Origin: Bacteroidales bacterium
GTDB lineage: Bacteria > Bacteroidota > Bacteroidia > Bacteroidales > P3
Direction: 5' to 3'
Assembly (NCBI GenBank): GCA_017633985.1
Contig: JAGBOF010000010.1
Span: 124,001 to 188,000 of the forward strand
Length of the DNA stretch: 64,000 bases
Shown here: piece by piece, positions 1 to 64,000 of the stretch
Numbering within the stretch: the first letter of the stretch is position 1
Layout: each line of letters opens with the position of its first letter
Notes under the pieces: model-generated
What the model saw: the letters and a program-made list of their open reading frames with translations, nothing else
What the model was told of the DNA's origin: nothing
The model's database searches: none
Translations under genes and position numbers: made by a program

Positions 1-104
1 CGGTTATATCTTTATAAACAATACCAGTTACACTTGTTGCTGTTTTTACATCTTGAAGTTTTCTTATAAACTCTTCTTTACTTATTTTTTCCATTGTTTT
101 GTTT
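1..104 (-). CDS. Partial CDS, N-terminal end only
   Basis: An open frame of 34 codons runs from an ATG whose A is at 104 to the left edge of the window without a stop. It begins MEKISKEEFIRKLQDV and has an ordinary, codable composition. Its first 27 bases overlap the 3' end of the Sel1-repeat gene (stop at 78-80) in another frame, an arrangement typical of translationally coupled genes on one strand. The product is not recognisable from this fragment. Confidence 0.5.
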
Positions 105-1544
105 TTTTATGTTTTTTAATAAATCGATAGCATCTGCATTACCTTGTCCAGCAGATAGTTCTAACCAATAAATGGCTAATTTTCTATGTTCTTCTTTTCC
201 CCTATCTGAAAACAATTGATAATATATCTTACCGAGCCAATACTGTCCTTCTGGATTATTATTTCTTGCAGATAATTCTAACCAATACAATCCTGTATTA
301 TAATCTTGTCTTGTTCCTAATCCCCCTAAATAGCATATTCCTAATTGATATTGTGCATCTGGATTGTTTAATTCTGCAGCCTTTTTCCACCAATAAACAG
401 CTTGTTTATAATCTTGTGTAACACCTTGTCCATCATGATAACAACTTCCTAAATTATATTGAGACTGTCCATCACCTTGTTCTGCAGCCTTTTTCCACCA
501 ATAAACAGCTTGTTTATAATCTTGTGTAATACCTTGACCAACATAATAACAAACTCCTAAATTACACTGTGCACTTGCATAACCTTGTTCTGCTGCCTTT
601 GTATACCAATAAACAGCTTGTTTATAGTCTTGTGTTATGCCTTTACTTTCAGCATAACATGCACCCAAATTGTTTTGTGCTTTTGCATTTCCTTGTTCTG
701 CTGCTTTGTTATACCAATACACAGCTTTCTTATAATCTTGCGTTACACCTTCACCTTTAGCATAACTTTTACCTAAATTGTTTTGTGCATTTGCATATCC
801 TTGCTCTGCTGCTTTGTTATACCAATACACAGCTTGCTTATAATCTTGCGTTACACCTTCACCGTTATCATAACATACTCCTAAATCGTTTTGTGCCTTT
901 GCATCACCTTGTTCTGCTGCCTTTGTATACCAATAAACAGCTTGTTTGTCATCTTTCTCAACACCTTCACCTTTAGCATAACATCTACCTAAATTGTTTT
1001 GTGCCTTTGCATATCCTTGCTCTGCTGCTTTGTTATACCAATACACAGCTTGCTTGTAGTCTTGCATTATGCCTTTACTTTCAGCATAACATGCACCCAA
1101 ATTGTTTTGTGCTTTTGCATTTCCTTGTTCTGCTGCCTTTGTATACCAATAAACTGCTTGTTTATAATCTTGTGTAATACCTTGACCAACATAATAACAA
1201 ACTCCTAAATTACACTGTGCACCTGCATAACCTTGTTCTGCTGCCTTTGTATACCAATAAACAGCTTGTTTATAGTCTTGTGTTATGCCTTTACTTCCAG
1301 CATAACATGCACCCAAATTGTTTTGTGCTTTTGCATATCCTTGCTCTGCTGCTTTTTTCCACCAATATACCGCTTGTCTATAGTCTTGCTTTACGCTTTC
1401 ACCGTTGTAATAACATAGTCCTAAACTAGATTGTGCTTTTGCATTTCCTTGCTCTGCCTCTGCTCTAAGACTATCTATATTGATTTCTTGTGCATAGTTG
1501 CTTATTCCTATAAAAAGGAATATTATAAAAATAAATTTTTTCAT
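78..1544 (-). CDS. Secreted Sel1-like (TPR-type) repeat protein
   Basis: The 488-aa protein starts with a signal peptide (MKKFIFIIFLFIGISNYAQ). It is then almost wholly twelve tandem Sel1-like repeats of 36 residues, consensus AxAQxNLGxCYxxGxGVxQDYKQAVYWYxKAAEQGx. Sel1 repeats form alpha-solenoids that scaffold protein-protein contacts; the partner cannot be told from sequence. A short tail ends in KNIKKQNNGKNK. Repeats 2-3 and 8-9 are nearly identical, which suggests block duplication at the DNA level (108-bp units). The stop overlaps the start of the next minus-strand gene. The function in the periplasm or at the cell surface is unknown; the family call is safe. Confidence 0.9.
   Translation of the reverse strand: MKKFIFIIFLFIGISNYAQEINIDSLRAEAEQGNAKAQSSLGLCYYNGESVKQDYRQAVYWWKKAAEQGYAKAQNNLGACYAGSKGITQDYKQAVYWYTKAAEQGYAGAQCNLGVCYYVGQGITQDYKQAVYWYTKAAEQGNAKAQNNLGACYAESKGIMQDYKQAVYWYNKAAEQGYAKAQNNLGRCYAKGEGVEKDDKQAVYWYTKAAEQGDAKAQNDLGVCYDNGEGVTQDYKQAVYWYNKAAEQGYANAQNNLGKSYAKGEGVTQDYKKAVYWYNKAAEQGNAKAQNNLGACYAESKGITQDYKQAVYWYTKAAEQGYASAQCNLGVCYYVGQGITQDYKQAVYWWKKAAEQGDGQSQYNLGSCYHDGQGVTQDYKQAVYWWKKAAELNNPDAQYQLGICYLGGLGTRQDYNTGLYWLELSARNNNPEGQYWLGKIYYQLFSDRGKEEHRKLAIYWLELSAGQGNADAIDLLKNIKKQNNGKNK
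161..1465 (-). repeat. 108-bp tandem repeats coding for Sel1 units
   Basis: About twelve 108-bp units lie in tandem. The segment coding for Sel1 repeats 2-3 and that for repeats 8-9 share long identical runs, as do those for repeats 4 and 8. Unequal crossing-over could therefore change the repeat number, and short-read assemblies may collapse the region. Confidence 0.85.
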
Positions 1545-1576
1545 ACTGTCCGTTTATTTTTATATTTATACCTTTA

Positions 1577-1966
1577 TTATTTTCTTACATGTGATGCCGT
1601 GACCCATAAAGCATGCCCTTGTTGAGTTCGTACTCTCATACTTGTCCAACTTGACTCTATAACCTTTACTCTTGTTCCTGCCTGCAATACTTCAACTCTT
1701 CCTTCATACATCAGTTGAAGTATTCCCATTTCATCTCTCGCTACAGACGACTTTCCGACCTCGTCCATTGTACTTTTATCTATACATCCAAACGTTTCAG
1801 TGGTAATAGTTCCATATTCACCGATTCTAGGATGAGAAGAACTACCATCCCCAAGACTTCCCACTATTGTTATAATGACAAGTATGACTACTAATGTAAG
1901 ACAACCAACATTTTTTGGTTTGCTAAAAAATTGTTTAGCTTCTGTTTCAAATGAATTGTTACTCAT
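1577..1966 (-). CDS. Small membrane-anchored SH3-like protein
   Basis: The 129-aa product has a short N-terminal cytoplasmic stretch, one transmembrane helix around residues 20-37 (VGCLTLVVILVIITIVGSLG) and a C-terminal segment ending VIESSWTSMRVRTQQGHALWVTASHVRK. That segment, with its preceding VLQAGTRVK, resembles the bacterial SH3 (SH3b) fold often found on envelope proteins. No catalytic residues are apparent. It lies 32 bp upstream of the Sel1 gene on the same strand and may be cotranscribed with it. Being a real gene is likely; the SH3 assignment is an inference from the pattern. Confidence 0.65.
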   Translation of the reverse strand: MSNNSFETEAKQFFSKPKNVGCLTLVVILVIITIVGSLGDGSSSHPRIGEYGTITTETFGCIDKSTMDEVGKSSVARDEMGILQLMYEGRVEVLQAGTRVKVIESSWTSMRVRTQQGHALWVTASHVRK

Positions 1967-2041
1967 AGTTTGTTATTGCTTTGTTATATCCCATCAAGCC
2001 CGTCGGTTTATTTTATTTTACAATTAATTTTATAACTAAAA

Positions 2042-2078
2042 AACTTGTAATAAACCTTTAAAGGATTTATTACAAGTT
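2042..2078. terminator. 13-bp perfect inverted repeat hairpin
   Basis: AACTTGTAATAAA at 2042-2054 is perfectly complementary to TTTATTACAAGTT at 2066-2078, and the loop itself holds the palindrome CCTTTAAAGG. It lies between divergently oriented genes, so it terminates neither of them in an obvious way. It could be a cruciform, an operator, or a terminator of a transcript from outside the flanking genes. Confidence 0.5.
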
Positions 2079-2121
2079 CTTATATTTTCAAAAAGAGTTA
2101 AAAAGGTAAAAATTACATTTA

Positions 2122-2130
2122 CCCCCCCCC
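2122..2130. repeat. Poly-C tract (nine C)
   Basis: Nine consecutive C residues stand in otherwise very AT-rich DNA, in the intergenic stretch 1967-2383 between divergent genes. Such tracts slip during replication. The rest of this stretch holds the hairpin at 2042-2078, the promoter at 2277-2284 and a transcribed leader of about 95 nt. Confidence 0.8.
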
Positions 2131-2250
2131 GTATATAATTCTGAATAAGGTTGTTAGAGTATTATTTTGTGAGTTTGTATGTAATTTTTGATTAGTCATA
2201 AATTATATTTCCTTTAATTGATTTTGCAAATGTACGAAATGTTTTTTGAA

Positions 2251-2284
2251 TTGGCAAGTAAAACGGAAAATTTATGTAATTTTG
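2251..2284 (+). promoter_or_regulatory. Bacteroidota promoter for the 2-hydroxyacid dehydrogenase gene
   Basis: The -7 box TAATTTTG is at 2277-2284 and TTG is at 2251-2253, a spacing of 23 bp. The 5' leader would be about 95 nt. It contains a small ATG-started frame of ten codons at 2294-2326 and a weak AAGAT/ATCTT hairpin. Confidence 0.6.
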
Positions 2285-2383
2285 CAGTCGTAAATGCTGA
2301 GTTTACTATGGATTTTTAAGATCTGAATCTTATCAATGCCCATGAAAGCGTTTGCAAAATAAATAACAACAACAATTACTGCG

Positions 2384-3328
2384 ATGAAAGAAAATTTAAA
2401 GATAACAGCCGTTGAACCTATAGGCATAAACGAAGCAAAAGAACAGGAGTTAAAAGAACTGTTTGCGAAATTCAATTGCACTTTTACCCTTTACAAAGAC
2501 CGTAAAGAAGACCCCGAAACGCTTATCTCACGTATTGCTGACAGCGATGTGGTAATCATTTCCAACATCCCGCTGAAAAAAGAAGTTTTGCAACAATGCC
2601 CTAACGTAAAGTTGCTTGCCGTCGCATTCACAGGCATAGATCATATAGACGTTGCCTATTGCAAAGAACACAATATTGAAATCATAAACGCCGCAGGCTA
2701 TGCTACCGAAGCGGTAAGCGAATTGGCGATAGGTTTGATGCTTGACGTTATGCGTAAGCTAAGCGAAATGAACTGTAATATAAGAGATAACGGCACGAGA
2801 AATAATTTCCTTGGAACGGAACTCAAAGGCAAAACCGTAGGCATCGTTGGTATGGGGGCAATAGGCAGACGTACGGCATTGTTACTGAAAGCTTTCGGCT
2901 GCAATGTGCTTGCCAATTCCCGTAAAGAGCATCTGCAATACATACGTCAAGGAATAAATTACGTAGATCTGCCAACGCTAATGAAAGAAAGCGATATTAT
3001 TTCCCTGCATGTGCCGTTGACGGACGAAACTTACCATTTGATTGACGCAAAGATGCTTTCGCTTTGCAAATCTTCGGCAATTATTATCAACACTGCCCGC
3101 GGCAATGTGGTGGATATGGATGCTTTGGCACAAATGTTAAACGAAGGCAAATTGGCAGGGGCTGGTATTGACGTCTATGAGAAAGAGCCGCCGCTAAATA
3201 CCGACCATCCTTTGTTGAATGCCAAAAACTGCGTCTGCGTTCCGCATATCGCCTTTGCAACACGCGAAAGTTTTGACGCCAGAATAGAAATCGTCAAAAA
3301 CAATATCGTTTCTTGGTTAGAGAAATAA
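2384..3328 (+). CDS. D-2-hydroxyacid dehydrogenase (NAD-dependent)
   Basis: The 314-aa protein has the full D-isomer-specific 2-hydroxyacid dehydrogenase layout. The split N-terminal catalytic domain comes first. The NAD-binding glycine motif GIVGMGAIG follows at about residues 153-161, then the conserved arginine in NTARGNVVD, the acidic residue in GIDVYEKEPP and the catalytic histidine in PHIAF (about H288). Members reduce 2-oxoacids to D-2-hydroxyacids or the reverse, or act on glycerate, phosphoglycerate or lactate; the substrate cannot be fixed here. Length is standard for the short members, without the C-terminal ACT domain of SerA. It appears monocistronic with its own promoter and is followed by a 21-bp module array. 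Confidence 0.9.
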   Translation: MKENLKITAVEPIGINEAKEQELKELFAKFNCTFTLYKDRKEDPETLISRIADSDVVIISNIPLKKEVLQQCPNVKLLAVAFTGIDHIDVAYCKEHNIEIINAAGYATEAVSELAIGLMLDVMRKLSEMNCNIRDNGTRNNFLGTELKGKTVGIVGMGAIGRRTALLLKAFGCNVLANSRKEHLQYIRQGINYVDLPTLMKESDIISLHVPLTDETYHLIDAKMLSLCKSSAIIINTARGNVVDMDALAQMLNEGKLAGAGIDVYEKEPPLNTDHPLLNAKNCVCVPHIAFATRESFDARIEIVKNNIVSWLEK

Positions 3329-3340
3329 TAAGCCGTAAAA

Positions 3341-3427
3341 ACAACACTGCGTTTAAAAAAATTAATCTGCGTGATTAGTAAATTAATCTGCGTGATTAGT
3401 AAATTATTCTGCGTGATTAATTTTTTG
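3341..3427. repeat. Intergenic 21-bp module array (type B, 4 modules)
   Basis: Cores of the type CTGCG occur at 3347, 3367, 3388 and 3409, that is 20, 21 and 21 bp apart. They are embedded in AT-rich modules reading roughly ATTA-CTGCG-TGATTAGTAA. It lies just after the 2-hydroxyacid dehydrogenase gene and upstream of the fabD promoter. Confidence 0.85.
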
Positions 3428-3494
3428 TAATGGCGTGTTATTTTTGTACGTTATAATTTTTGACGGATTGAGGCGGTGTATTAAAAATTTGTTA

Positions 3495-3502
3495 TACCTT
3501 TG
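3495..3502 (+). promoter_or_regulatory. fabD promoter -7 box
   Basis: TACCTTTG fits TAnnTTTG. It overlaps the upstream in-frame start at 3500, so that start cannot be used from this promoter; this supports translation from the ATG at 3530. Confidence 0.6.
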
Positions 3503-3529
3503 CAAATTATTTTAAAACAACAAACAACT

Positions 3530-4417
3530 ATGAAAAAAGCATACGTATTCCCGGGTCAGGGAGCCCAATTTATAGGAATGGGCAAAGACCTTTACGAAAG
3601 CAACAGCGAATGCAAAGCAATGTTTGAAAAAGCCAACGGAATACTTGGTTTTAATATAACGGATATCATGTTCAGCGGTACGGAAGACGAATTAAAACAA
3701 ACAAAAGTCACCCAACCCGCTGTTTTTTTACATTCGGTTATTTTGGCAAGCGCTTTAGGTGAAAAATTTCAGCCTGATATGGTTGCTGGACATTCACTTG
3801 GTGAGTTCTCGGCGTTGGTTGCATCCAAGGCGATGAAGTTTGAAGACGGTTTGAAGTTGGTTTCCATCCGTGCCAATGCTATGCAAAAAGCATGTGAAGC
3901 CAATCCGAGCACAATGGCAGCCATCATAGGTTTGGACGATGCCGTTATAGAAGAAGTATGTGCTTCAATAACCGACGAAGTTGTCGTTCCTGCTAATTAT
4001 AACAACCCGGGACAATTGGTAATCTCCGGTTCAATTGCAGGAATCGAAAAAGCATGTGCTTTATTGAAAGAAAAAGGAGCCAAAAGAGCTTTACCGCTTA
4101 AGGTAGGCGGTGCATTCCATTCTCCGCTTATGGAAAGCGCACGTATAGAACTGGCAAAAGGTATCGAAGAAGCTGAAATCTCCGCCCCTGTCTGCCCTAT
4201 ATACCAAGACGTCAATGCAATGCCTATGACGGATGCTAAACTTATAAAAGAAAACCTTATAAAACAATTGACATCTCCCGTTAAATGGACGCAGATCGTC
4301 AAAAACATGATTGCCGACGGCGCAACTACGTTTATAGAAGTAGGTCCTGGTACGGCATTGCAGGGAATGATCAAAAAAGTTTCCGCAGAAGTTGAATTAA
4401 TGTCAGCAAGCATTTAA
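3530..4417 (+). CDS. fabD: Malonyl-CoA:ACP transacylase
   Basis: The 295-aa enzyme transfers malonyl from CoA to acyl carrier protein to supply fatty acid elongation in the cytoplasm. The start MKKAYVFPGQGAQ is the classic FabD N-terminus. The nucleophile lies in GHSLGEFSA (Ser at about residue 89), the conserved arginine follows in SIRANAMQ, and the catalytic histidine is in GGAFHSPLM. The oxyanion-loop GQGAQ motif is at residues 8-12. An in-frame start 30 bases upstream is rejected because it overlaps the promoter. No other fab genes adjoin it. It converges on the porin gene through a large hairpin. Confidence 0.95.
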   Translation: MKKAYVFPGQGAQFIGMGKDLYESNSECKAMFEKANGILGFNITDIMFSGTEDELKQTKVTQPAVFLHSVILASALGEKFQPDMVAGHSLGEFSALVASKAMKFEDGLKLVSIRANAMQKACEANPSTMAAIIGLDDAVIEEVCASITDEVVVPANYNNPGQLVISGSIAGIEKACALLKEKGAKRALPLKVGGAFHSPLMESARIELAKGIEEAEISAPVCPIYQDVNAMPMTDAKLIKENLIKQLTSPVKWTQIVKNMIADGATTFIEVGPGTALQGMIKKVSAEVELMSASI

Positions 4418-4439
4418 TTTTCTTCGGCACTTTATACTG

Positions 4440-4503
4440 AATATGCAGTATGTAATCCGTTTACGGAGCAAATAAATTCTCCTTGGATTATATACTGCAT
4501 ATT
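4440..4503. terminator. Bidirectional terminator hairpin
   Basis: A 19-bp stem with one mismatch (4440-4458 against 4485-4503) encloses a smaller GGAG/CTCC stem. It sits between the convergent fabD and porin genes, where a terminator serving both strands is expected. The flanking T-tracts are weak. Confidence 0.7.
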
Positions 4504-4524
4504 TTATATTGCTTATCAGGCAAT

Positions 4525-5751
4525 TTAGAACTCGTATTGCAGACGCAAAGTAAAGTGATTGTCTTTTCTGTCGTATGAATATTTGTACGGATCGGCAGTT
4601 AAGATATTTTCTTTATTGTATGACGGATTGGAGTTCACATCAAACAGTGCCGTCAGCTGTAATCCTTTAAATATCCTCCACTGGCAGCCTATTCCGAAGG
4701 TATTATACGCCACCAATTCGCCTTCGGGAAGATCTTTTTGCTTAATATCTTTGTCAGGAGTGATATGTGTGTATTTCAATAACACTCTTAACGGCAATTT
4801 GCCCAGATCCTGGAACAAATAAGCGTAACCTCCGTAAAATTTTCTTTGAGTATCGAAAACTCCCGTAGTGTATTCATTGCCGTTTGGGGAAGAAAAACTG
4901 TTTGCCTGCGAAACTTGATTGCCGAAAATGTATTCTCCTTTTATTTCCGTAGTACCTAATGATGTCGGTATCTTAACCTGCGCATCCAATCCGTAGTATG
5001 TGCGGTTCAAAGTCTTGTTTACGTTTTTTGTCTCCGAATAAGACGCACCTGCTTCACCGTATGTGTAGGTTTTCGTTTCAACATGCGAAACCGTACCCGC
5101 ATATAGCGAAGTTCCTATGCCGAATTGTATATCGTTAATGCGGTTATTATATTTCAAATGTCCTACAAAATTCAATCTTCCGTCGGAAGAAAGATTTATT
5201 CCGTCGCCTGTTACCAATCCTACATCCAATTTCAAACCGTTAAACGCCGATTCCTTGGGCGCATAAAGCGAAATCTTCAATCCCAAATCCCTGTCAAGCG
5301 GAAATAACTTACGCAAAATCTCACAATGTTCCAACGTCTCCTGTTTAGGCGTCGAATAAGGCACTTCTTCACCGAACCATACGGTTTGCAGACCCGCATT
5401 GATTTCCATAAAATCCCATGGGCGGTAATTAATTGTCGCAGCTTTAGGGTATATGTCGCCGTTATTCAAATCCAACTCGAATATTCCCTGAATTTTTCCC
5501 TGAATATACGCCATCCTTATGCCGCCGCGTCTTACTCCGTAGCGTAAAAAATAATCCTTATCAGCGTTATCAATTCCGTCGGTATAGGTTTGGTATTTGC
5601 CGTTATTGCTTTTACCCTCCCATTGTGTGTATTCGAATTCCGTTTGTATGAATCCGTTTACCTGCAAACGGTCTTTAAAACTCTCCTGTGCTTTAAGCGT
5701 CAATCCGCCCAGCATAACAAGAGCCGACAATATAAAAACATTTCTTTTCAT
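4525..5751 (-). CDS. Outer membrane beta-barrel porin (O/P-type)
   Basis: The 408-aa protein has a signal peptide ending at about LKAQ, then a string of amphipathic strands, and ends in the barrel-closing FTLRLQYEF with a terminal aromatic residue. Early motifs (VNGFIQTEFEYTQW, DYFLRYGVRRGGIRMAYIQGKI, FMEINAGLQTVWFG) resemble phosphate-selective porin O/P-type proteins of Bacteroidota. The role would be diffusion of small anions or other solutes across the outer membrane; substrate preference is not visible. It has its own promoter in the divergent region shared with the acyl-CoA synthetase gene. Confidence 0.8.
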   Translation of the reverse strand: MKRNVFILSALVMLGGLTLKAQESFKDRLQVNGFIQTEFEYTQWEGKSNNGKYQTYTDGIDNADKDYFLRYGVRRGGIRMAYIQGKIQGIFELDLNNGDIYPKAATINYRPWDFMEINAGLQTVWFGEEVPYSTPKQETLEHCEILRKLFPLDRDLGLKISLYAPKESAFNGLKLDVGLVTGDGINLSSDGRLNFVGHLKYNNRINDIQFGIGTSLYAGTVSHVETKTYTYGEAGASYSETKNVNKTLNRTYYGLDAQVKIPTSLGTTEIKGEYIFGNQVSQANSFSSPNGNEYTTGVFDTQRKFYGGYAYLFQDLGKLPLRVLLKYTHITPDKDIKQKDLPEGELVAYNTFGIGCQWRIFKGLQLTALFDVNSNPSYNKENILTADPYKYSYDRKDNHFTLRLQYEF

Positions 5752-5776
5752 TATAATATTAAGAATTTATGATTTG

Positions 5777-5807
5777 CAAAATTACGGCTTTTTCTTCATC
5801 TGACCAA
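5777..5807 (-). promoter_or_regulatory. Porin gene promoter
   Basis: On the minus strand, TAATTTTG (plus-strand CAAAATTA, 5777-5784) is preceded by TTG (plus-strand CAA, 5805-5807) at a spacing of 20 bp, close to ideal for the Bacteroidota primary sigma factor. Confidence 0.7.
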
Positions 5808-5845
5808 TGCCCTTACGCATAATCTTCATGCCTTTTTGCTTTTTT

Positions 5846-5958
5846 CTGCCGCCCCAAGCCGTATTAATCTGAAAAAAACTGTTTTTTTACCCTAAAAAAA
5901 CCCTTTTTTTGAGTCAAAAAAAGGGTTTTTTCTGAAATATTACGCCACGGGGCGGCAG
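5846..5958. repeat. Type A palindromic A/T-tract element, copy 1
   Basis: Arms CTGCCGCCCC (5846-5855) and GGGGCGGCAG (5949-5958) pair over 10 bp. Between them lie three 16-17 bp palindromes of seven A, a 3-base core and six or seven T, with cores CTG (5879), CCC (5901) and GGG (5923), exactly 22 bp apart. It is in the divergent region 5752-6224, between the porin promoter and the acyl-CoA synthetase promoter. The rest of that region, right of the element, has 21-bp-spaced AT-rich modules without further genes. Confidence 0.9.
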
Positions 5959-6165
5959 TTTTATGCGATAGGGCAAAAATTTTCAACAACAAAGCAAAAA
6001 AATAAACGCTTTTCGGAAAAATATTTAATAATTATAGGTGTTTAAAGCGTATGAATTGTACGGAAAACAGTCATATAGGCGTTATTAATGGTGTATATGG
6101 TATAATAAATTGCAAAAATTTGCGGTTTTTTATGCTTACTGTGTCCGTAATATGTAAAAATGTCG

Positions 6166-6173
6166 TAATTTTG
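6166..6173 (+). promoter_or_regulatory. Acyl-CoA synthetase gene promoter -7 box
   Basis: TAATTTTG fits the consensus and lies about 50 bp before the ATG. Confidence 0.55.
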
Positions 6174-6224
6174 CAAGCCTGTAAAGTTGTTAAGTGCGGT
6201 TATTTCACCGCTAAATAATGAAAA

Positions 6225-7889
6225 ATGGAATATAAAAGCTTTATTGCGGATATAGAACAAAGTATTATTGATCATTGGGGACGGCCTGCCCTGAGCGATT
6301 ACAAATCAGGTCCGATTACATTCTCACAAGTAGGCGAAAGAATAGCACGTCTGCATATTCTTTTCGAACATTGCGGCATCAAAGAAGGTGACCACATCGC
6401 CCTTTGCGGAAGAAACTGTGCCGCTTGGGCTATCTCCTATTTTGCTGTGCTTTCTTACGGAGCCGTTGCAGTGCCTTTGTTGCACGAATTCAAGGCCCAA
6501 CAGGTGGAACACCTGGTCAATCATTCGGATTGCAAGCTTGTGATGCTGGGCGACGTTGTTTGGGAAGGCGTAGATGCGGATAATCTGCCCGACATACATG
6601 CCGTGGTTGTCATGCAGGGATTTCAATTGGTTTATTGCAAAGACGATAAGTACCAACAGGCGTTTGACAATCTTACCAAGCTATTTAAAAAGAAGTATCC
6701 GCAGGGATTTTCTGCCAAAAACGTAAAATACCGCAGGGAAAAGCCCGAAGATTTAGCCCTTATCAACTATACCTCGGGTACGACATCGGCTTCCAAAGGC
6801 GTAATGGTACCTTACAAGGCATTAATGGGCAACCAAATCTTTGCCGACAGGGTGATAACCAATTTGAACGAATACAGTAATTCAATCTGTATGCTGCCTA
6901 TGGCTCACATGTACGGTATGAGTTTCGAATTGATAACCGAATTCCGCCGCGGAACGCATATCCACTTCCTTTCGAGGGTTCCTTCGCCTAAAATAGTAGC
7001 ACAAGCGTTAAGCGAAGTTAAGCCTGATATTATTATCTCCGTACCTTTGATTATAGAGAAGATATACAAAACCAAATTGAAGCCTATACTTGACAAAAGG
7101 TTGACCAAAACTCTTTTACGCACGCCTTATATTGACAAGATGTTGCTTTCCCGTATACAAAAGGAATTACATACGGCTTTCGGGGAGAACTTCTACGAGG
7201 TTATAATAGGCGGTGCGGCAATTAACCAAGAGGTGGAAGCGTTTTTGAAGAAGGTCGGTTTCCGTTATACGATAGGTTACGGAATGACGGAGTGTGCTCC
7301 TATAATTTGTTATGCTGATTGGAAAGATACCAAGCTTTATTCATGCGGAAAGGCGGTCGATGAATTGGAGATAAAGATAGACTCGCCCGATCCGTCAAAC
7401 ATTCCCGGCGAAGTATTGGTTAAGGGCGATAACGTAATGCTCGGCTATTACAAAAACGAAGAAGAAACAGCCAAGGTAATAAAAGACGGTTGGCTGCATA
7501 CGGGAGATTTGGCTGTCATGGATGCTGACGGATATATTTACATAAAGGGCCGTATCAAGAATATGATTCTCTCGGCTAACGGGCAGAATATATACCCTGA
7601 AGAAATAGAAGACAAACTTAATTCCATGGAATACGTCAATGAAGCGTTGGTAATAGAGAAAGAAGGTAAGATAACAGCACTTGTAAATCTTGATTTGGAG
7701 AAATTGGACAGAGATAAGGTGGACAGAAACTCCTATAATGAAATTTTGGAACAAATACGTAAGGATACAAATGCCGAACTTCCCGCTTACGAACAAATTT
7801 CACAGATATTTATTCAGGTGGAAGAATTTGAGAAAACACCTAAACGTTCCATCAAACGTTACATGTACACACACAGAAACAATTCTTAA
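6225..7889 (+). CDS. AMP-forming long-chain acyl-CoA synthetase family protein
   Basis: The 554-aa protein belongs to the adenylate-forming superfamily and would activate a fatty acid or related carboxylate to acyl-AMP and then acyl-CoA. Visible motifs are the P-loop NYTSGTTSASKGV (about residues 180-192), the A5 motif YGMTECAPI, the hinge region with the ATP-ribose aspartate in GWLHTGDLAVMDADGY, KGRIKNMILSANGQNIYPEEIE, and the C-terminal lysine region KTPKRSIKRY. There is no signal peptide. The acyl substrate cannot be deduced. A strong terminator follows directly, so it is probably monocistronic. Confidence 0.9.
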   Translation: MEYKSFIADIEQSIIDHWGRPALSDYKSGPITFSQVGERIARLHILFEHCGIKEGDHIALCGRNCAAWAISYFAVLSYGAVAVPLLHEFKAQQVEHLVNHSDCKLVMLGDVVWEGVDADNLPDIHAVVVMQGFQLVYCKDDKYQQAFDNLTKLFKKKYPQGFSAKNVKYRREKPEDLALINYTSGTTSASKGVMVPYKALMGNQIFADRVITNLNEYSNSICMLPMAHMYGMSFELITEFRRGTHIHFLSRVPSPKIVAQALSEVKPDIIISVPLIIEKIYKTKLKPILDKRLTKTLLRTPYIDKMLLSRIQKELHTAFGENFYEVIIGGAAINQEVEAFLKKVGFRYTIGYGMTECAPIICYADWKDTKLYSCGKAVDELEIKIDSPDPSNIPGEVLVKGDNVMLGYYKNEEETAKVIKDGWLHTGDLAVMDADGYIYIKGRIKNMILSANGQNIYPEEIEDKLNSMEYVNEALVIEKEGKITALVNLDLEKLDRDKVDRNSYNEILEQIRKDTNAELPAYEQISQIFIQVEEFEKTPKRSIKRYMYTHRNNS

Positions 7890-7907
7890 CTTAATATTAT
7901 ATAACAA

Positions 7908-7966
7908 AAAAGAGATTTTTCAATTATCCTACAAACGCATTTATTGAAAAATCTCTTTTGTTTTGG
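7908..7966. terminator. Bidirectional rho-independent terminator
   Basis: AAAAGAGATTTTTCAAT (7908-7924) pairs perfectly with ATTGAAAAATCTCTTTT (7943-7959), a 17-bp stem flanked by A and T runs. It separates the convergent acyl-CoA synthetase and S41 protease genes. Confidence 0.85.
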
Positions 7967-7984
7967 CTTATTATGCCGCCGTGT

Positions 7985-9748
7985 CTATTTCTTATTACCT
8001 TTTAATACGGCTTTATAACGTTTTTCATCCTTAAGCAATTTGACTGCTTGTTGCATAGTTTCGTCATTTTGCTGTACTGCTTTGTAATAGTATCTTATGC
8101 CGTAAAGATGACGTGCTATATTGCCTTTCAAATTAGATTCAATGTATTGATTTGACGATTGGATATACTGTTTTTGCTTTTCGTCTTCCTGCTTTGCCTT
8201 TTGCAAAATGTCTTCTATCATTTTACCGCCGTCATTAAGATCATTGGCATAATCTTCGTATGAGATATAAGAATTTATCTTCGTGCTGTCTTTCTGGAAT
8301 TGGGTAAGATAATCATTTATAATATTATTAACCCATTGCGTTTTCACTGTATTAGGATTTACTCCCTTGTCAGAAGCATATTTTTGAAACTTATCCATCA
8401 ATCCCAATGTGTTCCAAGCCTTATCAAAGGCATCATAATCCGGATATTGTTTCAACATCTCATTCCTATGCTCCTCTACCCAAGACAATGAGAACTCATT
8501 AAACAGATTTTTGCTCCTCAAATTGATAAAATAATCGCTTGCACGGGTTGTATCCATAGGAATAAATATGTCCGGCATAACCCCGCCTCCGCCGTATACC
8601 GTACGGCCGTTGTCTGTCTTGAATTTCAAACTGTCTGGGAACGATATACTGTCGGCAGAAAACATTTCCTTATGCTGATACCGCTTCTGATAATCTTTAT
8701 AATACTCATCAACGCCGTCATTATACGGTTTTTGTATGCAACGTCCCGAAGGAATGTAATATCTGGCTATTGTAAGACGTACCTGTGAGCCGTCGGTCAT
8801 GTTCATAGGTCTTTGCACTAAACCTTTGCCGAAAGTTCTTCTTCCCATTATCACTCCCCTGTCCCAATCTTGCACCGCTCCCGAAGTAATCTCGCTTGCC
8901 GATGCAGTATATTCGTCAGTAAGGATAACCAAATCGCCTTTTTCCCAAACGCCTTTATTTTTTGCTTTGAGTTCCTGACGCGGAGCTTTGGAGCCTTGCG
9001 TATACACGATAAGTTTATCACCGTCCAAAAACTCGTCAACTATCTTCTGTGCCGCATCAAGGTACCCTCCGCCGTTGCTGCGTAAATCGAAGATAAGCTT
9101 CTTCATTCCCTGTTTTTTCAAATCCTCAACCGCATTGCGGAATTCTTCATCCGATGTTTGGGCGTAACGTCTTAAGGAAATATAACCTATTTCCTTATCA
9201 ACCATAAACCAAGTGTCTATACTGTTAAGCGGAATCTTATCTCTGATTATATCAAAAACCAAAACGCCTTTATTTGCACGTTCAACGGATATTTGAACTT
9301 TCGAACCCTTTTTACCGCGCAGATGTTTAAGTACCCAATCCTGATTAATATTCTTTCCTGTTGCAACGGTGTCATCCACTTTTATTATTTTATCACCCGG
9401 TAATATTCCTACTTTGTCACTCGGACCGTCAGCAACAACGTCTACCACATGAATTGTATCGTTCATCAATTGGTAAGTTACGCCTATACCTATAATATTA
9501 CCCTGCAAAGGTTCATTGGCTGCCTGTACGTCTTTTTTGGCAATATAAGTGGAATGCGGATCAAGTTCTTTGAGCATGGCAATGATGCCTTTTTCCGTAA
9601 CATCCGGCATATTCGCCGTATCAACATAGAAATTGTCTATCATCCACATCATTTGCATCATCTTTTTGGTTGTCATTTCTTCCTGTTTTTGGGCAAATAA
9701 CGGTAAGCCCAAAGCAAATGCCGATAATAAAATTACGATTTTCTTCAT
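7985..9748 (-). CDS. S41 family carboxy-terminal processing protease
   Basis: The 587-aa exported serine protease begins with a signal peptide (MKKIVILLSAFALGLPLFA). A PDZ domain spans roughly residues 75-170 (NIIGIGVTYQLMND through GKKGSKVQISVER), followed by the S41 core. The nucleophile lies in EYTASASEI (about residue 285) and the catalytic lysine in GRRTFGKGLVQ (about 309). The C-terminal 170 residues are helical and charged, as in many Bacteroidota CTPs. Such enzymes trim C-termini of periplasmic or secreted proteins. The gene is flanked by a terminator downstream and a 21-bp module array upstream; no partner gene is apparent. Confidence 0.92.
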   Translation of the reverse strand: MKKIVILLSAFALGLPLFAQKQEEMTTKKMMQMMWMIDNFYVDTANMPDVTEKGIIAMLKELDPHSTYIAKKDVQAANEPLQGNIIGIGVTYQLMNDTIHVVDVVADGPSDKVGILPGDKIIKVDDTVATGKNINQDWVLKHLRGKKGSKVQISVERANKGVLVFDIIRDKIPLNSIDTWFMVDKEIGYISLRRYAQTSDEEFRNAVEDLKKQGMKKLIFDLRSNGGGYLDAAQKIVDEFLDGDKLIVYTQGSKAPRQELKAKNKGVWEKGDLVILTDEYTASASEITSGAVQDWDRGVIMGRRTFGKGLVQRPMNMTDGSQVRLTIARYYIPSGRCIQKPYNDGVDEYYKDYQKRYQHKEMFSADSISFPDSLKFKTDNGRTVYGGGGVMPDIFIPMDTTRASDYFINLRSKNLFNEFSLSWVEEHRNEMLKQYPDYDAFDKAWNTLGLMDKFQKYASDKGVNPNTVKTQWVNNIINDYLTQFQKDSTKINSYISYEDYANDLNDGGKMIEDILQKAKQEDEKQKQYIQSSNQYIESNLKGNIARHLYGIRYYYKAVQQNDETMQQAVKLLKDEKRYKAVLKGNKK

Positions 9749-9790
9749 AGTTTCTGTTTAAATATATTTCAGTCTATAGATACGTTAAAA

Positions 9791-9885
9791 TAATCAGCCT
9801 TAAAAATTTTTTAAAACGCCACGTCAGTAAATTAAAACGGCGTTTTAATAAAACGAAACGCCTTCTTAATAAAACTATATCATTT
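9791..9885. repeat. Intergenic 21-bp module array (type B)
   Basis: Cores CGCC (9817), CGGC (9838) and CGCC (9859) are exactly 21 bp apart, with weaker modules on either side. This is the one type B array between divergently transcribed genes (S41 protease and lepB). Confidence 0.8.
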
Positions 9886-9933
9886 TAGCCTCATTTTAAG
9901 GGTTATTTTGCATAACAAACGTAAAAATATTTC

Positions 9934-9961
9934 TTTGTATTGTTTTTTTTGTGTAAATTTG
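9934..9961 (+). promoter_or_regulatory. lepB promoter
   Basis: TAAATTTG at 9954-9961 has TTTG at 9934-9937, a spacing of 16 bp; the start codon is at 10000. Confidence 0.6.
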
Positions 9962-9999
9962 CACTTTAATTTGTGAAATTATTTTAATACAGCATTGGA

Positions 10000-11733
10000 A
10001 TGGATACGTATTTATTGATATTGGCGGTACAAACCGTTTTAGTTTTCTGCGGTTTATGGAAAATATTCACGAAAGCGGGTTATCAAGGTTGGCTTTGTCT
10101 TGTACCTTTTTATAATATATGGTTGGCAACTAAAATAATTAACAAAAAATTCTGGTGGTTCATTTATATGTTAATACCGTTTATTAACGTATTTGTGGTA
10201 ATCCTTATTTTTATTGAGTTTGCCAAATGCTTCTCACACCGTTCGCTCGGATACCAAATACTTGTGGCTTTGTTCCCTTGGGTTATGCTTCCTTTAATGG
10301 GATGGGGCAAAGACGTATATATCAATCCTAAAGATGCGCCTGAATACAAAGTTTCGGCGGCAAGGGATTGGGCTGATGCCATTATATTTGCCGTTATAGC
10401 GGCTACTATAATAAGAAGTATGTTTTTCGAAGCCTACAAAATACCGTCGTCTTCGATGGAAAAAAGTTTGCTTGTCGGAGATTTCTTATTTGTAAGCAAA
10501 TTGGCATACGGACCGCGTATTCCTATGACACCGCTGGCTGTTCCTTTGACACATCATACCGTGCCTATTATAAACACCAAATCATACGTTGAATGGATAC
10601 AACTGCCTTATCATAGGCTGCCCGGGTTCGGTAATGTGAAAAGAAACGACGCCGTTGTGTTCAATTTCCCTGACGGGGATACGCTTTCTACGGTTTATCA
10701 AAGCAATCAAAGTTATTATTCATTGGTACGCGAATACGGAAGGGAGAATGTATGGGAGAACAAAGGCAGATTCGGAGACATAATAGCCCGTCCTGTCGAC
10801 AAAAGGGAGAATTTCATTAAACGTTGTATAGGATTGCCTGGAGAAACCGTCAAATTGGAAGACGGAGTTGTATATATAAACGGCAAAAAACAGCAATCGC
10901 CGAAAGATTTTCAATTAACCTACTGCGTAAAAATCAAAGACGGATATTTCTTTAACGAAAAGGAATTGTTGAATATAGGTGTAAGCAAAGAAGACATGCA
11001 GATGATGGGGCTTTATTGCTATATGAACCTTACAAAAGGGCAAATAAAGATGTTGAAAAACAATCCTTATGTAATAAGTATCGAGCCTACGTCGGCAAAT
11101 CAAGGGGATTATTCACTAATTGCCGATGACAACACATTGCTTTATTGTCAGATTCTCTTCCATCCTGAACTTATGGACGTAAAATCCTTTTTAGCGCAGG
11201 CAGGTATAGCACCCGAGCAGATAAATTCCGTAAAGAATTATTCCACTCTGCCGTTGGATTCGGAGATTATAGACAAAATAAAACAAATGGAATATATTGA
11301 AGCGGTGGAACCCGTCATTGCTATGAAAGGTTACAAAAACCGCGATTTGTTCCCGTACAGTGATAAATACAATTGGAATGTTGATAATTACGGAGAGGTG
11401 AAGATTCCGTCAAAAGGCATGACTATTGAACTGAATGATGAAAATGAATTATTATACGGACGTTGCATAAGGACATTCGAAGGAAACACTTTGGAAAAAC
11501 AAGGCAACGTTTGGATGCTTAACAATAAGCAAGCAACGGAATATACCTTTAAAATGAATTATTATTGGATGATGGGAGACAACCGCCACAACAGTGCCGA
11601 TTCACGTTATTGGGGCTTCGTACCGGAGGACCATATCGTGGGAAAAGCATCATTCGTTTGGTTGTCACTTAACAAAGATCAAAAAGGGTTGAAGAAAATA
11701 CGATGGAACAAACTATTTAGAAGTGTAAAATGA
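10000..11733 (+). CDS. lepB: Signal peptidase I, enlarged Bacteroidota form
   Basis: The 577-aa membrane protease removes signal peptides from exported proteins. The first ~110 residues hold several hydrophobic helices (DUF5684-like, with [21 protein letters not shown]), then a further helix before the catalytic domain. The nucleophile is the serine preceding Met in IPSSSMEKS (about S152), the general-base lysine is in [12 protein letters not shown] (about K274), and box E reads [17 protein letters not shown] near residue 527. About 200 residues inserted between boxes D and E make it much longer than E. coli LepB (324 aa), as in many Bacteroidota. It overlaps the next gene by 4 bases (ATGA), so the two are probably coupled. 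Confidence 0.92.
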
Positions 11734-12440
11734 TGAAAAGAATTTTAAAAGGTAATGTTTTGTTGGTTATAGACGATCAAACATTGACACGGGTATTGGG
11801 TTTGTATTTCGAAAGAAAGCATTTTAATGTTTTTTCTCCGGTAAATACGAAGGAAATACCGCAAATTATGAAAAACAACGCCCTGACTTTTGCAATTTTT
11901 TATAATAACAGTCAGACAGAGGGCAATATTGATGCAGCACGGCAGCTTATCAGTTTTGACAACCGCATTGCCGTAATATTCATTTGCGAAGACAAGCAGC
12001 AGAAAACAGAGATTGAAAACGCCGATCCTCTTTTCTTTACCATCCAGAAGCCTTTTGCCATGCGGAATCTGTATTCCAGACTGACGGCAATGTCAAACAA
12101 ACTGAAAGAACAGCAAAACGGCATCACAAGTTTCCTTATCGGCAATTACAGATTCAATACCGCAACAAGCAACCTTACTTATAGTCAAGAGGGAACGCTT
12201 ATTGAACAACATTTAACGAAAAAGGAATCCGCAATACTGACTATGCTGTGCCGCAACATCGGAAAAACCGTTTCAAGACACCGTTTGCTTACCGACATAT
12301 GGCACAAAGACAATTACCAAGCGGCAAGAAGCATGGATGTTTACATAACAAAATTGCGTAAATATCTGTCTTTGGATGACAGTGTAAAGATTGAAAACAC
12401 CCACAGCGTAGGATTTTCACTTAAAATAACTGATAAATAA
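11730..12440 (+). CDS. Atypical OmpR-type response regulator lacking the phosphoacceptor Asp
   Basis: The 236-aa protein has an N-terminal receiver-like domain and a C-terminal winged helix ([26 protein letters not shown] through [12 protein letters not shown]) of the OmpR/PhoB family. In the receiver, the acidic pair is kept (VIDDQ) and so is the lysine in QKPF. However, the beta-3 strand that should end in the phosphorylated aspartate reads FAIFYNNSQ. Phosphorylation-dependent control is therefore unlikely. No sensor kinase is adjacent; it is instead coupled to lepB by a 4-base overlap. A second ATG follows immediately at 11733. It may be a DNA-binding regulator controlled by level or by another ligand. 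Confidence 0.8.
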
Positions 12441-12468
12441 ACCGGTTTGCTGAACTAAGGCACGAAGA

Positions 12469-14412
12469 CTATAATTCGGACAGATTGTTAAGCAAAATCT
12501 CAAAATCAGTCTTCACATTCCAATTATTAGCATAGATAAGATTCAAACGGTGCGCAGTCGCAGCATCGAGATTCTTATTTTTAATGTTTTCGCTTGAAGA
12601 AAACAAAGAATCTTTAAGCTTCGGTAATTCTCCTGCCCTGCTGTCCGTTTTGTTGTAACCCACAAATGTTTTTGATGAAATAAGTACCATGAAATTATCT
12701 CTCACTGCCGCAAGATGTTTTTTGCAAAATACGGCAACCAATGGCGTAAACACCAACAGTATAAGCGATGCGGTAAAATCAAACAAACGTTTCTTTCTTT
12801 TATTGTCCTCTGAAATTATACTGCTTACGCTCATTACGTAAATATCAGTCGGTGTGTTTATCGTATTGCTGCCTATTATAAAATCGGTAACCTCGGGTGC
12901 AATTGTAAAACGCACATTTGCCTTGGACAAATCAGCCATTACGGAAATGATTTTGCTTTGCGGCAGAGATTTACTGCAAAATATCACTTCGTTTACATGA
13001 TAAATTCTTATTATATCTTCTATCTGCGACAAATTACCCGCAAAATAATCGCTTTCCTGCGTATCTTCAGGACTCACTATGCCTATAAATTCGGGTTTTA
13101 AGTCCGTTGAACGCAATAAATCGGTAACACGTTTGGTTTCCTGTTTGTCTCCTACGATTATATACGAAGAAGAATTTTCGTTTACAGTCCAATGTCCCGT
13201 TTTTATGTAATGCAAAAGATATCTTTCCGCCAAAAGAATGAAAAATGCGAGTATTGAACCCATTATAACCATTGCACGGGAATATCTTAAGGCTGCTGGC
13301 ATCAGTGAATAAACGACCGAAATGGCTATCATGCCCGAAAAAACTCCCGAAATCAATTTATACGGACGGAATTTGCCGTATCCTCCGAACAAATAAATAA
13401 AAAACAACAGTATTATTATATAACAAGGTATCGCAACTACAATATAATGCAGCGGATAGTAGTCCGCAGTTCCCCAATAGTAGGTTGCCCAGAATTTTTC
13501 CAAGAAATAAAATCCTGCATAGACGAGTAAGAAATCCAAAACGGGAAGTGCCGCTTTTTTGAATATACGCGACAAAAACGACAGGGCTGCCCTGCCCCAT
13601 ATTGCAAGTTTTATAATAAAGGAAAAGATTTTTGTCTGCTTTGAAGACAGATGTTTTTTGGCGAATATGTCCATTGCATTGTAGAACGTATAGACATAAT
13701 TCAACGAACCCTTCTTCGTGCTTTCGCCTTTGTAGTGAATGATGGAAGTATCGGCAAAATAATAATTTTTGTATCCCCCTTGGGTTATGCGGTATGACAA
13801 ATCAATGTCTTCACCGTACATAAAAAACGTTTCGTCAAGCAAACCGACTTTATCCAACGCCTGTTTACGCATCAGCATGAACGCACCGGCCAAAATATCC
13901 ACCTCATTGGTTTTGTTATACGGCAGATGACCCATATAATATCCGCAATACTTTTTACTGTGCGGGAAAATCTTCGTCAAACCCGTCATCTTGCAAAAAC
14001 AAACCCACGGCGTAGGAAAACCGCGCTTGCTTTCTTTGAGAATTTTACCCTGTCCGTCAATCATTTTTACGCCCAAACCGCCAGCATCAGGATGTTTGTC
14101 CATAAAATCCAGGCACTTTACGAAGGTATCTTCCTCAACCACCGTATCGGGATTCAATAACAGGACATATTCACCGCATGACAAACGTATGGCTTGGTTA
14201 TTGGCTTTGGCAAAACCCACATTTTCTTTGTTTTCTATGAGTTTTACTTCGGGGAATTTGCTTTTGAGCATGGCAACGGAGCCGTCTACCGAGTTGTTAT
14301 CAACAACGAAGATTTCGGTATCGATGTTTTTTACAGCCTTACGGACACTTAACAGACAGTGTTCGAGAAAGTATTCAACATTATAATTAACTATGACGAT
14401 AGATAACTTCAT
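12469..14412 (-). CDS. Family 2 glycosyltransferase fused to a decayed polyprenyl glycosylphosphotransferase
   Basis: The start MKLSIVIVNYNVEYF at 14412 is chosen over an upstream in-frame TTG because it is the usual GT2 N-terminus. Residues 1 to ~240 are a rhamnosyl-type GT2 domain with VDNNSVDGS and LLNPDTVVEED. Then come several membrane helices, a nucleotide-binding-like region (SSYIIVGDKQETKRV) and RKKRLFDFTASLILLVFTPL, which matches the entry helix of WcaJ/WbaP-type sugar-phosphate transferases. The catalytic middle of that domain is missing, yet its end (LPKLKDS, LNLIYANNWNVKTDFEILL) is still recognisable. The GT2 half is likely active in surface polysaccharide or glycan synthesis. The C-terminal half probably serves as a membrane anchor. 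Confidence 0.8.
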   Translation of the reverse strand: MKLSIVIVNYNVEYFLEHCLLSVRKAVKNIDTEIFVVDNNSVDGSVAMLKSKFPEVKLIENKENVGFAKANNQAIRLSCGEYVLLLNPDTVVEEDTFVKCLDFMDKHPDAGGLGVKMIDGQGKILKESKRGFPTPWVCFCKMTGLTKIFPHSKKYCGYYMGHLPYNKTNEVDILAGAFMLMRKQALDKVGLLDETFFMYGEDIDLSYRITQGGYKNYYFADTSIIHYKGESTKKGSLNYVYTFYNAMDIFAKKHLSSKQTKIFSFIIKLAIWGRAALSFLSRIFKKAALPVLDFLLVYAGFYFLEKFWATYYWGTADYYPLHYIVVAIPCYIIILLFFIYLFGGYGKFRPYKLISGVFSGMIAISVVYSLMPAALRYSRAMVIMGSILAFFILLAERYLLHYIKTGHWTVNENSSSYIIVGDKQETKRVTDLLRSTDLKPEFIGIVSPEDTQESDYFAGNLSQIEDIIRIYHVNEVIFCSKSLPQSKIISVMADLSKANVRFTIAPEVTDFIIGSNTINTPTDIYVMSVSSIISEDNKRKKRLFDFTASLILLVFTPLVAVFCKKHLAAVRDNFMVLISSKTFVGYNKTDSRAGELPKLKDSLFSSSENIKNKNLDAATAHRLNLIYANNWNVKTDFEILLNNLSEL

Positions 14413-14441
14413 TACCCTGTTACCGTATTGATTCAAGGTTG

Positions 14442-14449
14442 CAAAGATA
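14442..14449 (-). promoter_or_regulatory. Glycosyltransferase gene promoter -7 box
   Basis: The plus strand reads CAAAGATA, giving TATCTTTG on the coding strand, about 30 bp before the chosen ATG at 14412. It overlaps nothing in the shorter reading frame, which supports that start. Confidence 0.6.
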
Positions 14450-14540
14450 TAAAAAATTTCAATACGAATGCGTAATTATCTTCCGTAAGATTAAAAAATT
14501 TGTGCCTTAAGCGGTTTTGAAAATGCCTTAAGCCTCTTTG

Positions 14541-14652
14541 CCGCCGCCCCGTGGCGTTTTATTTTCAAAAAAACAGTTTTTTTGACTCAAAAAAAGGGTT
14601 TTTTCAGGGTAAAAAAACTGTTTTTTTCGGATTAATACGGCAAGGGGCGGCA
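14541..14652. repeat. Type A palindromic A/T-tract element, copy 2
   Basis: Arms GCCGCCCC (14543-14550) and GGGGCGGC (14644-14651) flank three A-run/T-run palindromes with cores CAG (14574), GGG (14596) and CTG (14618), 22 bp apart. It lies in the divergent region 14413-14937 between the glycosyltransferase and TerB-DnaJ genes. Confidence 0.9.
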
Positions 14653-14660
14653 GCAAAAGG

Positions 14661-14850
14661 ATTTAAGGCGTAGTTTTTACACAATAAGGCAAAAATATCT
14701 TGCTTATTTATTCCTATATCTTATAATGCTATAAAAATATCTTAACAGTTTATAAAAACATCTTACGATGCTTCAAAAACATTCCGCCTGTTTATAAAAA
14801 TATTTTGCGATGGTGCTTTATTATAATGCAGTGTAAGGGAAATTTTTCAA
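14661..14850. repeat. AT-rich 21-bp module array next to type A copy 2
   Basis: A run of modules with a short core (GGC, then TGC, CAG, TGC, CTG) followed by a TATAAAAATAT-like stretch repeats at about 21 bp, for example GGC at 14667 and 14688 and TGC at 14727 and 14769. It fills most of the space between the type A element and the promoter at 14892. Confidence 0.7.
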
Positions 14851-14891
14851 TTTTATGCACCCGCTTTATGCGTTTTAACAATATTTATTCG

Positions 14892-14899
14892 TAAATTTG
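14892..14899 (+). promoter_or_regulatory. Promoter -7 box for the TerB-DnaJ gene pair
   Basis: TAAATTTG fits the consensus and lies about 40 bp before the ATG at 14938. Confidence 0.55.
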
Positions 14900-14937
14900 C
14901 ATCCGCAAAATTTTGTATCAATATATTGACATACTTT

Positions 14938-15714
14938 ATGAGTGCTAAATGGATCGGTGCGTTAATAGGATTCTTCGTTTTCAGAGGAATGGGTGCGTTA
15001 ATCGGCTTTCTTATCGGCTCGGCTATAGACGCAGCAAGGAGTATTAATCCGTCTCAAAGCGAGAAAAAACGCATTTATTTCATTGATAATTTGCTTGTTT
15101 TGTTTGCTTTTGTCATGAAAGCGGACGGCAGGGTTACCAAAACAGAGGTTTATTACGTCAGAGAGTTTTTGCAAAAAAATTTCGGGACTGATCAGGCGAA
15201 TATAAAGATGTTGGAACTGCGTGATTTACTGAAAGATGACACTCTTGAGTTAAACCAAACCTGCAACAACATAAACCGACAGCTTAATTACTCGCAAAAA
15301 CTTGAGCTTCTGCACTTTCTGTTTGGCATTTCGTCAGCCGACGCCGAAATATCTAAACAAGAACTTAACTTAATCCACACAATAGCTTCATATTTACGTA
15401 TTTCCGCATGGGATTTCGGTACAATACAAGCCATGTACTTCAACTCAAATTCGTCAGGCTACAACTACGGCAATTCTTACGGCAATGCGCAGCAAAATTC
15501 ACAGGCGCAAATTGACAATGCTTACACTATATTGCAGGTAAATAAGGATTCAACTAACGATGAAATCAAAAAATCTTACCGTAAACTTGTCGTAAAATAC
15601 CATCCTGACAAAGTGGCGTCATTAGGTGAGGACATACAAAAACAAGCAAATGAAAAATTTCAGCAAATCAATGCTGCGTACGAACTAATTAAAAAAGAAA
15701 GGAATTTTAGTTAA
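14938..15714 (+). CDS. DjlA-like TerB and DnaJ domain membrane protein
   Basis: The 258-aa protein starts at ATG 14938 (a TTG twelve bases upstream is possible but weaker). The N-terminus (MSAKWIGALIGFFVFRGMG) is a glycine-rich membrane segment. A TerB-like helical domain follows (about residues 45-150, with MKADGRVTKTE and SADAEISKQE). After a Gly/Asn/Ser linker comes a C-terminal J domain with the HPD motif in KYHPDK, the signature needed to stimulate an Hsp70 ATPase. The architecture matches DjlA-type co-chaperones. Its stop overlaps the next start by one base (TAATG), implying translational coupling to the VWA-like gene. Confidence 0.85.
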   Translation: MSAKWIGALIGFFVFRGMGALIGFLIGSAIDAARSINPSQSEKKRIYFIDNLLVLFAFVMKADGRVTKTEVYYVREFLQKNFGTDQANIKMLELRDLLKDDTLELNQTCNNINRQLNYSQKLELLHFLFGISSADAEISKQELNLIHTIASYLRISAWDFGTIQAMYFNSNSSGYNYGNSYGNAQQNSQAQIDNAYTILQVNKDSTNDEIKKSYRKLVVKYHPDKVASLGEDIQKQANEKFQQINAAYELIKKERNFS

Positions 15715-17831
15715 TGTTTACCGAATATTCTCTGTGGTTTTTACCGTTGATATTGCTTGTAGCATCAGGTTTTGCCTATTTTGTTTACTTCTTTAAACAA
15801 AAGGATAAAGCGGCATTCACTTTAAGGCAAAAATATCTGCTTGCGGCTCTGCGGTTTTTAGGAATCTTTTTAATTTTGTTCCTTCTTATTTCACCCGTTA
15901 AACGAATAAAAAACAAGACAATAGAAAAACCTGTTGTAGTATTGCTTCAAGATAATTCATCTTCGCTTTCCGCCGTAAAACAATCGGATTATTACAAAAC
16001 GAAATACGTTGATAACTTACAGAAATTAAGCAACAATCTGTCCAAAGATTACAATATTGTCCGTTTGTTATTAGGCAGCAAAACCATTCAACTAAAAGAT
16101 GAGATAAAGTATAAGGATACGTTGAAATTCAACGATTTTGCCACCGATATTTCGCAGGCGATGGAATTTATCAATGAAAATTTTTCTTCGGAAAACCTTT
16201 CCGCCGTCGTATTGGCGTCAGACGGCATAGCGACACAGGGAAGCAATTTTTTAAACCTTACAGATAAATTCTCCTGTCCTGTATACACCGTTGCAATGGG
16301 CGATACTGCCGTAAGAAAAGACGTATTTATTTCCGACGTTCAATACAATAAAATAGCCTTTGTGGATACCGACTACCCGATTGAGGTAACTATCAGGGCG
16401 GATAAGGCATTGGGTGAGACATCTTCGCTTTTCATGGTAAAAGACGGCAAAACCACGCAGATAAAATCATTCACGGTTGATAACAATGACTATTCCGTTA
16501 CGGCGGAACTGCAAACCGCAAGTAAGAAAGCGGGTATTGAGAAAATAAGTCTTTATGTCAGCGAAATAAACGGCGAAAGCAACAAAGTGAATAACCGTAA
16601 GGATATTTTTATAGAAGTACTGGATGCAAAGAAAAAGGTTCTTATTCTGGCAAATGCCCCGCATCCAGACATATCTGCGATAAAGACGGCATTGACATAT
16701 AATCAGAATTACACCGTTGATGTAAATATTGCAGGCAATAATCAAAACAATCCTGCGGATTATGATTTGGTTGTCCTGCATTCGCTTCCCGACAATGCGG
16801 CATCATATAACACCATAAAAACTTTGCTTGACAAGGGCGTAAACATGCTTTTCATCACAGGGCAAAGCACAAATATCCAACTGTTTAACAGTCTTAAAAC
16901 AGGTATTCAGATAAACACTCTGTCTTCTTCGTTAAACAATGTTACGGCATCGTATAATCCGTCATTTTCTTTGTTTACCGTTACGGAGGATATGTCTAAT
17001 ATTTTGAAGGATCTGCCTCCTATGCTGACAAATACGGCAAAGTATACCGTAAACGGTAATATCCAAACGCTTTTGTATCAAAAAATCGGTGCGGTATCTA
17101 CAACCTATCCGCTGATTGCATTTAATAATGACGCAAATTCGAAAATCGGCTTTATTTTAGGCGAAAACATCTGGCGTTGGAGGCTTCAGAATTATTTGAT
17201 CAACCAATCTACCGACCAGATTGACGGTCTTATTTCCAAAACTTCGCAATTGCTTTCCGACAAAACCGATAAAAACCGTTTCAGAATTGAGCATAAAGAC
17301 GTTTATCAGCGAAATGAAAACGTTATCTTCACTGCGCAGTTTTACAATGAAAGCTTTGAACTTATCAATACGCCCGAAATCACGCTTAATATACAGACGC
17401 AATCTTCCAATAACAAGTCTTCTGACATGAATGCAACATATACTTTCGGTAAAAACAACAATGCCTACTACCTTAACATGTCTTCCTTGCCCGAAGGGGA
17501 ATATGCTTTCACTGCCAAGACGGTTTATAACAACAAAGAGTATAAACAAAGCGGCCGCTTTGCTGTTTCTTCCGTCAATACGGAACTTACAAACCTTGTG
17601 GCAAAACATTCCGACCTTTATACCCTGTCTTCAAAGACCGATGCGGCAATGCTTTATCCTGAAAACATACTTGATTTGGAGAAAATGATAAAACAAAACG
17701 GCAATATCAAGCCTATAATACATGTAAGCACCGAAAACCGTAAATTTATTTCGCTTTGGTGGTATTGGGCATTGATAATACTGACGCTGGGCGGCGAATG
17801 GTTTTTGCGTAAATACTTCGGAAAAATATAA
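15714..17831 (+). CDS. Large membrane protein with VWA-like periplasmic region
   Basis: The 705-aa protein has two N-terminal transmembrane helices (about residues 8-28 and 40-62), a long extracytoplasmic region and one C-terminal helix (LWWYWALIILTLGGEWFL). The region after the second helix (KPVVVLLQDNSSSL, later LSAVVLASDGIATQGSN) resembles a von Willebrand A fold with a degenerate metal site. The layout is like BatA/BatB-type or glutamine amidotransferase-like membrane proteins of Bacteroidota. No enzymatic residues can be named. It is coupled by a one-base overlap to the DjlA-like gene, so a shared envelope-stress or folding role is plausible but unproven. Confidence 0.7.
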   Translation: MFTEYSLWFLPLILLVASGFAYFVYFFKQKDKAAFTLRQKYLLAALRFLGIFLILFLLISPVKRIKNKTIEKPVVVLLQDNSSSLSAVKQSDYYKTKYVDNLQKLSNNLSKDYNIVRLLLGSKTIQLKDEIKYKDTLKFNDFATDISQAMEFINENFSSENLSAVVLASDGIATQGSNFLNLTDKFSCPVYTVAMGDTAVRKDVFISDVQYNKIAFVDTDYPIEVTIRADKALGETSSLFMVKDGKTTQIKSFTVDNNDYSVTAELQTASKKAGIEKISLYVSEINGESNKVNNRKDIFIEVLDAKKKVLILANAPHPDISAIKTALTYNQNYTVDVNIAGNNQNNPADYDLVVLHSLPDNAASYNTIKTLLDKGVNMLFITGQSTNIQLFNSLKTGIQINTLSSSLNNVTASYNPSFSLFTVTEDMSNILKDLPPMLTNTAKYTVNGNIQTLLYQKIGAVSTTYPLIAFNNDANSKIGFILGENIWRWRLQNYLINQSTDQIDGLISKTSQLLSDKTDKNRFRIEHKDVYQRNENVIFTAQFYNESFELINTPEITLNIQTQSSNNKSSDMNATYTFGKNNNAYYLNMSSLPEGEYAFTAKTVYNNKEYKQSGRFAVSSVNTELTNLVAKHSDLYTLSSKTDAAMLYPENILDLEKMIKQNGNIKPIIHVSTENRKFISLWWYWALIILTLGGEWFLRKYFGKI

Positions 17832-17912
17832 GACGGCGTTTAAAGAAATTAAAACGGCGTTTTAAAAAATTTTTATCGCTGATTATTTTACTGAAACGGC
17901 GTTTTATTTTGA
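17831..17912. repeat. Intergenic 21-bp module array (type B, 4 modules)
   Basis: Cores CGGCG at 17834, 17855 and 17897 and ATCGC near 17876 fall on one 21-bp register. The array starts at the stop codon of the VWA-like gene and runs to the start of the CCA transferase gene. Confidence 0.85.
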
Positions 17913-17923
17913 CAAGTCATAAC

Positions 17924-19360
17924 ATGATGAATATGAATTTAAAAGAAAAGATAAATATTGATATATTTAAATTGATAGGCAACGTTGCCGATTCGATGAA
18001 TCTGCAGACCTACGTCGTAGGAGGTTATGTAAGGGATTTGATTATGCACCGCCATTCTACGGATATAGACATTGTGACCGTGGGCAGCGGTATTGAATTG
18101 GCAAAAGCAGTTGCAAATATAATACCCCATCACACTAAAGTGTCGGTTTTCAAGAATTTCGGCACTGCAATGATACATTACAACAGCGAAGATAAGGATT
18201 GGCAGGTGGAATTCGTAGGTGCAAGGAAAGAATCCTATAACCGTAACAGCCGTAAGCCAATCGTGGAAGACGGAACGTTGGAAGACGACCAAAACCGCAG
18301 GGATTTTACCATCAATGCTATGGCTATTTCTCTTAATGAAGCAACTTTCGGAGAATTAATCGACCCTTTTGACGGACTTTTTGACATTCAAAGGCAGATA
18401 ATACGCACTCCGCTTGATCCTGACATCACTTTCAGCGACGATCCTTTGCGTATGATGCGTTGCATACGCTTTGCGACCCAGTTGGATTTCTCTATAATGC
18501 CCGAAACATTCGATGCAATAATACGGAACAAAGAAAGAATACATATTATTTCGCAGGAGCGGATAACCGAAGAACTGAACAAGATAATGCTTTCGCGTTT
18601 TCCGTCCAAAGGTTGGCAATTGCTTGACAGATGCGGGCTTTTGCAGATAATATTTCCCGAAGTTACGGCATTGAAAGGCGTTGAGAGTGTCGGGGAACGC
18701 TCTCACAAGGACAATTTCAAGCACACTATGGAAGTATTGGATAATGTTGCCAAAGTGTCTGATGATTTGTGGCTGCGGTGGGCGGCACTTCTTCACGACA
18801 TTGCGAAACCTGTTTGCAAAAGATATGACGACAAGACAGGATTCTCATTTCACGGTCACGAGGTTAAGGGTGCGAGAATGGCGGAAAAGATATTCCGCAG
18901 GATGAAACTGCCGATGACCGAACCGATGAAGTATGTCCAGAAACTTATTCAACTGCACCTGCGCCCGATTGCACTTGTTGAAGACGGGGTTACTGATTCG
19001 GCAGTGCGCAGATTGCTTTTTGAAGCAGGCGATGATATAGACGATTTGATGGTTCTTTGTCACAGCGACATAACTTCAAAGAATATGTTTAAGAAGGCGA
19101 AATATATCGAGAACTTACGCCTTGTCAAACAAAAGATGGCGGAGATTGAGGAAAAGGACCGCATACGTAATTTCAAAGTTCCCGTATCGGGTGAAGAGAT
19201 TATGCAGATGTATGGTTTGGAGCCGTGCAAAACCGTCGGCATATTGAAAGATAAGATAAAGGATTCGATTCTTGACGGCATTATTCCTAATGATAAAGCG
19301 GCGGCATTGGAGCTTTTGAACACCGAAGCTGTAAAACTCGGACTGCAATTAAAGAAATAA
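17924..19360 (+). CDS. cca: CCA tRNA nucleotidyltransferase with HD domain
   Basis: About 478 aa. It adds or repairs the CCA end of tRNA. The class II nucleotidyltransferase core is visible: GGYVRDL followed by the metal-binding DIDIV around residues 35-55, then RRDFTINAMA and DPLRMMRCIRFA. A C-terminal HD phosphohydrolase domain has HTMEVLDNV and the HD pair in LLHDIAKP, followed by HGHEVKGARM. Several in-frame ATGs (17909, 17924, 17927, 17933) lie close together; 17924 is a compromise and the N-terminus is uncertain by a few residues. It follows a 21-bp module array and has a terminator-like hairpin downstream. Confidence 0.9.
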   Translation: MMNMNLKEKINIDIFKLIGNVADSMNLQTYVVGGYVRDLIMHRHSTDIDIVTVGSGIELAKAVANIIPHHTKVSVFKNFGTAMIHYNSEDKDWQVEFVGARKESYNRNSRKPIVEDGTLEDDQNRRDFTINAMAISLNEATFGELIDPFDGLFDIQRQIIRTPLDPDITFSDDPLRMMRCIRFATQLDFSIMPETFDAIIRNKERIHIISQERITEELNKIMLSRFPSKGWQLLDRCGLLQIIFPEVTALKGVESVGERSHKDNFKHTMEVLDNVAKVSDDLWLRWAALLHDIAKPVCKRYDDKTGFSFHGHEVKGARMAEKIFRRMKLPMTEPMKYVQKLIQLHLRPIALVEDGVTDSAVRRLLFEAGDDIDDLMVLCHSDITSKNMFKKAKYIENLRLVKQKMAEIEEKDRIRNFKVPVSGEEIMQMYGLEPCKTVGILKDKIKDSILDGIIPNDKAAALELLNTEAVKLGLQLKK

Positions 19361-19448
19361 TTGATAGATAACAGAAATAAACTTTATAAACATAATTAAA
19401 AGGAAAAAGAAAAATGAAATAAAGATATAGAAAATAAATAAAATATTA

Positions 19449-19475
19449 ACAACGTAGCATTTTGCTGTTGTTTTT
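19449..19475 (+). terminator. Terminator-like hairpin after cca
   Basis: AACAAC and AGCA pair with TGCT and GTTGTT, leaving a GT bulge, and are followed by five T. It sits about 90 bp after the cca stop and immediately before the structured element at 19476. Confidence 0.5.
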
Positions 19476-19593
19476 GAGTTAAAGTAAAACGGCCATTTTA
19501 TTGCGGACTCAATAACAGTAGGTAAATGTCCATGCTTCGTGTGGATTATACTTACGGGTTCGCTATGGTGCTTGGCCGTACCAACTTTAACTC
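19476..19593. ncRNA. Candidate 118-nt structured RNA element
   Basis: The ends GAGTTAAAGT (19476-19485) and ACTTTAACTC (19584-19593) are perfectly complementary. A second perfect pair, ACGGCC (19489-19494) with GGCCGT (19574-19579), continues the same stem, giving 16 bp around a small internal loop. Inside are a perfect hairpin TTATTG/CAATAA (19498-19503 and 19510-19515) and a two-part hairpin GTAGGTA/TACTTAC with inner TCCA/TGGA (19518-19555). The fold is a closed multibranch junction. It occupies the gap 19361-19675 before the acyltransferase gene. Strand is not certain because the fold is almost symmetric. I recognise no known riboswitch, SRP, tmRNA or 6S signature. Confidence 0.55.
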
Positions 19594-19675
19594 AAAGTAA
19601 GTCCACAAATTTTTTTGTTGTTCTCTTACAGGGTTGCACTTCGGCATGATGTTACAATAAAAAACATTAACAATC

Positions 19676-20710
19676 ATGACAACAACAAAAGAAAGAAACA
19701 CCTTTTTTGACGGACTGAAATTCGTACTCATAGTTTTGGTCGTATTAGGACATGTAATAGCCGAACGCAGATACAACACCGCCAACCTAATATTAATAAC
19801 TTTTATTTGGTTTTTCCACATGCCGCTTTTTGTCTTCATTTCAGGATATTTTACACGCAAGAAAAAAGATACAAAAGCATTCAGAACAAGCATATTCAGA
19901 CTTTTGGAAACACTGATATGTTTTCAAATTCCATACTTATTACCTGAAATAATAACCAAACATTACAGCATATCATGGTTAACAGTTCCCAGATATTTAT
20001 TGTGGTATTTGCTCAGTTTGATTTGGTGGAGAATTTTCATACAATACATTCCTGACAAACTGTTAAATAAAAAGATTCTTATGCTCTGCCTTTCAATTGC
20101 AGCAAGTATCCTCATTGTCAGTATAACCGTCCCAGGCAGAGTATTATCTTATCAAAGAACTTTTGCCTTATTGCCGTTCTTCCTTTTAGGATATTACGCT
20201 AAACAGACCGACATTATAAACAAAATAATGAAACTCACTCCTATTCTGACATCTTGTATTTTGATTGCAATATGCGCTGTAATCTGCTTTATGCCTAATG
20301 AAATCAACAACACTTTACTAACTGCCGCTCACTTTGCCAATGATAATATTGAACTTCTGTCAGGTAATATCGGATTGAATATGCTTATGCGTGTCTTTTG
20401 TCTTGTCATTGCGGCGGTTATGTCCGTCTGTGTCATAAATTTGTGTCAATTTGTACCTGCAAAATTACGCAATTACGGACAGAATACCATGCTCTTTTAT
20501 ATCTACCATGGTTTGATGTTATACTTTATCCGATACACCATTGCCAGACTGAATGTTTTTCAGTCATTTCCTTTTATAAGTTATCTGCTTATGTTTGTTA
20601 TCATAATGATACTGTTGTTTGTGATAGACAGATACAGGATTTTTCATTTATTGATAAATCCTATAAGTAATTTCCGTGAAATCACAGCGCTAATAAGACG
20701 TAAGAATTAA
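19676..20710 (+). CDS. Acyltransferase family 3 membrane protein
   Basis: The 344-aa integral membrane protein has about ten hydrophobic helices. It begins with the acyltransferase-3 signature FFDGLKFVLIVLVVLGHV, where the His is the conserved catalytic residue, and continues FIWFFHMPLFVFISGYF. A late motif YIYHGLMLY is also typical of the family. Such proteins O-acetylate or otherwise acylate exported polysaccharides, peptidoglycan or lipids. The start ATG at 19676 is 82 bases after the structured element at 19476-19593, which could be its 5' leader. The substrate is unknown. Confidence 0.85.
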   Translation: MTTTKERNTFFDGLKFVLIVLVVLGHVIAERRYNTANLILITFIWFFHMPLFVFISGYFTRKKKDTKAFRTSIFRLLETLICFQIPYLLPEIITKHYSISWLTVPRYLLWYLLSLIWWRIFIQYIPDKLLNKKILMLCLSIAASILIVSITVPGRVLSYQRTFALLPFFLLGYYAKQTDIINKIMKLTPILTSCILIAICAVICFMPNEINNTLLTAAHFANDNIELLSGNIGLNMLMRVFCLVIAAVMSVCVINLCQFVPAKLRNYGQNTMLFYIYHGLMLYFIRYTIARLNVFQSFPFISYLLMFVIIMILLFVIDRYRIFHLLINPISNFREITALIRRKN

Positions 20711-20829
20711 ACGAGAAGTTTTAATAAAGAAAAATCACGCTGACAGTTTTTTAAGCGGGAAATTACGTCAATTTTACAGCATTTTAACAGGCTGTATAAA
20801 CGCCTGTTTTTATTAATGTTACAAACGGT

Positions 20830-20913
20830 CAAAATAAAACGCCGTTTTAATAAATTAATCAGCGATAAAAATTTATTAAAACGGCGTTTTAATTTTTTTT
20901 AACGCCGTCTTTT
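20830..20913. repeat. Intergenic 21-bp module array (type B, 4 modules)
   Basis: Cores are at 20840 (CGCCG), 20861 (AGCG), 20882 (CGGCG) and 20903 (CGCCG), on an exact 21-bp register. The array lies between the convergent acyltransferase and helicase genes, where a bidirectional terminator would be expected. Confidence 0.9.
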
Positions 20914-23900
20914 TTATTCAGGTGATATTATCAAATTACCGTTACGCTCACATATTCGGTTTTCCTGCAACATCATCTCTATAACTTGCTCCGTTACGGT
21001 GTCAATTCTTGCTCCCGTTCTGGCAAATCCGAGAACTTTTGCCGTCAAACGCTTCAAATCCTCTTTGGGAAGTGATATTTGCTCTTTCAAAACATATTCC
21101 GCCGCATCCTTTATCTCTTTTAGCGGTATATCCGCTATATTGCGTTTGGTTTTGCCCTCAAGGGAAGGTTGCATTGCAACGTTTTCATGTTCTGCAACAG
21201 CGTTTTGTTTCTGCAAATCCTCCAAAGAAAACTTATATCCGCCGCTGCTCTCTTCTGTCTTATCCGAAAGGTTTTCTTCAGCGGAACTTATGCTTTCCAA
21301 CTTATCCAAAATACGCTTTATTACGGCATCTTTGTTTCTGTACCAGTCAACAGTCCATATCCGCATAACTTCCCAACCCAATCTTTTCAAGCATCCCGTC
21401 TGTACGGTCTGTCTGTCTTCCACCGTCTTGGTTTTGCGGTAAATTTCCCCGTCGGTTAAGATTGCCAAAACATATTTACCGCTTCCGCTTTTATCACATA
21501 CAGCCAAATTTACTTTAAAATCCGAACGTCCGACGTTGAATACCGTTTGGTAACCGTGGTTTTGAAGTTCTTTTGCTATAAGGCATGCCACTGTATCTTC
21601 GCTTTGTTTGTTATTTTCCGTTTGCTGCTGCGGTAAGGTGCTGTTACGCGCAAATTCCAAGAACTTTTTCAAGCCTTCGACGCCTTTTGCCGACGAGCGT
21701 TTCAGGTCTATATCTTCCGGATTAAGCGATGAATATACGTACATCTCGTAACGCGAACGCGAAACGGCGACATTCAACCGTCTTTCTCCGCCCGAATTGT
21801 TCAAAGGACCGAAATTCATGCTCACCTTGCCCTCTTTATCAGGTCCGTAGCCTACGGAAAACAATATAACATCCCTTTCGTCACCCTGAACATTCTCCAA
21901 ATTCTTTATAAATATAGGTTCATCCCTGTTATAAGCCTTATCCTCCAATTCAGGATGCTTTGCCAGACGCTCATTAAGCACATCCTCTATCAAATCCTGC
22001 TGAACCTTGCTGAAAGATACCACGCCTATGGAATACTTTGACAGTTTGTCATCTTTCAAACGCCTGATTATTTCATCCACCACCGCATTGGCTTCATTGA
22101 TATTGCTTCTTGTTTTGCCCTTATCGTAAATGCCGTCGGTATGTATCAGTTTTACTTTCGCTAAGCTGTCATCCGCCGAAGGGAATGTGTACAATTTGTT
22201 GTCATAATATTGTCCGTTGCTGAAAGATATCAGACTCTCGTGTTTACTTCTGTAATGCCAACGCAGATAATGCGAAGGCAGGGACAAAGATATGCAATCG
22301 TCCAAGATACTTTCCATATCGTCAGCCTCGGCTTCGGTTTCCTCTACTTGGTTGGTGCTGAAAAAATCGGTAGGCGGCATCTGCATCGGATCGCCTACGA
22401 CGATTAACGATTTGCCTCTTGCAATTGCTCCAACCGCTTCGCTTGTCGGCATCTGCGAAGCCTCGTCAAAGATAACCGTATCGAATTTTCCGCCGTTTAA
22501 ATCAATATATTGCGCCACCGATATAGGACTCATAAGCATACAAGGGCAGAGTTTTTCCAACAAATTAGGTATTTTATCCATTATTGTGCGTATTGACACT
22601 CCCCTGCCGCCGTTTAAAATATTTCTTTTCAGTATTCCCATTTCCGAAGAAGCCGTTGCAGCCATTGTTTGCGACGGAACGGCGGAAGCTAACTTGCAAT
22701 AAAGTGCCTGTTTGGTCAATTGACGGAAATCAGCCATCTTTTTGCGGTAATCTTCCGCTATCTGATCAAACACAAGCCCGTTAAAAATACGCATATCAGG
22801 GTTTTTGTCAATCAAACTCTCCGCTATATTCCTATATACACCCTTTATAAAACCGTTTATTACCGTCTCGGGCGGACAATCAGCGCTTTCCGTCATACAA
22901 AGTGCCTTTTCAAACACTGTTCCCGCAAACTCACGCTTTTTATTCACCCATTGGAACCAACCGTGCATCAAACCGAAATTCTCCGTCCATATCTTACATT
23001 TTTCATTCAGCGTTTGGTGCAAATATTCCTGCAACTGTGCATAATGTTGCATTGTCTTGCCGCAGTCAGCATACGTTTGCAAACTCTCCAACAACGCCTC
23101 AACATTGCCTTCATTGATATTGCCGTATTGTTTTAAGGTTTTAAAGAATTTTTTCTTTGCAAAAAATCTGCCTGCAAACCATTTATTCTTTATTTCCCGC
23201 CATTGACTGTTAAGTTCAGCTGCATCGGCGTTTAAAACCTCCTGTTTACACTCTGCCATTATTGTCTTACGGCATTTTTCCCTGTTTTTAAAACTCTCTG
23301 TCAGCTTTTCAATATCCTTAACGGTAAAGCCCTCGCGGGCAAACAGCGTTAAATCCAGATCAGGTACCAATTCTGCAAATACGCTTATCCATTTATCCGA
23401 ACCGCTATCCGCTACGATGAATTTTTGCAGTCTTTGCTGCAAATCATCCAACGTTTTCTTTTCCGCATTCTGCGGCATAAGTCCGTAAAGAGGGTTCTCG
23501 GACGGATAACCCGTTATTTGGAAAATCACATTAAGCTTTTCAATCTCGTCTTTCCACGTATTGATGTCGTCCTTGGTCACAAAAGACAAATCACACGATG
23601 TTTCAATCTCTTTTTGCGGAGTTTTAAGCCAACCGCATATACAATCGTACAAAGAAAGCGAATTACCGCTGACATTATGCAACGCTTCCGTATAATCAAT
23701 CAACTTCTTGCGCTTTTCAAACACTTCCTGCGACAAACGTTCATACTCCCCTGGCTGTTGTATCTTCACAACGTCCAGAGCTCTTTGCATCTGTTCCAAA
23801 AAATGCTTCTTTGTAACCTTATTGGAATGCAGTTCAAGGCAAAAAGGCCCCAATCCTATTTTCTCCAACCTCGACTGAACGACTTCCAAAGCCGCCATCT

Positions 23901-24951
23901 TCTCGGCAACAAACAAAACCCTTTTGCCGTGATACAAAGCATTGGCTATCATATTCGTAATCGTCTGGCTTTTACCCGTTCCCGGAGGGCCGTGCAGCAC
24001 AAAACTTTTGCCTTTTGCCGCCTCGGCTATTGCTTCCGTCTGTGAGGAATCGGCATCTAACGGTATTGCAGAATCTTTAGGCTGCATGGTCTTATCCATC
24101 TGCCCTGCGTCGGCAAAATCATCGCTTATTGTTTCTTTAGACAGGCGGTTATTTATAAGCGAAGCGACGATAGGGTTTTCTTTTAACTTGTCCTGATTGG
24201 AGTGAATGTCGTTCCACATGACGAACTTATTAAAAGAAAACAATCCCAACAGGACTTCTTCCCTTACTTCCCATCTTTGATAAGATGCAACGGCTTGTTT
24301 GACTTGTTCAAACACCTGTTTAACGTCCACACCCGCTTCATCCTGCGGCAAAGGCGTAAGAAAATCAAGGTTAACCTTGTATTGCTGCTTTAATAACTCC
24401 GTTAAAGTGGTGTTAAATATGACTTCCTCATCCCGAAGCCTCAAAACATAACCTGCCGCAGCCCCTTTGCGCACCAGATTCACAGGCAAAAGCAACAAAG
24501 GCGCAAATCTGGCTTTTTGTGCCTTATCATCTTCAAACCATTTCAGCAATCCCAACGCCAAAAACAAGCTGTTGGCGCCGTTTTCCTCCAACGCAGTGCG
24601 GGAAGAACGGAAAAGATATTTCAGACTCTGCGCAAGTTCCGCCTGCGAAAGGCAGGAAATCAACTTTTTCTCCTTAACGGCGGCACTTACCATCTCCTTA
24701 TTATCGGCAAACTGCACTTGGGAGTTGTACATACCGTCATCACAAGGTTCGGTCTTCGTTTCGAAAACTGGAAGCAACTTATAATCCGTTCCGCTTTGCA
24801 GATTATTTTCCAAATACTCCGCATCAAAGGACACAAAAGGTATTACACGCCGTCCCAGACGGGTATTTAAAAGATTGTTACGCAAAGAAAAATCCAAAAG
24901 TTTTCTTTCCCATAAGGTTTGTTTCGAAATCAAAGGAGTGTTATCATTCAT
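20914..24951 (-). CDS. DUF4011-type superfamily 1 helicase with C-terminal nuclease-like and DUF3320 domains
   Basis: The 1345-aa protein starts with the DUF4011 pattern (LWERKLLDFSLRNNLLNTRLG). It has Walker A GPPGTGKSQT at about residue 321, Walker B FDEASQMPTSE near 828 and the SF1 motif VGDPMQMPP. Helicase motifs V/VI are in FGPLNNSGGERRLNVAVSRSR. A Vsr/MTES_1575-like nuclease region spans roughly 1150-1240 (VGRSDFKVNLAV, AILTDGEIY, LGWEVMRIWTVDWY), and a DUF3320-like tail ends the protein. In related nucleases the segment AILTDG usually carries a glutamate before DG (IECDG-like), so activity is uncertain. It is a stand-alone gene with its own promoter. Proteins of this build are often found in defence islands; the role here is inferred. 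Confidence 0.85.
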   Translation of the reverse strand: MNDNTPLISKQTLWERKLLDFSLRNNLLNTRLGRRVIPFVSFDAEYLENNLQSGTDYKLLPVFETKTEPCDDGMYNSQVQFADNKEMVSAAVKEKKLISCLSQAELAQSLKYLFRSSRTALEENGANSLFLALGLLKWFEDDKAQKARFAPLLLLPVNLVRKGAAAGYVLRLRDEEVIFNTTLTELLKQQYKVNLDFLTPLPQDEAGVDVKQVFEQVKQAVASYQRWEVREEVLLGLFSFNKFVMWNDIHSNQDKLKENPIVASLINNRLSKETISDDFADAGQMDKTMQPKDSAIPLDADSSQTEAIAEAAKGKSFVLHGPPGTGKSQTITNMIANALYHGKRVLFVAEKMAALEVVQSRLEKIGLGPFCLELHSNKVTKKHFLEQMQRALDVVKIQQPGEYERLSQEVFEKRKKLIDYTEALHNVSGNSLSLYDCICGWLKTPQKEIETSCDLSFVTKDDINTWKDEIEKLNVIFQITGYPSENPLYGLMPQNAEKKTLDDLQQRLQKFIVADSGSDKWISVFAELVPDLDLTLFAREGFTVKDIEKLTESFKNREKCRKTIMAECKQEVLNADAAELNSQWREIKNKWFAGRFFAKKKFFKTLKQYGNINEGNVEALLESLQTYADCGKTMQHYAQLQEYLHQTLNEKCKIWTENFGLMHGWFQWVNKKREFAGTVFEKALCMTESADCPPETVINGFIKGVYRNIAESLIDKNPDMRIFNGLVFDQIAEDYRKKMADFRQLTKQALYCKLASAVPSQTMAATASSEMGILKRNILNGGRGVSIRTIMDKIPNLLEKLCPCMLMSPISVAQYIDLNGGKFDTVIFDEASQMPTSEAVGAIARGKSLIVVGDPMQMPPTDFFSTNQVEETEAEADDMESILDDCISLSLPSHYLRWHYRSKHESLISFSNGQYYDNKLYTFPSADDSLAKVKLIHTDGIYDKGKTRSNINEANAVVDEIIRRLKDDKLSKYSIGVVSFSKVQQDLIEDVLNERLAKHPELEDKAYNRDEPIFIKNLENVQGDERDVILFSVGYGPDKEGKVSMNFGPLNNSGGERRLNVAVSRSRYEMYVYSSLNPEDIDLKRSSAKGVEGLKKFLEFARNSTLPQQQTENNKQSEDTVACLIAKELQNHGYQTVFNVGRSDFKVNLAVCDKSGSGKYVLAILTDGEIYRKTKTVEDRQTVQTGCLKRLGWEVMRIWTVDWYRNKDAVIKRILDKLESISSAEENLSDKTEESSGGYKFSLEDLQKQNAVAEHENVAMQPSLEGKTKRNIADIPLKEIKDAAEYVLKEQISLPKEDLKRLTAKVLGFARTGARIDTVTEQVIEMMLQENRICERNGNLIISPE

Positions 24952-24999
24952 TGCCGTTGTGATTTGAGATTTATACAGTATTGAACGTTAATAAAAATA

Positions 25000-25007
25000 C
25001 AAAGTTA
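25000..25007 (-). promoter_or_regulatory. Helicase gene promoter -7 box
   Basis: The plus strand reads CAAAGTTA, that is TAACTTTG on the coding strand, about 50 bp before the start codon. Confidence 0.55.
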
Positions 25008-25166
25008 ATACATTTTATTAAAATATAACACCTCTTCACGGTATTAAAACATCATCTTTGACGGACAAAACCGCCTTTACATATGTTATTATGGTATAAA
25101 ACGCCGTGGAATATGTGTAAACCCTCCGCCCTTTTATAAAATATCCGAGCCTTAAGCCTTGTGTCT

Positions 25167-25275
25167 TCCGCCCCGTGGCGTAATAATCTGAAAAAAACTG
25201 TTTTTTTACCCTAAAAAAACCCTTTTTTTGACTCAAAAAAACTGTTTTTTTGAAAATAATACGCCACGGGGCGGA
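25167..25275. repeat. Type A palindromic A/T-tract element, copy 3 (best preserved)
   Basis: The arms TCCGCCCCGTGGCGT (25167-25181) and ACGCCACGGGGCGGA (25261-25275) are a perfect 15-bp inverted repeat. Three A-run/T-run palindromes lie between, with cores CTG (25198), CCC (25220) and CTG (25242), 22 bp apart. It stands in the divergent region 24952-25405 between the helicase and alcohol dehydrogenase genes. Outside the element, GGC/GCC motifs recur at 21 bp on both sides (for example 25128, 25149, 25170). Confidence 0.92.
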
Positions 25276-25336
25276 GAAAATATGCCTCAAGGCATGATTA
25301 AACAACATCAAGGCAGCGTTATTAAGGCGAAAATGG

Positions 25337-25369
25337 TTGGCTTAATTACAAAAAAATGACTTATCTTTG
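25337..25369 (+). promoter_or_regulatory. Alcohol dehydrogenase gene promoter
   Basis: TATCTTTG at 25362-25369 has TTG at 25337-25339, a spacing of 22 bp. Confidence 0.65.
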
Positions 25370-25405
25370 CAACACTGAAAATTTTAATCTTAAATAAATA
25401 CAGCG

Positions 25406-26593
25406 ATGTTAGGAAATTTTAAATTATCAATCCCTACCAAATTATATTTTGGTAAAGACAGTCTGAATTTTCTTAAAGACGAGTTAAAAAATTACGGTCC
25501 GGTTATCATGTTATCATACGGCGGAGGCTCAATAAAACGTAACGGTATCTACGATTCGGTGATGAGCATCCTAAAATCGGAAGGCAAAACCGTAATTGAC
25601 GACGGCGGTGTGATGAGTAACCCTACTGTTGAAAAAATGTATGAAGGTGCTGCAAAAGTACGCGATAACAATGTGGATTTAATCCTTGCAGTTGGCGGAG
25701 GAAGCACTATCGATTACGCAAAAGGCGTAGCCGCTTCGGCGTACTGCGAAACCGATCCTTGGAAAACATATTACCTTGAGCAGAAAGACCCTGTTTGCAA
25801 AATAGTTCCCGTTGCAAGCATATTGACAATGGTTGGTACGGGCAGCGAAATGAACGGTGGCAGCGTAATATCGAACCATAAAGAAAATTTCAAGGTAGGT
25901 AAGGTATTCGATGAGCGTTTGATGCCGCGCTTTACTATTCTTAACCCCGAGTTTACGTACACCGTTCCGAGGTATCAGATGGTTGCAGGATTTTTTGACA
26001 TAATGAGTCATCTTTTGGAGCAATATTGTTCGAATTTCGACGACAATACCACCGATTATTTGGCTGAAGGATTGATGCGTTCGCTAATCCACAGCAGCCT
26101 TATAGCCGTTAAAGACCCTAAAGACTACGAAGCCCGCAGCAATATAATGTGGACGGCGACTTGGACGCTTAATACATTGCTTAAGATGGGTAAACACGGC
26201 GATTGGATGGTACACATGATCGGCCATGCGATAAGTGCCCATACCGATGCAACGCACGGAATGACTTTGGCGTCGGTTTCCGTACCTTATTACAAGTATG
26301 TGATAGACGGTTTGTGCAAAGAAAACAGCAAAGGCATAGAAAAATTCAAGCGTTTGGCGGTTAATGTCTTTAATGTAAGCCCCGAAGGTAAAGATGACAG
26401 GCAATTAGCCCTTGAAGGCATAGACCGTTTGGCTGATTGGATGAAAGAAATAGGTGTTGTGATGCATTCAAGTGAATTGGGCGTAAAAGAAGATATGCTT
26501 GAAGCCATTGCTGACAGCACGGTTACATATCACACCGATTATTACAAGTTTGAGCGTAACGACATCATAGAAATATTACGCCGAAGCCTTTAA
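25406..26593 (+). CDS. Iron-containing alcohol dehydrogenase (butanol dehydrogenase-like)
   Basis: The 395-aa protein is a group III, metal-dependent NAD(P)H alcohol dehydrogenase. The N-terminal half has the Rossmann-like GGGSIKRNG and AVGGGSTIDYAKG motifs (cofactor binding). The metal ligands are expected in FFDIMSHLLEQY (Asp, His) and in MIGHAISAHTDATHG (two His). It most resembles the BdhA/YugJ-like butanol dehydrogenases, which reduce aldehydes such as butyraldehyde; that would fit butyrate-level fermentation but the substrate is inferred. The stop codon is immediately followed by a heptanucleotide repeat array. Confidence 0.9.
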   Translation: MLGNFKLSIPTKLYFGKDSLNFLKDELKNYGPVIMLSYGGGSIKRNGIYDSVMSILKSEGKTVIDDGGVMSNPTVEKMYEGAAKVRDNNVDLILAVGGGSTIDYAKGVAASAYCETDPWKTYYLEQKDPVCKIVPVASILTMVGTGSEMNGGSVISNHKENFKVGKVFDERLMPRFTILNPEFTYTVPRYQMVAGFFDIMSHLLEQYCSNFDDNTTDYLAEGLMRSLIHSSLIAVKDPKDYEARSNIMWTATWTLNTLLKMGKHGDWMVHMIGHAISAHTDATHGMTLASVSVPYYKYVIDGLCKENSKGIEKFKRLAVNVFNVSPEGKDDRQLALEGIDRLADWMKEIGVVMHSSELGVKEDMLEAIADSTVTYHTDYYKFERNDIIEILRRSL

Positions 26594-26838
26594 ATTATGT
26601 AGTATGTGATATGTAGTACGTAGTATGTAATACGTATTATGTGTTATGTAGTATGTGATATGTGTTATGTAATATGTTGTATGTAGTATGTTATATGTGT
26701 TACGTAATATGTTGTATGTAGTACGTAGTAGGTTAGTTTGACGGAATGACATCTTACCTACCACATACTACATAACACATACTACATACTACATATTACA
26801 TATTACATACTACGTACTACATAATACATACTACATAT
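26594..26838. repeat. Heptanucleotide array folding back on itself (type C, copy 1)
   Basis: Twenty degenerate 7-bp units of the form NNTATGT or NNTACGT start at the base after the alcohol dehydrogenase stop and run to about 26733. After a unique spacer of about 25 bp, eleven units of the complementary form (CTACATA-like) run to the stop codon of the facing lipoprotein gene. The array fills the whole convergent intergenic region and could form one long hairpin in DNA or in either transcript. Confidence 0.9.
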
Positions 26839-27351
26839 TTATTCATTGACAAATTCGTGTATCTTGTTATAGATTTCGTATAAGCTTTCGGTGTCCGTAA
26901 TACGCTTTTCCATAGGACACAATCCCGTTTTGTTACGGTTAAGTATGTTTTCCACTTCTTTATCAAAGGAAACCTTTACTCCGTGCTTTAACAGCAGGTT
27001 TTTAGCAGGTGTGCTGATAAGCGGAGTCTCCACCTCCTTTACGCCGCCTATAATCATAAGTGCCGCAGCAGCCTTTCCGATAACTCGGTCTTTGATATGG
27101 GCACCGCTTAGAAACTCCTTGTCGGTGTTAAGTATGTTGTACAAATCGTAAATTCCCGTGGTGTGATAAGTTTTCGTTACTCCGTTATTGGTAATTATGC
27201 ACGAATAATCGTCTCTTTGCATAAACTTCTTGGGAACAGCCGTTGTGCTTTGCTTTGCAGATGAATTGCCGCCGTTTTGCTTTGCTGCACTGCAACCAAA
27301 CAGCATAATAACAACTGCAAACATCAAAGGCATTAATTTTATTATCTTCAT
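26839..27351 (-). CDS. Hypothetical lipoprotein
   Basis: The 170-aa product has a lipoprotein signal sequence with lipobox LFGC at residues 17-20 (MKIIKLMPLMFAVVIMLFGC), then a Ser/Lys/Gln-rich linker. The mature domain, with DDYSCIITNNGVTKTYHTTGIYDL and CPMEKRITDTESLYEIYNKI, is not recognised. It lies 20 bp downstream of the glucosaminidase gene on the same strand and is probably cotranscribed with it, which hints at an envelope or cell-wall role. Its 3' end abuts the heptanucleotide array. Confidence 0.7.
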   Translation of the reverse strand: MKIIKLMPLMFAVVIMLFGCSAAKQNGGNSSAKQSTTAVPKKFMQRDDYSCIITNNGVTKTYHTTGIYDLYNILNTDKEFLSGAHIKDRVIGKAAAALMIIGGVKEVETPLISTPAKNLLLKHGVKVSFDKEVENILNRNKTGLCPMEKRITDTESLYEIYNKIHEFVNE

Positions 27352-27371
27352 TGTCGTATCAAATTGTTATG

Positions 27372-28151
27372 TTATTCAAAATTTATCTCGAAATCATTAC
27401 GCTTTACGTCTTTTTCGTCTATCATTTTCTGTATTTGCTCATCCATTTCGCGGCGTTTACGCTCTTGCGGCGTCTCGTGACGGCGTTGATACCACTTGGT
27501 ATTGCCGAAAAGTTTCTCCATAAGGGATTTTTTATGCTTTACAGGTTCTTTTTCTTCCGCCTTGGTGTCGTTAGGCGTGATTTCATTGCCGTCAGGTCTG
27601 ATAACAACATTATTATCCGCCAAGTTGCTTACCAGATAATATGAATCGGAAGTCACATTCTGCAAATCATAAACTTCTATAACGTTAATAAGCAGTTCAG
27701 GATACTTTGGATTGGTGGCATATCCCGCTTGCTTCAATCCGTTTGCCCACCCTTTGTAATCGGTTACATCCAAATCAAACAAAAACGCATATCTTTTGCC
27801 TTTGGATAGGAAAAGGCTGTGATCGTTAAACGATTCTTCGGGCGTATCATACACACGGAAACAATCGTTTTTATTATCATCGTCTTTATACGTACGTTTG
27901 CCCTGCCAGGAAGAATGACACTTTATTCCGAAATGGTTATTGCTTTCTTTTGCCAATGTACTGCGGCCGCTTCCAGATTCAATAATTCCCTGTGACAGGG
28001 TTATGCAGGCAGGAATATTATATTGGTTTTCGTTTTCTATTGCAATATCTCTGTACTTTAATATATACTGTTCGGTAACCGTATTCTTGTTTTGTCCTAC
28101 AGCAGTTATAAAGCATACGGACGATAACACAATCATTAAAATTCTTCTCAT
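27372..28151 (-). CDS. Secreted N-acetylglucosaminidase (GH73-like)
   Basis: The 259-aa protein has a signal peptide (about residues 1-18). A mannosyl-glycoprotein endo-beta-N-acetylglucosaminidase (FlgJ/LytG-type) domain spans about residues 25-170, with the catalytic glutamate in SQGIIESGSGRS and the motifs NHFGIKCHSSW, YDTPEESFNDHS and YKGWANGLKQAGYATNP. It would cleave peptidoglycan glycan chains during wall growth or remodelling. The C-terminal ~80 residues are highly charged (Lys, Glu, Arg) and low in hydrophobics, without a recognisable LysM domain. It is followed by a lipoprotein gene in the same unit. Confidence 0.88.
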   Translation of the reverse strand: MRRILMIVLSSVCFITAVGQNKNTVTEQYILKYRDIAIENENQYNIPACITLSQGIIESGSGRSTLAKESNNHFGIKCHSSWQGKRTYKDDDNKNDCFRVYDTPEESFNDHSLFLSKGKRYAFLFDLDVTDYKGWANGLKQAGYATNPKYPELLINVIEVYDLQNVTSDSYYLVSNLADNNVVIRPDGNEITPNDTKAEEKEPVKHKKSLMEKLFGNTKWYQRRHETPQERKRREMDEQIQKMIDEKDVKRNDFEINFE

Positions 28152-28276
28152 AAAATTTCTGTATTTAAGTTATTTTAATTAATTTTGCGAAGTTAAAACA
28201 TTTATATCAAGTTTGGCTTGAATTTTGTTAAGAAATTATTAAAAATTATTGTATAACATTTTAAATTTACAGCATT

Positions 28277-29680
28277 ATGAGAACCAGAAATCTAATAATC
28301 ACGGCGTTGTTGGCAATTACATTCTCTTTAATTTCCGTTTCGGCAAACGCAAGTATGTATTCACGCCGTCAGGCACGTAATACAATTGAACAAACTTCCT
28401 ACATAATCAATCAGGCATACGAAATAGCAAATTATTATTCGTATTGGCAGACCAACAAAGTCTCAAGGGCAATGTATTACAACAATTACGCACAGGATCT
28501 TTACTTCTACCGCAGTTACCGCAGCGCTATACGCTATTCTTTGTTAGCAAGGGAGTACGCATTGGACGTAATAGACAATTGCGATGACTATTGGGAATTT
28601 TTCTACTACACATATTTCGGTTGGAGTCACCGTTACGGATACAATTACAGCTTTGCATACCGTTCGGGTTACATGGACGGATATTATGACGGCTATTACG
28701 CAAGATATTGTGCAAGACACAGCCACGATTACCGCAAGGACCCGTACCACAATATGCACAACGATTGGTACAATGAGCACAGATACAACGAAGTTGTGGA
28801 ATCGGCAAACCGTAACCGCAATACCTCGTCGGTAGCATTGGGAAGAGGCGAAACAGGACTTATCGGAAGCTCTTCTTCAAACGGTTCAGGCACCTCAATA
28901 GGCAGAACAAATTATACCAATGTCGCTTCCGACAACTACTTCTCGCAAACCGAATTGGCAATGCTTAAAGATATTCCGTCGGAAAATACAATGGAAATAG
29001 ATTTCAAGAGAAAAAATCCTACGGTATCGTTCTCCGATGAGAATTTATCCAAAAACACCGAAGTTATCAACCGTAACAGCACAAACGCATCTGCATTCTC
29101 TGCAAGAAGCGGTAATAAAGAAACGATAACCCGCACAACCGTAACAAAACCAACTAACATCACGCTTCAAAACGGCAATGTTATTACGGGCAGATCATCA
29201 GAACTAAAAGACGTAAAGTTGAATCCTTCCGATGAATTCAACAGCGAACTGCTTAACAGGCAGACTAACACCAATACAACTATAAACAGATCGGTTACAA
29301 CACCTTCTAACAACAACACACAAATAAGACAAACCACACCTACCCGCACCGTAAATTCTTCAAGCGGCACATCAACCAAAACAACCAACACAACTTCTAC
29401 CATTAAAAGGAATACAACTAACAGCACTAACAATTCATCCGTACAAAGCGGCACGAAAAGCACTTCAAGAACGATAAACAACACGCGGACTAATTCTACA
29501 ACACGTACATCAACTACAAACAAATCCTTACAAACGGATACCAAAACCAGAAGTGTGCAATCCGTACGGACAACCCAATCAACTAACAAATCCACTACTC
29601 CTTCCCGCTCTGTAACCACCCCTTCACAAAGCACGTCTTCACAAAACAATAACACCGCAACTCGCAGAATTTCAAGATAA
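28277..29680 (+). CDS. Secreted Asn/Thr/Ser-rich protein of unknown function
   Basis: The 467-aa protein has a signal peptide (cleavage near VSANAS). Residues ~25-165 are aromatic-rich, dense in Tyr, Arg and Asn, with phrases such as YNYSFAYRSGYMDGYYDGYYARY. The C-terminal half (from about 270) is a low-complexity Thr/Asn/Ser tail with scattered Arg and Lys. I recognise no family. The tail composition suggests a disordered, possibly glycosylated surface extension; the DNA there is ACA/AAC-rich rather than a strict repeat. It is divergent from the glucosaminidase gene, with only 125 bp between starts. Confidence 0.7.
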   Translation: MRTRNLIITALLAITFSLISVSANASMYSRRQARNTIEQTSYIINQAYEIANYYSYWQTNKVSRAMYYNNYAQDLYFYRSYRSAIRYSLLAREYALDVIDNCDDYWEFFYYTYFGWSHRYGYNYSFAYRSGYMDGYYDGYYARYCARHSHDYRKDPYHNMHNDWYNEHRYNEVVESANRNRNTSSVALGRGETGLIGSSSSNGSGTSIGRTNYTNVASDNYFSQTELAMLKDIPSENTMEIDFKRKNPTVSFSDENLSKNTEVINRNSTNASAFSARSGNKETITRTTVTKPTNITLQNGNVITGRSSELKDVKLNPSDEFNSELLNRQTNTNTTINRSVTTPSNNNTQIRQTTPTRTVNSSSGTSTKTTNTTSTIKRNTTNSTNNSSVQSGTKSTSRTINNTRTNSTTRTSTTNKSLQTDTKTRSVQSVRTTQSTNKSTTPSRSVTTPSQSTSSQNNNTATRRISR

Positions 29681-29722
29681 GAAAAAAGCAATTTAGGTAA
29701 TATAAGTCATAATTATTTGTTG

Positions 29723-29730
29723 TAAATTTG
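29723..29730 (+). promoter_or_regulatory. AraC-type regulator promoter -7 box
   Basis: TAAATTTG fits the consensus, 24 bp before the ATG, giving a very short leader. Confidence 0.6.
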
Positions 29731-29753
29731 CAACTGTTTATTAACAAATAATT

Positions 29754-30668
29754 ATGACTTTGAATATTATTAGATTTGATTCAGTAGACAAATACAACCA
29801 AACATTCGGTTATACACCCGTCAATAACGGCATTGCCGTGATAGACACTCACAACGCAACAAAGCAATATAACCATTACATTGCACAATACGGTATCTAT
29901 GCAGTTTTTCTTAAGACAGGAGGAATGTGCAGCCTCTTATACGGACGGCAAAAATATGATTACACCAAAGGAACAGTTGTTTGCTTCAATCCGGGTAAGC
30001 AAGCCGAAGTGGATATTGCCGACGAAAACCAAGCACCTACCGCAATCGGGCTGCTGTTCAATAAAGATTTTATAGCGGGTACACCTTTGGAAAAATCACT
30101 TATACACTACCATTTTTTAAATTACCTGCCTAAAGAAGCATTACATCTGAACGATAAGGAATTCAAGTACATACAGGATCAGATATCGGAAGTAAACAGT
30201 CTGTTGAGCAGCAACATTTCAGCGGAAATCAAAAGTAAAATACTTACATTGATTACCAATATATTAAAACACATAAATCATTACTACAACCGCCAATTTT
30301 CTATCCGCAGTCCTTACCATCACGACATAGTAAACAGATTTTTGGAACTGTTAAACGAATATATGTCAACGGATAAAGGTTTTACCGAAGGCATACCGTC
30401 TGTTGCCTATTTTGCCGATAAAGTTTTTTTGTCCGCAGGTTATTTCGGTGATTTGATAAAGAAAGAAACGGGAATAAGTGCACAAAAAATTATACAAAAA
30501 AAGCTTGTTGAGACCGCAATGAAATATCTTACAAATACCGATTCTTCTATCAATAATATTGCAGAGCATTTGGGATTTCAATATCCGCAGCATTTTACAC
30601 GTATGTTCAAGAATATCACGGGGATATCCCCTAAAACTTACCGCACGAAACATACCTCGGAAATATAA
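29754..30668 (+). CDS. AraC/XylS family transcriptional regulator
   Basis: The 304-aa protein has an N-terminal cupin-like sensing half (FNPGKQAEVDIADENQAPTAIGLLFN). The C-terminal AraC DNA-binding domain of two helix-turn-helices spans about residues 205-300: SVAYFADKVFLSAGYFGDLIKKETG for the first, INNIAEHLGFQYPQHFTRMFKNITGISPKTYR for the second. The second matches the family signature closely. The ligand and targets are unknown; no metabolic operon adjoins it, so it is likely to act elsewhere. It is monocistronic with a type B array downstream. Confidence 0.9.
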   Translation: MTLNIIRFDSVDKYNQTFGYTPVNNGIAVIDTHNATKQYNHYIAQYGIYAVFLKTGGMCSLLYGRQKYDYTKGTVVCFNPGKQAEVDIADENQAPTAIGLLFNKDFIAGTPLEKSLIHYHFLNYLPKEALHLNDKEFKYIQDQISEVNSLLSSNISAEIKSKILTLITNILKHINHYYNRQFSIRSPYHHDIVNRFLELLNEYMSTDKGFTEGIPSVAYFADKVFLSAGYFGDLIKKETGISAQKIIQKKLVETAMKYLTNTDSSINNIAEHLGFQYPQHFTRMFKNITGISPKTYRTKHTSEI

Positions 30669-30746
30669 CGGCGTAAAAAAATATTAAAACGCCTGATCAG
30701 TAAAATAAAACGCCTGATTAATTTTTTAAAACGGCGTTTTATTTTT
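30669..30746. repeat. Intergenic 21-bp module array (type B, 4 modules)
   Basis: Cores lie at 30669 (CGGCG), 30690 (CGCCT), 30711 (CGCCT) and 30732 (CGGCG), exactly 21 bp apart. The first core directly follows the regulator stop codon. The array lies between convergent genes. Confidence 0.9.
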
Positions 30747-30797
30747 GCCTTAAGTCATGTTGATGCAAAAAAATGTAAATATACCTATTTTTGAGTA

Positions 30798-30828
30798 TTG
30801 CACGGTAAGAAAAACGGCTGTAATTTTG
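30798..30828 (+). promoter_or_regulatory. Strong promoter for an orphan transcript
   Basis: TAATTTTG at 30821-30828 with TTG at 30798-30800, a spacing of 20 bp. It faces away from the preceding regulator gene's promoter and has no gene on its strand before the convergent xseB. Confidence 0.7.
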
Positions 30829-30834
30829 CAATCG

Positions 30835-30932
30835 GAAATTAAATAAGAATATTTAGGTTAATAACTACAAGGATATGTTCCTTTAATAATTGCGAGGGAG
30901 AGCAGCTGTGAAGTTTGACTCTCCTTTATTTT
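30835..30932 (+). ncRNA. Candidate small RNA
   Basis: Between the promoter at 30821-30828 and a terminator-like hairpin (GGAGAG 30897-30902 with CTCTCC 30919-30924, then a run of T to 30932) lies a ~100-nt stretch without an ORF. It contains another perfect hairpin, AAGGA/TCCTT with a TATGT loop. The unit is on the plus strand in the gap 30669-30972 and ends 41 bp before the 3' end of the opposing xseB. I could not match it to a known RNA family. Confidence 0.5.
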
Positions 30933-30972
30933 TTATCAAAATGCAGATGCTGAAGTTTTAGTTCACTAAACG

Positions 30973-31185
30973 CTATTCAATATTCTGTTGTTCAATATCT
31001 TTTATCAATGCTTCAACATCAGTTTCCACTGTCTTGAGTTTGTTTTTGCATATTGCAATCAACTCTCCCGCTTTTTTGATATTTTCGCTTAATTCATCAA
31101 CTTGTATTTGAGAATTTTCCATCTTTTCAACAAGTTCCTGCAACTGTTGATATGCCTGTGTGTAAGTAATATTTGTATCTTCCAT
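30973..31185 (-). CDS. xseB: Exodeoxyribonuclease VII small subunit
   Basis: The 70-aa protein matches XseB in size and pattern: an N-terminal TYTQAYQQLQELVEKMENSQIQVDELSENIKKAGELIAICKNKL coiled-coil region and an acidic tail. Several small subunits bind one XseA to make the ATP-independent single-strand exonuclease VII, which degrades ssDNA in both directions. It lies 15 bp after xseA on the same strand. Confidence 0.9.
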   Translation of the reverse strand: MEDTNITYTQAYQQLQELVEKMENSQIQVDELSENIKKAGELIAICKNKLKTVETDVEALIKDIEQQNIE

Positions 31186-31200
31186 TTTCGTTATTTGTTT

Positions 31201-32403
31201 TTAATCAACCGTAGATGATATTCTGCCGTCCTGCATCACGGTTTCTATTCTGTCATTCTTATGTATCTGGTTGACGGATTGCACAATATGTCCGTTAAGT
31301 AAAGTAACGGTATAACCTTTCTTCAATATATTGACAGGATCTATCACGTTTATGTATTTCTCATCACTTATGATTTTGTTTTTATGCATATCCAACAGAT
31401 TTTTCACGCTTATCTTGAGAATATTACACATATATGACAGATTTTTATATTCCTCTTTTACAACCAGAAGCGAAAGTTTATTAATCTTTTGCTTTAAGTT
31501 TTCGACATTACCGTCAAACTCTTCAAAATTCTGCAATATAAACTCACCCAATGCCGTCGGGGTTATAAAATTTCTGAATGCGACCATTTCGGCTACCGTC
31601 TCATTGGTGGAATGTCCTATACCCGTCAGCACAGGAAGCGGAAAGGTTGCAATTTTCCTGCACAACTCATAATTATTGTAGCAATGCAGTCCTATATCTC
31701 CCCCGCCGCCGCGTATAATAAGCACACAGTCAAAATAATTCTGCACACCCTCTATAATATTTAGTGCCTCAATCATCTGATACGATGCATTATCCCCTTG
31801 AAGCAATGAAGGAAATAAATGAATAAAGAACTTGTACTTATCTTTTTTGGTATCAATCGTTTGAACAAAGTCATTAAAACCTTTACTTGAAGGAACGCTT
31901 ATCACAGCCAGCCTTTGGGGTAAATAAGATAAAGCTTTAGTTGAATTAAGAGCGAAAATATTCTCATTTTTAAGTCTTTGAATACAAAATAACTTCTCTT
32001 TCTCCAATTCTCCCAGCGTCATATCGGGATCAATATCGGAAATAATCAACGAAAGTCCGTAAAGCGGGTGGTAAGTCAGTCTGGCAAGGCAAACAATGCT
32101 TATTCCGTCTTTAAGCGTTTGCCCTGTTATCCGCAGGAACTTATCGTTTATCCTCTGAAAATCGCTTCTCCAGATAATGGCTTTGGTTTGCGCAACAATA
32201 ACATCGCCGTTTTTTTCGACTAATTCGGGATACGCATGCCCTGAATAGGGATAAAGATTTATTTTTGAGACCTCGCATTTAAGCCAAAAGGGATAAGGAA
32301 ACTGTTTTCTTACACTTTCGCTTAATTGATCCAATACTTCAACTAACGAATGTATCTCTCTGTTGTCTTGAATATTATTAAAAAATAAATCTTCTGCCCT
32401 CAT
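31201..32403 (-). CDS. xseA: Exodeoxyribonuclease VII large subunit
   Basis: The 400-aa catalytic subunit of exonuclease VII. The N-terminal OB-fold region (residues ~15-110, with PFWLKCEVSKINLYPYSGHAYPELVEKNG) binds single-stranded DNA. The core has RLAVISVPSSKGFNDF and IIRGGGGDIGLHCYNN, matching the family GGGS/GHE region, then TGIGHSTNETVAEMVAFRNFITPTALGEF. The C-terminal region is partly coiled. It is slightly shorter than E. coli XseA (456 aa). It forms a two-gene unit with xseB and is divergent from kamA. Confidence 0.92.
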   Translation of the reverse strand: MRAEDLFFNNIQDNREIHSLVEVLDQLSESVRKQFPYPFWLKCEVSKINLYPYSGHAYPELVEKNGDVIVAQTKAIIWRSDFQRINDKFLRITGQTLKDGISIVCLARLTYHPLYGLSLIISDIDPDMTLGELEKEKLFCIQRLKNENIFALNSTKALSYLPQRLAVISVPSSKGFNDFVQTIDTKKDKYKFFIHLFPSLLQGDNASYQMIEALNIIEGVQNYFDCVLIIRGGGGDIGLHCYNNYELCRKIATFPLPVLTGIGHSTNETVAEMVAFRNFITPTALGEFILQNFEEFDGNVENLKQKINKLSLLVVKEEYKNLSYMCNILKISVKNLLDMHKNKIISDEKYINVIDPVNILKKGYTVTLLNGHIVQSVNQIHKNDRIETVMQDGRISSTVD

Positions 32404-32431
32404 ATTGAAATAAAGTGTGAATTCAGATGTG

Positions 32432-32439
32432 CAAATTTA
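32432..32439 (-). promoter_or_regulatory. xseAB promoter -7 box
   Basis: The plus strand reads CAAATTTA, giving TAAATTTG about 30 bp before the xseA start. Confidence 0.6.
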
Positions 32440-32502
32440 CGAATAATTTTAATAATTTTCAGTCTTAAGGCACTTTAGTATGATTATTTAATAAAAATTT
32501 CA

Positions 32503-32510
32503 TAACTTTG
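32503..32510 (+). promoter_or_regulatory. kamA promoter -7 box
   Basis: TAACTTTG fits the consensus, 39 bp before the kamA ATG, within the 145-bp divergent region shared with xseA. Confidence 0.6.
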
Positions 32511-32548
32511 CAACTTAAAACATGAAATAAAGACAATACAATAATACT

Positions 32549-33802
32549 ATGCAAGTAGACAGAAGAAAAGAATTGTTCCCTAATGTTACGGACGAACAAT
32601 GGAATGACTGGCATTGGCAAGTCAGAAACCGAATTGAAACTCTTGAAGAGTTGAAAAAATACATTAAACTTACGGAAAACGAAGAGCAAGGCGTAAAAGC
32701 TGCATTGAAAACATTGAGAATGGCGATTACTCCTTATTATCTTTCGCGTATTGACCCTAATAATCCTAACGATCCTATACGTCTGCAGGCCATACCTACA
32801 ATTAAGGAGACTCATACGGCTGCTGCGGATTTGTTAGACCCTCTTCACGAAGACGAAGACTCTCCCGTTCCGGGCATAACGCACCGTTATCCTGACAGAT
32901 GTTTATTCTTGATTACCGATATGTGCTCTATGTACTGCCGCCACTGTACCCGCCGCCGTTTTGCAGGACAAAATGACGCCAACGTGGCACAAGACCGCAT
33001 TCAAGCAGGTATTGACTACATCGCACGCACACCTCAAATCCGTGACGTGCTTCTTTCGGGCGGCGACTGCCTGATGGTCAGCGACGAATTCCTTGAAAGC
33101 ATAATCAAACGTCTGCGTGAGATAAAACATGTGGAAATCGTACGTTTGGGATCGCGTACCCCTGTGGTTTGCCCTATGCGTATTACCGACAATCTGTGCA
33201 ATATGCTTAAGAAGTACCACCCTATCTGGCTGAATACCCATTTCAACCATCCGAATGAATGTACCGAAGAAGCCAAAGAGGCTTGCGCTAAATTGGCTAA
33301 CGCAGGTATTCCTTTGGGTAACCAAAGCGTTTTGTTAAGAGGTGTTAATGACGACGTAAGAGTAATGCGCAAGTTGGTACAAAAGCTTGTCAGCATGAGG
33401 GTACGTCCTTATTATATATACCAATGTGATTTAAGTATGGGCTTGGAGCATTTCCGCACAACTGTATCCAAAGGTATCGAGATAATGGAAGGTTTAAGAG
33501 GACATACATCGGGTTATGCCGTACCGACATTCGTAGTTGATGCCCCTGGAGGCGGCGGTAAAACTCCTGTTATGCCTCAATATATTATTTCGCAGGCACC
33601 GGGCAAAGTTGTTTTGCGTAATTACGAAGGCGTTATCACAACTTACACCGAACCTATGGATTATACGCCTGGCGAATGTGATGTTGATTTCCTTAAAGGT
33701 GAAGAAATTGAACAGGAAGGCGTACTTTCATTGCTTGAGAACAAACGCATGGCAATGGAACCTAAAGATTTGGAACGCCATCAGAGAAATAAAAACCGTT
33801 AA
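32549..33802 (+). CDS. kamA: Lysine 2,3-aminomutase
   Basis: The 417-aa radical SAM and PLP enzyme converts L-lysine to L-beta-lysine, the first step of lysine fermentation to acetate and butyrate. The radical SAM cysteines are C126, C130 and C133 in MCSMYCRHCTRRRF, close to the numbering of the clostridial enzyme. The lysine that binds PLP is expected in the C-terminal FVVDAPGGGGKTPVMPQY segment. N-terminal features (NVTDEQWNDWHWQVRNRI, YLSRIDPNNPNDPIRLQAIP) are those of KamA rather than EpmB or glutamate 2,3-aminomutase, and the kamB-kamC neighbours support this. The remaining downstream pathway genes are not adjacent. Confidence 0.95.
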   Translation: MQVDRRKELFPNVTDEQWNDWHWQVRNRIETLEELKKYIKLTENEEQGVKAALKTLRMAITPYYLSRIDPNNPNDPIRLQAIPTIKETHTAAADLLDPLHEDEDSPVPGITHRYPDRCLFLITDMCSMYCRHCTRRRFAGQNDANVAQDRIQAGIDYIARTPQIRDVLLSGGDCLMVSDEFLESIIKRLREIKHVEIVRLGSRTPVVCPMRITDNLCNMLKKYHPIWLNTHFNHPNECTEEAKEACAKLANAGIPLGNQSVLLRGVNDDVRVMRKLVQKLVSMRVRPYYIYQCDLSMGLEHFRTTVSKGIEIMEGLRGHTSGYAVPTFVVDAPGGGGKTPVMPQYIISQAPGKVVLRNYEGVITTYTEPMDYTPGECDVDFLKGEEIEQEGVLSLLENKRMAMEPKDLERHQRNKNR

Positions 33803-33818
33803 GAGGTAATTAACCGAA

Positions 33819-33926
33819 ACAAAACGCCGTTTTGCAATAATAAGACGGCGTTTTGTTTGACTAATCACGCACAATAATTTATTTTTATCGCTGATTAGTA
33901 AATTTATCTGCGTGATTAATTTTTTG
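33819..33926. repeat. Intergenic 21-bp module array (type B, 5 modules)
   Basis: Cores are at 33825 (CGCCG), 33846 (CGGCG), near 33867 (CACGC), 33889 (CGCTG) and about 33910 (CTGCG), on a 21-22 bp register. The array mixes the CGGCG and CTGCG module vocabularies in one place. It lies between kamA and kamB. Confidence 0.85.
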
Positions 33927-33961
33927 ATAAGACACAACGTTTTTTTCAGATTATATCATAT

Positions 33962-34987
33962 ATGCCGTTTATATCAAATCTATTGAATTATAAGAGTATT
34001 TCTTTTGTCGGCATGGACAAAAACGCCGGCAAAACGGAGGCACTTAATTTTGTTATCAAACGTCTGAATGATTATAAGAAGAAAGTGTCGGTTACCTCCA
34101 TTGGTATAGACGGCGAAACGTTAGACCAAGTCACCCAAACCTCCAAACCGCGTGTTTTTTTGTATCCCGAATCCGTTTTTATAACTTCCGAACAACTTTA
34201 TCCGAAAAAAGAAATCGTTGCCGTTGTGGAAGACATCTCACATTACGGTACTTCTTTGGGCAGATTGATAACTGCCAGATGCAAATCGTTCGGTAACGTC
34301 ATGCTTTCGGGACCTACGGACAGCAAAAGGCTGAAAGAATTGATTGATAAGGCGGCAAATCAAAGTGATATATGCTTAATTGACGGTGCCTTGTCAAGAA
34401 AATCCTTTGCTTCGCCTTCTATTACCGACGCCATGATACTTTCTACGGGTGCTGTGGTGTCTGCCTCAATTGATAAGGTTGTTCAGAAAACGCTTTTTAT
34501 GTATGAAATGACCAAATTGGAGGAATACAGCGGTAAGTTAAGAGAACAATTGCTTAACATCACGCAAGGAGTTTATGCAATAACTCAAGATGGCGGAGTA
34601 ATTGACTTAAACATTCCCTCAATGCTGATGTTGCAAAAATACAAAGACGTAATATTCTCAAAATCCAAGACTTTGTTTATCCCTGGTATGATAACCGATA
34701 AGTTACTTGAGTTAATAGCAACGCAAAAAGACAAATCGCAAATCGTACTCATTACAAAGGATTTCACGCATGTGTTTTCAAATGAACTGAATACCTATAA
34801 TTTCTTACGCAGCGGCGGAAAAATTCTTTGTTTATACAAAACCAATCTTTTGGCAATAACGGTAAATCCCGTAGCTCCGCAGGGTTACAGATTGGACAGC
34901 GGTACTCTTGTTGGCAAACTGCGTGAGAAAATACCCTTACCTATATATAATATAAGGGATGTGGCACCTGATGGGATTTTTCACTGA
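33962..34987 (+). CDS. kamB: Lysine 5,6-aminomutase reactivase subunit KamB-like
   Basis: The 341-aa protein carries a P-loop at its N-terminus, GMDKNAGKT (residues 17-25), followed by TSIGIDGE, and no signal peptide. Size, motif and position between kamA and a MutS-like gene match KamB of lysine-fermenting Bacteroidota and Fusobacteria. KamB and KamC are annotated as the reactivating ATPase of the B12-dependent lysine 5,6-aminomutase, which suffers inactivation during catalysis; this role rests on family knowledge, not on the sequence itself. It is separated from kamA by a type B array and from kamC by only 51 bp. Confidence 0.75.
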   Translation: MPFISNLLNYKSISFVGMDKNAGKTEALNFVIKRLNDYKKKVSVTSIGIDGETLDQVTQTSKPRVFLYPESVFITSEQLYPKKEIVAVVEDISHYGTSLGRLITARCKSFGNVMLSGPTDSKRLKELIDKAANQSDICLIDGALSRKSFASPSITDAMILSTGAVVSASIDKVVQKTLFMYEMTKLEEYSGKLREQLLNITQGVYAITQDGGVIDLNIPSMLMLQKYKDVIFSKSKTLFIPGMITDKLLELIATQKDKSQIVLITKDFTHVFSNELNTYNFLRSGGKILCLYKTNLLAITVNPVAPQGYRLDSGTLVGKLREKIPLPIYNIRDVAPDGIFH

Positions 34988-35038
34988 TGCCGTCATTTTT
35001 TTACTTATTTTCATTGAATTTTAGTACAAATAAAAACC

Positions 35039-36406
35039 ATGAATTTCAAACAAGCGATAAACACAAACGCACAACTCAAAGCCGTTTACGAACATTTGAT
35101 TATCAAAACGGCAATGGGTCGGGATTATTTGTTTAATCTTGAGTTTTCGACGGACAAAGATTTTTTGGAAAAACAATATGAACTGACTCAAAAGTGCCAG
35201 AAATTTATTCAGTCCATAAAAGACAACGACAAAATGCTGTTGGAATGTGTTCTTTACGATATTCATAACATTGTTGGGTCAGTTAATTTGCTTGAAAGGA
35301 AAGAAAACTTGGATGATATCGGATTATTTGAAATTAAAGCGTTTTGTTTGTCATGCGGACAGTTGAATTCAATGCTTAAAAACCTTTATTGCGAAGAATT
35401 TGTGTTGGATCCGTTCGATGATATTATAACTTTGTTGGATCCCGAAGGCACAAGAATGCGACAATTCTACATTTATAACGCTTATAATTCGGATATTTCA
35501 AGGTTAAGATCGGAGTTTGAGAAATTAAAACAAACAGACAGCCCTTTAACTGCTAATATCTACAACCAAATACTTGAAATTGAAAACAATGTACGTGATA
35601 AAATCTGCACGCAATTGCGTCCTGAAACAGCGAGACTGAAAAATGCAGTAGCGCAAATAGCACTTTTGGACATAAGTATTGCAAAGGCGGAGCTGAATAT
35701 TGAAATGAATCTGGTAAAACCTGTTTTGAATGCAGACTTTATTGAATACACGGGAATGTTCAACCCTATTATTAAAGAAAGTCTTAATAAAAAAGGCAAG
35801 AATTTCCAAGCCATTGACATAAAATGCACAAAACAGACAATGTTAATCACAGGCGCTAACATGGCAGGCAAAACCGTTGTCTTGAAAACCCTTGCCCTTA
35901 ATCAGTTGTTAGCACAATTCGGATTCTTTTCCGCAGCCCAAAAAGCCGATATATGTTTGACGGAAGACGTATTGCAATCCATCGGCGACAATCAGGACGA
36001 AAACCAAGGTCTTTCTTCTTTTGCTTCTGAAATACTCACACTTAACAACATAATCAAGCAAGTCAAAACAGGCAAACGCTATTTGGTTCTTGCCGATGAG
36101 CTTGCCCGAACGACCAATCCTATTGAGGGCGTAAAATTACTGAACGGCTTCATTTCAACTATCAATATGGGCAACTCGATATCCGTAGTTACCACGCACT
36201 ATTCCAACATTACCGCCGATTGCAGGCACATGCGCGTCAAAGGATTTATAAATAAGGATTTAAAAGCACCTATTGCAATCAGCAATCTGTCGGATAATAT
36301 TGATTATTCGTTAATTGAGGACACTACCAACACAACTCCGACTGAGGCATTGAACCTTTGCAGACTTCTTGCCATAGATAACGACTGGCTTAACAGATGT
36401 CAGTAA
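35039..36406 (+). CDS. kamC: MutS-like ATPase KamC, lysine 5,6-aminomutase reactivase
   Basis: The 455-aa protein has the MutS core and ATPase domains without the N-terminal mismatch-recognition domain. The Walker A motif is TGANMAGKT (about residues 271-279). An ABC-type signature region is SSFASEILTLNNII, Walker B is YLVLADELARTTNPIEG (Asp-Glu pair) and the switch histidine is in VVTTHYSN. Residues ~40-250 form the helical lever region. In lysine-fermenting bacteria a truncated MutS homologue of this kind is KamC, partner of KamB. It is not a mismatch-repair MutS. A type B array follows directly. Confidence 0.8.
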   Translation: MNFKQAINTNAQLKAVYEHLIIKTAMGRDYLFNLEFSTDKDFLEKQYELTQKCQKFIQSIKDNDKMLLECVLYDIHNIVGSVNLLERKENLDDIGLFEIKAFCLSCGQLNSMLKNLYCEEFVLDPFDDIITLLDPEGTRMRQFYIYNAYNSDISRLRSEFEKLKQTDSPLTANIYNQILEIENNVRDKICTQLRPETARLKNAVAQIALLDISIAKAELNIEMNLVKPVLNADFIEYTGMFNPIIKESLNKKGKNFQAIDIKCTKQTMLITGANMAGKTVVLKTLALNQLLAQFGFFSAAQKADICLTEDVLQSIGDNQDENQGLSSFASEILTLNNIIKQVKTGKRYLVLADELARTTNPIEGVKLLNGFISTINMGNSISVVTTHYSNITADCRHMRVKGFINKDLKAPIAISNLSDNIDYSLIEDTTNTTPTEALNLCRLLAIDNDWLNRCQ

Positions 36407-36490
36407 AATAATCTGCGTGATTATTTTATTAATCTGCGACAATAATTTATTAATCTGCGTGATTATTTCAACCAAATGCGTGATTAAAAT
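36407..36490. repeat. Intergenic 21-bp module array (type B, 4 modules)
   Basis: CTGCG-type cores at 36413, 36434, 36455 and 36476 are exactly 21 bp apart; the array starts right after the kamC stop codon and ends about 30 bp before hsdM. Confidence 0.9.
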
Positions 36491-36522
36491 ATATAAATAA
36501 CAAAAAAACAAGATAAAATACA

Positions 36523-38358
36523 ATGATAAATATACGCAAACTTGAAAACGATTTATGGAGTGCGGCAGATGATTTAAGGGCTAACAGCAATATCTCATCC
36601 AATGAATATTGTATGCCTGTATTGGGGCTAATCTTTTTACGCTATGCTTACTCCCGTTTCAAATTAGTGGAAAAGGAAATAATGAAAGACCGACCTACAA
36701 GAAACGGAATTCCTTTGCCTGTGCAGAAATCGGACTTTATTGCCAAGAGTGCTATATTTCTTCCCTTGGAATCGCAATATAAATATCTTATTGAACAACC
36801 CGAAGATTCTTATTTGCCTGAAAAAGTCAATAATGCCATGAATCTTATTGAAGAAAACGCACCGGATTTACAGGGAATACTGCCTAAAAACTACAATATA
36901 TTCAATTACTCCGTTCTTTCTTCACTTTTGCGTACTTTTAACAATAATGATATAGACAATGTGGAAGGTGATGTCATCGGAAGGATATACGAGTATTTCC
37001 TTAACAAATTTGCAAAAAATATTGCACAGGATGACGGTGTATTTTTCACTCCTAAGTCTTTGGTTAAGATGATTGTCAATATTATTGAGCCTAAACGTGG
37101 AATTCTTTTAGACCCTGCATGCGGCAGCGGGGGAATGTTCGTTCAGACGGGGGACTTTGTTTCGCAGGACGGGACAACTAACGCCAACCGTTCTATGACT
37201 TTCTACGGTCAAGAGAAAATAGAATACAACGCAAAGTTATGTCAGATGAATCTTGCCGTACATGGTTTAAGCGGAAAGATACAATCAGGAGAGGATGCCA
37301 ATACTTTTTACAATGATGCCCACAATCTCGTCGGTTGTTGCGATTATGTGATGGCTAATCCTCCTTTTAATGTTGATAAAGTCAAAAAAGAGTTATGCGA
37401 GAGTGCAGGACGTCTGCCTTTTGGCTTACCCGGTTACAACGACAAGTCAAAAGAATTTTCCAACGGCAATTATCTGTGGATTTCTTACTTCTATGCCTAC
37501 CTTAATGAGAAAGGAAAAGCAGGCTTTGTTATGGCTTCTTCCGCTACGGACTCTGCTAACAAAGACAAACTTATAAGAAAAAACCTTATAAACACGGGAC
37601 ACGTTGATGTTATGATTTCCGTAGGCAACAATTTCTTTTATACCAAATCCCTTCCTTGTACTCTATGGTTTTTTAATAAGGATAAAAGCAACGAAGAGTT
37701 AAATACCGTTCTGTTTATTGATTCCCGCAACTATTACACCGTTATTGACCGCAACCTTAACGAATGGTCGCCCAACCAATTGAAGAATCTCAACGCTATC
37801 GTGTGGCTTTACCGCAAACAAACGCAAAAATACCTTGACCTTATTGCCGATTACGAAAACAAGATAACATCTCTTGCCCAAATATTCTCACTTGATTTTA
37901 ACAAAGAGGATATTTCCGCTTTTCTTTCCGGTGTTAAGGAAAAGAAATCCTTACTTAATGAAGAGTTTAAGCAATTGGAAAAAGATTATAAGGCAACAAG
38001 GAAGAAAGAACCTAAACAAAAATTGCAGGAATCGTTAAATGCAAAAACCGAGGAGTTAAACAAAATTAATGCTTTGCTACAAGAAATTGATGATATGCAA
38101 TGGCTCAAAGACAAATTCCCTGATAATGCTTACCATGATATACTTGGTTTGTGTAAAGCGGCAACATTGCAGGAGATTGAGCAGAAAGATTATTCTCTTA
38201 CGCCCGGTGCATACGTAGGAGTTGCAAAACAAGAAACAGATAACGAAAATTTCTTTGACAGAATGCAACAGATACAGACTGAACTTACTCTTTTGCAAGA
38301 GGAAAACACAAAACTGTTCAATCAAATCACTGAAAATTTTTCATCTTTTAAGCTTTAA
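36523..38358 (+). CDS. hsdM: Type I restriction-modification methyltransferase subunit
   Basis: The 611-aa N6-adenine methyltransferase subunit would, with HsdS, methylate the recognition site and, with HsdR, form the restriction complex. The N-terminal helical HsdM_N domain (RKLENDLWSAADDLR, VLGLIFLRYAYSRF) is followed by the SAM-binding motif DPACGSGG (D197-G204) and the catalytic NPPF (N279-F282). A C-terminal coiled-coil region (~470-540, Lys/Glu-rich) is longer than in E. coli HsdM. hsdS follows after 28 bp. No clear promoter was found; transcription may come from the kamABC side or from within the type B array region. Confidence 0.95.
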   Translation: MINIRKLENDLWSAADDLRANSNISSNEYCMPVLGLIFLRYAYSRFKLVEKEIMKDRPTRNGIPLPVQKSDFIAKSAIFLPLESQYKYLIEQPEDSYLPEKVNNAMNLIEENAPDLQGILPKNYNIFNYSVLSSLLRTFNNNDIDNVEGDVIGRIYEYFLNKFAKNIAQDDGVFFTPKSLVKMIVNIIEPKRGILLDPACGSGGMFVQTGDFVSQDGTTNANRSMTFYGQEKIEYNAKLCQMNLAVHGLSGKIQSGEDANTFYNDAHNLVGCCDYVMANPPFNVDKVKKELCESAGRLPFGLPGYNDKSKEFSNGNYLWISYFYAYLNEKGKAGFVMASSATDSANKDKLIRKNLINTGHVDVMISVGNNFFYTKSLPCTLWFFNKDKSNEELNTVLFIDSRNYYTVIDRNLNEWSPNQLKNLNAIVWLYRKQTQKYLDLIADYENKITSLAQIFSLDFNKEDISAFLSGVKEKKSLLNEEFKQLEKDYKATRKKEPKQKLQESLNAKTEELNKINALLQEIDDMQWLKDKFPDNAYHDILGLCKAATLQEIEQKDYSLTPGAYVGVAKQETDNENFFDRMQQIQTELTLLQEENTKLFNQITENFSSFKL

Positions 38359-38386
38359 AGAAACTATATCATACTCTTACTGCAAT

Positions 38387-39493
38387 ATGAAGCAAATTAC
38401 AATTAATGATTTGGGAAAAGTAATAACAGGACACACTCCTCCTACCAATGAAACAAAATATTACGGAGATTATATGCCGTTTATAAAGCCTACTGATATT
38501 TCTAAACTAACAAGATACACATATAAACCTGAACAATATTATTCTGAAGAAGCCGCAAAGAAATATGCAAACAGTCTTATTCCAAAAGGTTCAACTTTAG
38601 TGGTATGTATCGGAACTATCGGGGAGAAAATAACGCAGGCTCACACAAATCTATTTACCAATCAATCTATAAACTCAATTATACCTAATGATAATTTTGA
38701 CAAAGACTATGTTTATTATCTGCTTAAGTATAATTTAGGTAACCTTAAGGCACTTAACAAAGGTACTGCCTCAGGCAGAGAATTTGTGTCTAAATCTGCT
38801 TTTCTTAATATGGCTCTTAATGTACATGAAAACCTTTCCACGCAGAAGCGGATTGCGGAGATATTGTCGGGATATGATGATTTGATTGAAAACAATCTTA
38901 AACAAATATCTCTTTTAGAAGAATCCGCCGCCCGCCTTTACAAACATTTCTTTTCTTCTCCGAAAAAAGATAACGGAAAAGGAGAAATTATTAAACTAAA
39001 AGATATTTGCCCTATCATAACAGGGAAAAAGGATGCAAACTATGCAGACAACAATGGAAAATATCCCTTCTTTACTTGTTCGCAACAGCCATTAAGATGC
39101 AACAATTATTCTTTTGATGCCTCTGCTGTATTACTTGCTGGCAACGGAGACTTAAATGTTAAACTTTACAGGGGAAAATTTGAGGCTTATCAACGAACTT
39201 ATGTACTTATTCCTAATAAAGAAGAGTATTTATTTGCATTATATCATACTCTTATTGAATGTCTGAATGAATTAAAGGCAAAAGCAAACGGTTCTACAAT
39301 TAAATTTATAACTCTTTCTATACTTCAAAATATTGAAATCAAAATTCCGTCAAAAGAAATTCTTAATAAATTCAATGAAATAAGGTTTCCTATACAACAA
39401 AAATTAGAAACATTACACAAAAGCATTGAGTTGTACCGAGAAAGCCGTGATTTATTGTTGCCAAAACTGATGTCAGGCGAGCTACAAGTGTAA
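38387..39493 (+). CDS. hsdS: Type I restriction-modification specificity subunit
   Basis: The 368-aa HsdS has two target-recognition domains. TRD1 (about residues 1-150) starts MKQITINDLGKVITGHTPP, and TRD2 (about 195-340) starts IIKLKDICPIITGKKDANYAD. Two conserved helical spacers are similar to each other (LSTQKRIAEILSGYDDLIENNLKQI, and the C-terminal helices ending LLLPKLMSGEL). TRDs set the split recognition sequence, which cannot be read from the protein by eye. The ATG at 38387 is preferred because it begins the conserved TRD1; a longer frame from 38222 overlaps hsdM by 137 bases and adds unlike sequence. Confidence 0.93.
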   Translation: MKQITINDLGKVITGHTPPTNETKYYGDYMPFIKPTDISKLTRYTYKPEQYYSEEAAKKYANSLIPKGSTLVVCIGTIGEKITQAHTNLFTNQSINSIIPNDNFDKDYVYYLLKYNLGNLKALNKGTASGREFVSKSAFLNMALNVHENLSTQKRIAEILSGYDDLIENNLKQISLLEESAARLYKHFFSSPKKDNGKGEIIKLKDICPIITGKKDANYADNNGKYPFFTCSQQPLRCNNYSFDASAVLLAGNGDLNVKLYRGKFEAYQRTYVLIPNKEEYLFALYHTLIECLNELKAKANGSTIKFITLSILQNIEIKIPSKEILNKFNEIRFPIQQKLETLHKSIELYRESRDLLLPKLMSGELQV

Positions 39494-39497
39494 TAAA

Positions 39498-39612
39498 TTT
39501 TGCCACTTGCGGTAATAATATAGAAAACACCCCCTTTTTTGAGCAAAAATACCCGGTATTTTGACTAAAAATACCCCCCTTTTTTCGCTACTCTTTCCGC
39601 AAGTGGCAAAAA
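39498..39612. repeat. Type A element, copy 6 (different arms, same architecture)
   Basis: The arms TTTTGCCACTTGCGG (39498-39512) and CCGCAAGTGGCAAAA (39598-39612) are a perfect 15-bp inverted repeat unrelated in sequence to the arms of copies 1-5. Inside, three C-rich cores centred near 39532, 39554 and 39576 are again 22 bp apart and flanked by A and T runs. It lies between hsdS and the small ORF, just before the promoter at 39737; this is the only copy not between divergent genes. Confidence 0.85.
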
Positions 39613-39736
39613 CAACATTGTTTTTGGCAAAATTAATAACAAAAAAGGCGGTAAAATAACGGCACAAAATTTTATTGGGAAATGATTAAATTGCTGTTTT
39701 TGAATAAATGATAATAACAATATCAAATAAAAACCG

Positions 39737-39744
39737 TATCTTTG
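39737..39744 (+). promoter_or_regulatory. Promoter -7 box before the small ORF and hsdR
   Basis: TATCTTTG fits the consensus, 30 bp before the small ORF. It means hsdR can be transcribed separately from hsdMS. Confidence 0.65.
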
Positions 39745-39773
39745 CACATTGAAACAAAATAAAAAGAAAAACT

Positions 39774-39971
39774 ATGACAGGGACAGCGGAAATAACTGAT
39801 TGGTATATGCGTTTTCTAAACCCATTGAGCGACGAGGTTAAAATAGAAATAATGAAACGTCTGTTAGATTCATTAGCGGAAAGCATAAAAGCAAGAAACA
39901 ATTCAGAAAATAAAGACATTGCCCTACCGGATTTCAAAGGCGGATGGGAATATATAAAAAGGGAGAAATAA
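39774..39971 (+). CDS. Small antitoxin-like protein inside the restriction locus
   Basis: The 65-aa protein (MTGTAEITDWYMRFLNPL at the start, FKGGWEYIKREK at the end) resembles the small Bacteroidota proteins that precede PIN or RelE-type toxins. The resemblance is in length, the amphipathic helix LSDEVKIEIMKRLLDSL and the Gly-Trp-Glu tail. No toxin gene follows; hsdR starts 13 bp after its stop. It has a promoter of its own that must also serve hsdR. It may be an orphan antitoxin or a control protein for the restriction subunit; both are inference. Confidence 0.6.
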   Translation: MTGTAEITDWYMRFLNPLSDEVKIEIMKRLLDSLAESIKARNNSENKDIALPDFKGGWEYIKREK

Positions 39972-39984
39972 AAATCATATAACG

Positions 39985-42900
39985 ATGGGGAAAGATTACA
40001 GCGAAAATATTTTAGTGCAGGAAAGCACGGGCAAAGTTTTGGAAGAAAAACTCGGTTGGAAAGTTATTTTTGCTTATAATCAAGAAATACTCGGCGAAAA
40101 CGGAACTTTGGGCAGAAAAGATTACAGCGAAGTTCTGTTATTGCGTCATTTGAAACAGGCACTTTTGAGAATCAATCCTTGGATAGATGACAAGGCGGTA
40201 AAGAAAATAGAAGAAACTCTCTTATCATTGCCTTCTACCCTGTCGCTTATGCAAATCAACGAAACAATTTACGGATATATCAAAGACGGAATTGATATTG
40301 AATATTTTAACCCTGCAACTAACCGCAATGAAATAAGAAAAGCATTTGTTATTGATTGGAACGATATCAACAATAACGAATTTTTGGCTGTCAAAGAAAT
40401 GAAAATTCACGGCAAGATATACAATTGCCGTACTGATATTGTAGGTTTTGTCAATGGTATTCCTTTGTTGTTTATGGAATTCAAACGTCAGGATGTTGAT
40501 GTTGCCTACGCATACGATAACAACTACAAACATTATCACTATGCCATACCACAGTTGTTTTATTACAACGCTTTTATGATTTTAAGCAACGGTTTGGATG
40601 CACGAATCGGGACATTGGAAAGCAAATATGAGTTTTTCCATCAATGGAAACGCTTAAAAGAAGACGAAGAAGGCAAAGTGGATTTGGAAACTATGCTTTT
40701 GGGAGTTTGTAATAAAGAAACGTTTTTGGATTTGTTGGAAAACTTTATTTTATTTGACAAATCCTCAGGAAAAACTAACAAGATACTTGCCCGCAATCAC
40801 CAATATTTAGGAGTAAATGAGGCTTTGCAGGCGTATAAAGAAAGAAAACTGTTGGAAGGTAAGTTAGGAGTTTTTTGGCATACGCAAGGAAGCGGAAAAA
40901 GTTACTCAATGGTTTTTCTTTGTTCAAAAATCAAAAGAAAATGTAGCGGTTCGCCTACATTTATTTTGCTCACTGACAGAGAGGAATTAAACAAACAAAT
41001 ATCTTCTACGTTTGTTAATTGCTCTTTATTGCCGCAAACAAAAACGGAAGACTGTATTCCGAAAAATGCAGAGCAACTTTACAGTCTTATTCCTAAAAAT
41101 CCGTCTTTTGTTTTCACGCTTATACAAAAATTTAACAGAGAAAATGTTACTCCTTTGCATACTGAGTTTGACATTGTCGTTATTTCGGACGAAGCACACC
41201 GCTCGCAATACGGTAACTTTGCGAATAATCTTAATAAATTCTTACCTGATGCTTCCAAGATAGGATTTACAGGTACTCCGTTGATGAATGACGATGAAAT
41301 AACTAAACGAACATTCGGCAAGTACGTATCTGTCTATGATTTTAAGCGTGCTGTGGAAGATAATGCCACAGTTCCTTTGTATTATGAGAACAGAAGCGAG
41401 AAGTTAAAGCAATTAAACAATCCGCAAATCACACAAGATATTTTAAATGCGATAGATAATGCCGATTTAGACCCTAATCAACAGGAGAAATTGGAGAAAC
41501 AATTTGCCAAAGAAATACATCTTTTGCGTGCAGAGCCGAGATTGAATATTATTGCCAAGGATTTTGTCAGCCATTACTCACAACATTACGGTGAAGGCAA
41601 GGCTATGATGGTTTGTTTGGACAAAGTTTCCTGCGTTATGATGTATAACAAAGTCCAAAAGTATTGGCAGGAAGAGATTTCCTTACTTGAAAAACAGATT
41701 AAGCAAAATACGTCCGACCAATTGCAAAACGAACTCAACGCAAGGTTGCAATGGATGAAAGAAACCGAAATGTGTGTTGTCGTTTCCCAACAACAAAATG
41801 AAGAAGAAACATTTAAAAAATGGAATCTCAATATTGAGCCTCACCGTGTGAAGATGAACAACCGTGAATTGGACAAAGAATTTAAAGACAAGCAAAATCC
41901 TTTCCGTGTTGTGTTTGTTTGTGCTATGTGGCTCACGGGTTTTGACGTCAAATGCTTATCTTATCTTTATTTGGACAAACCTTTGAAAGCCCATACCTTA
42001 ATGCAGACTATTGCAAGGGCTAACCGTGTGGATGAAAACAAATCAAACGGACTTATTATTGATTATATAGGTATTGTTAAGCAATTACAACAGGCTTTGG
42101 CTACATTTACCGTAGGCAAAAACACAACGGAGGGCAGCAGTCCGACACAAGACAAAAGCGTTTTGATTCAAAGATTGTTTGACACTTTGCAAAAAACCGA
42201 AGATTTCTTAAAAGAGTGCGGTTTTGAGTTACAAAAACTAATCAACAGCACGGATTTTGAAAAACTTATGTTATTACAGGATTGTTGCAACGCCGTTTGT
42301 AAAGACATTAAGACAAGAAAAACTTTTGTTACATACGCTCAAGATATTATAAAGATATTCAAATTTATTGATTATTCAGATGTTGATACCAATTGCTTAC
42401 AAAAACGCGATGCAATCTGTGCTGTGTATAAGCAATTGATGAAAAAACGCCGTAAAGCCGACAATACGGATTTGATGGTGCAGATTCACGGTATTATAAG
42501 CGAATACCTACAAACGGAAGAGCAGAAAAACACCACTCAACACATTATTGATATAAGTAAGATTGATTTTGATTTACTCAAAAGGGAATTTTCAAAACGC
42601 AAACACAAGAATCTTATCTTTAAAGATTTGAAAGAAATTATTATACAAAGACTTGAACAATTGCTTGATAAGAATAATTCCGACAAAAGAACGGATTATT
42701 ATCTCCGTTACCAAGATATTATTGAGCAATACAATCTTGCACAAGACAAGGCGGAGATTGAGCGCTGTTTTGCCTTACTTATGACACTTGCAGACGAACT
42801 TGACAAAGAGCAACAGCGTTATATACGCGAGGGATTCACCAATGAAGAGGAACTTGCTATATATGATTTGCTTTTTAAGGAAGATCTTTCCAAAGAAGAC

Positions 42901-43134
42901 ATAAAAAAGATAAAGCAATTTGCACCAGAATTGCTTTACAGGATAAAAAGCGAAATCAAAAAGTTAGATAATTGGACAGATAAGACAGAAACGCGGACTA
43001 TTGTCTATAATGTAATCCGCGATGATATGTATAAAAATCTTCCTGACAGTTACGGAAATCCTCTTATTGATTTTGACAATTACTGCAATAATATTTACAG
43101 ATATGCTTACGAACATTACAAGCATATAGCATAA
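39985..43134 (+). CDS. hsdR: Type I restriction endonuclease subunit
   Basis: The 1049-aa motor-nuclease subunit translocates and cuts unmodified DNA. The N-terminal PD-(D/E)xK nuclease shows D151 and E165-F-K167 (MEFKRQDVDVAYAY). The SF2 translocase has Walker A QGSGKS (K305), the DEAH box D402-H405 (ISDEAHRSQYG), motif III FTGTPL and motif VI QTIARANRVDE. The C-terminal helical region from ~720 binds the HsdM2S core. All key residues are present, so an active enzyme is likely. It is 13 bp downstream of the small ORF. Confidence 0.95.
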   Translation: MGKDYSENILVQESTGKVLEEKLGWKVIFAYNQEILGENGTLGRKDYSEVLLLRHLKQALLRINPWIDDKAVKKIEETLLSLPSTLSLMQINETIYGYIKDGIDIEYFNPATNRNEIRKAFVIDWNDINNNEFLAVKEMKIHGKIYNCRTDIVGFVNGIPLLFMEFKRQDVDVAYAYDNNYKHYHYAIPQLFYYNAFMILSNGLDARIGTLESKYEFFHQWKRLKEDEEGKVDLETMLLGVCNKETFLDLLENFILFDKSSGKTNKILARNHQYLGVNEALQAYKERKLLEGKLGVFWHTQGSGKSYSMVFLCSKIKRKCSGSPTFILLTDREELNKQISSTFVNCSLLPQTKTEDCIPKNAEQLYSLIPKNPSFVFTLIQKFNRENVTPLHTEFDIVVISDEAHRSQYGNFANNLNKFLPDASKIGFTGTPLMNDDEITKRTFGKYVSVYDFKRAVEDNATVPLYYENRSEKLKQLNNPQITQDILNAIDNADLDPNQQEKLEKQFAKEIHLLRAEPRLNIIAKDFVSHYSQHYGEGKAMMVCLDKVSCVMMYNKVQKYWQEEISLLEKQIKQNTSDQLQNELNARLQWMKETEMCVVVSQQQNEEETFKKWNLNIEPHRVKMNNRELDKEFKDKQNPFRVVFVCAMWLTGFDVKCLSYLYLDKPLKAHTLMQTIARANRVDENKSNGLIIDYIGIVKQLQQALATFTVGKNTTEGSSPTQDKSVLIQRLFDTLQKTEDFLKECGFELQKLINSTDFEKLMLLQDCCNAVCKDIKTRKTFVTYAQDIIKIFKFIDYSDVDTNCLQKRDAICAVYKQLMKKRRKADNTDLMVQIHGIISEYLQTEEQKNTTQHIIDISKIDFDLLKREFSKRKHKNLIFKDLKEIIIQRLEQLLDKNNSDKRTDYYLRYQDIIEQYNLAQDKAEIERCFALLMTLADELDKEQQRYIREGFTNEEELAIYDLLFKEDLSKEDIKKIKQFAPELLYRIKSEIKKLDNWTDKTETRTIVYNVIRDDMYKNLPDSYGNPLIDFDNYCNNIYRYAYEHYKHIA

Positions 43135-43144
43135 CATTAATTTT

Positions 43145-43813
43145 ATGGAAGATAAGAAAGAAAAACAGATACACCCGTTTATTGATAAAAGAGTGGAAGA
43201 TTATTGCGGTAAACACCATTCCAACCGCAACGAAATATTACAAGAATTGGACCGTCAGACACATCTGAAATTTGTTAAGCCACACATGGTAAGCAGTGCG
43301 TGGCAGGGTGAGTTTTTGATGCTTATTTGCAAAATCCTAAAGCCAAAACATATATTGGAAATCGGAACTTTTTCGGGTTATGCGACTACTTGTTTCGCCC
43401 TTGCTACTGATGACAATTGCAAGATAGACACAGTGGAAGCCCTTAAGGAATATGAGCCGTTTTTAATCAAGAATTTCACCGATAACGGTGTGATTGACAA
43501 GATTCAAATGCATTTCGGACAAGGTCTTGAGGTTATTCAAGGGTTTGAAGACAATACATACGACCTTATTTTCCTTGATGCCGAAAAAATTCATTATCCT
43601 GACTACTACCCTACGTTGGTCAAAAAACTTACAAAAGGCGGCTTACTGATTGCAGACAACATTTTGTGGTACGGAAAAGTCGTTTTGGATTCCGTAAACG
43701 ATAAAGATACTTTGGCAATAAGAAAATTCAATGATTTAATAACCCATGATGAACGGATGGAAAGCCTCATTATACCAATAAGGGACGGTTTGATTGTAGG
43801 AAGGCGTAAATAA
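43145..43813 (+). CDS. Class I SAM-dependent O-methyltransferase (family 3, COMT-like)
   Basis: The 222-aa protein matches the catechol/caffeoyl-CoA O-methyltransferase family. The SAM motif is ILEIGTFSGYATTCFALA (about residues 60-77), the acidic metal-binding region is LIFLDAEKIHYPDYY, and the post-motif is KGGLLIADNILWYGKV with the metal-ligating Asp-Asn. It has the standard C-terminus (RDGLIVGRRK). The substrate is unknown; in bacteria such enzymes are often annotated only by family. It follows hsdR by 10 bp and may be cotranscribed. Its last 78 bp overlap the 3' end of the facing outer membrane gene. Confidence 0.9.
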   Translation: MEDKKEKQIHPFIDKRVEDYCGKHHSNRNEILQELDRQTHLKFVKPHMVSSAWQGEFLMLICKILKPKHILEIGTFSGYATTCFALATDDNCKIDTVEALKEYEPFLIKNFTDNGVIDKIQMHFGQGLEVIQGFEDNTYDLIFLDAEKIHYPDYYPTLVKKLTKGGLLIADNILWYGKVVLDSVNDKDTLAIRKFNDLITHDERMESLIIPIRDGLIVGRRK

Positions 43814-44266
43814 ACGGCGTGAAAACGTTGCCGAAATCTCCAGCCAACTGTCTTGTGAAAACTGATAAAGCAAATTAACGTTCGCACCCGCTTCATTAAA
43901 TAATCCATTATAGAAAACACTTCCGCCGACAGTCAATTTATCATTCGGACTGTATGTTGCACCAAAATATAATGATGCAGAATTTCTGTTTCTCGGACTT
44001 CTGTCGGATAATTCCCGCGCAATATTTATGTTAAATACGTTTGCACCGAAATATATCGCCGTTTTATTGTCCAATTGCCGTTGATAATCCGCTCCGAATG
44101 TGTTTACGAAAAAATTATTGCTGAAATAATCCTGTCCGAATGACACCGAGGCATGCAAAGACATGTGTTCGCTGCTGCTGTCTGCCGCATTCATTCTTTC
44201 ATGCGGCTGTGCAACAGCTCCCAATGCCGTAAAAAACAATACCGATATGAAAATAATTTTTTTCAT
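43736..44266 (-). CDS. Small outer membrane beta-barrel-like protein
   Basis: The 176-aa protein has a signal peptide (MKKIIFISVLFFTALGAVAQ), then alternating hydrophobic strands (TAIYFGANVFNINIA, SASLYFGATYSPNDKLTVGGSVFYNG, WLEISATFSR). That fits a small outer membrane barrel. It starts one base into the stop of the upstream PorT-like gene (TAATG), so the two are translationally coupled. Its C-terminal 25 residues are encoded opposite the end of the O-methyltransferase gene; the last ~20 residues (NQTVPYWYNEAFHPFIMGY) do not look strand-like and may be a readthrough tail after loss of an earlier stop. Confidence 0.65.
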   Translation of the reverse strand: MKKIIFISVLFFTALGAVAQPHERMNAADSSSEHMSLHASVSFGQDYFSNNFFVNTFGADYQRQLDNKTAIYFGANVFNINIARELSDRSPRNRNSASLYFGATYSPNDKLTVGGSVFYNGLFNEAGANVNLLYQFSQDSWLEISATFSRRLFTPSYNQTVPYWYNEAFHPFIMGY

Positions 44267-45198
44267 TACAATTTCAAACCGTGTTTCCACTTATCAAAGA
44301 AATAAGAAACGGTGAAAGAAAGTACGTGTTGCCGCGGACAAGTCGGTACATCCATGTTAAAATATTCCCAGGAGTTATGATAAGGTTGTCCTTTCTCCGT
44401 ATAACGTCCCGAGAAATCGTAATTATAATTATATAAATATGTAAGGGAAAACTGATAAGACAACATAAACTGGAATTGCTTCCATTCCAAACCCAAACCT
44501 ACCTGAACACCGCCGTCAATCTTATATGTACCGCTTGAAAGAAACGTATCGTCATCGTCAGCCCAATAATCATTTGCACCGTGTACCGTAAAATCGCATC
44601 CTATAAGGTCATAAGTGCCGTGTTCTTCGTCAATAAACGGCTCTTGCACTGCCGTGTGGAACAATCTCGGTTCATCATATTGTCCGTAATGGTCAAAAAA
44701 CGAAGTTTGTCCGAAAACACCTACACCTAAAAACAATCCCGCCGATACAAGCAAGTCAACATCCTTGACAGGATACTTATAAATCATTTCAACCGGTAAC
44801 TGGATATAATGAGCCTGCGCATCGATTTCCACTTGTTGCGAATTAAGTTTATAACCTTTAGTTGTCCATATAAGAGATGCCTGAACATACCATCTGTCCA
44901 CCAATTTAAGCTGGGCAGTCAATCCAGCATTGAAACCAATACGGCTTCTGGTGTCCGTAAAACCTATATAATTTTTATTAATATCCCAATAAGCCAATCC
45001 GTTCCACACATCCAAGCCCTGCGCACTTGTCAAATCGCTTAAATTCAACCCTGCGCGCAATCCCAAACGTATTTTGTTTCTGTGATCATCAGGACGGCGG
45101 ATTGCATTATCCAAATATCTTTGGGCATTTGCTCCGTTTAACAACGTAAAAACGAATAAAAATGCGGTTATATACCTTTTCCAATTCATATAAATCAA
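44266..45198 (-). CDS. PorT-family outer membrane beta-barrel protein
   Basis: The 310-aa protein has a signal peptide (about residues 1-25, ending NGANAQ). An outer membrane beta-barrel domain of the PorT/OMP_b-brl type follows, with LGLRAGLNLSDLTS near the N-terminus, YVQASLIWTTKGYKL, IQLPVEMIYKYPVKDVDLLVSAGLFLGVG, VQVGLGLEWKQFQFMLSYQFSL and HVLSFTVSYFF at the C-terminus. A role in envelope structure or secretion is possible; the ligand is not visible. The promoter is at 45209-45216 on the minus strand. It is coupled to the next barrel gene by a one-base overlap. Confidence 0.82.
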   Translation of the reverse strand: MIYMNWKRYITAFLFVFTLLNGANAQRYLDNAIRRPDDHRNKIRLGLRAGLNLSDLTSAQGLDVWNGLAYWDINKNYIGFTDTRSRIGFNAGLTAQLKLVDRWYVQASLIWTTKGYKLNSQQVEIDAQAHYIQLPVEMIYKYPVKDVDLLVSAGLFLGVGVFGQTSFFDHYGQYDEPRLFHTAVQEPFIDEEHGTYDLIGCDFTVHGANDYWADDDDTFLSSGTYKIDGGVQVGLGLEWKQFQFMLSYQFSLTYLYNYNYDFSGRYTEKGQPYHNSWEYFNMDVPTCPRQHVLSFTVSYFFDKWKHGLKL

Positions 45199-45208
45199 AT
45201 TTAATTTG

Positions 45209-45216
45209 CAAATATA
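45209..45216 (-). promoter_or_regulatory. Promoter -7 box for the outer membrane gene pair
   Basis: The plus strand reads CAAATATA, giving TATATTTG about 10 bp before the start codon, so the 5' leader would be almost absent. Confidence 0.5.
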
Positions 45217-45259
45217 GTATAATTTTCCGTTTTAGTGTTAAAAAACTTTAATTTTTTTA

Positions 45260-45736
45260 CTAATCGGTTCCGAATTTTATATGATTGAATTTTGAAAGCT
45301 CCTCTTGGCTTAAGTGTAAATCAAATTTAACTTTCAAAGCCGACGGTCTGTGGGTAAAGATCAGCAAAAAGGAGAAAATATCAAATATTATACTGCCTAT
45401 TTGTCTGCTTAACAACATTATAACAAAGCAAACGATGCTTATAAGTGCATAACACATCATCTGTTTTGTGTATATCGATTTATAATTTTTAAGTTTTGTC
45501 AAAAGATCTGATGACTGCAATTTCTTTACCTGCTTTTTTCCGTATCTGTCTGCATAAAAAACCAAAGCAACAATTAATAATATGCATACAAAATTCCAAT
45601 ATACCGAACCGTTTGCACCGTTTGAAGAAAAATCTTTAGATACCAACGGCACCAAAAGCGTGATTACGGCAAAAAATACGGTTATAACCAACGAGGAAAA
45701 CCACGAAACTTTAAGTATTTGCAAATATCTGTTCAT
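45260..45736 (-). CDS. Hypothetical inner membrane protein
   Basis: The 158-aa protein has four predicted membrane helices (about residues 12-34, 48-64, 93-112 and 113-130) with a basic cytoplasmic loop (YGKKQVKKLQSSDLLTKLKNYKS) between the second and third. No family recognised. It has its own promoter (TAACTTTG on the minus strand, 45801-45808) about 65 bp upstream, and nothing in the neighbourhood points to a function. Confidence 0.7.
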   Translation of the reverse strand: MNRYLQILKVSWFSSLVITVFFAVITLLVPLVSKDFSSNGANGSVYWNFVCILLIVALVFYADRYGKKQVKKLQSSDLLTKLKNYKSIYTKQMMCYALISIVCFVIMLLSRQIGSIIFDIFSFLLIFTHRPSALKVKFDLHLSQEELSKFNHIKFGTD

Positions 45737-45800
45737 AGAATATTAAAATAATTTCTGTCCTTATTTATATAATTGTATAAATACGCTTTTTAAGCGGCTG

Positions 45801-45808
45801 CAAAGTTA
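45801..45808 (-). promoter_or_regulatory. Promoter -7 box for the inner membrane protein gene
   Basis: The plus strand reads CAAAGTTA, that is TAACTTTG on the coding strand. Confidence 0.55.
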
Positions 45809-45926
45809 AATAATTTTTTTGTCTTTGCACTATATTTTATCAAAATATCCCTATAATTTATTATAATGTAATAACAAAAAACCGACATTACACATTGCGC
45901 CGATGTTTTATAAAAATATTTTTCCG

Positions 45927-45934
45927 TAACTTTG
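45927..45934 (+). promoter_or_regulatory. Sialidase-like gene promoter -7 box
   Basis: TAACTTTG fits the consensus, 22 bp before the ATG at 45957. Confidence 0.6.
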
Positions 45935-45956
45935 CATCAAAATACTTTTACATAAT

Positions 45957-47063
45957 ATGAAAATAAAATTCAGTTGGTTTATTGCCTTCACATGGCTTTT
46001 GGGGTCTTTTCTGCAGGCACAAAACAATGATAAAAAAGCCTTTGTCTGCGATGAATTCCTATATGATACGGCTGTTTTCGCATCCTGTCACGCTTCGACA
46101 ATCGTTCAAACCGATGAAGGTGATTTATTGGCGGCATATTTCGGCGGTTCGTATGAAGGATGTGATGATGTGTGCATATGGTTATCCCGAAAAAAATACG
46201 GAACTAATACATGGCTTTCTCCAGTTAAGATTGCAGACGGAAATCCCTACGGAGAATTGAAAGAAAAGAAAGCTTGCTACAATCCCGTTCTGTACAAATT
46301 TCCGCAAAACGGCAAATTAGTTTTGTTTTTCAAGATAGGAAAAAATGTTCAAGACTGGACAGGATGGTACAGCGTCTCGGAAGATAACGGATATACGTGG
46401 AGTAATAAACAAATGTTGCCCGAAGGTTATTTGGGACCTATAAAAAACAAACCCGAACTGATAAACAATAAGTTGATATGCCCTTCAAGTACGGAAAAAG
46501 GCGGTTGGAAGATTCATTTTGAAATATTTGATTTGGATAAAAACGCATGGCAATATGTCGGACCGGTAAAAGCTGCCCGTGCCATATCAACAATGAATAT
46601 GCCTAAAGGGGAAAAAGAACCTATTATATGTATTCAGCCTTCTATATTGAAACTTCCTGACGGCAGACTGACTGTTTTGTGCCGCACAAAGAACGGCCGT
46701 TTAGCCCAATCGTTCAGTAAAGACGGCGGAATGTCGTGGACGAAGGTTAAATTGACTGATCTGCCCAACAATAACTCGGGTACTGACGCCGTAACGCTTA
46801 AAGACGGACGCCATGTATTGGTTTGCAATGACATTGCAACCAAAGACGGTCAGGAAATGGGTGCCAGAAGTCCGTTAAGTCTGTTAGTTTTTGATAAAGA
46901 CATGAAAACAGTTTTGAAAAGAATTGTTTTGGAAGACGAAAAAGATGCGGAATTCAGCTACCCTGCCGTAATACAGGGCAAAAACGGCAATTTGCACATA
47001 ACATACACATGGAAAAGAAAGCGGATTGCCTATAAAGAAATAGATTTAAATCTTCTTGATTAA
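45957..47063 (+). CDS. Exported sialidase-like (BNR repeat) glycoside hydrolase
   Basis: The 368-aa protein has a signal peptide ending near FLQAQ and a six-bladed propeller-like body of the BNR_2/sialidase superfamily. Two Asp-box motifs are clear: SEDNGYTWSN and SKDGGMSWTK. The opening ASCHASTIVQTDEGDLLAAYFGGSYEGCDDVCIW is typical of the exo-alpha-sialidase family found in bacteria and plants. I cannot identify the full arginine triad by eye, so true sialidase activity is not established; related proteins act on other glycans. It is monocistronic and followed by a type B array. Confidence 0.8.
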   Translation: MKIKFSWFIAFTWLLGSFLQAQNNDKKAFVCDEFLYDTAVFASCHASTIVQTDEGDLLAAYFGGSYEGCDDVCIWLSRKKYGTNTWLSPVKIADGNPYGELKEKKACYNPVLYKFPQNGKLVLFFKIGKNVQDWTGWYSVSEDNGYTWSNKQMLPEGYLGPIKNKPELINNKLICPSSTEKGGWKIHFEIFDLDKNAWQYVGPVKAARAISTMNMPKGEKEPIICIQPSILKLPDGRLTVLCRTKNGRLAQSFSKDGGMSWTKVKLTDLPNNNSGTDAVTLKDGRHVLVCNDIATKDGQEMGARSPLSLLVFDKDMKTVLKRIVLEDEKDAEFSYPAVIQGKNGNLHITYTWKRKRIAYKEIDLNLLD

Positions 47064-47087
47064 TAACAACATACAAAAGCATGAAAA

Positions 47088-47170
47088 AAGACGGCGTTAA
47101 AATTTTTTAATACGGCGTTTCAGTAAAATAAAACGCCGTATTAATTTCTTAAAACGCCGTCTTTTTTCAG
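47088..47170. repeat. Intergenic 21-bp module array (type B, mirror-symmetric)
   Basis: Cores CGGCG at 47092 and 47113 and CGCCG at 47134 and 47155 are exactly 21 bp apart. The first two modules are the inverse of the last two, so the whole array is one palindrome. Confidence 0.9.
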
Positions 47171-47617
47171 CGGTATGTAATACGGAATTTTTGATACGTT
47201 GTTTAAACGGATTTTGTTAATAAAAGTGTGGAAAAAAAAGAAATTTTAAAAATTTTTAACTTCGTGTTGTTGAAAAAAATTTAAACAAAAATTCAGTAAA
47301 GTTTATTAAATAAAACTTATAATGGTTTTGTAAAAGCATGAATTAACGTTTATTGCTGACAAATTACGGTGAAAATGCAGAAAAACGAAAAAAACATTAA
47401 AAAATTTTTTTATTTCAAAAAAATAGTCTATAATTGGGCAGTTATGGTTTTATGTAATGAGTCGGTAAATTTAAATAGTAGAAAATCAGGGTAGATAGAA
47501 AAATTTTTATTTGCTTGAGGGCATATTCTGACATTGCATGCAATCCGTCCGCCTTATATACGGAATTTTTTCGAATTACAAGCAAAAAAATAAAAAAAAA
47601 GTAAAAAAATAAATTCA
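47171..47617. other. AT-rich region upstream of dnaA
   Basis: About 450 bp rich in A and T runs without an ORF. One DnaA-box-like site, TGTGGAAAA (47227-47235, one mismatch to TGTGGATAA), is visible. I did not find a cluster of DnaA boxes, so an origin here is only a possibility suggested by the position next to dnaA. Confidence 0.3.
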
Positions 47618-47625
47618 TAATTTTG
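47618..47625 (+). promoter_or_regulatory. dnaA promoter -7 box
   Basis: TAATTTTG lies only 5 bp before an in-frame GTG at 47630, so transcription would begin at or after that codon. This favours the ATG at 47651 as the dnaA start. Confidence 0.65.
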
Positions 47626-47650
47626 CGTTGTGAAAAAAATATTGTTTAAG

Positions 47651-49087
47651 ATGCAAAACACAGACAAAAATAAGCTGAAAAAGGTTTGGGATGAGTGCCT
47701 TAAGATATTGACCGACATTATACCGAAGGAAGAATTTGCCGTTTGGTTTTCTGACATTACTGCCGTGAAATATGAAGATAATTTTTTGTATCTTGAAGTC
47801 CCTACAAGTTACTATTACGAATATATAGAAGCTCATTATATCGACGAATTGGGAAGAACCATCCGCAGAGTATTCGGAAGTTCCACCCAATTAAGGTATA
47901 TGATACGTATAACGGATGCGAACCTAATGACAATGAACAGTGTAAATCATTCAGTGGTTGAAAACGCACCGCAACAAGCCCCCGTAATACTGAACAATCC
48001 CGATATAAAAGAGCTGCCGAACCCGTTCATCATCCCGGGAATAAAACCCATAAAGGTAGAATCCCAATTGAAAGAGAACTATACGTTTGAAAATTTCATT
48101 GAAGGGTCATGTAATAAGTTTGCGAGAAGTGCAGGTTACGCCGTTGCACAGAATCCGGGCAAAACAGCGTTCAATCCGCTTTTGATTTACTCTCCTGTTG
48201 GTTTGGGTAAGACGCATTTGGTTCATGCGATAGGTATTGAGATAAAGAAACTGCATCCTGAAAAAACCGTATTGTACATAGGTGCCGACCAATTCATACG
48301 CCAATATGTCAAAAGCGTACAGGACAACACGACAAACGACTTTTTGCAGTTTTACCAAATGATGATAGACGTATTAATTATAGATGACATCCAATATTTG
48401 GAGAAAAAACAAGGCACACAGGATATTTTCTTCCAAATATTCAACTGGCTTCATTCATTGGGTAAACAACTTATCATAACATCTGACAAAGCCCCTGCCG
48501 ACATGGTGGGTTTCGAAGAAAGGGTTCTCTCACGTCTTAAATGGGGACTTAATGCCGAGTTGCAGATTCCCGATGTGCAGACAAGAATTGATATAATCAA
48601 AAAGAAAATAGAGAATGACGGCAACATATCAATGCCTGACGAAGTAATAGAATATTTGGCTTACAGTGTAAATACGTCTATAAGGGAATTGGAAGGTGCA
48701 TTGGTTTCGGTTATGGCGCATGCTACGCTCTCCAAACAGGATATTACGATAGATTTAGCACGGGAAATAGTTGATAAATTCGTCAAATCCAATACCAGAG
48801 AGATAACAATAGAATATATTCAGAAGATGGTATGCAACTATTTCAATATATCAATGGAACAAATGCTTTCACGCTCCAGAAAAGGCGACATTGTGACGGC
48901 ACGGCATATAAGTATGTATTTGGCACGCAAGCTTACAAAATCGTCATTGGTTGCCATAGGGGATAAATGCGGCAAGAAGGATCATGCAACGGTCCTGCAC
49001 GCATGCAAATCGGTGGAAAACAGCTGTCAGATAGACAAGAACTACCGCAAAAACGTTGAAGACATCGAAAAGAAAATAATTAATTAG
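47651..49087 (+). CDS. dnaA: Chromosomal replication initiator DnaA
   Basis: The 478-aa initiator opens the origin. Domain I (about residues 1-85) has KVWDECLKILTDIIPKEEFAVWFSDI. The AAA+ domain has Walker A SPVGLGKTHL (K187), Walker B VLIIDDIQYLEKK and the sensor-1/box VII region ITSDKAPADMVGFEERVLSRLKWG. Domain IV ends with KKDHATVLHACKSVENS, the DnaA-box recognition helix. A GTG-started frame from 47630 is rejected because the promoter leaves no room for it. A strong terminator follows immediately. Confidence 0.97.
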   Translation: MQNTDKNKLKKVWDECLKILTDIIPKEEFAVWFSDITAVKYEDNFLYLEVPTSYYYEYIEAHYIDELGRTIRRVFGSSTQLRYMIRITDANLMTMNSVNHSVVENAPQQAPVILNNPDIKELPNPFIIPGIKPIKVESQLKENYTFENFIEGSCNKFARSAGYAVAQNPGKTAFNPLLIYSPVGLGKTHLVHAIGIEIKKLHPEKTVLYIGADQFIRQYVKSVQDNTTNDFLQFYQMMIDVLIIDDIQYLEKKQGTQDIFFQIFNWLHSLGKQLIITSDKAPADMVGFEERVLSRLKWGLNAELQIPDVQTRIDIIKKKIENDGNISMPDEVIEYLAYSVNTSIRELEGALVSVMAHATLSKQDITIDLAREIVDKFVKSNTREITIEYIQKMVCNYFNISMEQMLSRSRKGDIVTARHISMYLARKLTKSSLVAIGDKCGKKDHATVLHACKSVENSCQIDKNYRKNVEDIEKKIIN

Positions 49088-49095
49088 TAAATATA

Positions 49096-49136
49096 AAATG
49101 TAGATAAGTTTTTGATTACTTGTCTGCATTTTTTTG
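49096..49136 (+). terminator. Rho-independent terminator of dnaA
   Basis: AAATGTAGATAAGT (49096-49109) pairs with ACTTGTCTGCATTT (49118-49131) using two G-U pairs, followed by seven T. The next gene starts only 24 bp later. Confidence 0.85.
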
Positions 49137-49159
49137 TTTTACATAATATAATAAACAGA

Positions 49160-50845
49160 ATGGGTATCGTACTTAGCATACTGAATTTTCTCGGAGCATT
49201 GGGCTTATTCCTTTACGGAATGACGATAATGAGCGACAGTTTACAGAAATTGGCAGGTGATGGTTTACGCAGTTTGTTAAACAAAATGACCTCCAATCCT
49301 TTTAAAGGCATTCTTACAGGTATAGGAATGACAATTGTAATGAACGCATCCGCCGCAACGATAGTTATGGCGGTAAGTTTTGTCAATGCGGGTCTGCTTT
49401 CGTTAAGCGGGGCTATCACCATAATTATGGGAGCCAATATAGGAACGACATTAACTGCATGGATTATATCATTACTGGGATTTAATTTTTCAATAACCAA
49501 GTTCTGTCTTCCGCTTATTGCCCTTGCCACTCCTCTTATAATGACGAAAAAATACAAGACAACGGGTTGTTTTGTTATCGGATTTGCACTTATATTCTAC
49601 GGATTGGGAATTCTGCAGTCCATGGTGCCTGATTTCACGCAACCGCAATACTCTTCATTGGTGGAAACCGTTGCCACACTGTCAAATTATGGTTATTTGT
49701 CCATTCTTTTATTTGTCGTAATAGGTTCAATAGTTACTTTCTGCATACAATCATCCACTGCAATGATGGCAGTTACGCTTGTAATGTGCGCAAAAGGACT
49801 TATAACATTCGAAATGGCATGTGCCTTGTGCTTGGGTGAGAATATAGGAACGACGATAACTGCAAATATTGCCGCAATGGTGGCAAACAGAACGGCAAAA
49901 CGTGCTGCCAGAGCACATTTTCTGTTCAATTTTACGGGCGTTGTATGGATTCTTATTCTGTTCTTCCCTGTCACTTGGTTGATACGGCATTTTATTATGA
50001 TGATAGGTTTTGCCGATCCTGACATCAATGCTATGAGTATACCCGTTGCACTTGCCTGCTTCCACTCTTTCTTTAATATTGCCAATTCCGCACTTCTTGT
50101 TTGGTTTATTCCTACAATGATAAAAATACTTTATAAACTTGTTCCCGACACTGATGATGAAGAAGAATTCAGATTGAAATATATCAAACAGGGATTTATT
50201 TCTACGGGAGAAATTGCACTTGAGCCTGCAAAGAAAGAGATAGAGGTATTTTCCAAACGTGTGGTCAAGATGTTTGATTTCATTCCAGAATTATTCACTC
50301 TTCAGGACGCCAAACAGTTTTCCAAACTTGCCGAAAGGACCGCGAAATATGAGGAAATCACCGACCGAATGGAAGTTGAGATTGCGCATTATTTGACCAA
50401 CGTATCGGAAAACGGTCTGTCGGTAAGGGGTTCCAAAGAAGTGGAGAGTATGCTTAAAATTGTTGACAATCTGGAAAGTATAGGCGATTCATGTTATCAG
50501 ATGTCGCTTGCAATAGAAGGTAAAAACAAACAGCATATTGAATTCTCCGCACACATGACCGAAAACATTGAATCCATGTTTAAACTGGTTCAGGGGGCAT
50601 TACTACAGATGAATGAGAACCTTACGGAGAATTACAATTCGGTTAAATTGGACAAAGCGGAAGATTGGGAAAACAGGATTAACAAAATGAGGGACAAACT
50701 CCGCGAAGAACATACCGAATCAATCCAACACAACGACTATTCTTATCAAACGGGAATTTTCTACAGCAATATGTTTGCACAATTGGAGAAATTAGGCGAT
50801 TACATCATCAATGTAACCGAAGCAATAACGGGAAAAAAGATGTAA
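49160..50845 (+). CDS. Na/phosphate cotransporter with C-terminal PhoU-like domain
   Basis: The 561-aa inner membrane protein of the NptA/YjbB family. The two inverted membrane repeats carry the duplicated signature: GIGMTIVMNASAATIVMAVSFVNAG and later FCIQSSTAMMAVTLVMCAKG, each followed by ANIGTT or ENIGTT. A cytoplasmic PhoU-like helical region spans from ~360 to the end (VEIAHYLTNVSE, SIGDSCYQMSLAIEG). It would take up or export phosphate with sodium. The start MGIVLSILNFLGALGLFLYGM at 49160 is preferred to an upstream in-frame codon that lies in the dnaA terminator. Confidence 0.88.
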   Translation: MGIVLSILNFLGALGLFLYGMTIMSDSLQKLAGDGLRSLLNKMTSNPFKGILTGIGMTIVMNASAATIVMAVSFVNAGLLSLSGAITIIMGANIGTTLTAWIISLLGFNFSITKFCLPLIALATPLIMTKKYKTTGCFVIGFALIFYGLGILQSMVPDFTQPQYSSLVETVATLSNYGYLSILLFVVIGSIVTFCIQSSTAMMAVTLVMCAKGLITFEMACALCLGENIGTTITANIAAMVANRTAKRAARAHFLFNFTGVVWILILFFPVTWLIRHFIMMIGFADPDINAMSIPVALACFHSFFNIANSALLVWFIPTMIKILYKLVPDTDDEEEFRLKYIKQGFISTGEIALEPAKKEIEVFSKRVVKMFDFIPELFTLQDAKQFSKLAERTAKYEEITDRMEVEIAHYLTNVSENGLSVRGSKEVESMLKIVDNLESIGDSCYQMSLAIEGKNKQHIEFSAHMTENIESMFKLVQGALLQMNENLTENYNSVKLDKAEDWENRINKMRDKLREEHTESIQHNDYSYQTGIFYSNMFAQLEKLGDYIINVTEAITGKKM

Positions 50846-50885
50846 AATACCTCTTTGAAAATTAGCTTATTACACATAGCAAAAA

Positions 50886-50970
50886 TAAGACGCCGTTTTA
50901 AAAATTTAAAACAGCGTTTTATTTTACTGAAACGGCGTTTTAAGAAAATAAAACGCCGTCAAAAATTCCG
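50886..50970. repeat. Intergenic 21-bp module array (type B, 4 modules)
   Basis: Cores are at 50891 (CGCCG), 50912 (CAGCG), 50933 (CGGCG) and 50954 (CGCCG), exactly 21 bp apart. The array separates the convergent transporter and glyS genes. Because 21 bp is seven codons, one frame through it reads as a Lys/Arg/Phe heptad peptide; I do not call it a gene. Confidence 0.9.
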
Positions 50971-51001
50971 TATATCATTGTTTTATTTTTTAAGGCATAA
51001 T

Positions 51002-52510
51002 TTAATGGCTTGCAATATACGTTTTGATATTGTCAACAGCTACCCTTTCCTGCTGCATCGTATCTCTCAAGCGGATGGTTACGCTGTTGTCTTTAAGCGA
51101 GTCATTATCCACCGTGATACAATAAGGAGTACCGATGGCATCTTGGCGTCTGTAACGCTTGCCTATGGTATCTTTTTCCTCATAATGGGTTCGCATTGTG
51201 AATTTCAAATCATTCATAATGCTGCGTGCCATTTCCGGCAAACCGTCCTTATTAACCAACGGAAGCACACTCACTTTATACGGTGCCAATTGTTTAGGCA
51301 GATTCAATACCGTGCGGGTTTGTCCGTCTGAAAGTGTTTCTTCTTTATATGCATGCGAAAATACAGCCAAGAATGTACGGTCCAAACCTATGGAAGTCTC
51401 TACGCAATACGGCGTGTAGCTTTCGTTTATTTCCGAATCGAAGTATTGGATTTTCTTTCCGCTGAACTCCTGATGGCGTTTCAAATCAAAATCCGTTCTT
51501 GAGTGGATTCCTTCCAATTCCTTGAAACCAAACGGAAATTCAAACTCAATATCCGTTGCTGCATTGGCATAATGCGCCAATTTCTCGTGATCGTGATAAC
51601 GGTATTTCTCTTTAGGGATTCCCAAAGCCAAATGCCAATTCATTCTTTCTTCTTTCCAATAGTTAAACCAATCCATTTCAGTTCCAGGACGGCAGAAAAA
51701 TTCCATTTCCATCTGCTCAAATTCACGCATACGGAAGATAAACTGACGTGCAACTATTTCATTACGGAACGCTTTGCCTATTTGGGCAATACCGAACGGT
51801 ATTTTCATTCGGTTAGTCTTCTGAACGTTCAGGTAATTTACGAAAATACCCTGTGCCGTTTCGGGTCTTAAATAGATAGTGTCGCTGTCGTCGGAAACGG
51901 AACCCATCTTCGTTGCGAACATCAGGTTGAACTGTCTTACGTCAGTCCAATTTCTTGTTCCCGAAATAGGACAAACAATGCCCAACTCCTCTATCAAAGA
52001 CTTCAATCCTGCCAAATCATTTGCGTTCATTAGGTCTGCAAACCTTTGATGTATCGTTTCCATCTCCTGTTTGTAGCCTTTGACGCGCTCACTTGTTGCA
52101 AGGAATTGTTCTTCGTTGAAACTGTCTCCGAAACGCTTCTTTGCCTTGGCTATTTCCTTATTAATTTTTTCTTCAATCTTTGCAATATGGTCTTCAATCA
52201 ACACATCGGCACGGTAACGTTTCTTACTGTCTTTGTTATCTATCAAAGGATCGTTGAAAGCATCCACATGACCGCTGGCTTTCCATATTTTAGGATGCAT
52301 AAATATAGCACTGTCCACACCGACAATGTTTTCATGCATCTGCGTCATCGAACGCCACCAATATTGCTTAATATTATTTTTCAATTCCACGCCGTTAGGG
52401 CCGTAATCATACACTGCACCCAATCCGTCATACAATTCGCTGGAAGGAAATATAAATCCGTATTCTTTTGCGTGCGAAACTATCTTTTTAAATATATCTT
52501 CACTGCTCAT
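51002..52510 (-). CDS. glyS: Glycyl-tRNA synthetase (alpha2 type)
   Basis: The 502-aa class II synthetase charges tRNA-Gly. Motif 1 region: FIFPSSELYDGLGAVYDYGPNGVELKNNI. Motif 2: FGIAQIGKAFRNEIVARQFIFRMREFEQMEMEFF. Motif 3: CVETSIGLDRTFLAVF. The C-terminal anticodon-binding domain begins around LAPYKVSVLPLVNKDG. It is the eukaryote-like dimeric form, as usual in Bacteroidota, not the bacterial alpha2beta2 form. It follows rho on the same strand; the gap is filled by a heptanucleotide array with no visible promoter, so it may depend on transcription through rho. Confidence 0.95.
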   Translation of the reverse strand: MSSEDIFKKIVSHAKEYGFIFPSSELYDGLGAVYDYGPNGVELKNNIKQYWWRSMTQMHENIVGVDSAIFMHPKIWKASGHVDAFNDPLIDNKDSKKRYRADVLIEDHIAKIEEKINKEIAKAKKRFGDSFNEEQFLATSERVKGYKQEMETIHQRFADLMNANDLAGLKSLIEELGIVCPISGTRNWTDVRQFNLMFATKMGSVSDDSDTIYLRPETAQGIFVNYLNVQKTNRMKIPFGIAQIGKAFRNEIVARQFIFRMREFEQMEMEFFCRPGTEMDWFNYWKEERMNWHLALGIPKEKYRYHDHEKLAHYANAATDIEFEFPFGFKELEGIHSRTDFDLKRHQEFSGKKIQYFDSEINESYTPYCVETSIGLDRTFLAVFSHAYKEETLSDGQTRTVLNLPKQLAPYKVSVLPLVNKDGLPEMARSIMNDLKFTMRTHYEEKDTIGKRYRRQDAIGTPYCITVDNDSLKDNSVTIRLRDTMQQERVAVDNIKTYIASH

Positions 52511-52679
52511 ATTATATTATGTATTATGTTTTATGTAGTACGTTTTTATGTAATATGTAGTATGTTTTATGTTGTATGTAGTACTTTTTATGTTTTACAT
52601 AGTACGCTTTATGTAGTACGTAGTACGTAACTCTACATACTACATACTACGTACTACATAATACATACTACATAAAAAT
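52511..52679. repeat. Heptanucleotide array folding back on itself (type C, copy 2)
   Basis: Degenerate 7-bp units of the form NNTATGT, AGTACGT or TTTATGT run from the base after the glyS start codon to about 52632. Five or six units of the complementary CTACATA form follow, up to the rho stop codon. As in copy 1, the array is the entire intergenic region and can fold into a long hairpin, here inside a possible rho-glyS transcript. Confidence 0.88.
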
Positions 52680-54506
52680 TTATCCGTTCATGTTAAGTAA
52701 AAATTCTTCGTTGGTTCTGGTTACCGACATACGGTTTTTAATCAAATCCATTGCTTCGTTAGGCGTCATATCTGCGATATAGTTACGCAGGATAAGCATT
52801 CTGTTCAATACATTATCCGAAAGAAGCAAATCATCACGCCTTGTGGACGATGCAACCAAGTCAACGGCAGGGTAAATACGCTTGTTAGACAATTTTCTGT
52901 CCAATTGCAATTCCATATTTCCCGTTCCCTTGAATTCTTCGAATATAACCTCGTCCATTTTCGACCCCGTCTCAATCAGAGCCGTCGCAATAATGGTCAA
53001 ACTTCCCCCGTTCTCAATATTACGTGCCGCACCGAAGAAACGTTTAGGCTTTTGAAGTGCGTTAGCCTCCACACCTCCCGAAAGAACCTTGCCGCTGGCA
53101 GGTGCAACCGTGTTATAAGCACGTGCAAGTCTTGTAATACTGTCCAAAACAATCACCACGTCGTGTCCGCATTCCACCATACGTTTAGCTTTCTCCAAAA
53201 CAATATTTGCTATCTTCACATGGCGTTCTGCAGGTTCGTCAAAAGTAGAAGCAATCACTTCGGCATTAACCGTACGCTGCATATCGGTGACTTCTTCAGG
53301 CCTTTCATCTATCAAAAGTACGATAAGATATACTTCTGGATGGTTAGCAGCAATGGCATTAGCCACATCCTTCAACAATGTTGTCTTACCCGTTTTCGGA
53401 GGAGCCACTATCATCGCACGCTGTCCCTTTCCTATCGGAGTAAACAGATCTATAATACGCGTAGAAAGGTTTTCGCCCTGATGACCCGTAAGTTTGAATT
53501 TTTCTTCAGGGAACAACGGCGTAAGATATTCGAATGCTATTCTGTCACGTATGGATTCCGGTTTAATACCGTTAATACTCATCACCTTAACCATCGGGAA
53601 ATATTTCTCGCCTTCCTTCGGCGGACGTATCATTCCGCGTACCGTATCACCGGCTTTAAGTGCGAAGTATTTAGCCTGCGACATTGAGATATAAATATCA
53701 TCCGGTGAGTTAAGGTAGTTGTAATCGCTTGAACGCAAAAAGCCGTATCCGTCAGGCATAAGCTCCAATACGCCTTCGGCTTCTATTAATCCTTCCGTAT
53801 CAGTAGGAAATATTATGTTTGGATCCTCTTTCAGAGTATCGGCATCGCTTACCGCTGGCTTATTGTTGTTTATTACCGCAACTCTGTCGTTGTTTACGGC
53901 ATTACTGTTATTATTTACTCCCGCAGGATTGTTATTTCTTATATTGTTTGCAGGTTTAGGCTGCATATTGTTAGGTTTGGCAGCAGCCATCGGTCTTATT
54001 CTGTCATTATTGTTAACAATCGGACGTTTTGGTTGGAAATCCGGGATATTCAATTCCTCTATTTTCGGACCGTCAGGCAGTTTGGATACATTCAAATCCT
54101 TAACTATTTGTTGTTTTGCCTGAAATAAAGTAGCTGTCGATACGACTGCATTTTCGTTATCGTCATGCAACATTGCAGATCCTGCAATAGGTCTCGGTTT
54201 TATATGAGTACGCGGACGTTTGCCCGTTATTTCTTTCGGTGTATCCGCCAAAGGCTGTTGCTGTGGCTCTTCTTCCTGCGGTTTGGCGGCATTTTTAGGA
54301 GGTCTGCCGCGTTTTTTGGCAGTTGCTTGCACTTGTTGTGCGTCGGATGCTGCATTTGTATCAGGGTTTGCAGCCTGAAAATCCAAAATCTTATAGATTA
54401 ATTCCTGTGTATCGTTTAACCGCGCTGTCTTTGGAACGTCCATCTGCTTTGCTATTGCTTTCAGTTCGGGCAGGGAACATTGTTCCAACTGTGATTTACT
54501 GTACAT
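52680..54506 (-). CDS. rho: Transcription termination factor Rho (Bacteroidota form)
   Basis: The 608-aa hexameric RNA helicase terminates transcription. Residues 1-40 form the Rho N-terminal helical domain ([18 protein letters not shown]). Residues ~60-245 are a long Lys/Pro/Asn/Gln-rich insertion typical of this phylum. An RNA-binding cold-shock-like domain follows ([20 protein letters not shown]). The ATPase core has Walker [12 protein letters not shown] (about residues 364-374), the Q-loop region and [12 protein letters not shown]. It has a leader of about 120 nt from the promoter at 54629-54636, compatible with autogenous control. Confidence 0.96.
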
Positions 54507-54628
54507 ACTTGTCTGTATTAATGTATATATACGTGATTGTTACTGTTTAAAGTCTTAAAAAATTGTTTTTCGGGAATATCCGTGCAATTCAAAGTATCAG
54601 AATTGCATCTTAACGGAAAAACTTTCCG

Positions 54629-54636
54629 CAAAATTA
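54629..54636 (-). promoter_or_regulatory. rho promoter -7 box
   Basis: The plus strand reads CAAAATTA, giving TAATTTTG about 123 bp before the rho start codon. The leader 54507-54622 has no ORF. Confidence 0.6.
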
Positions 54637-54737
54637 CAACTTTATTTCCAATTGCGGACAAAAAACTATAAAAAATTTATTTATTTTTACATAAAACCAC
54701 CGCCCTGCGTATTTTCATTGCCGCTTTATTGCATGTC

Positions 54738-54849
54738 TGCGCCGCCCCGTGGCGTTTTATTTTCAAAAAAAGGGTTTTTTCGGGTCAAAAAAACTGTTTT
54801 TTTGAGGTAAAAAAAGGGTTTTTTCTGAATTAATACGGCACGGGGCTGC
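54738..54849. repeat. Type A palindromic A/T-tract element, copy 4
   Basis: Left arm GCCGCCCCGTGGCGT and right arm ACGGCACGGGGCTGC pair imperfectly. The cores GGG (54772), CTG (54794) and GGG (54816) are 22 bp apart inside A-run/T-run palindromes. It lies in the 833-bp divergent region between rho and the PAP2 gene. To its right, up to about 54930, AT-rich modules at 21 bp continue. Confidence 0.9.
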
Positions 54850-55049
54850 AAAAACATGCTTTAGGGCGTGATATTATCGCATACGGGCGGATATTTTGCG
54901 CAATTTCATCACGGTAATATACTATATTATATATATATAGGTATACGTTTTAACTTCGCAAAACATATTCCTGTCAAAGCAAAAGGCTGCATAAAGGCGC
55001 AGGGTTGAAGTTTTACGGGATTTATCCGCAACTAATAAAAATCTTTTTG

Positions 55050-55057
55050 TAATTTTG
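55050..55057 (+). promoter_or_regulatory. Promoter -7 box upstream of the PAP2 leader
   Basis: TAATTTTG fits the consensus and lies 283 bp before the PAP2 gene, implying a leader of about 275 nt. A second, poorer box (AAATTTTG, 55103-55110) precedes the rod-shaped element more closely. Confidence 0.55.
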
Positions 55058-55117
55058 CACTCCGCTTTTGACGTAAAGCGGCTTTGAAATACAATAACGT
55101 AAAAATTTTGTATACTG

Positions 55118-55262
55118 TTGCAAAACTCATAAATACGACCGATAAAAAGAGTAAGTAACGTAACGGATTAAAAACTGCAATTAACACTATCAGGTGTTTG
55201 TTTGTATGTTTTAGTTACAGTGGGTTCTTGGTCGTTCCCTTGAGTTTATAAAACAATTGCAA
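55118..55262 (+). ncRNA. Rod-shaped structured leader or 6S-like RNA candidate
   Basis: Complementary pairs nest along one axis: TTGCAA (55118-55123) with TTGCAA (55257-55262), AAACTC (55123-55128) with GAGTTT (55242-55247), ACGACC (55135-55140) with GGTCGT (55230-55235), GTAAC (55155-55159 or 55160-55164) with GTTAC (55214-55218), and AACAC (55183-55187) with GTGTT (55194-55198). The result is a long interrupted hairpin of about 145 nt, a shape shared with 6S RNA. A copy of the left arm (AACTC, 5 bases, ACGACC) recurs at 55321-55336, just before the PAP2 start, so the right arm has two possible partners. Confidence 0.5.
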
Positions 55263-55320
55263 AGAATATACCTGATTTTTCATTTTGTATTTCAATATAA
55301 TTACATAACAATTTAATCAA

Positions 55321-55336
55321 AACTCTAAAAACGACC
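55321..55336 (+). promoter_or_regulatory. Second partner of the leader's right arm at the PAP2 start
   Basis: AACTCTAAAAACGACC here repeats 55124-55140 (AACTCATAAATACGACC) with one base less in the middle. It ends 3 bases before the PAP2 ATG. Pairing with GGTCGT...GAGTT (55230-55246) would cover the ribosome landing region. Confidence 0.5.
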
Positions 55337-55339
55337 AAA

Positions 55340-56050
55340 ATGAAGAGATTTGTTATTTGTGCAATGATGTTGCATTGTGTTATTATGCCTTCTGCAGGGC
55401 AGAAATGGGCGGATTATGTTGTTCCCACATCGCTTATTGCCGTCGGTTCGTACGGAATTGAAAGCAATTGGTTTCATTCTTTGAACAACAGGATAAAAGA
55501 CGGTATGATGACGATAAGAGGCAGCAATTACCTGCATATTGACAACTATATACAGTATGTTCCCACAACTACAGCGCTTTTTGCGGAATATACGGGGGCG
55601 GATGCAAAACATAATATGAAAGAACGTTTAGCCCTGATAACCACTTCGGCGTTTATTACCGCTTCGTCGGTAAATATTACAAAACGTGCTGTAGGCGAAA
55701 AGCGTCCCGATACACAGGCGAAGACATCTTTTCCGAGCGGTCACACCGCTACGGCTTTTATGGGGGCTGAACTTGTCCGTAAAGAGTACGGCGGGCTATG
55801 GGCAGTGGGTGCTTATTCAATTGCGGCGGCTGTCGGAGTATTGAGAATGTACAATCAGCGCCATTGGTTCAACGATGTTTTGGCTGGTGCGGGCATTGGA
55901 ATTATTTCCGTTGAGCTTGCATATCTGCTTTTGCCAATGGAATCCCGTTTATTTCATTTACAGGAATGTAAAAAGACGTCACTGCTTATTATTCCCGCAT
56001 ATAATTACAATGAAAAGGCATTTTCATTCAATCTTTCGCTGACATTTTAG
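55340..56050 (+). CDS. PAP2-family membrane-associated phosphatase
   Basis: The 236-aa protein has an N-terminal signal or anchor (about residues 1-18, ending SAGQ) and the three phosphatidic acid phosphatase type 2 motifs: KRAVGEKRP, PSGHTATAF (catalytic His) and RMYNQRHWFNDV (His nucleophile and Asp). Hydrophobic helices surround the motifs. Such enzymes dephosphorylate lipids, for example undecaprenyl pyrophosphate, phosphatidic acid or lipid A; the substrate is not resolved. The C-terminal ~30 residues (IIPAYNYNEKAFSFNLSLTF) look like a beta-strand extension. It is preceded by a long structured leader. Confidence 0.88.
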   Translation: MKRFVICAMMLHCVIMPSAGQKWADYVVPTSLIAVGSYGIESNWFHSLNNRIKDGMMTIRGSNYLHIDNYIQYVPTTTALFAEYTGADAKHNMKERLALITTSAFITASSVNITKRAVGEKRPDTQAKTSFPSGHTATAFMGAELVRKEYGGLWAVGAYSIAAAVGVLRMYNQRHWFNDVLAGAGIGIISVELAYLLLPMESRLFHLQECKKTSLLIIPAYNYNEKAFSFNLSLTF

Positions 56051-56095
56051 AAAGAAATTGCCGTGAACATGCGGCAAAAAGGCGTCTTATATTTT

Positions 56096-56464
56096 TTACT
56101 CAACAAGTTCCCTTTCTTTTTTGGGAAGTGATTGTTTTACCAAGTCGTATGATTGGCGTACAAGGTCTCTTATCAATGACGAAGGGACATCAGAGCGGAA
56201 ATAAACGTCAGACCAATGTTTTTTATTCATGTGCCAAGCGGGTTTGATGCCTTCGTACTGCTGCCTTAAGGCAACGGCATCCTCCGGGTTCATCTTTAAA
56301 CAACATCTGTCAAAGACTTGTATGTTTACATAGCAGAACCATTTCGTTCCTATGTAAAAACAAAGCACGTCCCTGCTGTAAGAATCCTTTACGGCGGTAA
56401 AAGGCATTTTTTCCGTCACATAAGGAAGTGACAAACAATAGTCACGGAATTCTTCTACGTTCAT
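56096..56464 (-). CDS. MmcQ/YjbR family protein
   Basis: The 122-aa protein matches the MmcQ/YjbR family: start MNVEEFRDYCLSLPYVTEKMPF, WFCYVNIQVFDRCCLKMNPEDAVALRQQYEGIKPAWHMNKKHW in the centre and a C-terminal LVRQSYDLVKQSLPKKER helix. The fold resembles a double-wing DNA-binding domain, but no target or enzymatic role is established for the family. Promoter TAATTTTG on the minus strand is at 56492-56499. It faces the PAP2 gene with only 45 bp between stops. Confidence 0.9.
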   Translation of the reverse strand: MNVEEFRDYCLSLPYVTEKMPFTAVKDSYSRDVLCFYIGTKWFCYVNIQVFDRCCLKMNPEDAVALRQQYEGIKPAWHMNKKHWSDVYFRSDVPSSLIRDLVRQSYDLVKQSLPKKERELVE

Positions 56465-56491
56465 TTTTCAAGATATTTTATTATCACGTTG

Positions 56492-56499
56492 CAAAATTA
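56492..56499 (-). promoter_or_regulatory. MmcQ/YjbR gene promoter -7 box
   Basis: The plus strand reads CAAAATTA, giving TAATTTTG about 28 bp before the start codon. Confidence 0.6.
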
Positions 56500-56514
56500 C
56501 GGCAATTTCACAAA

Positions 56515-56640
56515 ACACAACGTTATCACGCAGAATTAAAACGGTGTTTGGCTGAATTAAAACAGCGCTTGGGTAAAATAAAACGTTGTTTTATTTTATT
56601 GAAACGGCGCTTTATTTTTCAGCGGCAATATTTTATTTTT
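56515..56640. repeat. Intergenic 21-bp module array (type B, 5-6 modules)
   Basis: Cores begin at 56521 (CGTT), 56542 (CGGTG), 56563 (CAGCG), 56584 (CGTTG) and 56605 (CGGCG), exactly 21 bp apart, with more divergent cores than other arrays. It lies between the MmcQ promoter and the 3' end of the XRE gene. Confidence 0.88.
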
Positions 56641-56703
56641 TCCGCATGCAAAACCGCTGCGGTAATTCAACTTTTGCGTCTGTAATTTCATTAAAATAAA
56701 TCC

Positions 56704-57201
56704 TTAACGTTGCTCAAAAGTTCCGTCATCATACAACACGATGATTTTTTCTATATGTTTGCTATTTTTATCCGCATGTACGGTGTTTTCATTGCGGTTG
56801 TCTGTTTTCACGGCATGCGGAGTTGAATAATTATTCTGCCTTAACGGTTCCTTTTTTTCAGGTTTTGTTTCCGTAGGCTCCGCTTTTGTTTTCACGGTTT
56901 GCTGTCCGAATAAATCCATTTGTGGATTTAAAGCGTATTGTCCGCTTTTTGTTTCGGTGTCTTGATTTTTCTTTTCATTCAGCGGCGTACCTGCGGTAAG
57001 CATAGGACCGTTACCAAAGATTAACCACTTATAATTGATATCCGGGAAAACGTTTAAAATACGCGTAACGAAATCCAACGACGGTTTATTTCTGCCTGCC
57101 AACACGTGGGATATATTCGCAGGTTGCAATCCTAACTTGTCGGCAAATTGTCCAGGATTTAAACCGTAATTATCCATTATTTGAAGAATTCTATTCTGCA
57201 T
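56704..57201 (-). CDS. XRE-family helix-turn-helix protein
   Basis: The 165-aa protein has an N-terminal HTH_XRE domain (about residues 1-62: ILQIMDNYGLNPGQFADKLGLQPANISHVLAGRNKPSLDFVTRILNVFPDINYKWLIFG). A Lys/Glu/Thr-rich disordered linker of about 75 residues follows, then a short C-terminal segment EKIIVLYDDGTFEQR. The domain organisation is common in Bacteroidota regulators. It is divergent from kamD across a very AT-rich 541-bp region with inverted copies of the 9-mer TACAAATGT, which could be its operators; that is inference. Confidence 0.85.
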   Translation of the reverse strand: MQNRILQIMDNYGLNPGQFADKLGLQPANISHVLAGRNKPSLDFVTRILNVFPDINYKWLIFGNGPMLTAGTPLNEKKNQDTETKSGQYALNPQMDLFGQQTVKTKAEPTETKPEKKEPLRQNNYSTPHAVKTDNRNENTVHADKNSKHIEKIIVLYDDGTFEQR

Positions 57202-57742
57202 AATATTTTTACAATTATATATTTAAACTTAATTTTATTTACATTTGTATAATACATATTAGGTATAATCCCCTAAATACATTATTTTACATTTCTATAT
57301 TACCGATACGTTATTTTATAATTAATGTTTCAATTTATATAACATTTATTAAATATTTTATATTAGGTAGTTATATTATCAATCTCACATTTTTATTCAT
57401 TTTTATATAAAATCCTTATTTTTTAATATAGCATCAGTTTAATTAAATAATTTAATTATCTGATTTAATTATGTTTATATTGAATACTAACTATGCATAA
57501 ATTTAAAAATATTCTCATTTAATTACTTTAAATCATATTTAACTGTATTTTTACAAAAATAAATATAATTTATTGTATTTACTTTCGTTTACAAATGTTA
57601 ATATATAAAATTATTTTACTTTTGTAAATAAATAAAACTTCCTTTAATTTGCTGCAATTTGTAGATTTGGTAAATTTTTCGTAATTTTGCAAATTATTAA
57701 ATTATAGTTTTGTCACAGAAATAAAAAACACATATATCTTAA
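57202..57742. promoter_or_regulatory. AT-rich divergent regulatory region between the XRE and kamD genes
   Basis: This 541-bp stretch has the lowest GC content in the window and no ORF. It holds ACATTTGTA at 57241-57249 near the XRE start and its exact inverse TACAAATGT at 57590-57598 on the kamD side, a short TTAGG/CCTAA inverted repeat (57259-57276), and the kamD promoter. Unlike most divergent regions here it has no type A element. Confidence 0.5.
57658..57689 (+). promoter_or_regulatory. kamDE promoter
   Basis: TAATTTTG at 57682-57689 with TTTG at 57658-57661, a spacing of 20 bp, close to ideal. Confidence 0.7.
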
Positions 57743-59305
57743 ATGGAAAGTAAATTAGGTATTGACTTTAACAAAGTTCTTAAAGGCAAACAACTGGCAA
57801 AGAAAATATCAGATGAAGTTGAGCAATTCGCTTCCTCCTACTCCACCGTTACATGCGAAAGAACCATTTGCAGATTATTAGGTATTGACGGGGTTAATCA
57901 GGATGAAGTTCCTTTGCCAAACGTTGTTGTAGATTATGTTAAAGACAAGGGATTGATTAACGACGGTATTATGTTCATCATGGGCAATGCCGTTTTGCAA
58001 ACCGGTAAATCTCCGCAAGAGATTGCGCAGGATATTGCAGATGATAAGTTGGATATTACCAAGCTTCCGCAGGGTGACAAACAAAAAGCAAAAGAGAGTT
58101 TGCAACCTTACATTGACGCATCTATAAAGCGTATCATTGACAGAAGAAGAAAACGCGAGCATTACATTGATACAATAGGTGAAGGCCCTAAACCATACCT
58201 TTATATTATAGTTGCAACCGGTAATATCTATGAAGACGTCATTCAGGCACAGGCAGGTGCCCGTCAGGGTGCTGATATAATAGCCGTTATACGTACTACG
58301 GGTCAAAGTTTGCTGGATTACGTTCCTTACGGTGCCACAACGGAAGGATTCGGAGGTACGTTTGCTACACAGGAAAACTTCCGTATTATGCGTAAAGCAT
58401 TGGATGAAGTGGGCGAAGAAGTAGGCAGATACATCCGTTTGTGTAATTATTGTTCGGGATTGTGCATGCCGGAGATTGCAGTAATGGGTGCATTGGAAGG
58501 ATTGGATGTCATGTTAAACGATGCGTTGTACGGAATCTTGTTCCGCGACATCAATATGAAGCGTACATTGATTGACCAATTCTTTTCCCGTATTATAAAC
58601 GGATTTGCAGGCATCATAATCAATACAGGTGAAGATAATTATTTAACGACTGCCGATGCTTTTGAACAGGCACACACTGTATTGGCGTCTGATTTCATTA
58701 ACGAACAATTAGCCTTCGCTGCAGGTATGCCTGAAGAACAAATGGGACTGGGACATGCCTTTGAAATGGATCCTCAATTGGAAGACGGATTTTTATACGA
58801 ACTTGCACAGGCTCAATTAATCCGTGAGATATTCCCTAAAGCTCCTATTAAATATATGCCTCCTACCAAGTTTATGACGGGAAATATTTTCCGCGGGCAA
58901 ATACAGGACGCTTTGTTTAACCAAATAGGTATAATGACTCATCAAGGTCTGCAACTATTGGGTATGATGACCGAAGCAATACACACTCCTTTCATGTCAG
59001 ACCGTTATGTAAGTATAGAAAATGCCCGATATATTTTTAATAACATGCGGCATTTTGGAGACGATATAGAATACAAAAAAGACGGTATAATGCAAACACG
59101 TGCCAAAAAGGTATTGGACGATGCCGTTGAGCTATTGGAGAAAATGCAATCCGAAGGTTTGTTTACCGCATTGGAAAAAGGTATATTCGGAGATGTAAAA
59201 CGTCCGCGTGACGGCGGTAAAGGTTTGGACGGAGTTTTTGAAAAATCTGACAACTACTACAATCCGTTTATTGAATTAATGAAAGGCAAAGGAGGAAGAT
59301 ACTAA
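57743..59305 (+). CDS. kamD: Lysine 5,6-aminomutase alpha subunit
   Basis: The 520-aa catalytic subunit works with KamE to convert beta-lysine to 3,5-diaminohexanoate (or D-lysine to 2,5-diaminohexanoate) using PLP and adenosylcobalamin. The start matches the family (GIDFNKVLKGKQLAKKI), and landmarks include TCERTICRLLGIDGVN, AQAGARQGADIIAVIRTTGQSLLDYVPYGAT, LCNYCSGLCMPEIAVMGALEGLDVMLNDALYGILFRDINM and MPPTKFMTGNI. Length is that of the family. Its stop overlaps the kamE start by one base (TAATG), giving coupled synthesis of the two subunits. It has its own promoter, 21 kb from kamABC. Confidence 0.95.
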   Translation: MESKLGIDFNKVLKGKQLAKKISDEVEQFASSYSTVTCERTICRLLGIDGVNQDEVPLPNVVVDYVKDKGLINDGIMFIMGNAVLQTGKSPQEIAQDIADDKLDITKLPQGDKQKAKESLQPYIDASIKRIIDRRRKREHYIDTIGEGPKPYLYIIVATGNIYEDVIQAQAGARQGADIIAVIRTTGQSLLDYVPYGATTEGFGGTFATQENFRIMRKALDEVGEEVGRYIRLCNYCSGLCMPEIAVMGALEGLDVMLNDALYGILFRDINMKRTLIDQFFSRIINGFAGIIINTGEDNYLTTADAFEQAHTVLASDFINEQLAFAAGMPEEQMGLGHAFEMDPQLEDGFLYELAQAQLIREIFPKAPIKYMPPTKFMTGNIFRGQIQDALFNQIGIMTHQGLQLLGMMTEAIHTPFMSDRYVSIENARYIFNNMRHFGDDIEYKKDGIMQTRAKKVLDDAVELLEKMQSEGLFTALEKGIFGDVKRPRDGGKGLDGVFEKSDNYYNPFIELMKGKGGRY

Positions 59306-60108
59306 TGAGTGCAGGATTATATTCAACAGAGAAAAGAGATTTCGACACCAATTTGGATTTAACGAAAGTTAAACCTTACGGTGATACAATGAATGACGGA
59401 AAAACGCAATTGAGTTTCACACTTCCCGTTCCTTGCAATGACGAAGGCATTGAAGCTGCAAAACAATTGCTGAAGAAGATGGGATTTGAGAATCCTTTGG
59501 TTGTATATTATAAAGAATTAACGGAAGGCTTTACATTCTTCAATTGCTACGGTTCTACAATCCATACGGTTGATTATACTTCAATCCATGTTCCGAAAGT
59601 AGAATCACATACTATGGATATGCCTACAACGGATCAATATATTAAAGACTATATAGGAAGAAAGATTGTTGTAGTCGGTGCTTCTACGGGAACGGATGCC
59701 CATACCGTGGGTATTGATGCGATAATGAACATGAAAGGTTACGCAGGACATTACGGATTGGAACGTTATGAAATGATAGAAGCTTTGAACATGGGATCTC
59801 AAGTACCTAATGAGGAATTTATTGCCAAAGCCATTGAAATGAATGCCGATGCTTTATTGGTGTCTCAAACAGTTACGCAAAAAGACGTCCATATCAAAAA
59901 CATGACCGAACTTGTTGAGATGTTGGAAGCCGAAGGTTTAAGGGACAAAGTAATACTTTGCTGCGGAGGTGCACGTATCACTCACGAATTGGCAAAAGAA
60001 TTAGGTTACGACGCAGGCTTCGGAATGAACACATACGCAGATGACGTAGCTTCGTTCATAGTAGAAGAAATGGCAAAACGTATGGGAACAGCTCCTGCAA
60101 AAGAATAA
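59305..60108 (+). CDS. kamE: Lysine 5,6-aminomutase beta subunit (B12-binding)
   Basis: The 267-aa subunit carries the base-off/His-on cobalamin motif DAHTVG, with D131, H133 and G136; the cobalt-ligating histidine falls at the same number as in the clostridial enzyme. The Rossmann-like B12 domain continues with GLERYEMIEALNMGSQVPNEEFI, ADALLVSQTVTQ and ILCCGGARITHELAKELGYDAGFG. The PLP-binding lysine of the family lies shortly after the B12 motif (MNMKGYAGHYG). A strong terminator follows, so kamD and kamE form a two-gene operon. Confidence 0.95.
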   Translation: MSAGLYSTEKRDFDTNLDLTKVKPYGDTMNDGKTQLSFTLPVPCNDEGIEAAKQLLKKMGFENPLVVYYKELTEGFTFFNCYGSTIHTVDYTSIHVPKVESHTMDMPTTDQYIKDYIGRKIVVVGASTGTDAHTVGIDAIMNMKGYAGHYGLERYEMIEALNMGSQVPNEEFIAKAIEMNADALLVSQTVTQKDVHIKNMTELVEMLEAEGLRDKVILCCGGARITHELAKELGYDAGFGMNTYADDVASFIVEEMAKRMGTAPAKE

Positions 60109-60132
60109 TCTTTTATTTCAATATATTACTGA

Positions 60133-60177
60133 ATAAAGAGAGAAATATATCATATTATTTTCTCTCTTTATTTTTTT
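60133..60177 (+). terminator. Rho-independent terminator of kamDE
   Basis: AAAGAGAGAAA (60135-60145) pairs with TTTCTCTCTTT (within 60158-60169), followed by ATTTTTTT. Confidence 0.85.
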
Positions 60178-60307
60178 ATCTTTTCTTCAGTTTTAAATCT
60201 TTAAGGAAATTGTATGCCGTTGTTACCAAATTGAATAAATATTCGCGGTCATCAATTTCTTCTATATAATGCGAAGGTTTTGCTCTTTCGCAAGTCGGTA
60301 ACTCTGT
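60176..60307 (-). pseudogene. 43-codon coding-like tail in frame with uvrB
   Basis: Right after the tandem stops TAATAA of uvrB (60308-60313), the same frame stays open for 43 codons. It encodes ELPTCERAKPSHYIEEIDD, then REYLFNLVTTAYNFLKDLKL and a basic end, with a stop at 60176. It has no ATG. The composition looks like a real protein C-terminus, so this may be the remnant of a deleted gene or a conditional readthrough extension of UvrB. It is not recognised. Confidence 0.4.
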
Positions 60308-60310
60308 TTA

Positions 60311-62314
60311 TTATTCCCCTGTGTTTTTCAGTTTCTTTATTTCATCACGGTAAACAGCCGCCTGAAGAAAATCCAATGTCTTTACGGCATCATTCATCTT
60401 CTTCTCCAATTGCTTGATTAAATACTCATTTGTCTTATTCTCCTGCGCAGTAATCTTCTGTGCTTCTTGCTTTGCTTTTGATTGTGATGCTTTATGTTGC
60501 TTATCCGCCTCCTTTTTCTCCGATTGCGGCAGTATGTTGTCTATTTCTCTTTTTACTTGCTTGGGAACAATATTGTACTGCTTATTGTATGCAATTTGTT
60601 TTTCACGGTTATGGTGGTTTTCGTCTATTGCTCTTTGCATGGAATCCGTTATCTTATCTCCGTAAAGTATTGCCTTACTGTTCACGTTTCTTGCAGCCCT
60701 GCCTATAGTCTGAATCAAAGCTTTGTCACTTCGTAAAAAACCTTCTTTATCCGCATCCAAAATAGCAACCAAAGAAACTTCCGGTAAATCCAATCCCTCT
60801 CTTAAAAGGTTCACGCCGACAAGTACGTCAAAACTTCCAGCACGCAAATCATTCATAATTTCCACACGCTCCAATGTGTCAATATCCGAATGTATGTATT
60901 TCGTTCTTATATCCAACCGCATCAAATACTGTGTCAATTCCTCCGCCATACGTTTGGTAAGCGTTGTAACCAAAACCCTTTCATCCTTATCCACAACCTT
61001 GGATATCTCCTCCAACAAATCATCAACCTGCGTCTTGGCAGGATGCACCTCTATAACAGGGTCTAGCAATCCCGTCGGTCTTATCAATTGCTCTACAATT
61101 ACACCGCCAGATTCGTTTATTTCATAAGGTGACGGAGTTGCAGACATATATACCGTCTGCGGTTGCAGTTGTTTAAACTCTTCAAACCGCAAAGGACGGT
61201 TATCAAATGCCGCAGGTAAACGGAATCCGTATTGTACCAGGTTTTGTTTACGACTTCTGTCCCCTCCGTACATGGCATGTATCTGCGGAACTGTAACATG
61301 GCTTTCGTCTATTATCATCAAATAATCTTCCGGGAAATAATCCAACAAACAAAACGGTCTTTCCCCCGGTTGCCGTCTGTCAAAATAACGTGAATAATTC
61401 TCAATACCGCTGCAATAACCCAATTCCTGCAGCATTTCCATATCATTATTCACTCTTTCTTCCAAACGTTTGGCTTCCAATAACTGTCCGTTGGCATTAA
61501 ATTCATCCCTGCAGGCAAACATATCCGTTTGTATCTCCTTTAACGCAGTGGACAAAGTCTCCCTATTGGTTAAGAAGTTAGCTGCAGGATATAAAACCAT
61601 GTCGGATAAATTTTCTACAGTCTTATTTGTCAGCACGTCGAATTTAGAAATACTTTCTATCTGATCATCAAAAAACACAATGCGGTAAGCATAATCGGCG
61701 TATGCAGGATGAATATCCACCGTATCGCCTTTTATCCGAAACTTACCTCTTGAAAATTCTATCTCATTACGCGAATAAAGTGAATTGACAAGCGCAAGCA
61801 GGAATGTATTCATCTCAACCTTCTGCCCTACCTTTATTTTGATGGTTCCCGCAGCGAAATCCGTCGGATTGCCTATACCGTAAATACAACTTACGCTTGC
61901 AACGACTATAACATCCTTTCTGCCCGATAGCAATGCACTTGCCGCCGACAAACGCAGCTTATCCAAATCGTCATTTATCGCCAAATCCTTTTCTATATAC
62001 GTATTTGTTTGCGGAATATAGGCTTCGGGTTGGTAGTAATCATAGTAAGAAACATAGTATTCCACTGCATTTTCGGGAAAAAAACGTTTGAATTCGCCGT
62101 AAAGCTGCGCCGCCAAAGTCTTATTATGGCTCATTATGATGGTAGGCTTGCCTATATTTTGAATAACATTGGCAATAGTGAAAGTTTTGCCGCTTCCCGT
62201 AACACCTAAAAGGACTTGTGCCTGCTGTCCTTGCTTTATTCCGTCGGTAAGTTGCTGTATCGCCTGCGGCTGATCCCCTGTAGGCTTAAACTCGCTGTGC
62301 AATCTGAATTCCAT
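60311..62314 (-). CDS. uvrB: Excinuclease ABC subunit B
   Basis: The 667-aa helicase-like damage-verification subunit of nucleotide excision repair. The start FRLHSEFKPTGDQPQAIQQL is standard. Walker A GVTGSGKTFT is at about residues 38-47, and the beta-hairpin region reads YYVSYYDYYQPEAYIPQTNTYIEKD. DEAD-like LMIIDESHVT and motifs V/VI (GVNLLREGLDLPEV, QTIGRAARN) follow. The C-terminal UVR motif, which binds UvrA/UvrC, is at LEKKMNDAVKTLDFLQAAVYRDEIKKL. Promoter at 62335-62342 on the minus strand. It is followed by tandem stops and an open in-frame tail. Confidence 0.97.
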   Translation of the reverse strand: MEFRLHSEFKPTGDQPQAIQQLTDGIKQGQQAQVLLGVTGSGKTFTIANVIQNIGKPTIIMSHNKTLAAQLYGEFKRFFPENAVEYYVSYYDYYQPEAYIPQTNTYIEKDLAINDDLDKLRLSAASALLSGRKDVIVVASVSCIYGIGNPTDFAAGTIKIKVGQKVEMNTFLLALVNSLYSRNEIEFSRGKFRIKGDTVDIHPAYADYAYRIVFFDDQIESISKFDVLTNKTVENLSDMVLYPAANFLTNRETLSTALKEIQTDMFACRDEFNANGQLLEAKRLEERVNNDMEMLQELGYCSGIENYSRYFDRRQPGERPFCLLDYFPEDYLMIIDESHVTVPQIHAMYGGDRSRKQNLVQYGFRLPAAFDNRPLRFEEFKQLQPQTVYMSATPSPYEINESGGVIVEQLIRPTGLLDPVIEVHPAKTQVDDLLEEISKVVDKDERVLVTTLTKRMAEELTQYLMRLDIRTKYIHSDIDTLERVEIMNDLRAGSFDVLVGVNLLREGLDLPEVSLVAILDADKEGFLRSDKALIQTIGRAARNVNSKAILYGDKITDSMQRAIDENHHNREKQIAYNKQYNIVPKQVKREIDNILPQSEKKEADKQHKASQSKAKQEAQKITAQENKTNEYLIKQLEKKMNDAVKTLDFLQAAVYRDEIKKLKNTGE

Positions 62315-62334
62315 ACTTTATTATTTTGAAGGGG

Positions 62335-62342
62335 CAAAAGTA
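62335..62342 (-). promoter_or_regulatory. uvrB promoter -7 box
   Basis: The plus strand reads CAAAAGTA, giving TACTTTTG about 20 bp before the start codon. Confidence 0.5.
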
Positions 62343-62442
62343 TAAAAAATTCCGCTAATATCGCTAAAGATACCTGCGGAATTAACAAATAACGTTTGCT
62401 TTTATCCTCTCAAACGCACTGCTTATTAAATTATATGAACAC

Positions 62443-63477
62443 TTATCCTTTTTTGTCCGTAAAAATATCAGATCCCTGGGATACCTTCTGTTGTCCCTGT
62501 ATTATTATCTCATCCTGCACCGACAAACCGTCAGTAACCTGAACGCCTTTGGCAACATTCATTCCCAACCTCACGTATTGCTTTTGCGCTTTGCCTTGTA
62601 CGGCTTTCCAAACAAACGGTTTATTGTCCCAATCCATCTGAACGACATCGCAAGGCAGTATGATAACGTCCTGCGGAGCGTTTCCAACTAAATAAACATC
62701 GCAAAGCATACCGGGAAGCAATGATTTGTCAGAATTATTGACTGTTATTTTCACTTCATAGGTGCGTGAAAATCTGTCGGCATTGATTCCTTTTTCCGCA
62801 ATTCTGCCGTTAAAAATCCTATCTCCCAATGCCGCTGCTTTTATCTTCACGTTTTGACCCACCTTTACGCTGCTTATCTCTTCTTCGGGCAAAGATATTT
62901 TTACTTTAACGTTATCTATTTTCACCAACTTCAATATCGGGGCATTAGGTGCAAGATTCTCACCTTTTTGAACGTATTTCTTTGCAATATAACCCGAAAA
63001 CGGCGCATACATTTTCGCATCTTTAAGCGTTTTCATGGATATTTGTTCGCTTGAAACGGCTTGTTGCAGTTTGCTTGTCACTTCCTGCCACTGTATCTCC
63101 GCTAAAGAACCGCTGTCTTTCAACGTTTTAAGACGGTTATATGCATCTTCAGCCTGATCTTTCATCGCCTGACTGGCCTGATGCAGGTTCCTGAAATTTT
63201 CTTCATCCACTTGAGCCAAAAGTTGTCCCTGACCAACGAACTGCCCCTCCGTTACATTTATTCTGTCAAGCTTACCGCCTGAAAAGAAACTCAAAATAAC
63301 GCCTTGGTCCTCCTCCACAACACCGTTATATGAGTTTTGGGCGGAATAATTCAGCATTTCAACTTTTTGAGTCTCCACTTTAACCTTTTGGTCAGTCGTT
63401 TTATTCTCTTGTTTATGCGAACAACCGATGCAAAGCATTGCAACAGCGGAAGCAATAATTATCTTGTTTATTTTCAT
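62443..63477 (-). CDS. RND-type efflux periplasmic adaptor lipoprotein
   Basis: The 344-aa membrane fusion protein has a lipoprotein signal (lipobox CIGC at residues 16-19). A first barrel-sandwich half (VEEDQGVILSFFSGGKLDRINVTEGQFVGQGQLLAQVDEENF) leads to a helical hairpin (residues ~95-150). The second lipoyl half is KMYAPFSGYIAKKYVQKGENLAPNAPIL, then the beta-barrel and membrane-proximal domains follow. Such adaptors join an inner-membrane RND pump to a TolC-like channel. No pump or channel gene adjoins it: uvrB follows downstream and a divergent gene lies upstream. It may serve a pump encoded elsewhere. Confidence 0.88.
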   Translation of the reverse strand: MKINKIIIASAVAMLCIGCSHKQENKTTDQKVKVETQKVEMLNYSAQNSYNGVVEEDQGVILSFFSGGKLDRINVTEGQFVGQGQLLAQVDEENFRNLHQASQAMKDQAEDAYNRLKTLKDSGSLAEIQWQEVTSKLQQAVSSEQISMKTLKDAKMYAPFSGYIAKKYVQKGENLAPNAPILKLVKIDNVKVKISLPEEEISSVKVGQNVKIKAAALGDRIFNGRIAEKGINADRFSRTYEVKITVNNSDKSLLPGMLCDVYLVGNAPQDVIILPCDVVQMDWDNKPFVWKAVQGKAQKQYVRLGMNVAKGVQVTDGLSVQDEIIIQGQQKVSQGSDIFTDKKG

Positions 63478-63644
63478 TGTGATAAAATTTTATTATTTCT
63501 AAATGATGTGCAAATTTCCTTATTTTCCGCAACAACAAGGTGTTCAAATTTTCCTCAAAATTATGATAAAACCGTTATCCTTTGCCCAATAACTACAATA
63601 CGACCACTAAAAAAGCAATTAGGAATAAGTAATTTTTCTGTTAT

Positions 63645-63760
63645 ATGGCAAAAAACGCTTGTCCTATAACAAAAAACTTATGTCCTATAATAAAAAATCT
63701 CTGCCTTATAGTAAAAAAACTATGCCCTATGACAAAAAACCTATGCCCTATGACGAATGA
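63645..63760. repeat. 21-bp tandem modules left of type A copy 5
   Basis: About five modules with a core TGTCCTATAAC or TGCCCTATGAC followed by A runs repeat at 21 bp between about 63649 and 63760. One frame through them reads as a Cys-Pro-Lys heptad peptide; I do not regard it as a gene. With copy 5 they fill the intergenic stretch 63478-63950. Confidence 0.8.
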
Positions 63761-63764
63761 TTTT

Positions 63765-63869
63765 TGCCCCTTGCCGTCTTATTCTGAAAAAAAGGGTTTT
63801 TTCTTATCAAAAAAAGGGTTTTTTCGGGGTAAAAAAACCCTTTTTTTAAGATTAAAATGCGACGGGGCA
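63765..63869. repeat. Type A palindromic A/T-tract element, copy 5
   Basis: The arms TGCCCC (63765-63770) and GGGGCA (63864-63869) are short and partly decayed. The cores GGG (63794), GGG (63816) and CCC (63838) are exactly 22 bp apart within A-run/T-run palindromes. It lies between the divergent efflux adaptor gene and the partial gene at 63951. Confidence 0.88.
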
Positions 63870-63923
63870 GAAATTATACCACTGTTAGGGACAATTAAAC
63901 CACTTTTCAAAGGATTATTTGCG

Positions 63924-63931
63924 TAATTTTG
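63924..63931 (+). promoter_or_regulatory. Promoter -7 box of the right-edge gene
   Basis: TAATTTTG fits the consensus, 20 bp before the ATG at 63951. Confidence 0.6.
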
Positions 63932-63950
63932 CACAACAAACAATAGTATC

Positions 63951-64000
63951 ATGAAAAAGATAAGCATAAAGGATTTTTCCGCATTGGAAAACATTGATTA
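63951..64000 (+). CDS. Partial CDS, N-terminal end only
   Basis: An ATG directly follows a good promoter and opens the frame MKKISIKDFSALENID to the edge of the window. The fragment is too short to identify. Confidence 0.55.
   Translation, partial: MKKISIKDFSALENID

Follow-up and report, generated by a model that had tools for sequence, protein, structure and literature searches.

Intergenic DNA of this Bacteroidales bacterium carries real repeats with near-exact helical phasing. The repeats form symmetric arrays with a unit every 21-22 bp, and the units are dyads in the class built from A-tracts and in part of the other classes; the arrays lie beside unrelated genes, some are retained at orthologous sites, and their letters change between species. 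There is an even chance that they are arrays of operator-like sites, in which rows of dyads of approximately 17 bp would be recognized by a dimeric protein.

The preliminary description had listed six palindromic copies, each with three A/T-tract cores between inverted-repeat arms, in the window (the whole 64,000-nucleotide stretch that was analysed). All six were present in the window at the coordinates given, and the original observation was largely right, although confirmed only in part: the core spacing of 22 bp claimed for all twelve distances was exact in ten (five of the six copies) but not in the copy at 39498, where the distances were 23 and 21.5 bp and the units are imperfect palindromes. 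Copy 1 occupies 5808..5996 (ends set as the centre ±94), with arms, outer 21-bp units and cores centred at 5880, 5902 and 5924; no strand is assigned to this or any other array given here. Copies 2 (14503..14691; cores 14575, 14597, 14619), 3 (25127..25315; cores 25199, 25221, 25243), 5 (54701..54889, upstream of rho; cores 54773, 54795, 54817) and 6 (63723..63911; cores 63795, 63817, 63839) follow, and a further 4.9 units of 21 bp extend copy 6 on its left (63649..63751). The divergent variant, which has GCCACTTGCGG arms (39498..39612), separates hsdS from hsdR in a type I restriction system; copies resembling it are found at C7:68609 and C16:11244, together with a 45-base piece that opens contig C5.

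The whole element proved longer than first described. Across 25 copies (50 sides), units ending in GGC flanked the arms left and right at +21 and +42 bp, which makes the element a symmetric array some 190 bp long with about nine units. Conservation of the GGC ended after the third unit, and no terminal motif was seen farther out in the 25 copies. Each unit of the A-tract class comprises a dyad of approximately 17 bp followed by approximately 5 bp, and neighbouring dyads of this class therefore lie two helical turns apart on the same face of the DNA. The central period (22 bp) and the outer period (21 bp) are 1 bp apart.

A pattern scan of the whole of genome G000 returned 165 forward matches and none for the reversed control; most listed copies were matched in two registers, and the genome is therefore estimated to hold about 80 strict copies. 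In contigs C6 and C9 (448 kb), 25 core triplets were observed, and ten first-order Markov simulations each yielded none, which together with the scan excludes chance. The stricter pattern gave control matches in four genomes (seven in G013, one each in G008, G024 and G062), and a relaxed pattern, which matched the control in many genomes (129 control versus 429 real matches in G013 and 25 versus 301 in G000), was excluded from the counts. Loss of the 22-bp spacing among genome-wide copies had been named as evidence that would speak against the element; in 59 G000 copies located in retrieved genome stretches, 103 of 116 measured core distances were 22.0 bp, with 8 of 21.5, 4 of 22.5 and 1 of 24 bp. 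The central A-tract units within a single copy often differed in core letters. Regular placement along the chromosome was rejected, as the coefficients of variation (CV 0.93 for 14 copies on C6 and 1.02 for 11 copies on C9) were about those of random placement.

The A-tract element is one class of something wider. On C6 and C9, 21-bp arrays of other letters, part of them dyad-symmetric, occurred in 47 of 134 other gaps. Across 157 G000 gaps that lack the element, the best lag was 21 in 174 and 42 in 54 of 1774 sequence windows, and the shuffled control for those gaps gave 8 windows at lags 20-24. Dyads were significant in 13 of 29 G000 arrays without A6 and T6 runs (p<0.05, column permutation; mean z 1.65) and in 56 of 114 arrays drawn from 16 genomes (mean z 1.88). 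In some relatives the dyads were faint or missing, with a mean z of 0.14 in G001 and 0.22 in G005 (5 arrays each).

Within the window, 21-bp arrays were located for the CTGCGTGATTAGTAAATTAAT (3356..3460), ACGGCGTTTTAAT (9782..9886), CGCCTGATTAA (30669..30773) and ATTAAAACGGTGTTTGGCTGA (56513..56617) classes, along with an array of TAATCTGCGTGATTATTTTAT (36407..36511), one of AAAACGCCGTTTTAA units (50855..50959) and one (ATATCTTAAAATGCTATAAAA) that adjoins copy 2 (14695..14799). At 20807..20911 a CAGCGAT unit is flanked by CGCCGT units (lag 21, 0.49); CGCCGT units are joined by CTGCGTGATTAA at 33818..33922, and the four units at 47064..47168 form an overall near-palindrome, AAGACGGCGT...ACGCCGTCTT. 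An array in AT-rich sequence (57376-57480) was excluded from this list of parts, and two heptad arrays were set apart from it.

Several related species kept the spacing with different palindrome letters. In the genus sample, a lag of 21 or 22 ranked first or second in 7 of 9 genomes, versus an occurrence in 1 of 45 gaps sampled from other families. Two sister species (G008 and G013) kept some A-tract copies at orthologous gaps, with arms and cores changed. When each gap was counted once, the element was present at the orthologous G000 gap for 5 of 13 G008 gaps with it versus 3 of 75 without (one-sided p 0.0014), and for 6 of 12 versus 3 of 52 G013 gaps (p 0.0008); gene-level counts, in which a gap can enter more than once (8 gene pairs for 5 elements and 9 for 7), agreed. 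When the two gaps compared each measured 100 bp or more, the figures were 5/13 versus 0/19 in G008 (p 0.006) and 6/11 versus 2/10 in G013 (p 0.12; 0.04 for orthologues of at least 40% identity). Retention is partial: the gene-to-array distance was kept within 1 bp in only 4 of 17 gene pairs, neither G008 nor G013 had an A-tract counterpart of copy 5 at rho, and the sharing of arrays of any class between orthologous promoters was not above chance (G008, 15/32 versus 13 expected; G013, 8/16 versus 8). The letters are not always a species' own, as the CGGCGTTTT class of G000 also occurs in G004 and an ACCGTC class is common to G008 and G013.

Strictly divergent placement had been suggested by the window and was contradicted by the wider set, in which 28 copies were co-directional, 22 divergent and 5 convergent in placement (55 copies; 4 of the 59 were not classed). 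Among long gaps, the element occurred more often in the divergent kind (present in 22, absent from 21) than in the convergent kind (present in 5, absent from 25). Boxes of the TAnnTTTG (-7) type located 84-335 bp from the centres of 55 copies were directed outward in 69 cases versus inward in 20, which suggests that the copies lie upstream of promoters; complete TTTG/TAnnTTTG promoters were few. The neighbours include rho, queA, hydF, adenine deaminase and an Fe-ADH. A regulon was considered and rejected: 20 neighbour proteins were scanned, 4 had no family match and the remainder were functionally unrelated.

Keyword searches of the open-access literature (subscription journals lie mostly outside this coverage) found no element with this plan, and no description of phased dyad arrays either. 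Copy 1 had no match in plasmid and phage collections, and the three-unit pattern had none in viral contigs. REP/BIME elements, which usually exceed 100 copies in a genome and offer binding sites to several proteins (PMC2817692), share with the present element a high copy number and many extragenic palindromic units, regularly spaced. Here, however, the units stand at two helical turns and the letters differ between sister species at some orthologous sites. A link to transposases had also been named as grounds for doubt, and the part of it that concerns RAYT was followed: Y1_Tnp (PF01797) was found in 0 of 14 genus genomes, several of them incomplete, by a search that works, being positive in 16 of 41 genomes overall and in 5 of 14 named controls. 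The BrickBuilt MITE of Porphyromonas gingivalis is likewise intergenic and from Bacteroidales, with a 23-nt repeat unit and reported outward promoters (PMC4596501). BrickBuilt is a spacer-free direct tandem repeat set between a leader and a tail that carry TIR such as GAGACCTTTGCA; the present array is symmetric instead, GAGACCTTTGCA-type ends were not seen in the 25 copies read, and the element therefore does not follow that plan.

An origin as extragenic repeats (BIME-, REPIN- or MITE-like) that are or once were mobile, spread in trans by an enzyme and then partly inherited, would suit the approximately 80 similar, symmetric, intergenic copies, the contig breaks that fall inside copies as they do with repeats (C23, C30, C5), the several letter classes carried by one genome and the absence of a copy from part of the orthologous gaps; the stop in GGC conservation could then mark an end. 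We regard this origin as unlikely: Y1_Tnp was not found, no terminal motif was seen beyond the third unit, and some orthologous copies hold their place while arms and cores change. Minisatellites with little or no function, produced by slippage and template switching and owing their period to the mutational mechanism, might explain a difference of 24 bp (close to one 23-bp unit) between G066 and G084 within one array, the near-identity of tandem units in G024, and the variation of letters among loci and species. Slippage alone, however, does not account for a period of 21 or 22 bp across the genus that occurs in 1 of 45 gaps sampled from other families, cores often differ within one copy, and positions are retained at orthologous gaps; we regard this explanation as quite unlikely.

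Two further explanations concern the physical properties of the DNA or RNA. The intrinsic curvature predicted in the preliminary description was supported for the A-tract class by simple vector modelling (18 degrees for each A-tract, 10.5 bp per turn): the modelled bend of 57 of the 59 copies averaged 98 degrees versus 44 when phase-randomised, and genomic 125-bp windows averaged 30 degrees with a 99th percentile of 94. Curved segments could serve to position a superhelix apex or gyrase wrap in the space between genes, but this has little chance of being the explanation, as the outer GGC units are conserved in sequence and 29 of 48 strong G000 arrays lack an A6 run together with a T6 run, so that curvature is unlikely to be what unites the arrays. 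Cruciform extrusion, also raised initially, is physically possible: DNA folding of the six copies beat shuffles (z -3.65 to -10.66; the sixth copy was equalled by 1 of 200 shuffles), but arms and cores hardly covary within a copy. Left-right arm likeness within versus between copies was 0.823 versus 0.796 in G000 (p 0.017; 56 of 59 copies), 0.707 versus 0.715 in G008 (21 of 21) and 0.670 versus 0.666 in G013 (24 of 26), and complementarity of cores 1 and 3 within copies was in no case significant (p 0.15-0.19). Base pairing, whether in a cruciform or an RNA hairpin, is therefore probably not what is conserved; such scant covariation is what a shared recognition motif would produce. A role as transcription terminators or RNA hairpins, which the strong self-folding of the six copies as DNA and the 5 of 55 copies in convergent gaps might indicate, has only a very slight chance: arms hardly covary, divergent long gaps hold the element more often than convergent ones, the -7 boxes are directed outward, and the window had no Rfam match at gathering scores.

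Recognition by protein was considered in the light of known binding arrays. A5-N4-T5 at 21-22 bp adjoins Rep3 genes in Hymenobacter, Chryseobacterium, Sphingobacterium, Riemerella and others among the matches listed, and 6 of 10 proteins beside such iterons, again among the matches listed, were positive for Rep3. These plasmid iterons share the motif and period with the present element, but are near-identical direct repeats at one origin, whereas the array here is symmetric. A Rep3 initiator as the binder was rejected: Rep3_N (PF01051) was not found in G000, G008 or G013, and the 2 positives among 41 genomes were G030 and G004, a genus member with one Rep3_N. In lambda-type tripartite operators, three 17-bp dyads stand in a row with a centre spacing of 23-24 bp and are bound cooperatively by dimers. 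The rows of three dyads of approximately 17 bp seen here may be analogous, although they are dispersed over many loci, unlike lambda operators. Mycobacteriophage stoperators are many dispersed sites for one DNA-binding protein, and the title of one account names an asymmetric DNA sequence (PMC9283540); the units here are instead dyads in phased rows.

In the operator-like reading, a dimeric DNA-binding protein, or a few paralogues, would occupy three to nine adjacent units cooperatively, forming a nucleoprotein segment in intergenic DNA that would be bent where the units are A-tracts. Protein-protein contacts would fix the spacing and the recognition domain alone would fix the letters; as a consequence, spacing would persist while letters drift between species. 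The complex may serve chromosome-wide architecture or insulation and not the regulation of one pathway. We infer the protein binding, its dimeric and cooperative nature, the co-evolution and the role of the complex; no candidate for the binding protein was found in the analysis. Counted for the operator-like reading are the near-exact phasing, the dyads inside the repeat, the scant covariation within copies, the retention at orthologous gaps and the outward boxes. Counted against it are the 1-bp difference between outer and central periods, the partial retention, the letters that some species share, the weak dyads of some relatives, the scarcity of complete promoters, and the several letter classes in one genome, which would need several proteins or a lax one.

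Tentatively, the arrays might constitute a 'sequence-dialect chromatin' of one Bacteroidales lineage: hundreds of intergenic platforms set by helical phase, with a dyad at each 21-22 bp step. Their letters would be replaced from species to species, sometimes with a class switch at a single orthologous site, and a co-evolving, fast-evolving DNA-binding protein system would preserve the phase and often the position. If so, bacteria would have an intergenic element whose identity lies in geometry more than in letters, and ordinary sequence-based repeat searches would therefore detect only its loudest class. It would also provide a natural series for following, from species to species, how DNA-binding specificity and sites change together under a constant architecture, and a handle on chromosome organisation or insulation in poorly studied Bacteroidales.

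All six copies of the A-tract array, three A-core-T palindromes between inverted-repeat arms, are present where the preliminary description placed them. The 22-bp core spacing that it gave as invariable is exact in ten of the twelve distances; the copy at 39498-39612, with distances of 23 and 21.5 bp, is a distinct variant, of which the genome holds two similar copies and one fragment. This variant lies between hsdS (38222-39493) and hsdR (39985-43134) in a run of type I restriction genes spanning 38222-43134. The spacing is kept beyond the window, being 22.0 bp in 103 of the 116 distances measured among 59 copies placed within stretches of the genome. Genome-wide, a strict three-unit pattern gave 165 matches per strand, most copies being matched in two registers, whereas the reversed control gave 0; in 448 kb, 25 triplets were observed against none in ten Markov simulations. 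In two sister species, core distances were 22.0 bp in 39/43 cases in G008 (the other four being apparent misread units or 21.0 bp) and, in G013 with its cores of 3-5 bases, 21-23 bp in 55/57, 19 distances being exactly 22.0 bp.

With its outer units included, the A-tract element forms a symmetric array of some nine units spanning roughly 190 bp. When 25 copies (50 sides) were anchored on the arm, its GGC end recurred to the left and to the right, +21 and +42 bp further out. In all three units the two final letters carry nearly 2 bits, falling at the fourth, and conservation of the remaining letters fades unit by unit outward. The distance from the centre to the start of the arm is 39 or 40 bases in 47/50 arms, and in the flank of copy 6 (63765-63869) the outer units continue for 4.9 periods.

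This element is one class among many intergenic arrays. In 1774 windows from 157 element-free gaps of the genome, the best self-similarity offset (lag) was 21 bp in 174 and 42 bp in 54 (self-similarity at least 0.46). After mononucleotide shuffling 85 windows passed irrespective of lag, of which 8 fell at lags 20-24, as did 37 of 11050 coding windows. These autocorrelation thresholds were chosen by us, the gene calls are crude and the assemblies are MAGs. On contigs C6 and C9, 47 of 134 element-free gaps (120-1500 bp) qualified at a threshold of 0.48: 32/87 co-directional, 6/23 convergent and 9/24 divergent. Visual reading gave TTAAAACGCCGTTTTAA and AATCTGCGTGATTAGTAAATT as typical non-A-tract units, and column permutation detected within-unit dyad symmetry in 13/29 arrays of this genome without A6+T6. 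The window holds ten other-class arrays beyond the six copies, one AT-rich and two heptad arrays being excluded. The heptad arrays form another symmetric intergenic class, in which 7-bp units (TATGTAG...) switch halfway to the reverse complement (CTACATA...); they lie at 26594-26838 and 52511-52679, and near 53425-53507 on C9 and 251013-251106 on C6. Three heptads make 21 bp.

Copy 1 (5846-5958) as query found matches in 8/41 genomes, and the strict pattern is present in 9/120, this genome counted. Both sister species have many copies, sometimes of four units, whose arms differ from those here, as do their cores (GAG/CTC; TAGG, TCAGA, GCAGG); one RGIG8857 contig is identical in letters to the C6:258877 copy across the stretch displayed. 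Relatives were surveyed for lag in one or two sampled stretches each, over gaps of 120-1500 bp with or without the element, at a threshold of 0.48. The best lag was 20-24 in 65/220 gaps of seven genomes of the genus (this one, G001, G004, G005, G007, G010 and G012), with 0/10 in G010 and 1/13 in G012, and 8-19 or 25-41 in 38/220. Eleven genomes of other genera in the same family gave 9/70 at lags 20-24, one of them a C-rich stretch (G017), and nine more at other lags; 14 genomes of other families, two without a usable gap, gave 1/45, an AT-rich match, and nine at other lags. G008 (28/64) and G013 (19/44) were counted separately because their stretches were picked around elements. Lag 21 or 22 ranks first or second in 7/9 genus members. 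Unit letters vary, from TAGTTACTGAAACTAATAAAA in G005 and AAACAAAGAGATAGAAATCTA in G007 to AAATAACCGTTACTTATTTTG in G073, of another genus; G004 carries AATTAAAACGGCGTTTTAATT, the class of this genome, and an ACCGTC class, located ahead of a gene with 88% identity, is common to G008 and G013. A tandem repeat with a 43-bp period, roughly twice 21.5 bp, occurs at about 3495-3645 of the G022 contig.

Of the stretches compared for retention, those of G008 and G013, and 26 of those from this genome, had been picked around elements. The orthologous gap here holds an A-tract element for 5/13 G008 element gaps versus 3/75 element-free ones (one-sided p 0.0014), and for 6/12 versus 3/52 with G013 (p 0.0008), each gap counted once. 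When neither gap was shorter than 100 bp, the figures were 5/13 versus 0/19 (p 0.006) for G008 and 6/11 versus 2/10 (p 0.12) for G013, the latter becoming 6/10 versus 1/9 (p 0.04) for orthologues of at least 40% identity. Gene-level counts gave 8/14/6/51 (p 0.011) for G008 and 9/7/3/33 (p 0.0004) for G013, with some gaps entering twice. The gene-to-array distance is kept within 1 bp in 4/17 gene pairs (120/120, 157/156 twice, 55/55) and shifts by as much as 237 bp (182/419) in the rest; one of the 17 pairs has merely 31% identity. Arrays of any class showed no joint excess over the margins at orthologous promoters (G008 15/32 versus 13 expected, G013 8/16 versus 8), and retention is therefore shown for the A-tract class only. 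Orthologous promoters can also differ in class: ahead of one gene with 83% identity, for instance, the array is of the CGGCGTTTT class here and of the AAAACCTATGTTTTT class in G008.

Upstream of the AMP-binding gene beside copy 1, compared in 14 of 20 genomes searched, A-tract arrays occur in G008 and G013, a TTAGTGTTTAACACTAA array in G005, a 21-bp array in G012 and 23-bp arrays in G048, G066 and G084; nothing above shuffles was found there in G001, G004, G006, G007, G010, G016 or G073, and in G001 and G073 an array lies at the opposite side of the gene. The adjoining gene differs among some of these genomes. Among 11 orthologues of rho, which follows copy 5 (54738-54849), a clear 22-bp array, of a different class, is present in G008, and the others, including G013, show little above shuffles (G073 0.52 versus 0.45). 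Between the near relatives G066 and G084, one array differs in length by roughly one unit (24 bp).

By simple ORF calls, 55 copies with both neighbours are flanked by 28 co-directional, 22 divergent and 5 convergent pairs, as against 77, 21 and 25 for element-free gaps of at least 200 bp, the element's own length adding to gap size. The Bacteroidota -7 motif, TAnnTTTG, points outward in 69 and inward in 20 cases at 84-335 bp from the centre; two-box promoters near copies are few. Of 20 neighbouring proteins scanned, four lack a family match and the others are mixed, including rho, queA and hydF. Elsewhere in the window, a minus-strand ORF (78-1544) with a 108-bp tandem repeat (36 codons) at 372-1457 probably encodes a repeat protein.

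Were arm pairing important, arms should match better within copies than across them. The within-copy excess was 0.027 (p 0.017) in this genome, and neither G008 nor G013 showed any; five copies (3/59, 0/21 and 2/26, respectively) were omitted for poor template match or a stretch end. Core 1 complemented core 3 in 12/58, 12/20 and 3/26 triplets, where re-paired cores gave 9.2, 10.3 and 1.4 (p 0.15-0.19). Copies self-fold strongly, as any pair of inverted motifs does, and one protein-read motif common to the arms would explain both this and the weak arm covariation.

The A5-N4-T5 iterons of 21-22 bp beside Rep3 genes in unrelated bacteria (L032, L034, L036, L056, L057 and L074 among the matches listed) resemble the element in unit design, but are arranged as direct repeats. 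Direct repeats resembling AAAAATAGTTTTTTGAACTCC also occur in two Dysgonamonadaceae contigs, L048 and L054; in L054, one neighbouring protein is of the FG-GAP repeat type and is no plasmid initiator. The lambda operators, the textbook row of dimer-bound dyads, share with the A-tract arrays a row of dyads suited to dimers. The curvature anticipated for the A-tract class is supported by a simple model (18 degrees per tract, 10.5 bp per turn), which predicts a bend of 98 degrees. A row of dimers along one DNA face would require 17-bp dyads every two turns. We consider the chance that the A-tract element is a protein-bound array to be about even; such an array might serve architecture or insulation.

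What the first reader, a model, noticed from the sequence alone, without database searches (positions are those of the whole stretch)
19476..19593. Compact structured element with a 16-bp closing stem and internal hairpins
A perfect 10-bp plus 6-bp closing stem encloses a perfect 6-bp hairpin and a second two-part hairpin, in a 315-bp gap 82 bases before an acyltransferase gene. The nesting is too regular for chance and unlike the other repeats in this window. It could be a riboswitch, an independent RNA, or a mobile-element end. I could not match it to a known class.
Basis: partly seen in the sequence, partly recalled or inferred. Interest (0 to 1): 0.7.

Follow-up and report, generated by a model that had tools for sequence, protein, structure and literature searches.

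The report
Bacteroidota-wide structured mRNA leader RNA
The hairpin is one copy of a previously uncatalogued, intricately folded RNA leader found across the Bacteroidota, often many times per genome, just in front of accessory and mostly secreted-protein genes, where it probably switches gene expression by exchanging base-pairing partners.

Summary
The 19476-19593 hairpin (z -6.9) is the core of a leader of about 165-180 nt (19454-19629) that ends before an acyltransferase ATG. A congener keeps it in the same place with compensatory changes. Covariance models built from it found homologues in 157/190 genomes of the window's family, 153/393 sampled from its order and 46/395 sampled from its phylum, with 16 matches (E<=0.5) in this genome. 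Named hits are Bacteroidota, plus one MAG labelled Chlorobiota. Nothing in Rfam 15 matches.

Helices P2, P3 and P4 covary at nearly every pair. Permutation tests on 139 members support further pairings that cannot all coexist: P5a:P5b versus P5b:e3 (then a U tract), e3:D, and PX. The e3 segment copies P5's 5' strand. The next gene is co-directional in 114/119 cases, with its ATG a median 53 nt on. G-U wobbles and Bacteroidota-type promoters fix the strand. Downstream genes are diverse, but signal-peptide-like starts are 76% against 28% background.

Best reading: a new cis-acting leader class that switches by strand exchange. The family, strand and 5'-leader position are shown. The switch is inferred; its trigger and its level (termination, translation or decay) are unknown.

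The parts
19454..19468 (+). HP1, small 5' hairpin GTAGC-ATTTT-GCTGT, conserved as nnAGC-loop-GCUnn
   Evidence: 96.7% of cells paired on 60 members, second pair AU/UA/UG/CG
19473..19596 (+). P2, closing stem 19473-19485 with 19584-19596 (13 bp here, 5-9 in most members)
   Evidence: all 5 modelled pairs change on both sides; partner-swap z -49.7
19489..19579 (+). P3, ACGGCCA 19489-19495 with TGGCCGT 19573-19579; flanked by short hairpin stems SA (AAA/TTT) and SB (GGT 19567-19569 / ACC 19580-19582), so it may be a loop-loop contact
   Evidence: 8 of 8 pairs change on both sides; z -29.3, SB z -5.8, SA z -2.9
19503..19563 (+). P4, GCGGACTC 19503-19510 with GGGTTCGC 19556-19563
   Evidence: partner-swap z -45.0
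19518..19555 (+). P5 hairpin: P5a 19518-19535, P5b 19539-19555 (switch segments 1 and 2)
19469..19517 (+). PX, alternative or pseudoknot pairing TGTTTTTGAGT 19469-19479 with ACTCAATAACA 19507-19517 (one mismatch), overlapping P2 and P4 in this copy
   Evidence: partner-swap z -16.9, own better than the median partner in 90% of members
19597..19616 (+). e3, GTAAGTCCACA 19597-19607 (switch segment 3, complementary to TGTGGA 19540-19545 and CTTAC 19551-19555), then AA and U tract 19610-19616
   Evidence: P5b:e3 z -13.1; mean 6.1 T in the 8 nt after the e3 core
19625..19629 (+). D, CTTAC, pairs with GTAAG 19597-19601 (switch segment 4; longer in most members)
   Evidence: e3:D z -11.9 with null controls; in this copy the match is only 5 bp and read by eye
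19676..20710 (+). downstream gene, membrane acyltransferase
   Evidence: Acyl_transf_3 PF01757, E 2e-21

Best explanation
The element is one copy of a new family of cis-acting 5' leader RNAs of the Bacteroidota, transcribed with the gene behind it. It folds into HP1 and a domain P2-P3-P4-P5, in which P3 may be a contact between two hairpin loops. It acts as a strand-exchange switch built on four segments in order: P5a (1), P5b (2), e3 (3) and D (4). In one state 1:2 and 3:4 pair. In the other, 2:3 pairs, a GC-rich helix followed at once by a U tract, as in an intrinsic terminator. PX is a second alternative, which the 5' half can form alone and which is displaced when P2/P4 form. An unknown signal (ligand, protein or folding rate) biases the choice and so sets expression of the downstream gene, usually a secreted or accessory protein. 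Shown: existence, conservation, strand, position and the competing complementarities. Inferred: that the exchange happens in cells, that 2:3 lowers expression, and what triggers it.
For: Homologues across the phylum. Covariation: 27/36 and 31/36 pairs with changes on both sides, 0 of 500 shuffles as high, slid controls collapse. Partner-swap tests for P2, P3, P4, PX, P5b:e3 and e3:D with null controls. P5 and P5b:e3 are about equal in energy (medians -13.0 and -14.0 kcal/mol) and cannot coexist. U tract directly after e3. G-U far above A-C mismatches, so the + strand RNA is selected. Downstream gene co-directional 114/119, ATG at a median 53 nt, sense-strand TANNTTTG boxes 109 against 28 antisense in the 150 nt upstream.
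Against: No transcript data. The 2:3 helix would close a loop of roughly 50-70 nt, unusual for an intrinsic terminator. D is made after the U tract, so 3:4 cannot prevent termination there and must act later or on translation. PX and P5b:e3 might be parts of one pseudoknotted fold rather than alternatives. No conserved metabolic pathway in the downstream genes points to a ligand. In the window copy the promoter box is not a clear match and D is short.
Confidence: 0.6

Rival explanations
1. A structured leader that works without termination: a protein or ribosome binding platform, or a 5' stabiliser, whose extra pairings (PX, e3:P5b) form one fixed pseudoknotted fold. Expression is set by translation or mRNA decay.
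For: PX abuts P2 and P4 without large overlap in many members, so it could coexist with them as a pseudoknot. D lies between the U tract and the ATG. No common ligand pathway among the downstream genes.
Against: P5a and e3 compete for the same P5b strand and both covary with it, which a fixed fold does not need. The conserved U tract directly follows the 2:3 helix.
Confidence: 0.25
2. A trans-acting small RNA of about 170-230 nt ending at the U tract, with the downstream gene merely adjacent.
For: The U tract after a GC-rich helix could end an RNA; the element has sense-strand promoter boxes of its own upstream.
Against: 114/119 downstream genes are co-directional, the ATG is at a median 53 nt, and D beyond the U tract covaries with e3. 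Copies in one genome differ in their stems, not expected of paralogous sRNAs sharing targets.
Confidence: 0.08
3. The intrinsic terminator of the upstream gene.
For: GC-rich helix with a U tract; the upstream gene here is co-directional.
Against: Upstream genes are on the same strand in only 82/114 cases against 114/119 for downstream genes. Promoter boxes lie between the upstream gene and the element. A terminator needs no P2-P4, PX or D.
Confidence: 0.03
4. A mobile-element end, MITE or recombination site acting as DNA.
For: Many copies per genome; one copy in a phage-labelled record; mosaic copies with identical flanks.
Against: Copies differ in P2 and P4 stems yet keep order, strand and distance to a start codon. 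G-U wobbles exceed A-C mismatches about 4-6 fold outside the P5 upper stem, which selection on DNA would not give.
Confidence: 0.03

Closest known systems
Four-segment transcription attenuators (trp type)
   Same: Four segments with 1:2 + 3:4 competing with 2:3, and a U tract after a GC-rich helix
   Different: Here the U tract follows 2:3, not 3:4; no leader peptide was looked for or noted; the segments sit in a large covarying fold; the downstream genes are not one pathway.
Riboswitches and orphan riboswitch candidates with many copies per genome (for example the c-di-GMP classes)
   Same: Long structured 5' leader with an apparent expression platform, several to many copies per genome, diverse downstream genes including surface proteins (the comparison with c-di-GMP classes is from general knowledge)
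   Different: No Rfam match; only the unpaired GAAA/UUU, P5 and ACC-type junctions and HP1 are well conserved (40 of 162 positions at 90% or more); ligand binding untested.
Bacteroidetes motifs of Weinberg et al. 2010 (Bacteroidales-1, Bacteroides-1, Bacteroid-trp, Flavo-1, 6S-flavo, GUCCY-hairpin, Bacteroides-2; PMC2864571)
   Same: Structured RNAs of the same phylum; GUCCY-hairpin might by name resemble the e3:D part (a lead only)
   Different: The motifs with Rfam accessions gave no match. GUCCY-hairpin and Bacteroides-2 have no Rfam accession in that table and could not be compared.

Membership tests
Any Rfam 15 family | Score at or above the gathering threshold | tested here: not met
   None on the window, none on the element at E<=10 above threshold, none on the element in 18 member loci although tmRNA, tRNA, SAM-II and an L19 leader in the same loci were found
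cis-regulatory leader RNA | Conserved structured RNA on the sense strand, directly upstream of co-directional genes | tested here: met
Riboswitch | Conserved aptamer-like core plus alternative expression-platform pairings | tested here: met
   Covarying core and competing pairings P5, P5b:e3, e3:D; the core is conserved more in structure than in sequence
Riboswitch | Specific binding of a small molecule that changes expression | not testable with these tools
   Needs probing with ligands
trp-type attenuator | 1:2 and 3:4 pairing competing with 2:3 | tested here: met
   Partner-swap tests z -14.0 (P5 upper), -13.1 (P5b:e3), -11.9 (e3:D)
trp-type attenuator | 3:4 is the terminator hairpin followed by the U tract | tested here: not met
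   The U tract follows e3 directly and lies in the loop between e3 and D
GUCCY-hairpin (Weinberg 2010) | Match to its published consensus | not tested
   Not in Rfam; consensus only in a supplement that could not be opened
MITE or mobile-element end | Near-identical copies inserted at unrelated places | tested here: not met
   Copies in one genome differ in all variable stems and keep strand and distance to a start codon

The most novel reading that the evidence does not exclude
A previously unknown, phylum-wide riboswitch-like class: one signal, read by a strand-exchange RNA with a loop-loop contact and alternative 5' and 3' pairings, co-ordinates a set of several to some twenty secreted, surface and accessory genes per genome in Bacteroidota, including horizontally acquired cargo.
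Probability: 0.4. Interest if true: 0.9.

Novelty: new variant of a known kind. Interest (0 to 1): 0.78.

Why it matters
It would be one of the more abundant cis-regulatory RNA families in a major phylum of gut, marine and soil bacteria, and it is missing from Rfam. It ties many surface, secreted and defence-type genes to one testable RNA switch. It gives a working covariance model, members in cultured strains (e.g. Capnocytophaga, Flavobacterium, Mucilaginibacter, Cellulophaga) and specific base changes to test.

Tried and rejected
BLASTN of the element found only G004 in genus and family and nothing in phages; a related copy found nothing in plasmids. The acyltransferase as a guide found few relatives and none in viral contigs. 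Middling R1 scores were not trusted at first, because a long hairpin also matches on its reverse strand (L002 +, 46.7 bits); R2 separated members (53 bits and more) from the rest (25 and less) in the tested set. A long-range pairing of 19454-19467 with the region before the ATG, seen in G000/G004, was dropped because other members show HP1 instead. A closing helix P1 (GACAUA/UAUGUC) looked plausible but was not significant (z -1.5). Strict orthogonality of stems within a genome was considered and rejected: P3 sequences recur within genomes and mosaics point to recombination between copies. A hand-made gapped alignment could not be uploaded, so R2 rests on a MAFFT alignment with projected structure. 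Literature searches gave no match.

Full report
OBSERVATION. The nested hairpin is real. The closing stem is 13 bp (19473-19485/19584-19596), then 7 bp, then two more helices. 19466-19603 folds at -53.4 kcal/mol, z -6.9, on the + strand and z -4.3 on the other. Gap and distance to the acyltransferase (PF01757) are as stated. The upstream gene is a poly(A) polymerase/CCA-adding-type enzyme. Rfam has no match and there is no tRNA.

FIRST HOMOLOGUE. In a congener (G004) a 74% identical copy sits in front of a related acyltransferase. Seven predicted pairs are kept by changes on both sides, including A-U to G-C and A-U to U-A in P2 and G-C to A-U in P3. G004 has a TAACTTTG box of the Bacteroidota promoter type (TAnnTTTG) just upstream.

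FAMILY. A covariance model from these two sequences (R1) found about 25 candidates in the family. Inspection and hand alignment showed one anatomy: HP1 (nnAGC-loop-GCUnn); P2 of free sequence; GAAA; P3 (UCGCCAA/UUGGCGA and many variants); UUUC; P4 of free sequence; P5 (AAUAAG..GCUCACG-loop-CGUGGGC..CUUAUU); then e3 (GUCCCACG) and a U tract. A second model (R2, 14 sequences) put members at 53 bits or more and everything else in the tested set at 25 or less. It recovered a copy not used in building, in front of another acyltransferase of the same family (L007, genome G055). With R2: 157/190 family genomes and all 12 genera, 153/393 sampled from the order, 46/395 sampled from the phylum, and 16 matches at E<=0.5 in the window's genome, the last four being weak. 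Model E-values are rough. A DNA pattern scan of the named species genomes gave 84 stretches; the 80 listed are Bacteroidota (Bacteroidales, Flavobacterium, Capnocytophaga, Winogradskyella, Cellulophaga, Aequorivita, Mucilaginibacter and others), except one MAG labelled Chlorobiota and a few labelled only 'uncultured bacterium'. All 80 were confirmed by R2. None in viral contigs; one in a phage-labelled fecal scaffold. 18 member loci gave no Rfam match on the element, while known RNAs in the same loci (tmRNA, tRNA, SAM-II, L19 leader) were found, which serves as a positive control.

STRUCTURE. On 60 and 83 sequences, 91.7% and 90.0% of cells pair (shuffled 72.4 and 71.0), 27/36 and 31/36 pairs change on both sides, the covariation score is 0.56 and 0.47 against 0.21 and 0.13, and slid partners collapse. 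The 83-sequence set was chosen by a pattern lying in P5, so its P5 counts are biased; the 60-sequence set was not. Both alignments were fitted to the model, which leans towards it. G-U against A-C is 95:17 and 114:31 outside P5 upper, so selection acts on the + strand RNA.

COMPETING PAIRINGS. Partner-swap tests over 139 distinct members: P2 z -49.7, P4 -45.0, P3 -29.3, PX -16.9, P5 upper -14.0, P5b:e3 -13.1, SB -5.8, SA -2.9; controls between -1.6 and +2.6. e3 with the region after the U tract (D): z -11.9, while P5b, P4b and J12 with D are null. Relatedness inflates these figures. P5b cannot pair with both P5a and e3; median energies are -13.0 and -14.0 kcal/mol. The 8 nt after the e3 core hold 6.1 T on average. 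SB has at least 3 bp in all 139 members and varies as GGU/ACC and GGC/GCC; SA has at least 4 bp in 112/139. P3 may therefore be a contact between the loops of SA and SB, making P2, SA, P4-P5 and SB a four-way arrangement; a plain nested P3 explains the same pairs. PX overlaps P2 and P4 in the window copy and merely abuts them in many others, so it may be an alternative or a coexisting pseudoknot.

POSITION AND TARGETS. The downstream gene is co-directional in 114/119 and the upstream one in 82/114; the ATG is a median 53 nt after the modelled end. TANNTTTG occurs 109 times on the sense and 28 times on the antisense strand in the 150 nt upstream, mostly 30-90 nt before HP1. Downstream proteins are diverse. 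By a crude rule, 42/55 have signal-peptide-like starts against 75/264 other ORFs in the same loci (Fisher P 7e-11). In this genome they include BspA-type LRR proteins, a type IX secretion C-terminal domain, an M6 peptidase, Omp28, a TPR-like protein and two acyltransferases; elsewhere EcoRI-type methylases.

MECHANISM. I propose a strand-exchange switch: 1:2 + 3:4 against 2:3, with 2:3 plus the U tract acting like an intrinsic terminator, and PX as an alternative of the 5' half. The segments and their covariation are shown. Exchange, direction of control and trigger are inferred. Weak points: the long loop of 2:3, D after the U tract, and no RNA evidence. A fixed pseudoknotted leader acting on translation or decay is the main rival.

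NOVELTY. No Rfam family and nothing found in the searchable literature. The 2017 'PMC5737381' motif paper is not held, and motif sets outside Rfam (GUCCY-hairpin, the set of PMC8040213) could not be compared, so an unnamed or partial earlier listing is possible.

Noticed in passing
L014 and L035 (G173, G175); L071, L090, L093 (G330, G563, G500): Pairs or trios of leaders with identical or nearly identical flanks (60 nt on each side) but different P2, P4 and partly P3 stems; L035 shares its P2 with L017. This looks like recombination or gene conversion between copies inside the element.
   Followed up: partly
L184 and L190 (G000:C30:66184-66356 - and 67784-67966 +): Two copies on opposite strands about 1.4 kb apart in the window's own genome, pointing away from each other; one precedes a second Acyl_transf_3 gene.
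   Followed up: partly
L222:2501-2657 (MT835758.1): An element in an unannotated phage-labelled fecal scaffold, next to a D5-like primase/helicase ORF and directly before a 215-aa ORF; the element can travel with mobile DNA.
   Followed up: partly
about 10-60 nt upstream of HP1 in many members: A conserved GACAUA just before HP1, and by eye a variable hairpin near the likely transcription start (e.g. CUGACA..UGUCAG, GAUUGAC..GGUCAAUC); some members have UAUGUC or UACGCAC/GUGCGUA matches across the element. Tests for a closing helix were not significant.
   Followed up: partly
G152 and G155 copies L199-L221: Ten or more leaders per genome, several before BspA-type LRR or similar secreted proteins with near-identical signal peptides (MKRLLFF..); L204 and L221 have almost identical leaders before different genes.
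   Followed up: no

Follow-up and report, generated by a model that had tools for sequence, protein, structure and literature searches.

The rod-shaped hairpin at positions 55118-55252 of the window, the 64,000-nucleotide stretch of Bacteroidales DNA analyzed here, is best explained as a divergent member of an unannotated, multicopy family of structured 5' leader RNAs (probability roughly 0.6). Each of these leaders follows a promoter and precedes a start codon, in many cases that of a gene for an exported or surface protein, and they most likely act in cis. In the leader of the PAP2-family phosphatase gene the rod is combined with a second copy of its left arm directly in front of the start codon, an arrangement that most other members of the family lack.

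Layout and predicted folds of the PAP2 leader

According to the original prediction, one segment of this leader is complementary to two alternative left arms. This was borne out with coordinates correct to within 1 to 2 nt, and the right arm (55228-55247) can pair with either 55123-55142 or 55320-55338 (Table 1). The first pairing closes the predicted rod, which consists of 7 bp, a 5 × 5 internal loop, and another 7 to 8 bp, and the segment 55118-55252 indeed folds at -32.1 kcal/mol (z score, -2.6 to -2.9), the weakest folding among the rods tested. The alternative pairing comprises 9 bp (55228-55236 with 55330-55338), a loop, and 6 bp. The near copy is followed by AAA and the PAP2 ATG at 55340 and hence ends 3 nt before the start codon, as had been stated, and the likeness of the two copies spans 31 nt including the start region. 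The duplex energies of the right arm with the left arm and the near copy are -19.6 and -18.5 kcal/mol, respectively. A joint complementarity of -18.5 (shuffle mean, -10.1; standard deviation, 1.3) was reached in none of 300 dinucleotide shuffles; compared with natural leaders the value is less extreme, as 2 of 114 leaders (about 460 kb) surpass it. The complete genome of 2,390,692 bases contains AAACTC-N3-7-ACGACC at three places, all of them in the PAP2 leader (inverted at 55230-55247), with spacers of 6, 6, and 5 nt in the left arm, right arm, and near copy. The exact arms were absent from 84,980 species scanned by pattern, and a plasmid search was likewise negative.

Table 1. Positions of leader elements and of a second rod in the window
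Feature	Position	Strand	Remarks
Left arm (first copy)	55123..55140	+	AAACTCATAAATACGACC, AAACTC-ATAAAT-ACGACC; 5' strands of P1 and P2 around an A-rich loop
Right arm	55230-55247; wider element 55228..55247	+	GGTCGTTCCCTTGAGTTT; wider element TTGGTCGTTCCCTTGAGTTT; 3' strands of P2 and P1 around a CCC loop
Second (near) copy	55320..55336; wider 55320..55338	+	AAACTCTAAAAACGACC; wider AAACTC-TAAAA-ACGACCAA; in the translation initiation region
PAP2-family phosphatase gene	55340..56050	+	236 aa, N-terminal signal-like segment; Pfam check
-7 promoter element	55050..55057	+	TAATTTTG; Bacteroidetes type TAnnTTTG; transcription start expected near 55064
Inner-arm strand	55189..55195	+	ATCAGGT; complement of 55270-55276
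Downstream strand, then U-run	55270..55280	+	ACCTGAT, then TTTTT; counterpart of AAAGTTCAC plus U-run in other family members
Complement of the start codon region	55279..55287	+	TTCATTTTG; complement of CAAAATGAA (55336-55344); weak alternative mask, alone not significant
Second family member in the window	19478..19591	+	Rod of -51.4 kcal/mol, z score -7.7; an acyltransferase-like ORF begins about 84 nt further on

Bacteroidia lack Shine-Dalgarno sequences, and initiation is favored by A at -3 and -6, an A-rich stretch around -12/-13, and low structure (PMC6847099). The PAP2 start has an A at all of the positions -3, -6, -12, and -13, and pairing of the right arm with the near copy would cover -3 and -6. 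Two mutually exclusive folds exist in the prediction, one of which would cover the PAP2 start, and the energies favor the rod. For the transcript 55120-55345 the two states are nearly equal (-42.0 and -42.3 kcal/mol), a balance found only in short modeled transcripts; in most of them the rod, with an open start, is favored by 5 to 11 kcal/mol, and by 9 to 11 kcal/mol in those beginning at the upstream promoter. Even in the rod state the start codon region could still pair weakly with 55279-55287. Since the rod is favored and would be formed before the second copy is transcribed, the default is expected to be a formed rod with an occupied right arm. Because of this predicted dominance, something must open the rod, and an OFF state needs a trigger.

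The translational switch that had been proposed is supported in part. The three-part layout is present, and the right arm can either close the rod or cover the start, but the rod is predicted to dominate, the near copy is usually absent in the rod family, and both copies are missing from the short leader of a PAP2 homologue (51% identity) in the same genus. The last point counts against a conserved PAP2-specific switch. Conservation of both copies in relatives had been suggested as a check and was not found: only chance DNA matches of the leader were obtained in 13 genus-mates and 60 relatives, and the leaders and gene contexts of PAP2 homologues in relatives differ. A cis translational switch is a plausible hypothesis for a local expression platform of the PAP2 leader, although the modeled folds favor the rod.

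A strict two-block search for the succession of copy, inverted copy, and copy, with G+C in both blocks and covering all intergenic DNA of the genome, returned two loci (0 of 40 whole-genome shuffles), namely, the PAP2 leader and a leader on another contig (G000:C6:81758-81946). The last copy of the latter abuts the ATG, and its letters (CTCTTTA...TTAGACAC) are unrelated to those of PAP2. It is one of the two leaders that outscore PAP2 in joint complementarity, and its rod folds at -49 kcal/mol (z score, -7). In both loci the differences between copies are concentrated in the internal loop rather than in the paired blocks. The C6 leader has DNA homologues in two other genera (G018, locus L299; G014, locus L300), in which the P1 3' strand continues into a terminator-like stem carrying a T-run. 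Start-adjacent triples in about 470 kb of relatives' DNA were only coding-like repeats, and an energy-only genome scan for such triples was dropped as too noisy.

A probable multicopy family of rod leaders

The PAP2 rod resembles other leaders of the genome in architecture and not in letters, with a covariation-like variety of P1 and P2. Model R2, which was trained on the window rod alone, gave C6:81755-81880 the top rank and C6:90264-90384 the next in the 20-kb locus containing them; over 26 kb it recovered both C6 rods as well as the L300 rod of another genus at full length; it also found a rod at L282 and missed most other members in a wider search. Model R3 was built from four rods (the two C6 rods, L300, and the window rod, which is hence included by construction) and detected about 12 further rods in the genome, which have a length of 118 to 173 nt, fold at -36 to -49 kcal/mol, and are mostly located 66 to 145 nt before ORFs. 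Its matches at L240 and L266 were discarded as short, AT-rich false positives. An R2 match at window positions 47095-47220 was likewise rejected; it belongs to a different interspersed palindromic repeat (ACGGCG/AACGCCGT) that mimics rods in model searches.

The shared anatomy comprises a P1 helix of variable sequence, an internal loop that is A-rich on the 5' side and contains CC on the 3' side, a P2 helix, and an inner arm. Beyond P1 there is a further strand (AAAGTTCAC or AATTCACAC) that is complementary to the inner arm and in many members precedes a U-run. This pairing is the sole structure called by RNAalifold on an unfitted alignment; its combined P value is 4e-6, with mostly 0.05 to 0.2 for single pseudoknots. 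In P1 and P2, 94.5% of the cells are paired while the letters change, compared with 36 to 41% in slid controls, a figure that leans the model's way because the alignment was fitted to it. The other members tested have z scores of -3.7 to -7.8, and in 14 of 17 members the promoter motif TAnnTTTG precedes the rod by 44 to 88 nt. Rfam 15 gave no match above the gathering threshold or with a credible E value for the window rod or any other member tested; one search yielded a subthreshold rli62 hit.

Copy number was assessed with a descriptor based on structure only (P1 and P2 of at least 6 bp each, an A-rich loop on the 5' side facing a CC-containing loop on the 3' side, and a span of 96 to 175). 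It detected 48 intergenic loci in the genome versus 8, 8, 10, 3, 7, and 3 in six shuffled genomes. Exchange of the 3'-loop dinucleotide yielded 19 (GG), 39 (TC), and 61 (CA) loci, which partly overlap real members, and the CC requirement is therefore not by itself the source of the enrichment. An ORF of at least 90 aa starts 20 to 230 nt downstream on the same strand at 31 of the 48 loci and on the opposite strand at 9, and TAnnTTTG is found upstream of 28. The downstream products include BspA-like and other signal peptide proteins, acyltransferases, and PAP2, as inspected from translations and with a Pfam check for PAP2 alone. We estimate that about 30 to 40 real members are present in the genome.

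The PAP2 rod is one of the 48 loci (C9:179123, corresponding to window position 55123). The family position was defined by TAnnTTTG upstream and a same-strand start codon 66 to 145 nt downstream, and the PAP2 leader has its -7 element at 55050 and its ATG 87 nt after the rod. It also has the downstream strand followed by TTTTT, and the wider pairing of ATCAGGT with ACCTGAT amounts to -21.5 kcal/mol (P value of 0.04 alone). Membership of the PAP2 rod in the family is accordingly quite probable. Its weak folding, the limited reach of R2, and its inclusion in R3 by construction count against membership, and it is placed as a divergent member with moderate confidence.

In 3 of 17 members the closing strand pairs exceptionally well with the start region of the same leader; in most others this pairing is unremarkable. 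The three are PAP2 (-18.7), C6:81755 (-20.0), and C7:13034 (-19.1), each ranking first of 33. Since a second copy is usually absent in the family, the near copy of PAP2 is a local add-on; as far as can be read from the sequences, such a copy appears to represent a platform of the individual locus, at some loci perhaps a chance match, and not the rule of the rod family.

Alternative explanations

The original prediction offered the alternative that the rod is an independent 6S-like RNA that targets the second copy, a reading that we regard as practically refuted. Likeness is confined to the rod shape. The Rfam model Bacteroidales-1 (RF01693) gives only weak matches in this bacterial family, and a family-specific 6S model (R1) was built from six of them. 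R1 has matches in 34 of the 37 genomes searched, including the present one, whose own 6S-like RNA (G000:C29:24189-24353, locus L131; 70.6 bits) escapes the Rfam model and is located elsewhere, between zapA and rny (named from translations). The window rod scores 9 bits with R1 and has no Rfam match, and for these reasons the alternative fails.

A stand-alone switch specific for PAP2 and unrelated to the other rods, with a left arm that imitates the start region and vies with it for the right arm, would account for the uniqueness of the three copies to this locus, for the nearly isoenergetic states of 55120-55345, and for the recurrence of the three-part layout in the C6 leader with a different sequence. 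However, homologues of the C6 leader exist in other genera, and it belongs by its features to a family mostly devoid of the second copy. The PAP2 leader agrees with this family in its promoter, in the pattern of its internal loop, and in having a downstream strand and a U-run, so that we consider a stand-alone switch unlikely. A modest chance is given to a purely mutational origin of the second copy by duplication or template switching, which would leave it without function while the rod may still be a family member. The extended likeness of the two copies and the rarity of second copies in the family agree with such an origin; the concentration of differences in the internal loop at both loci, sparing the paired blocks, does not.

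The U-runs after a conserved pairing in many members, together with the complementarity of the right arm to the PAP2 start, could also indicate an independent small RNA with its 3' end at the downstream pairing plus U-run, acting in trans or on the neighboring gene. This is improbable given the strand bias of the rods toward following start codons, the lack of a terminator-like site called at the PAP2 leader, and the uniqueness of the complete right-arm sequence in the genome when up to two mismatches are allowed. A role of the three copies as DNA binding sites of a regulator (orientation +, -, +) is very improbable. Two 6-bp blocks 11 to 12 bp apart do recur three times in 215 bp, but such sites are found nowhere else in the genome, their spacers are unequal, and the architecture persists in other members although the letters are unrelated, which a sequence-specific regulator would not read. 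We attach hardly any weight to an invertible promoter, for which the right arm and the second copy would serve as inverted repeats. They are 72 bp apart upstream of the PAP2 gene and enclose a weak promoter-like TTCTTTGC on the minus strand, reminiscent of Bacteroides invertons with their inverted repeats upstream of surface-type genes. The repeats are, however, imperfect with a mismatched center and a longest perfect run of 9 bp, the members of the rod family have unrelated repeats, and no inverted promoter is common to the two similar loci.

Some further candidates were rejected. Promoter-like elements for a minus-strand antisense RNA differ between the PAP2 and C6 loci, and a MITE was ruled out by the single copy. 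An integron attC site is presumably absent, as no AAC/GTT core was seen by eye next to the loop.

Proposed mechanism, known systems, and neighboring elements

In the preferred reading, a cis-acting leader of the rod family, P1 and P2 would form a sensing or protein-binding domain that is held or released by a signal, and the 3' strand of P1/P2 would be handed over to an expression platform. For PAP2, a formed rod would leave the start open (ON), and opening of the rod would allow 55228-55247 to pair with 55320-55338 and to cover the initiation region (OFF). In most members, the downstream strand and the U-run are the obvious candidate for termination. With the odds somewhat against the full claim, we tentatively suggest that the approximately 30 to 40 copies per genome in one Bacteroidales lineage represent a new class of cis-regulatory leader RNAs. 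One signal (metabolite, ion, or RNA-binding protein) would be sensed by the A-rich/CC loop and coordinate a regulon of exported and surface proteins, and the platforms would be interchangeable, being terminator-like in most members and start covering in a few such as PAP2. If true, this would be a new RNA-based regulon in Bacteroidales with dozens of copies, mostly exported or surface genes, no Rfam entry, and homologues in other genera. The family would make testable what the common loop recognizes and how a phylum without Shine-Dalgarno sequences closes a start site by RNA structure.

The rod family resembles riboswitches and orphan riboswitch candidates in its leader position, its multicopy occurrence, and a closing helix in which the 3' strand could also pair elsewhere (with the start region in PAP2, with the terminator-like stem in L299 and L300). 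It differs from them in the missing Rfam 15 match, in P1 and P2 sequences that vary freely, in a ligand that is putative, and in genes that mostly encode exported or surface proteins instead of one pathway. In erm-type translational attenuators, segment 2 pairs with segment 1 or 3, and the middle segment of the PAP2 leader could correspondingly pair with the upstream copy or the initiation region. In contrast to these attenuators, no leader peptide is visible before the PAP2 rod, a link to a ribosome-stalling antibiotic is lacking, and Bacteroidia have no Shine-Dalgarno sequence to cover.

Several additional features were observed among the leaders. Four of them (L165:10264, L269:11561, L189:13034, and L218:15879) represent a subtype with GGTGTGAATTTTCC/AATTCACAC pairing, mostly before BspA-like genes, and share a conserved GCAGC...CTGCAC stretch adjoining the start codon. 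In L201, L285, L199, L165, and L267, TTTTTATG just after the U-run opens an ORF of 3 to 6 codons (such as MSC, MSS, MFC, MPLN, and MPFP), a possible mini-ORF between the rod RNA and the gene. In L285, L220, L201, L254, and L165, a conserved GACATATTAA precedes the rod by about 50 nt and is succeeded by a GCGTTACGC-like hairpin, perhaps a further leader domain.

Two other elements are located close to the PAP2 leader. No rod was found in the rho-upstream region of genus-mates; in the window, a leader with GTTTTTCGGG...GGAAAAACTTT is present 5' of rho (about 54540-54660) and recurs in several of them. An interspersed intergenic element, in which GC-rich complementary arms enclose two or three A-run/T-run hairpins, is located at 54739-54860 and recurs about 80 times elsewhere in the genome (a regular expression counted 81 copies).
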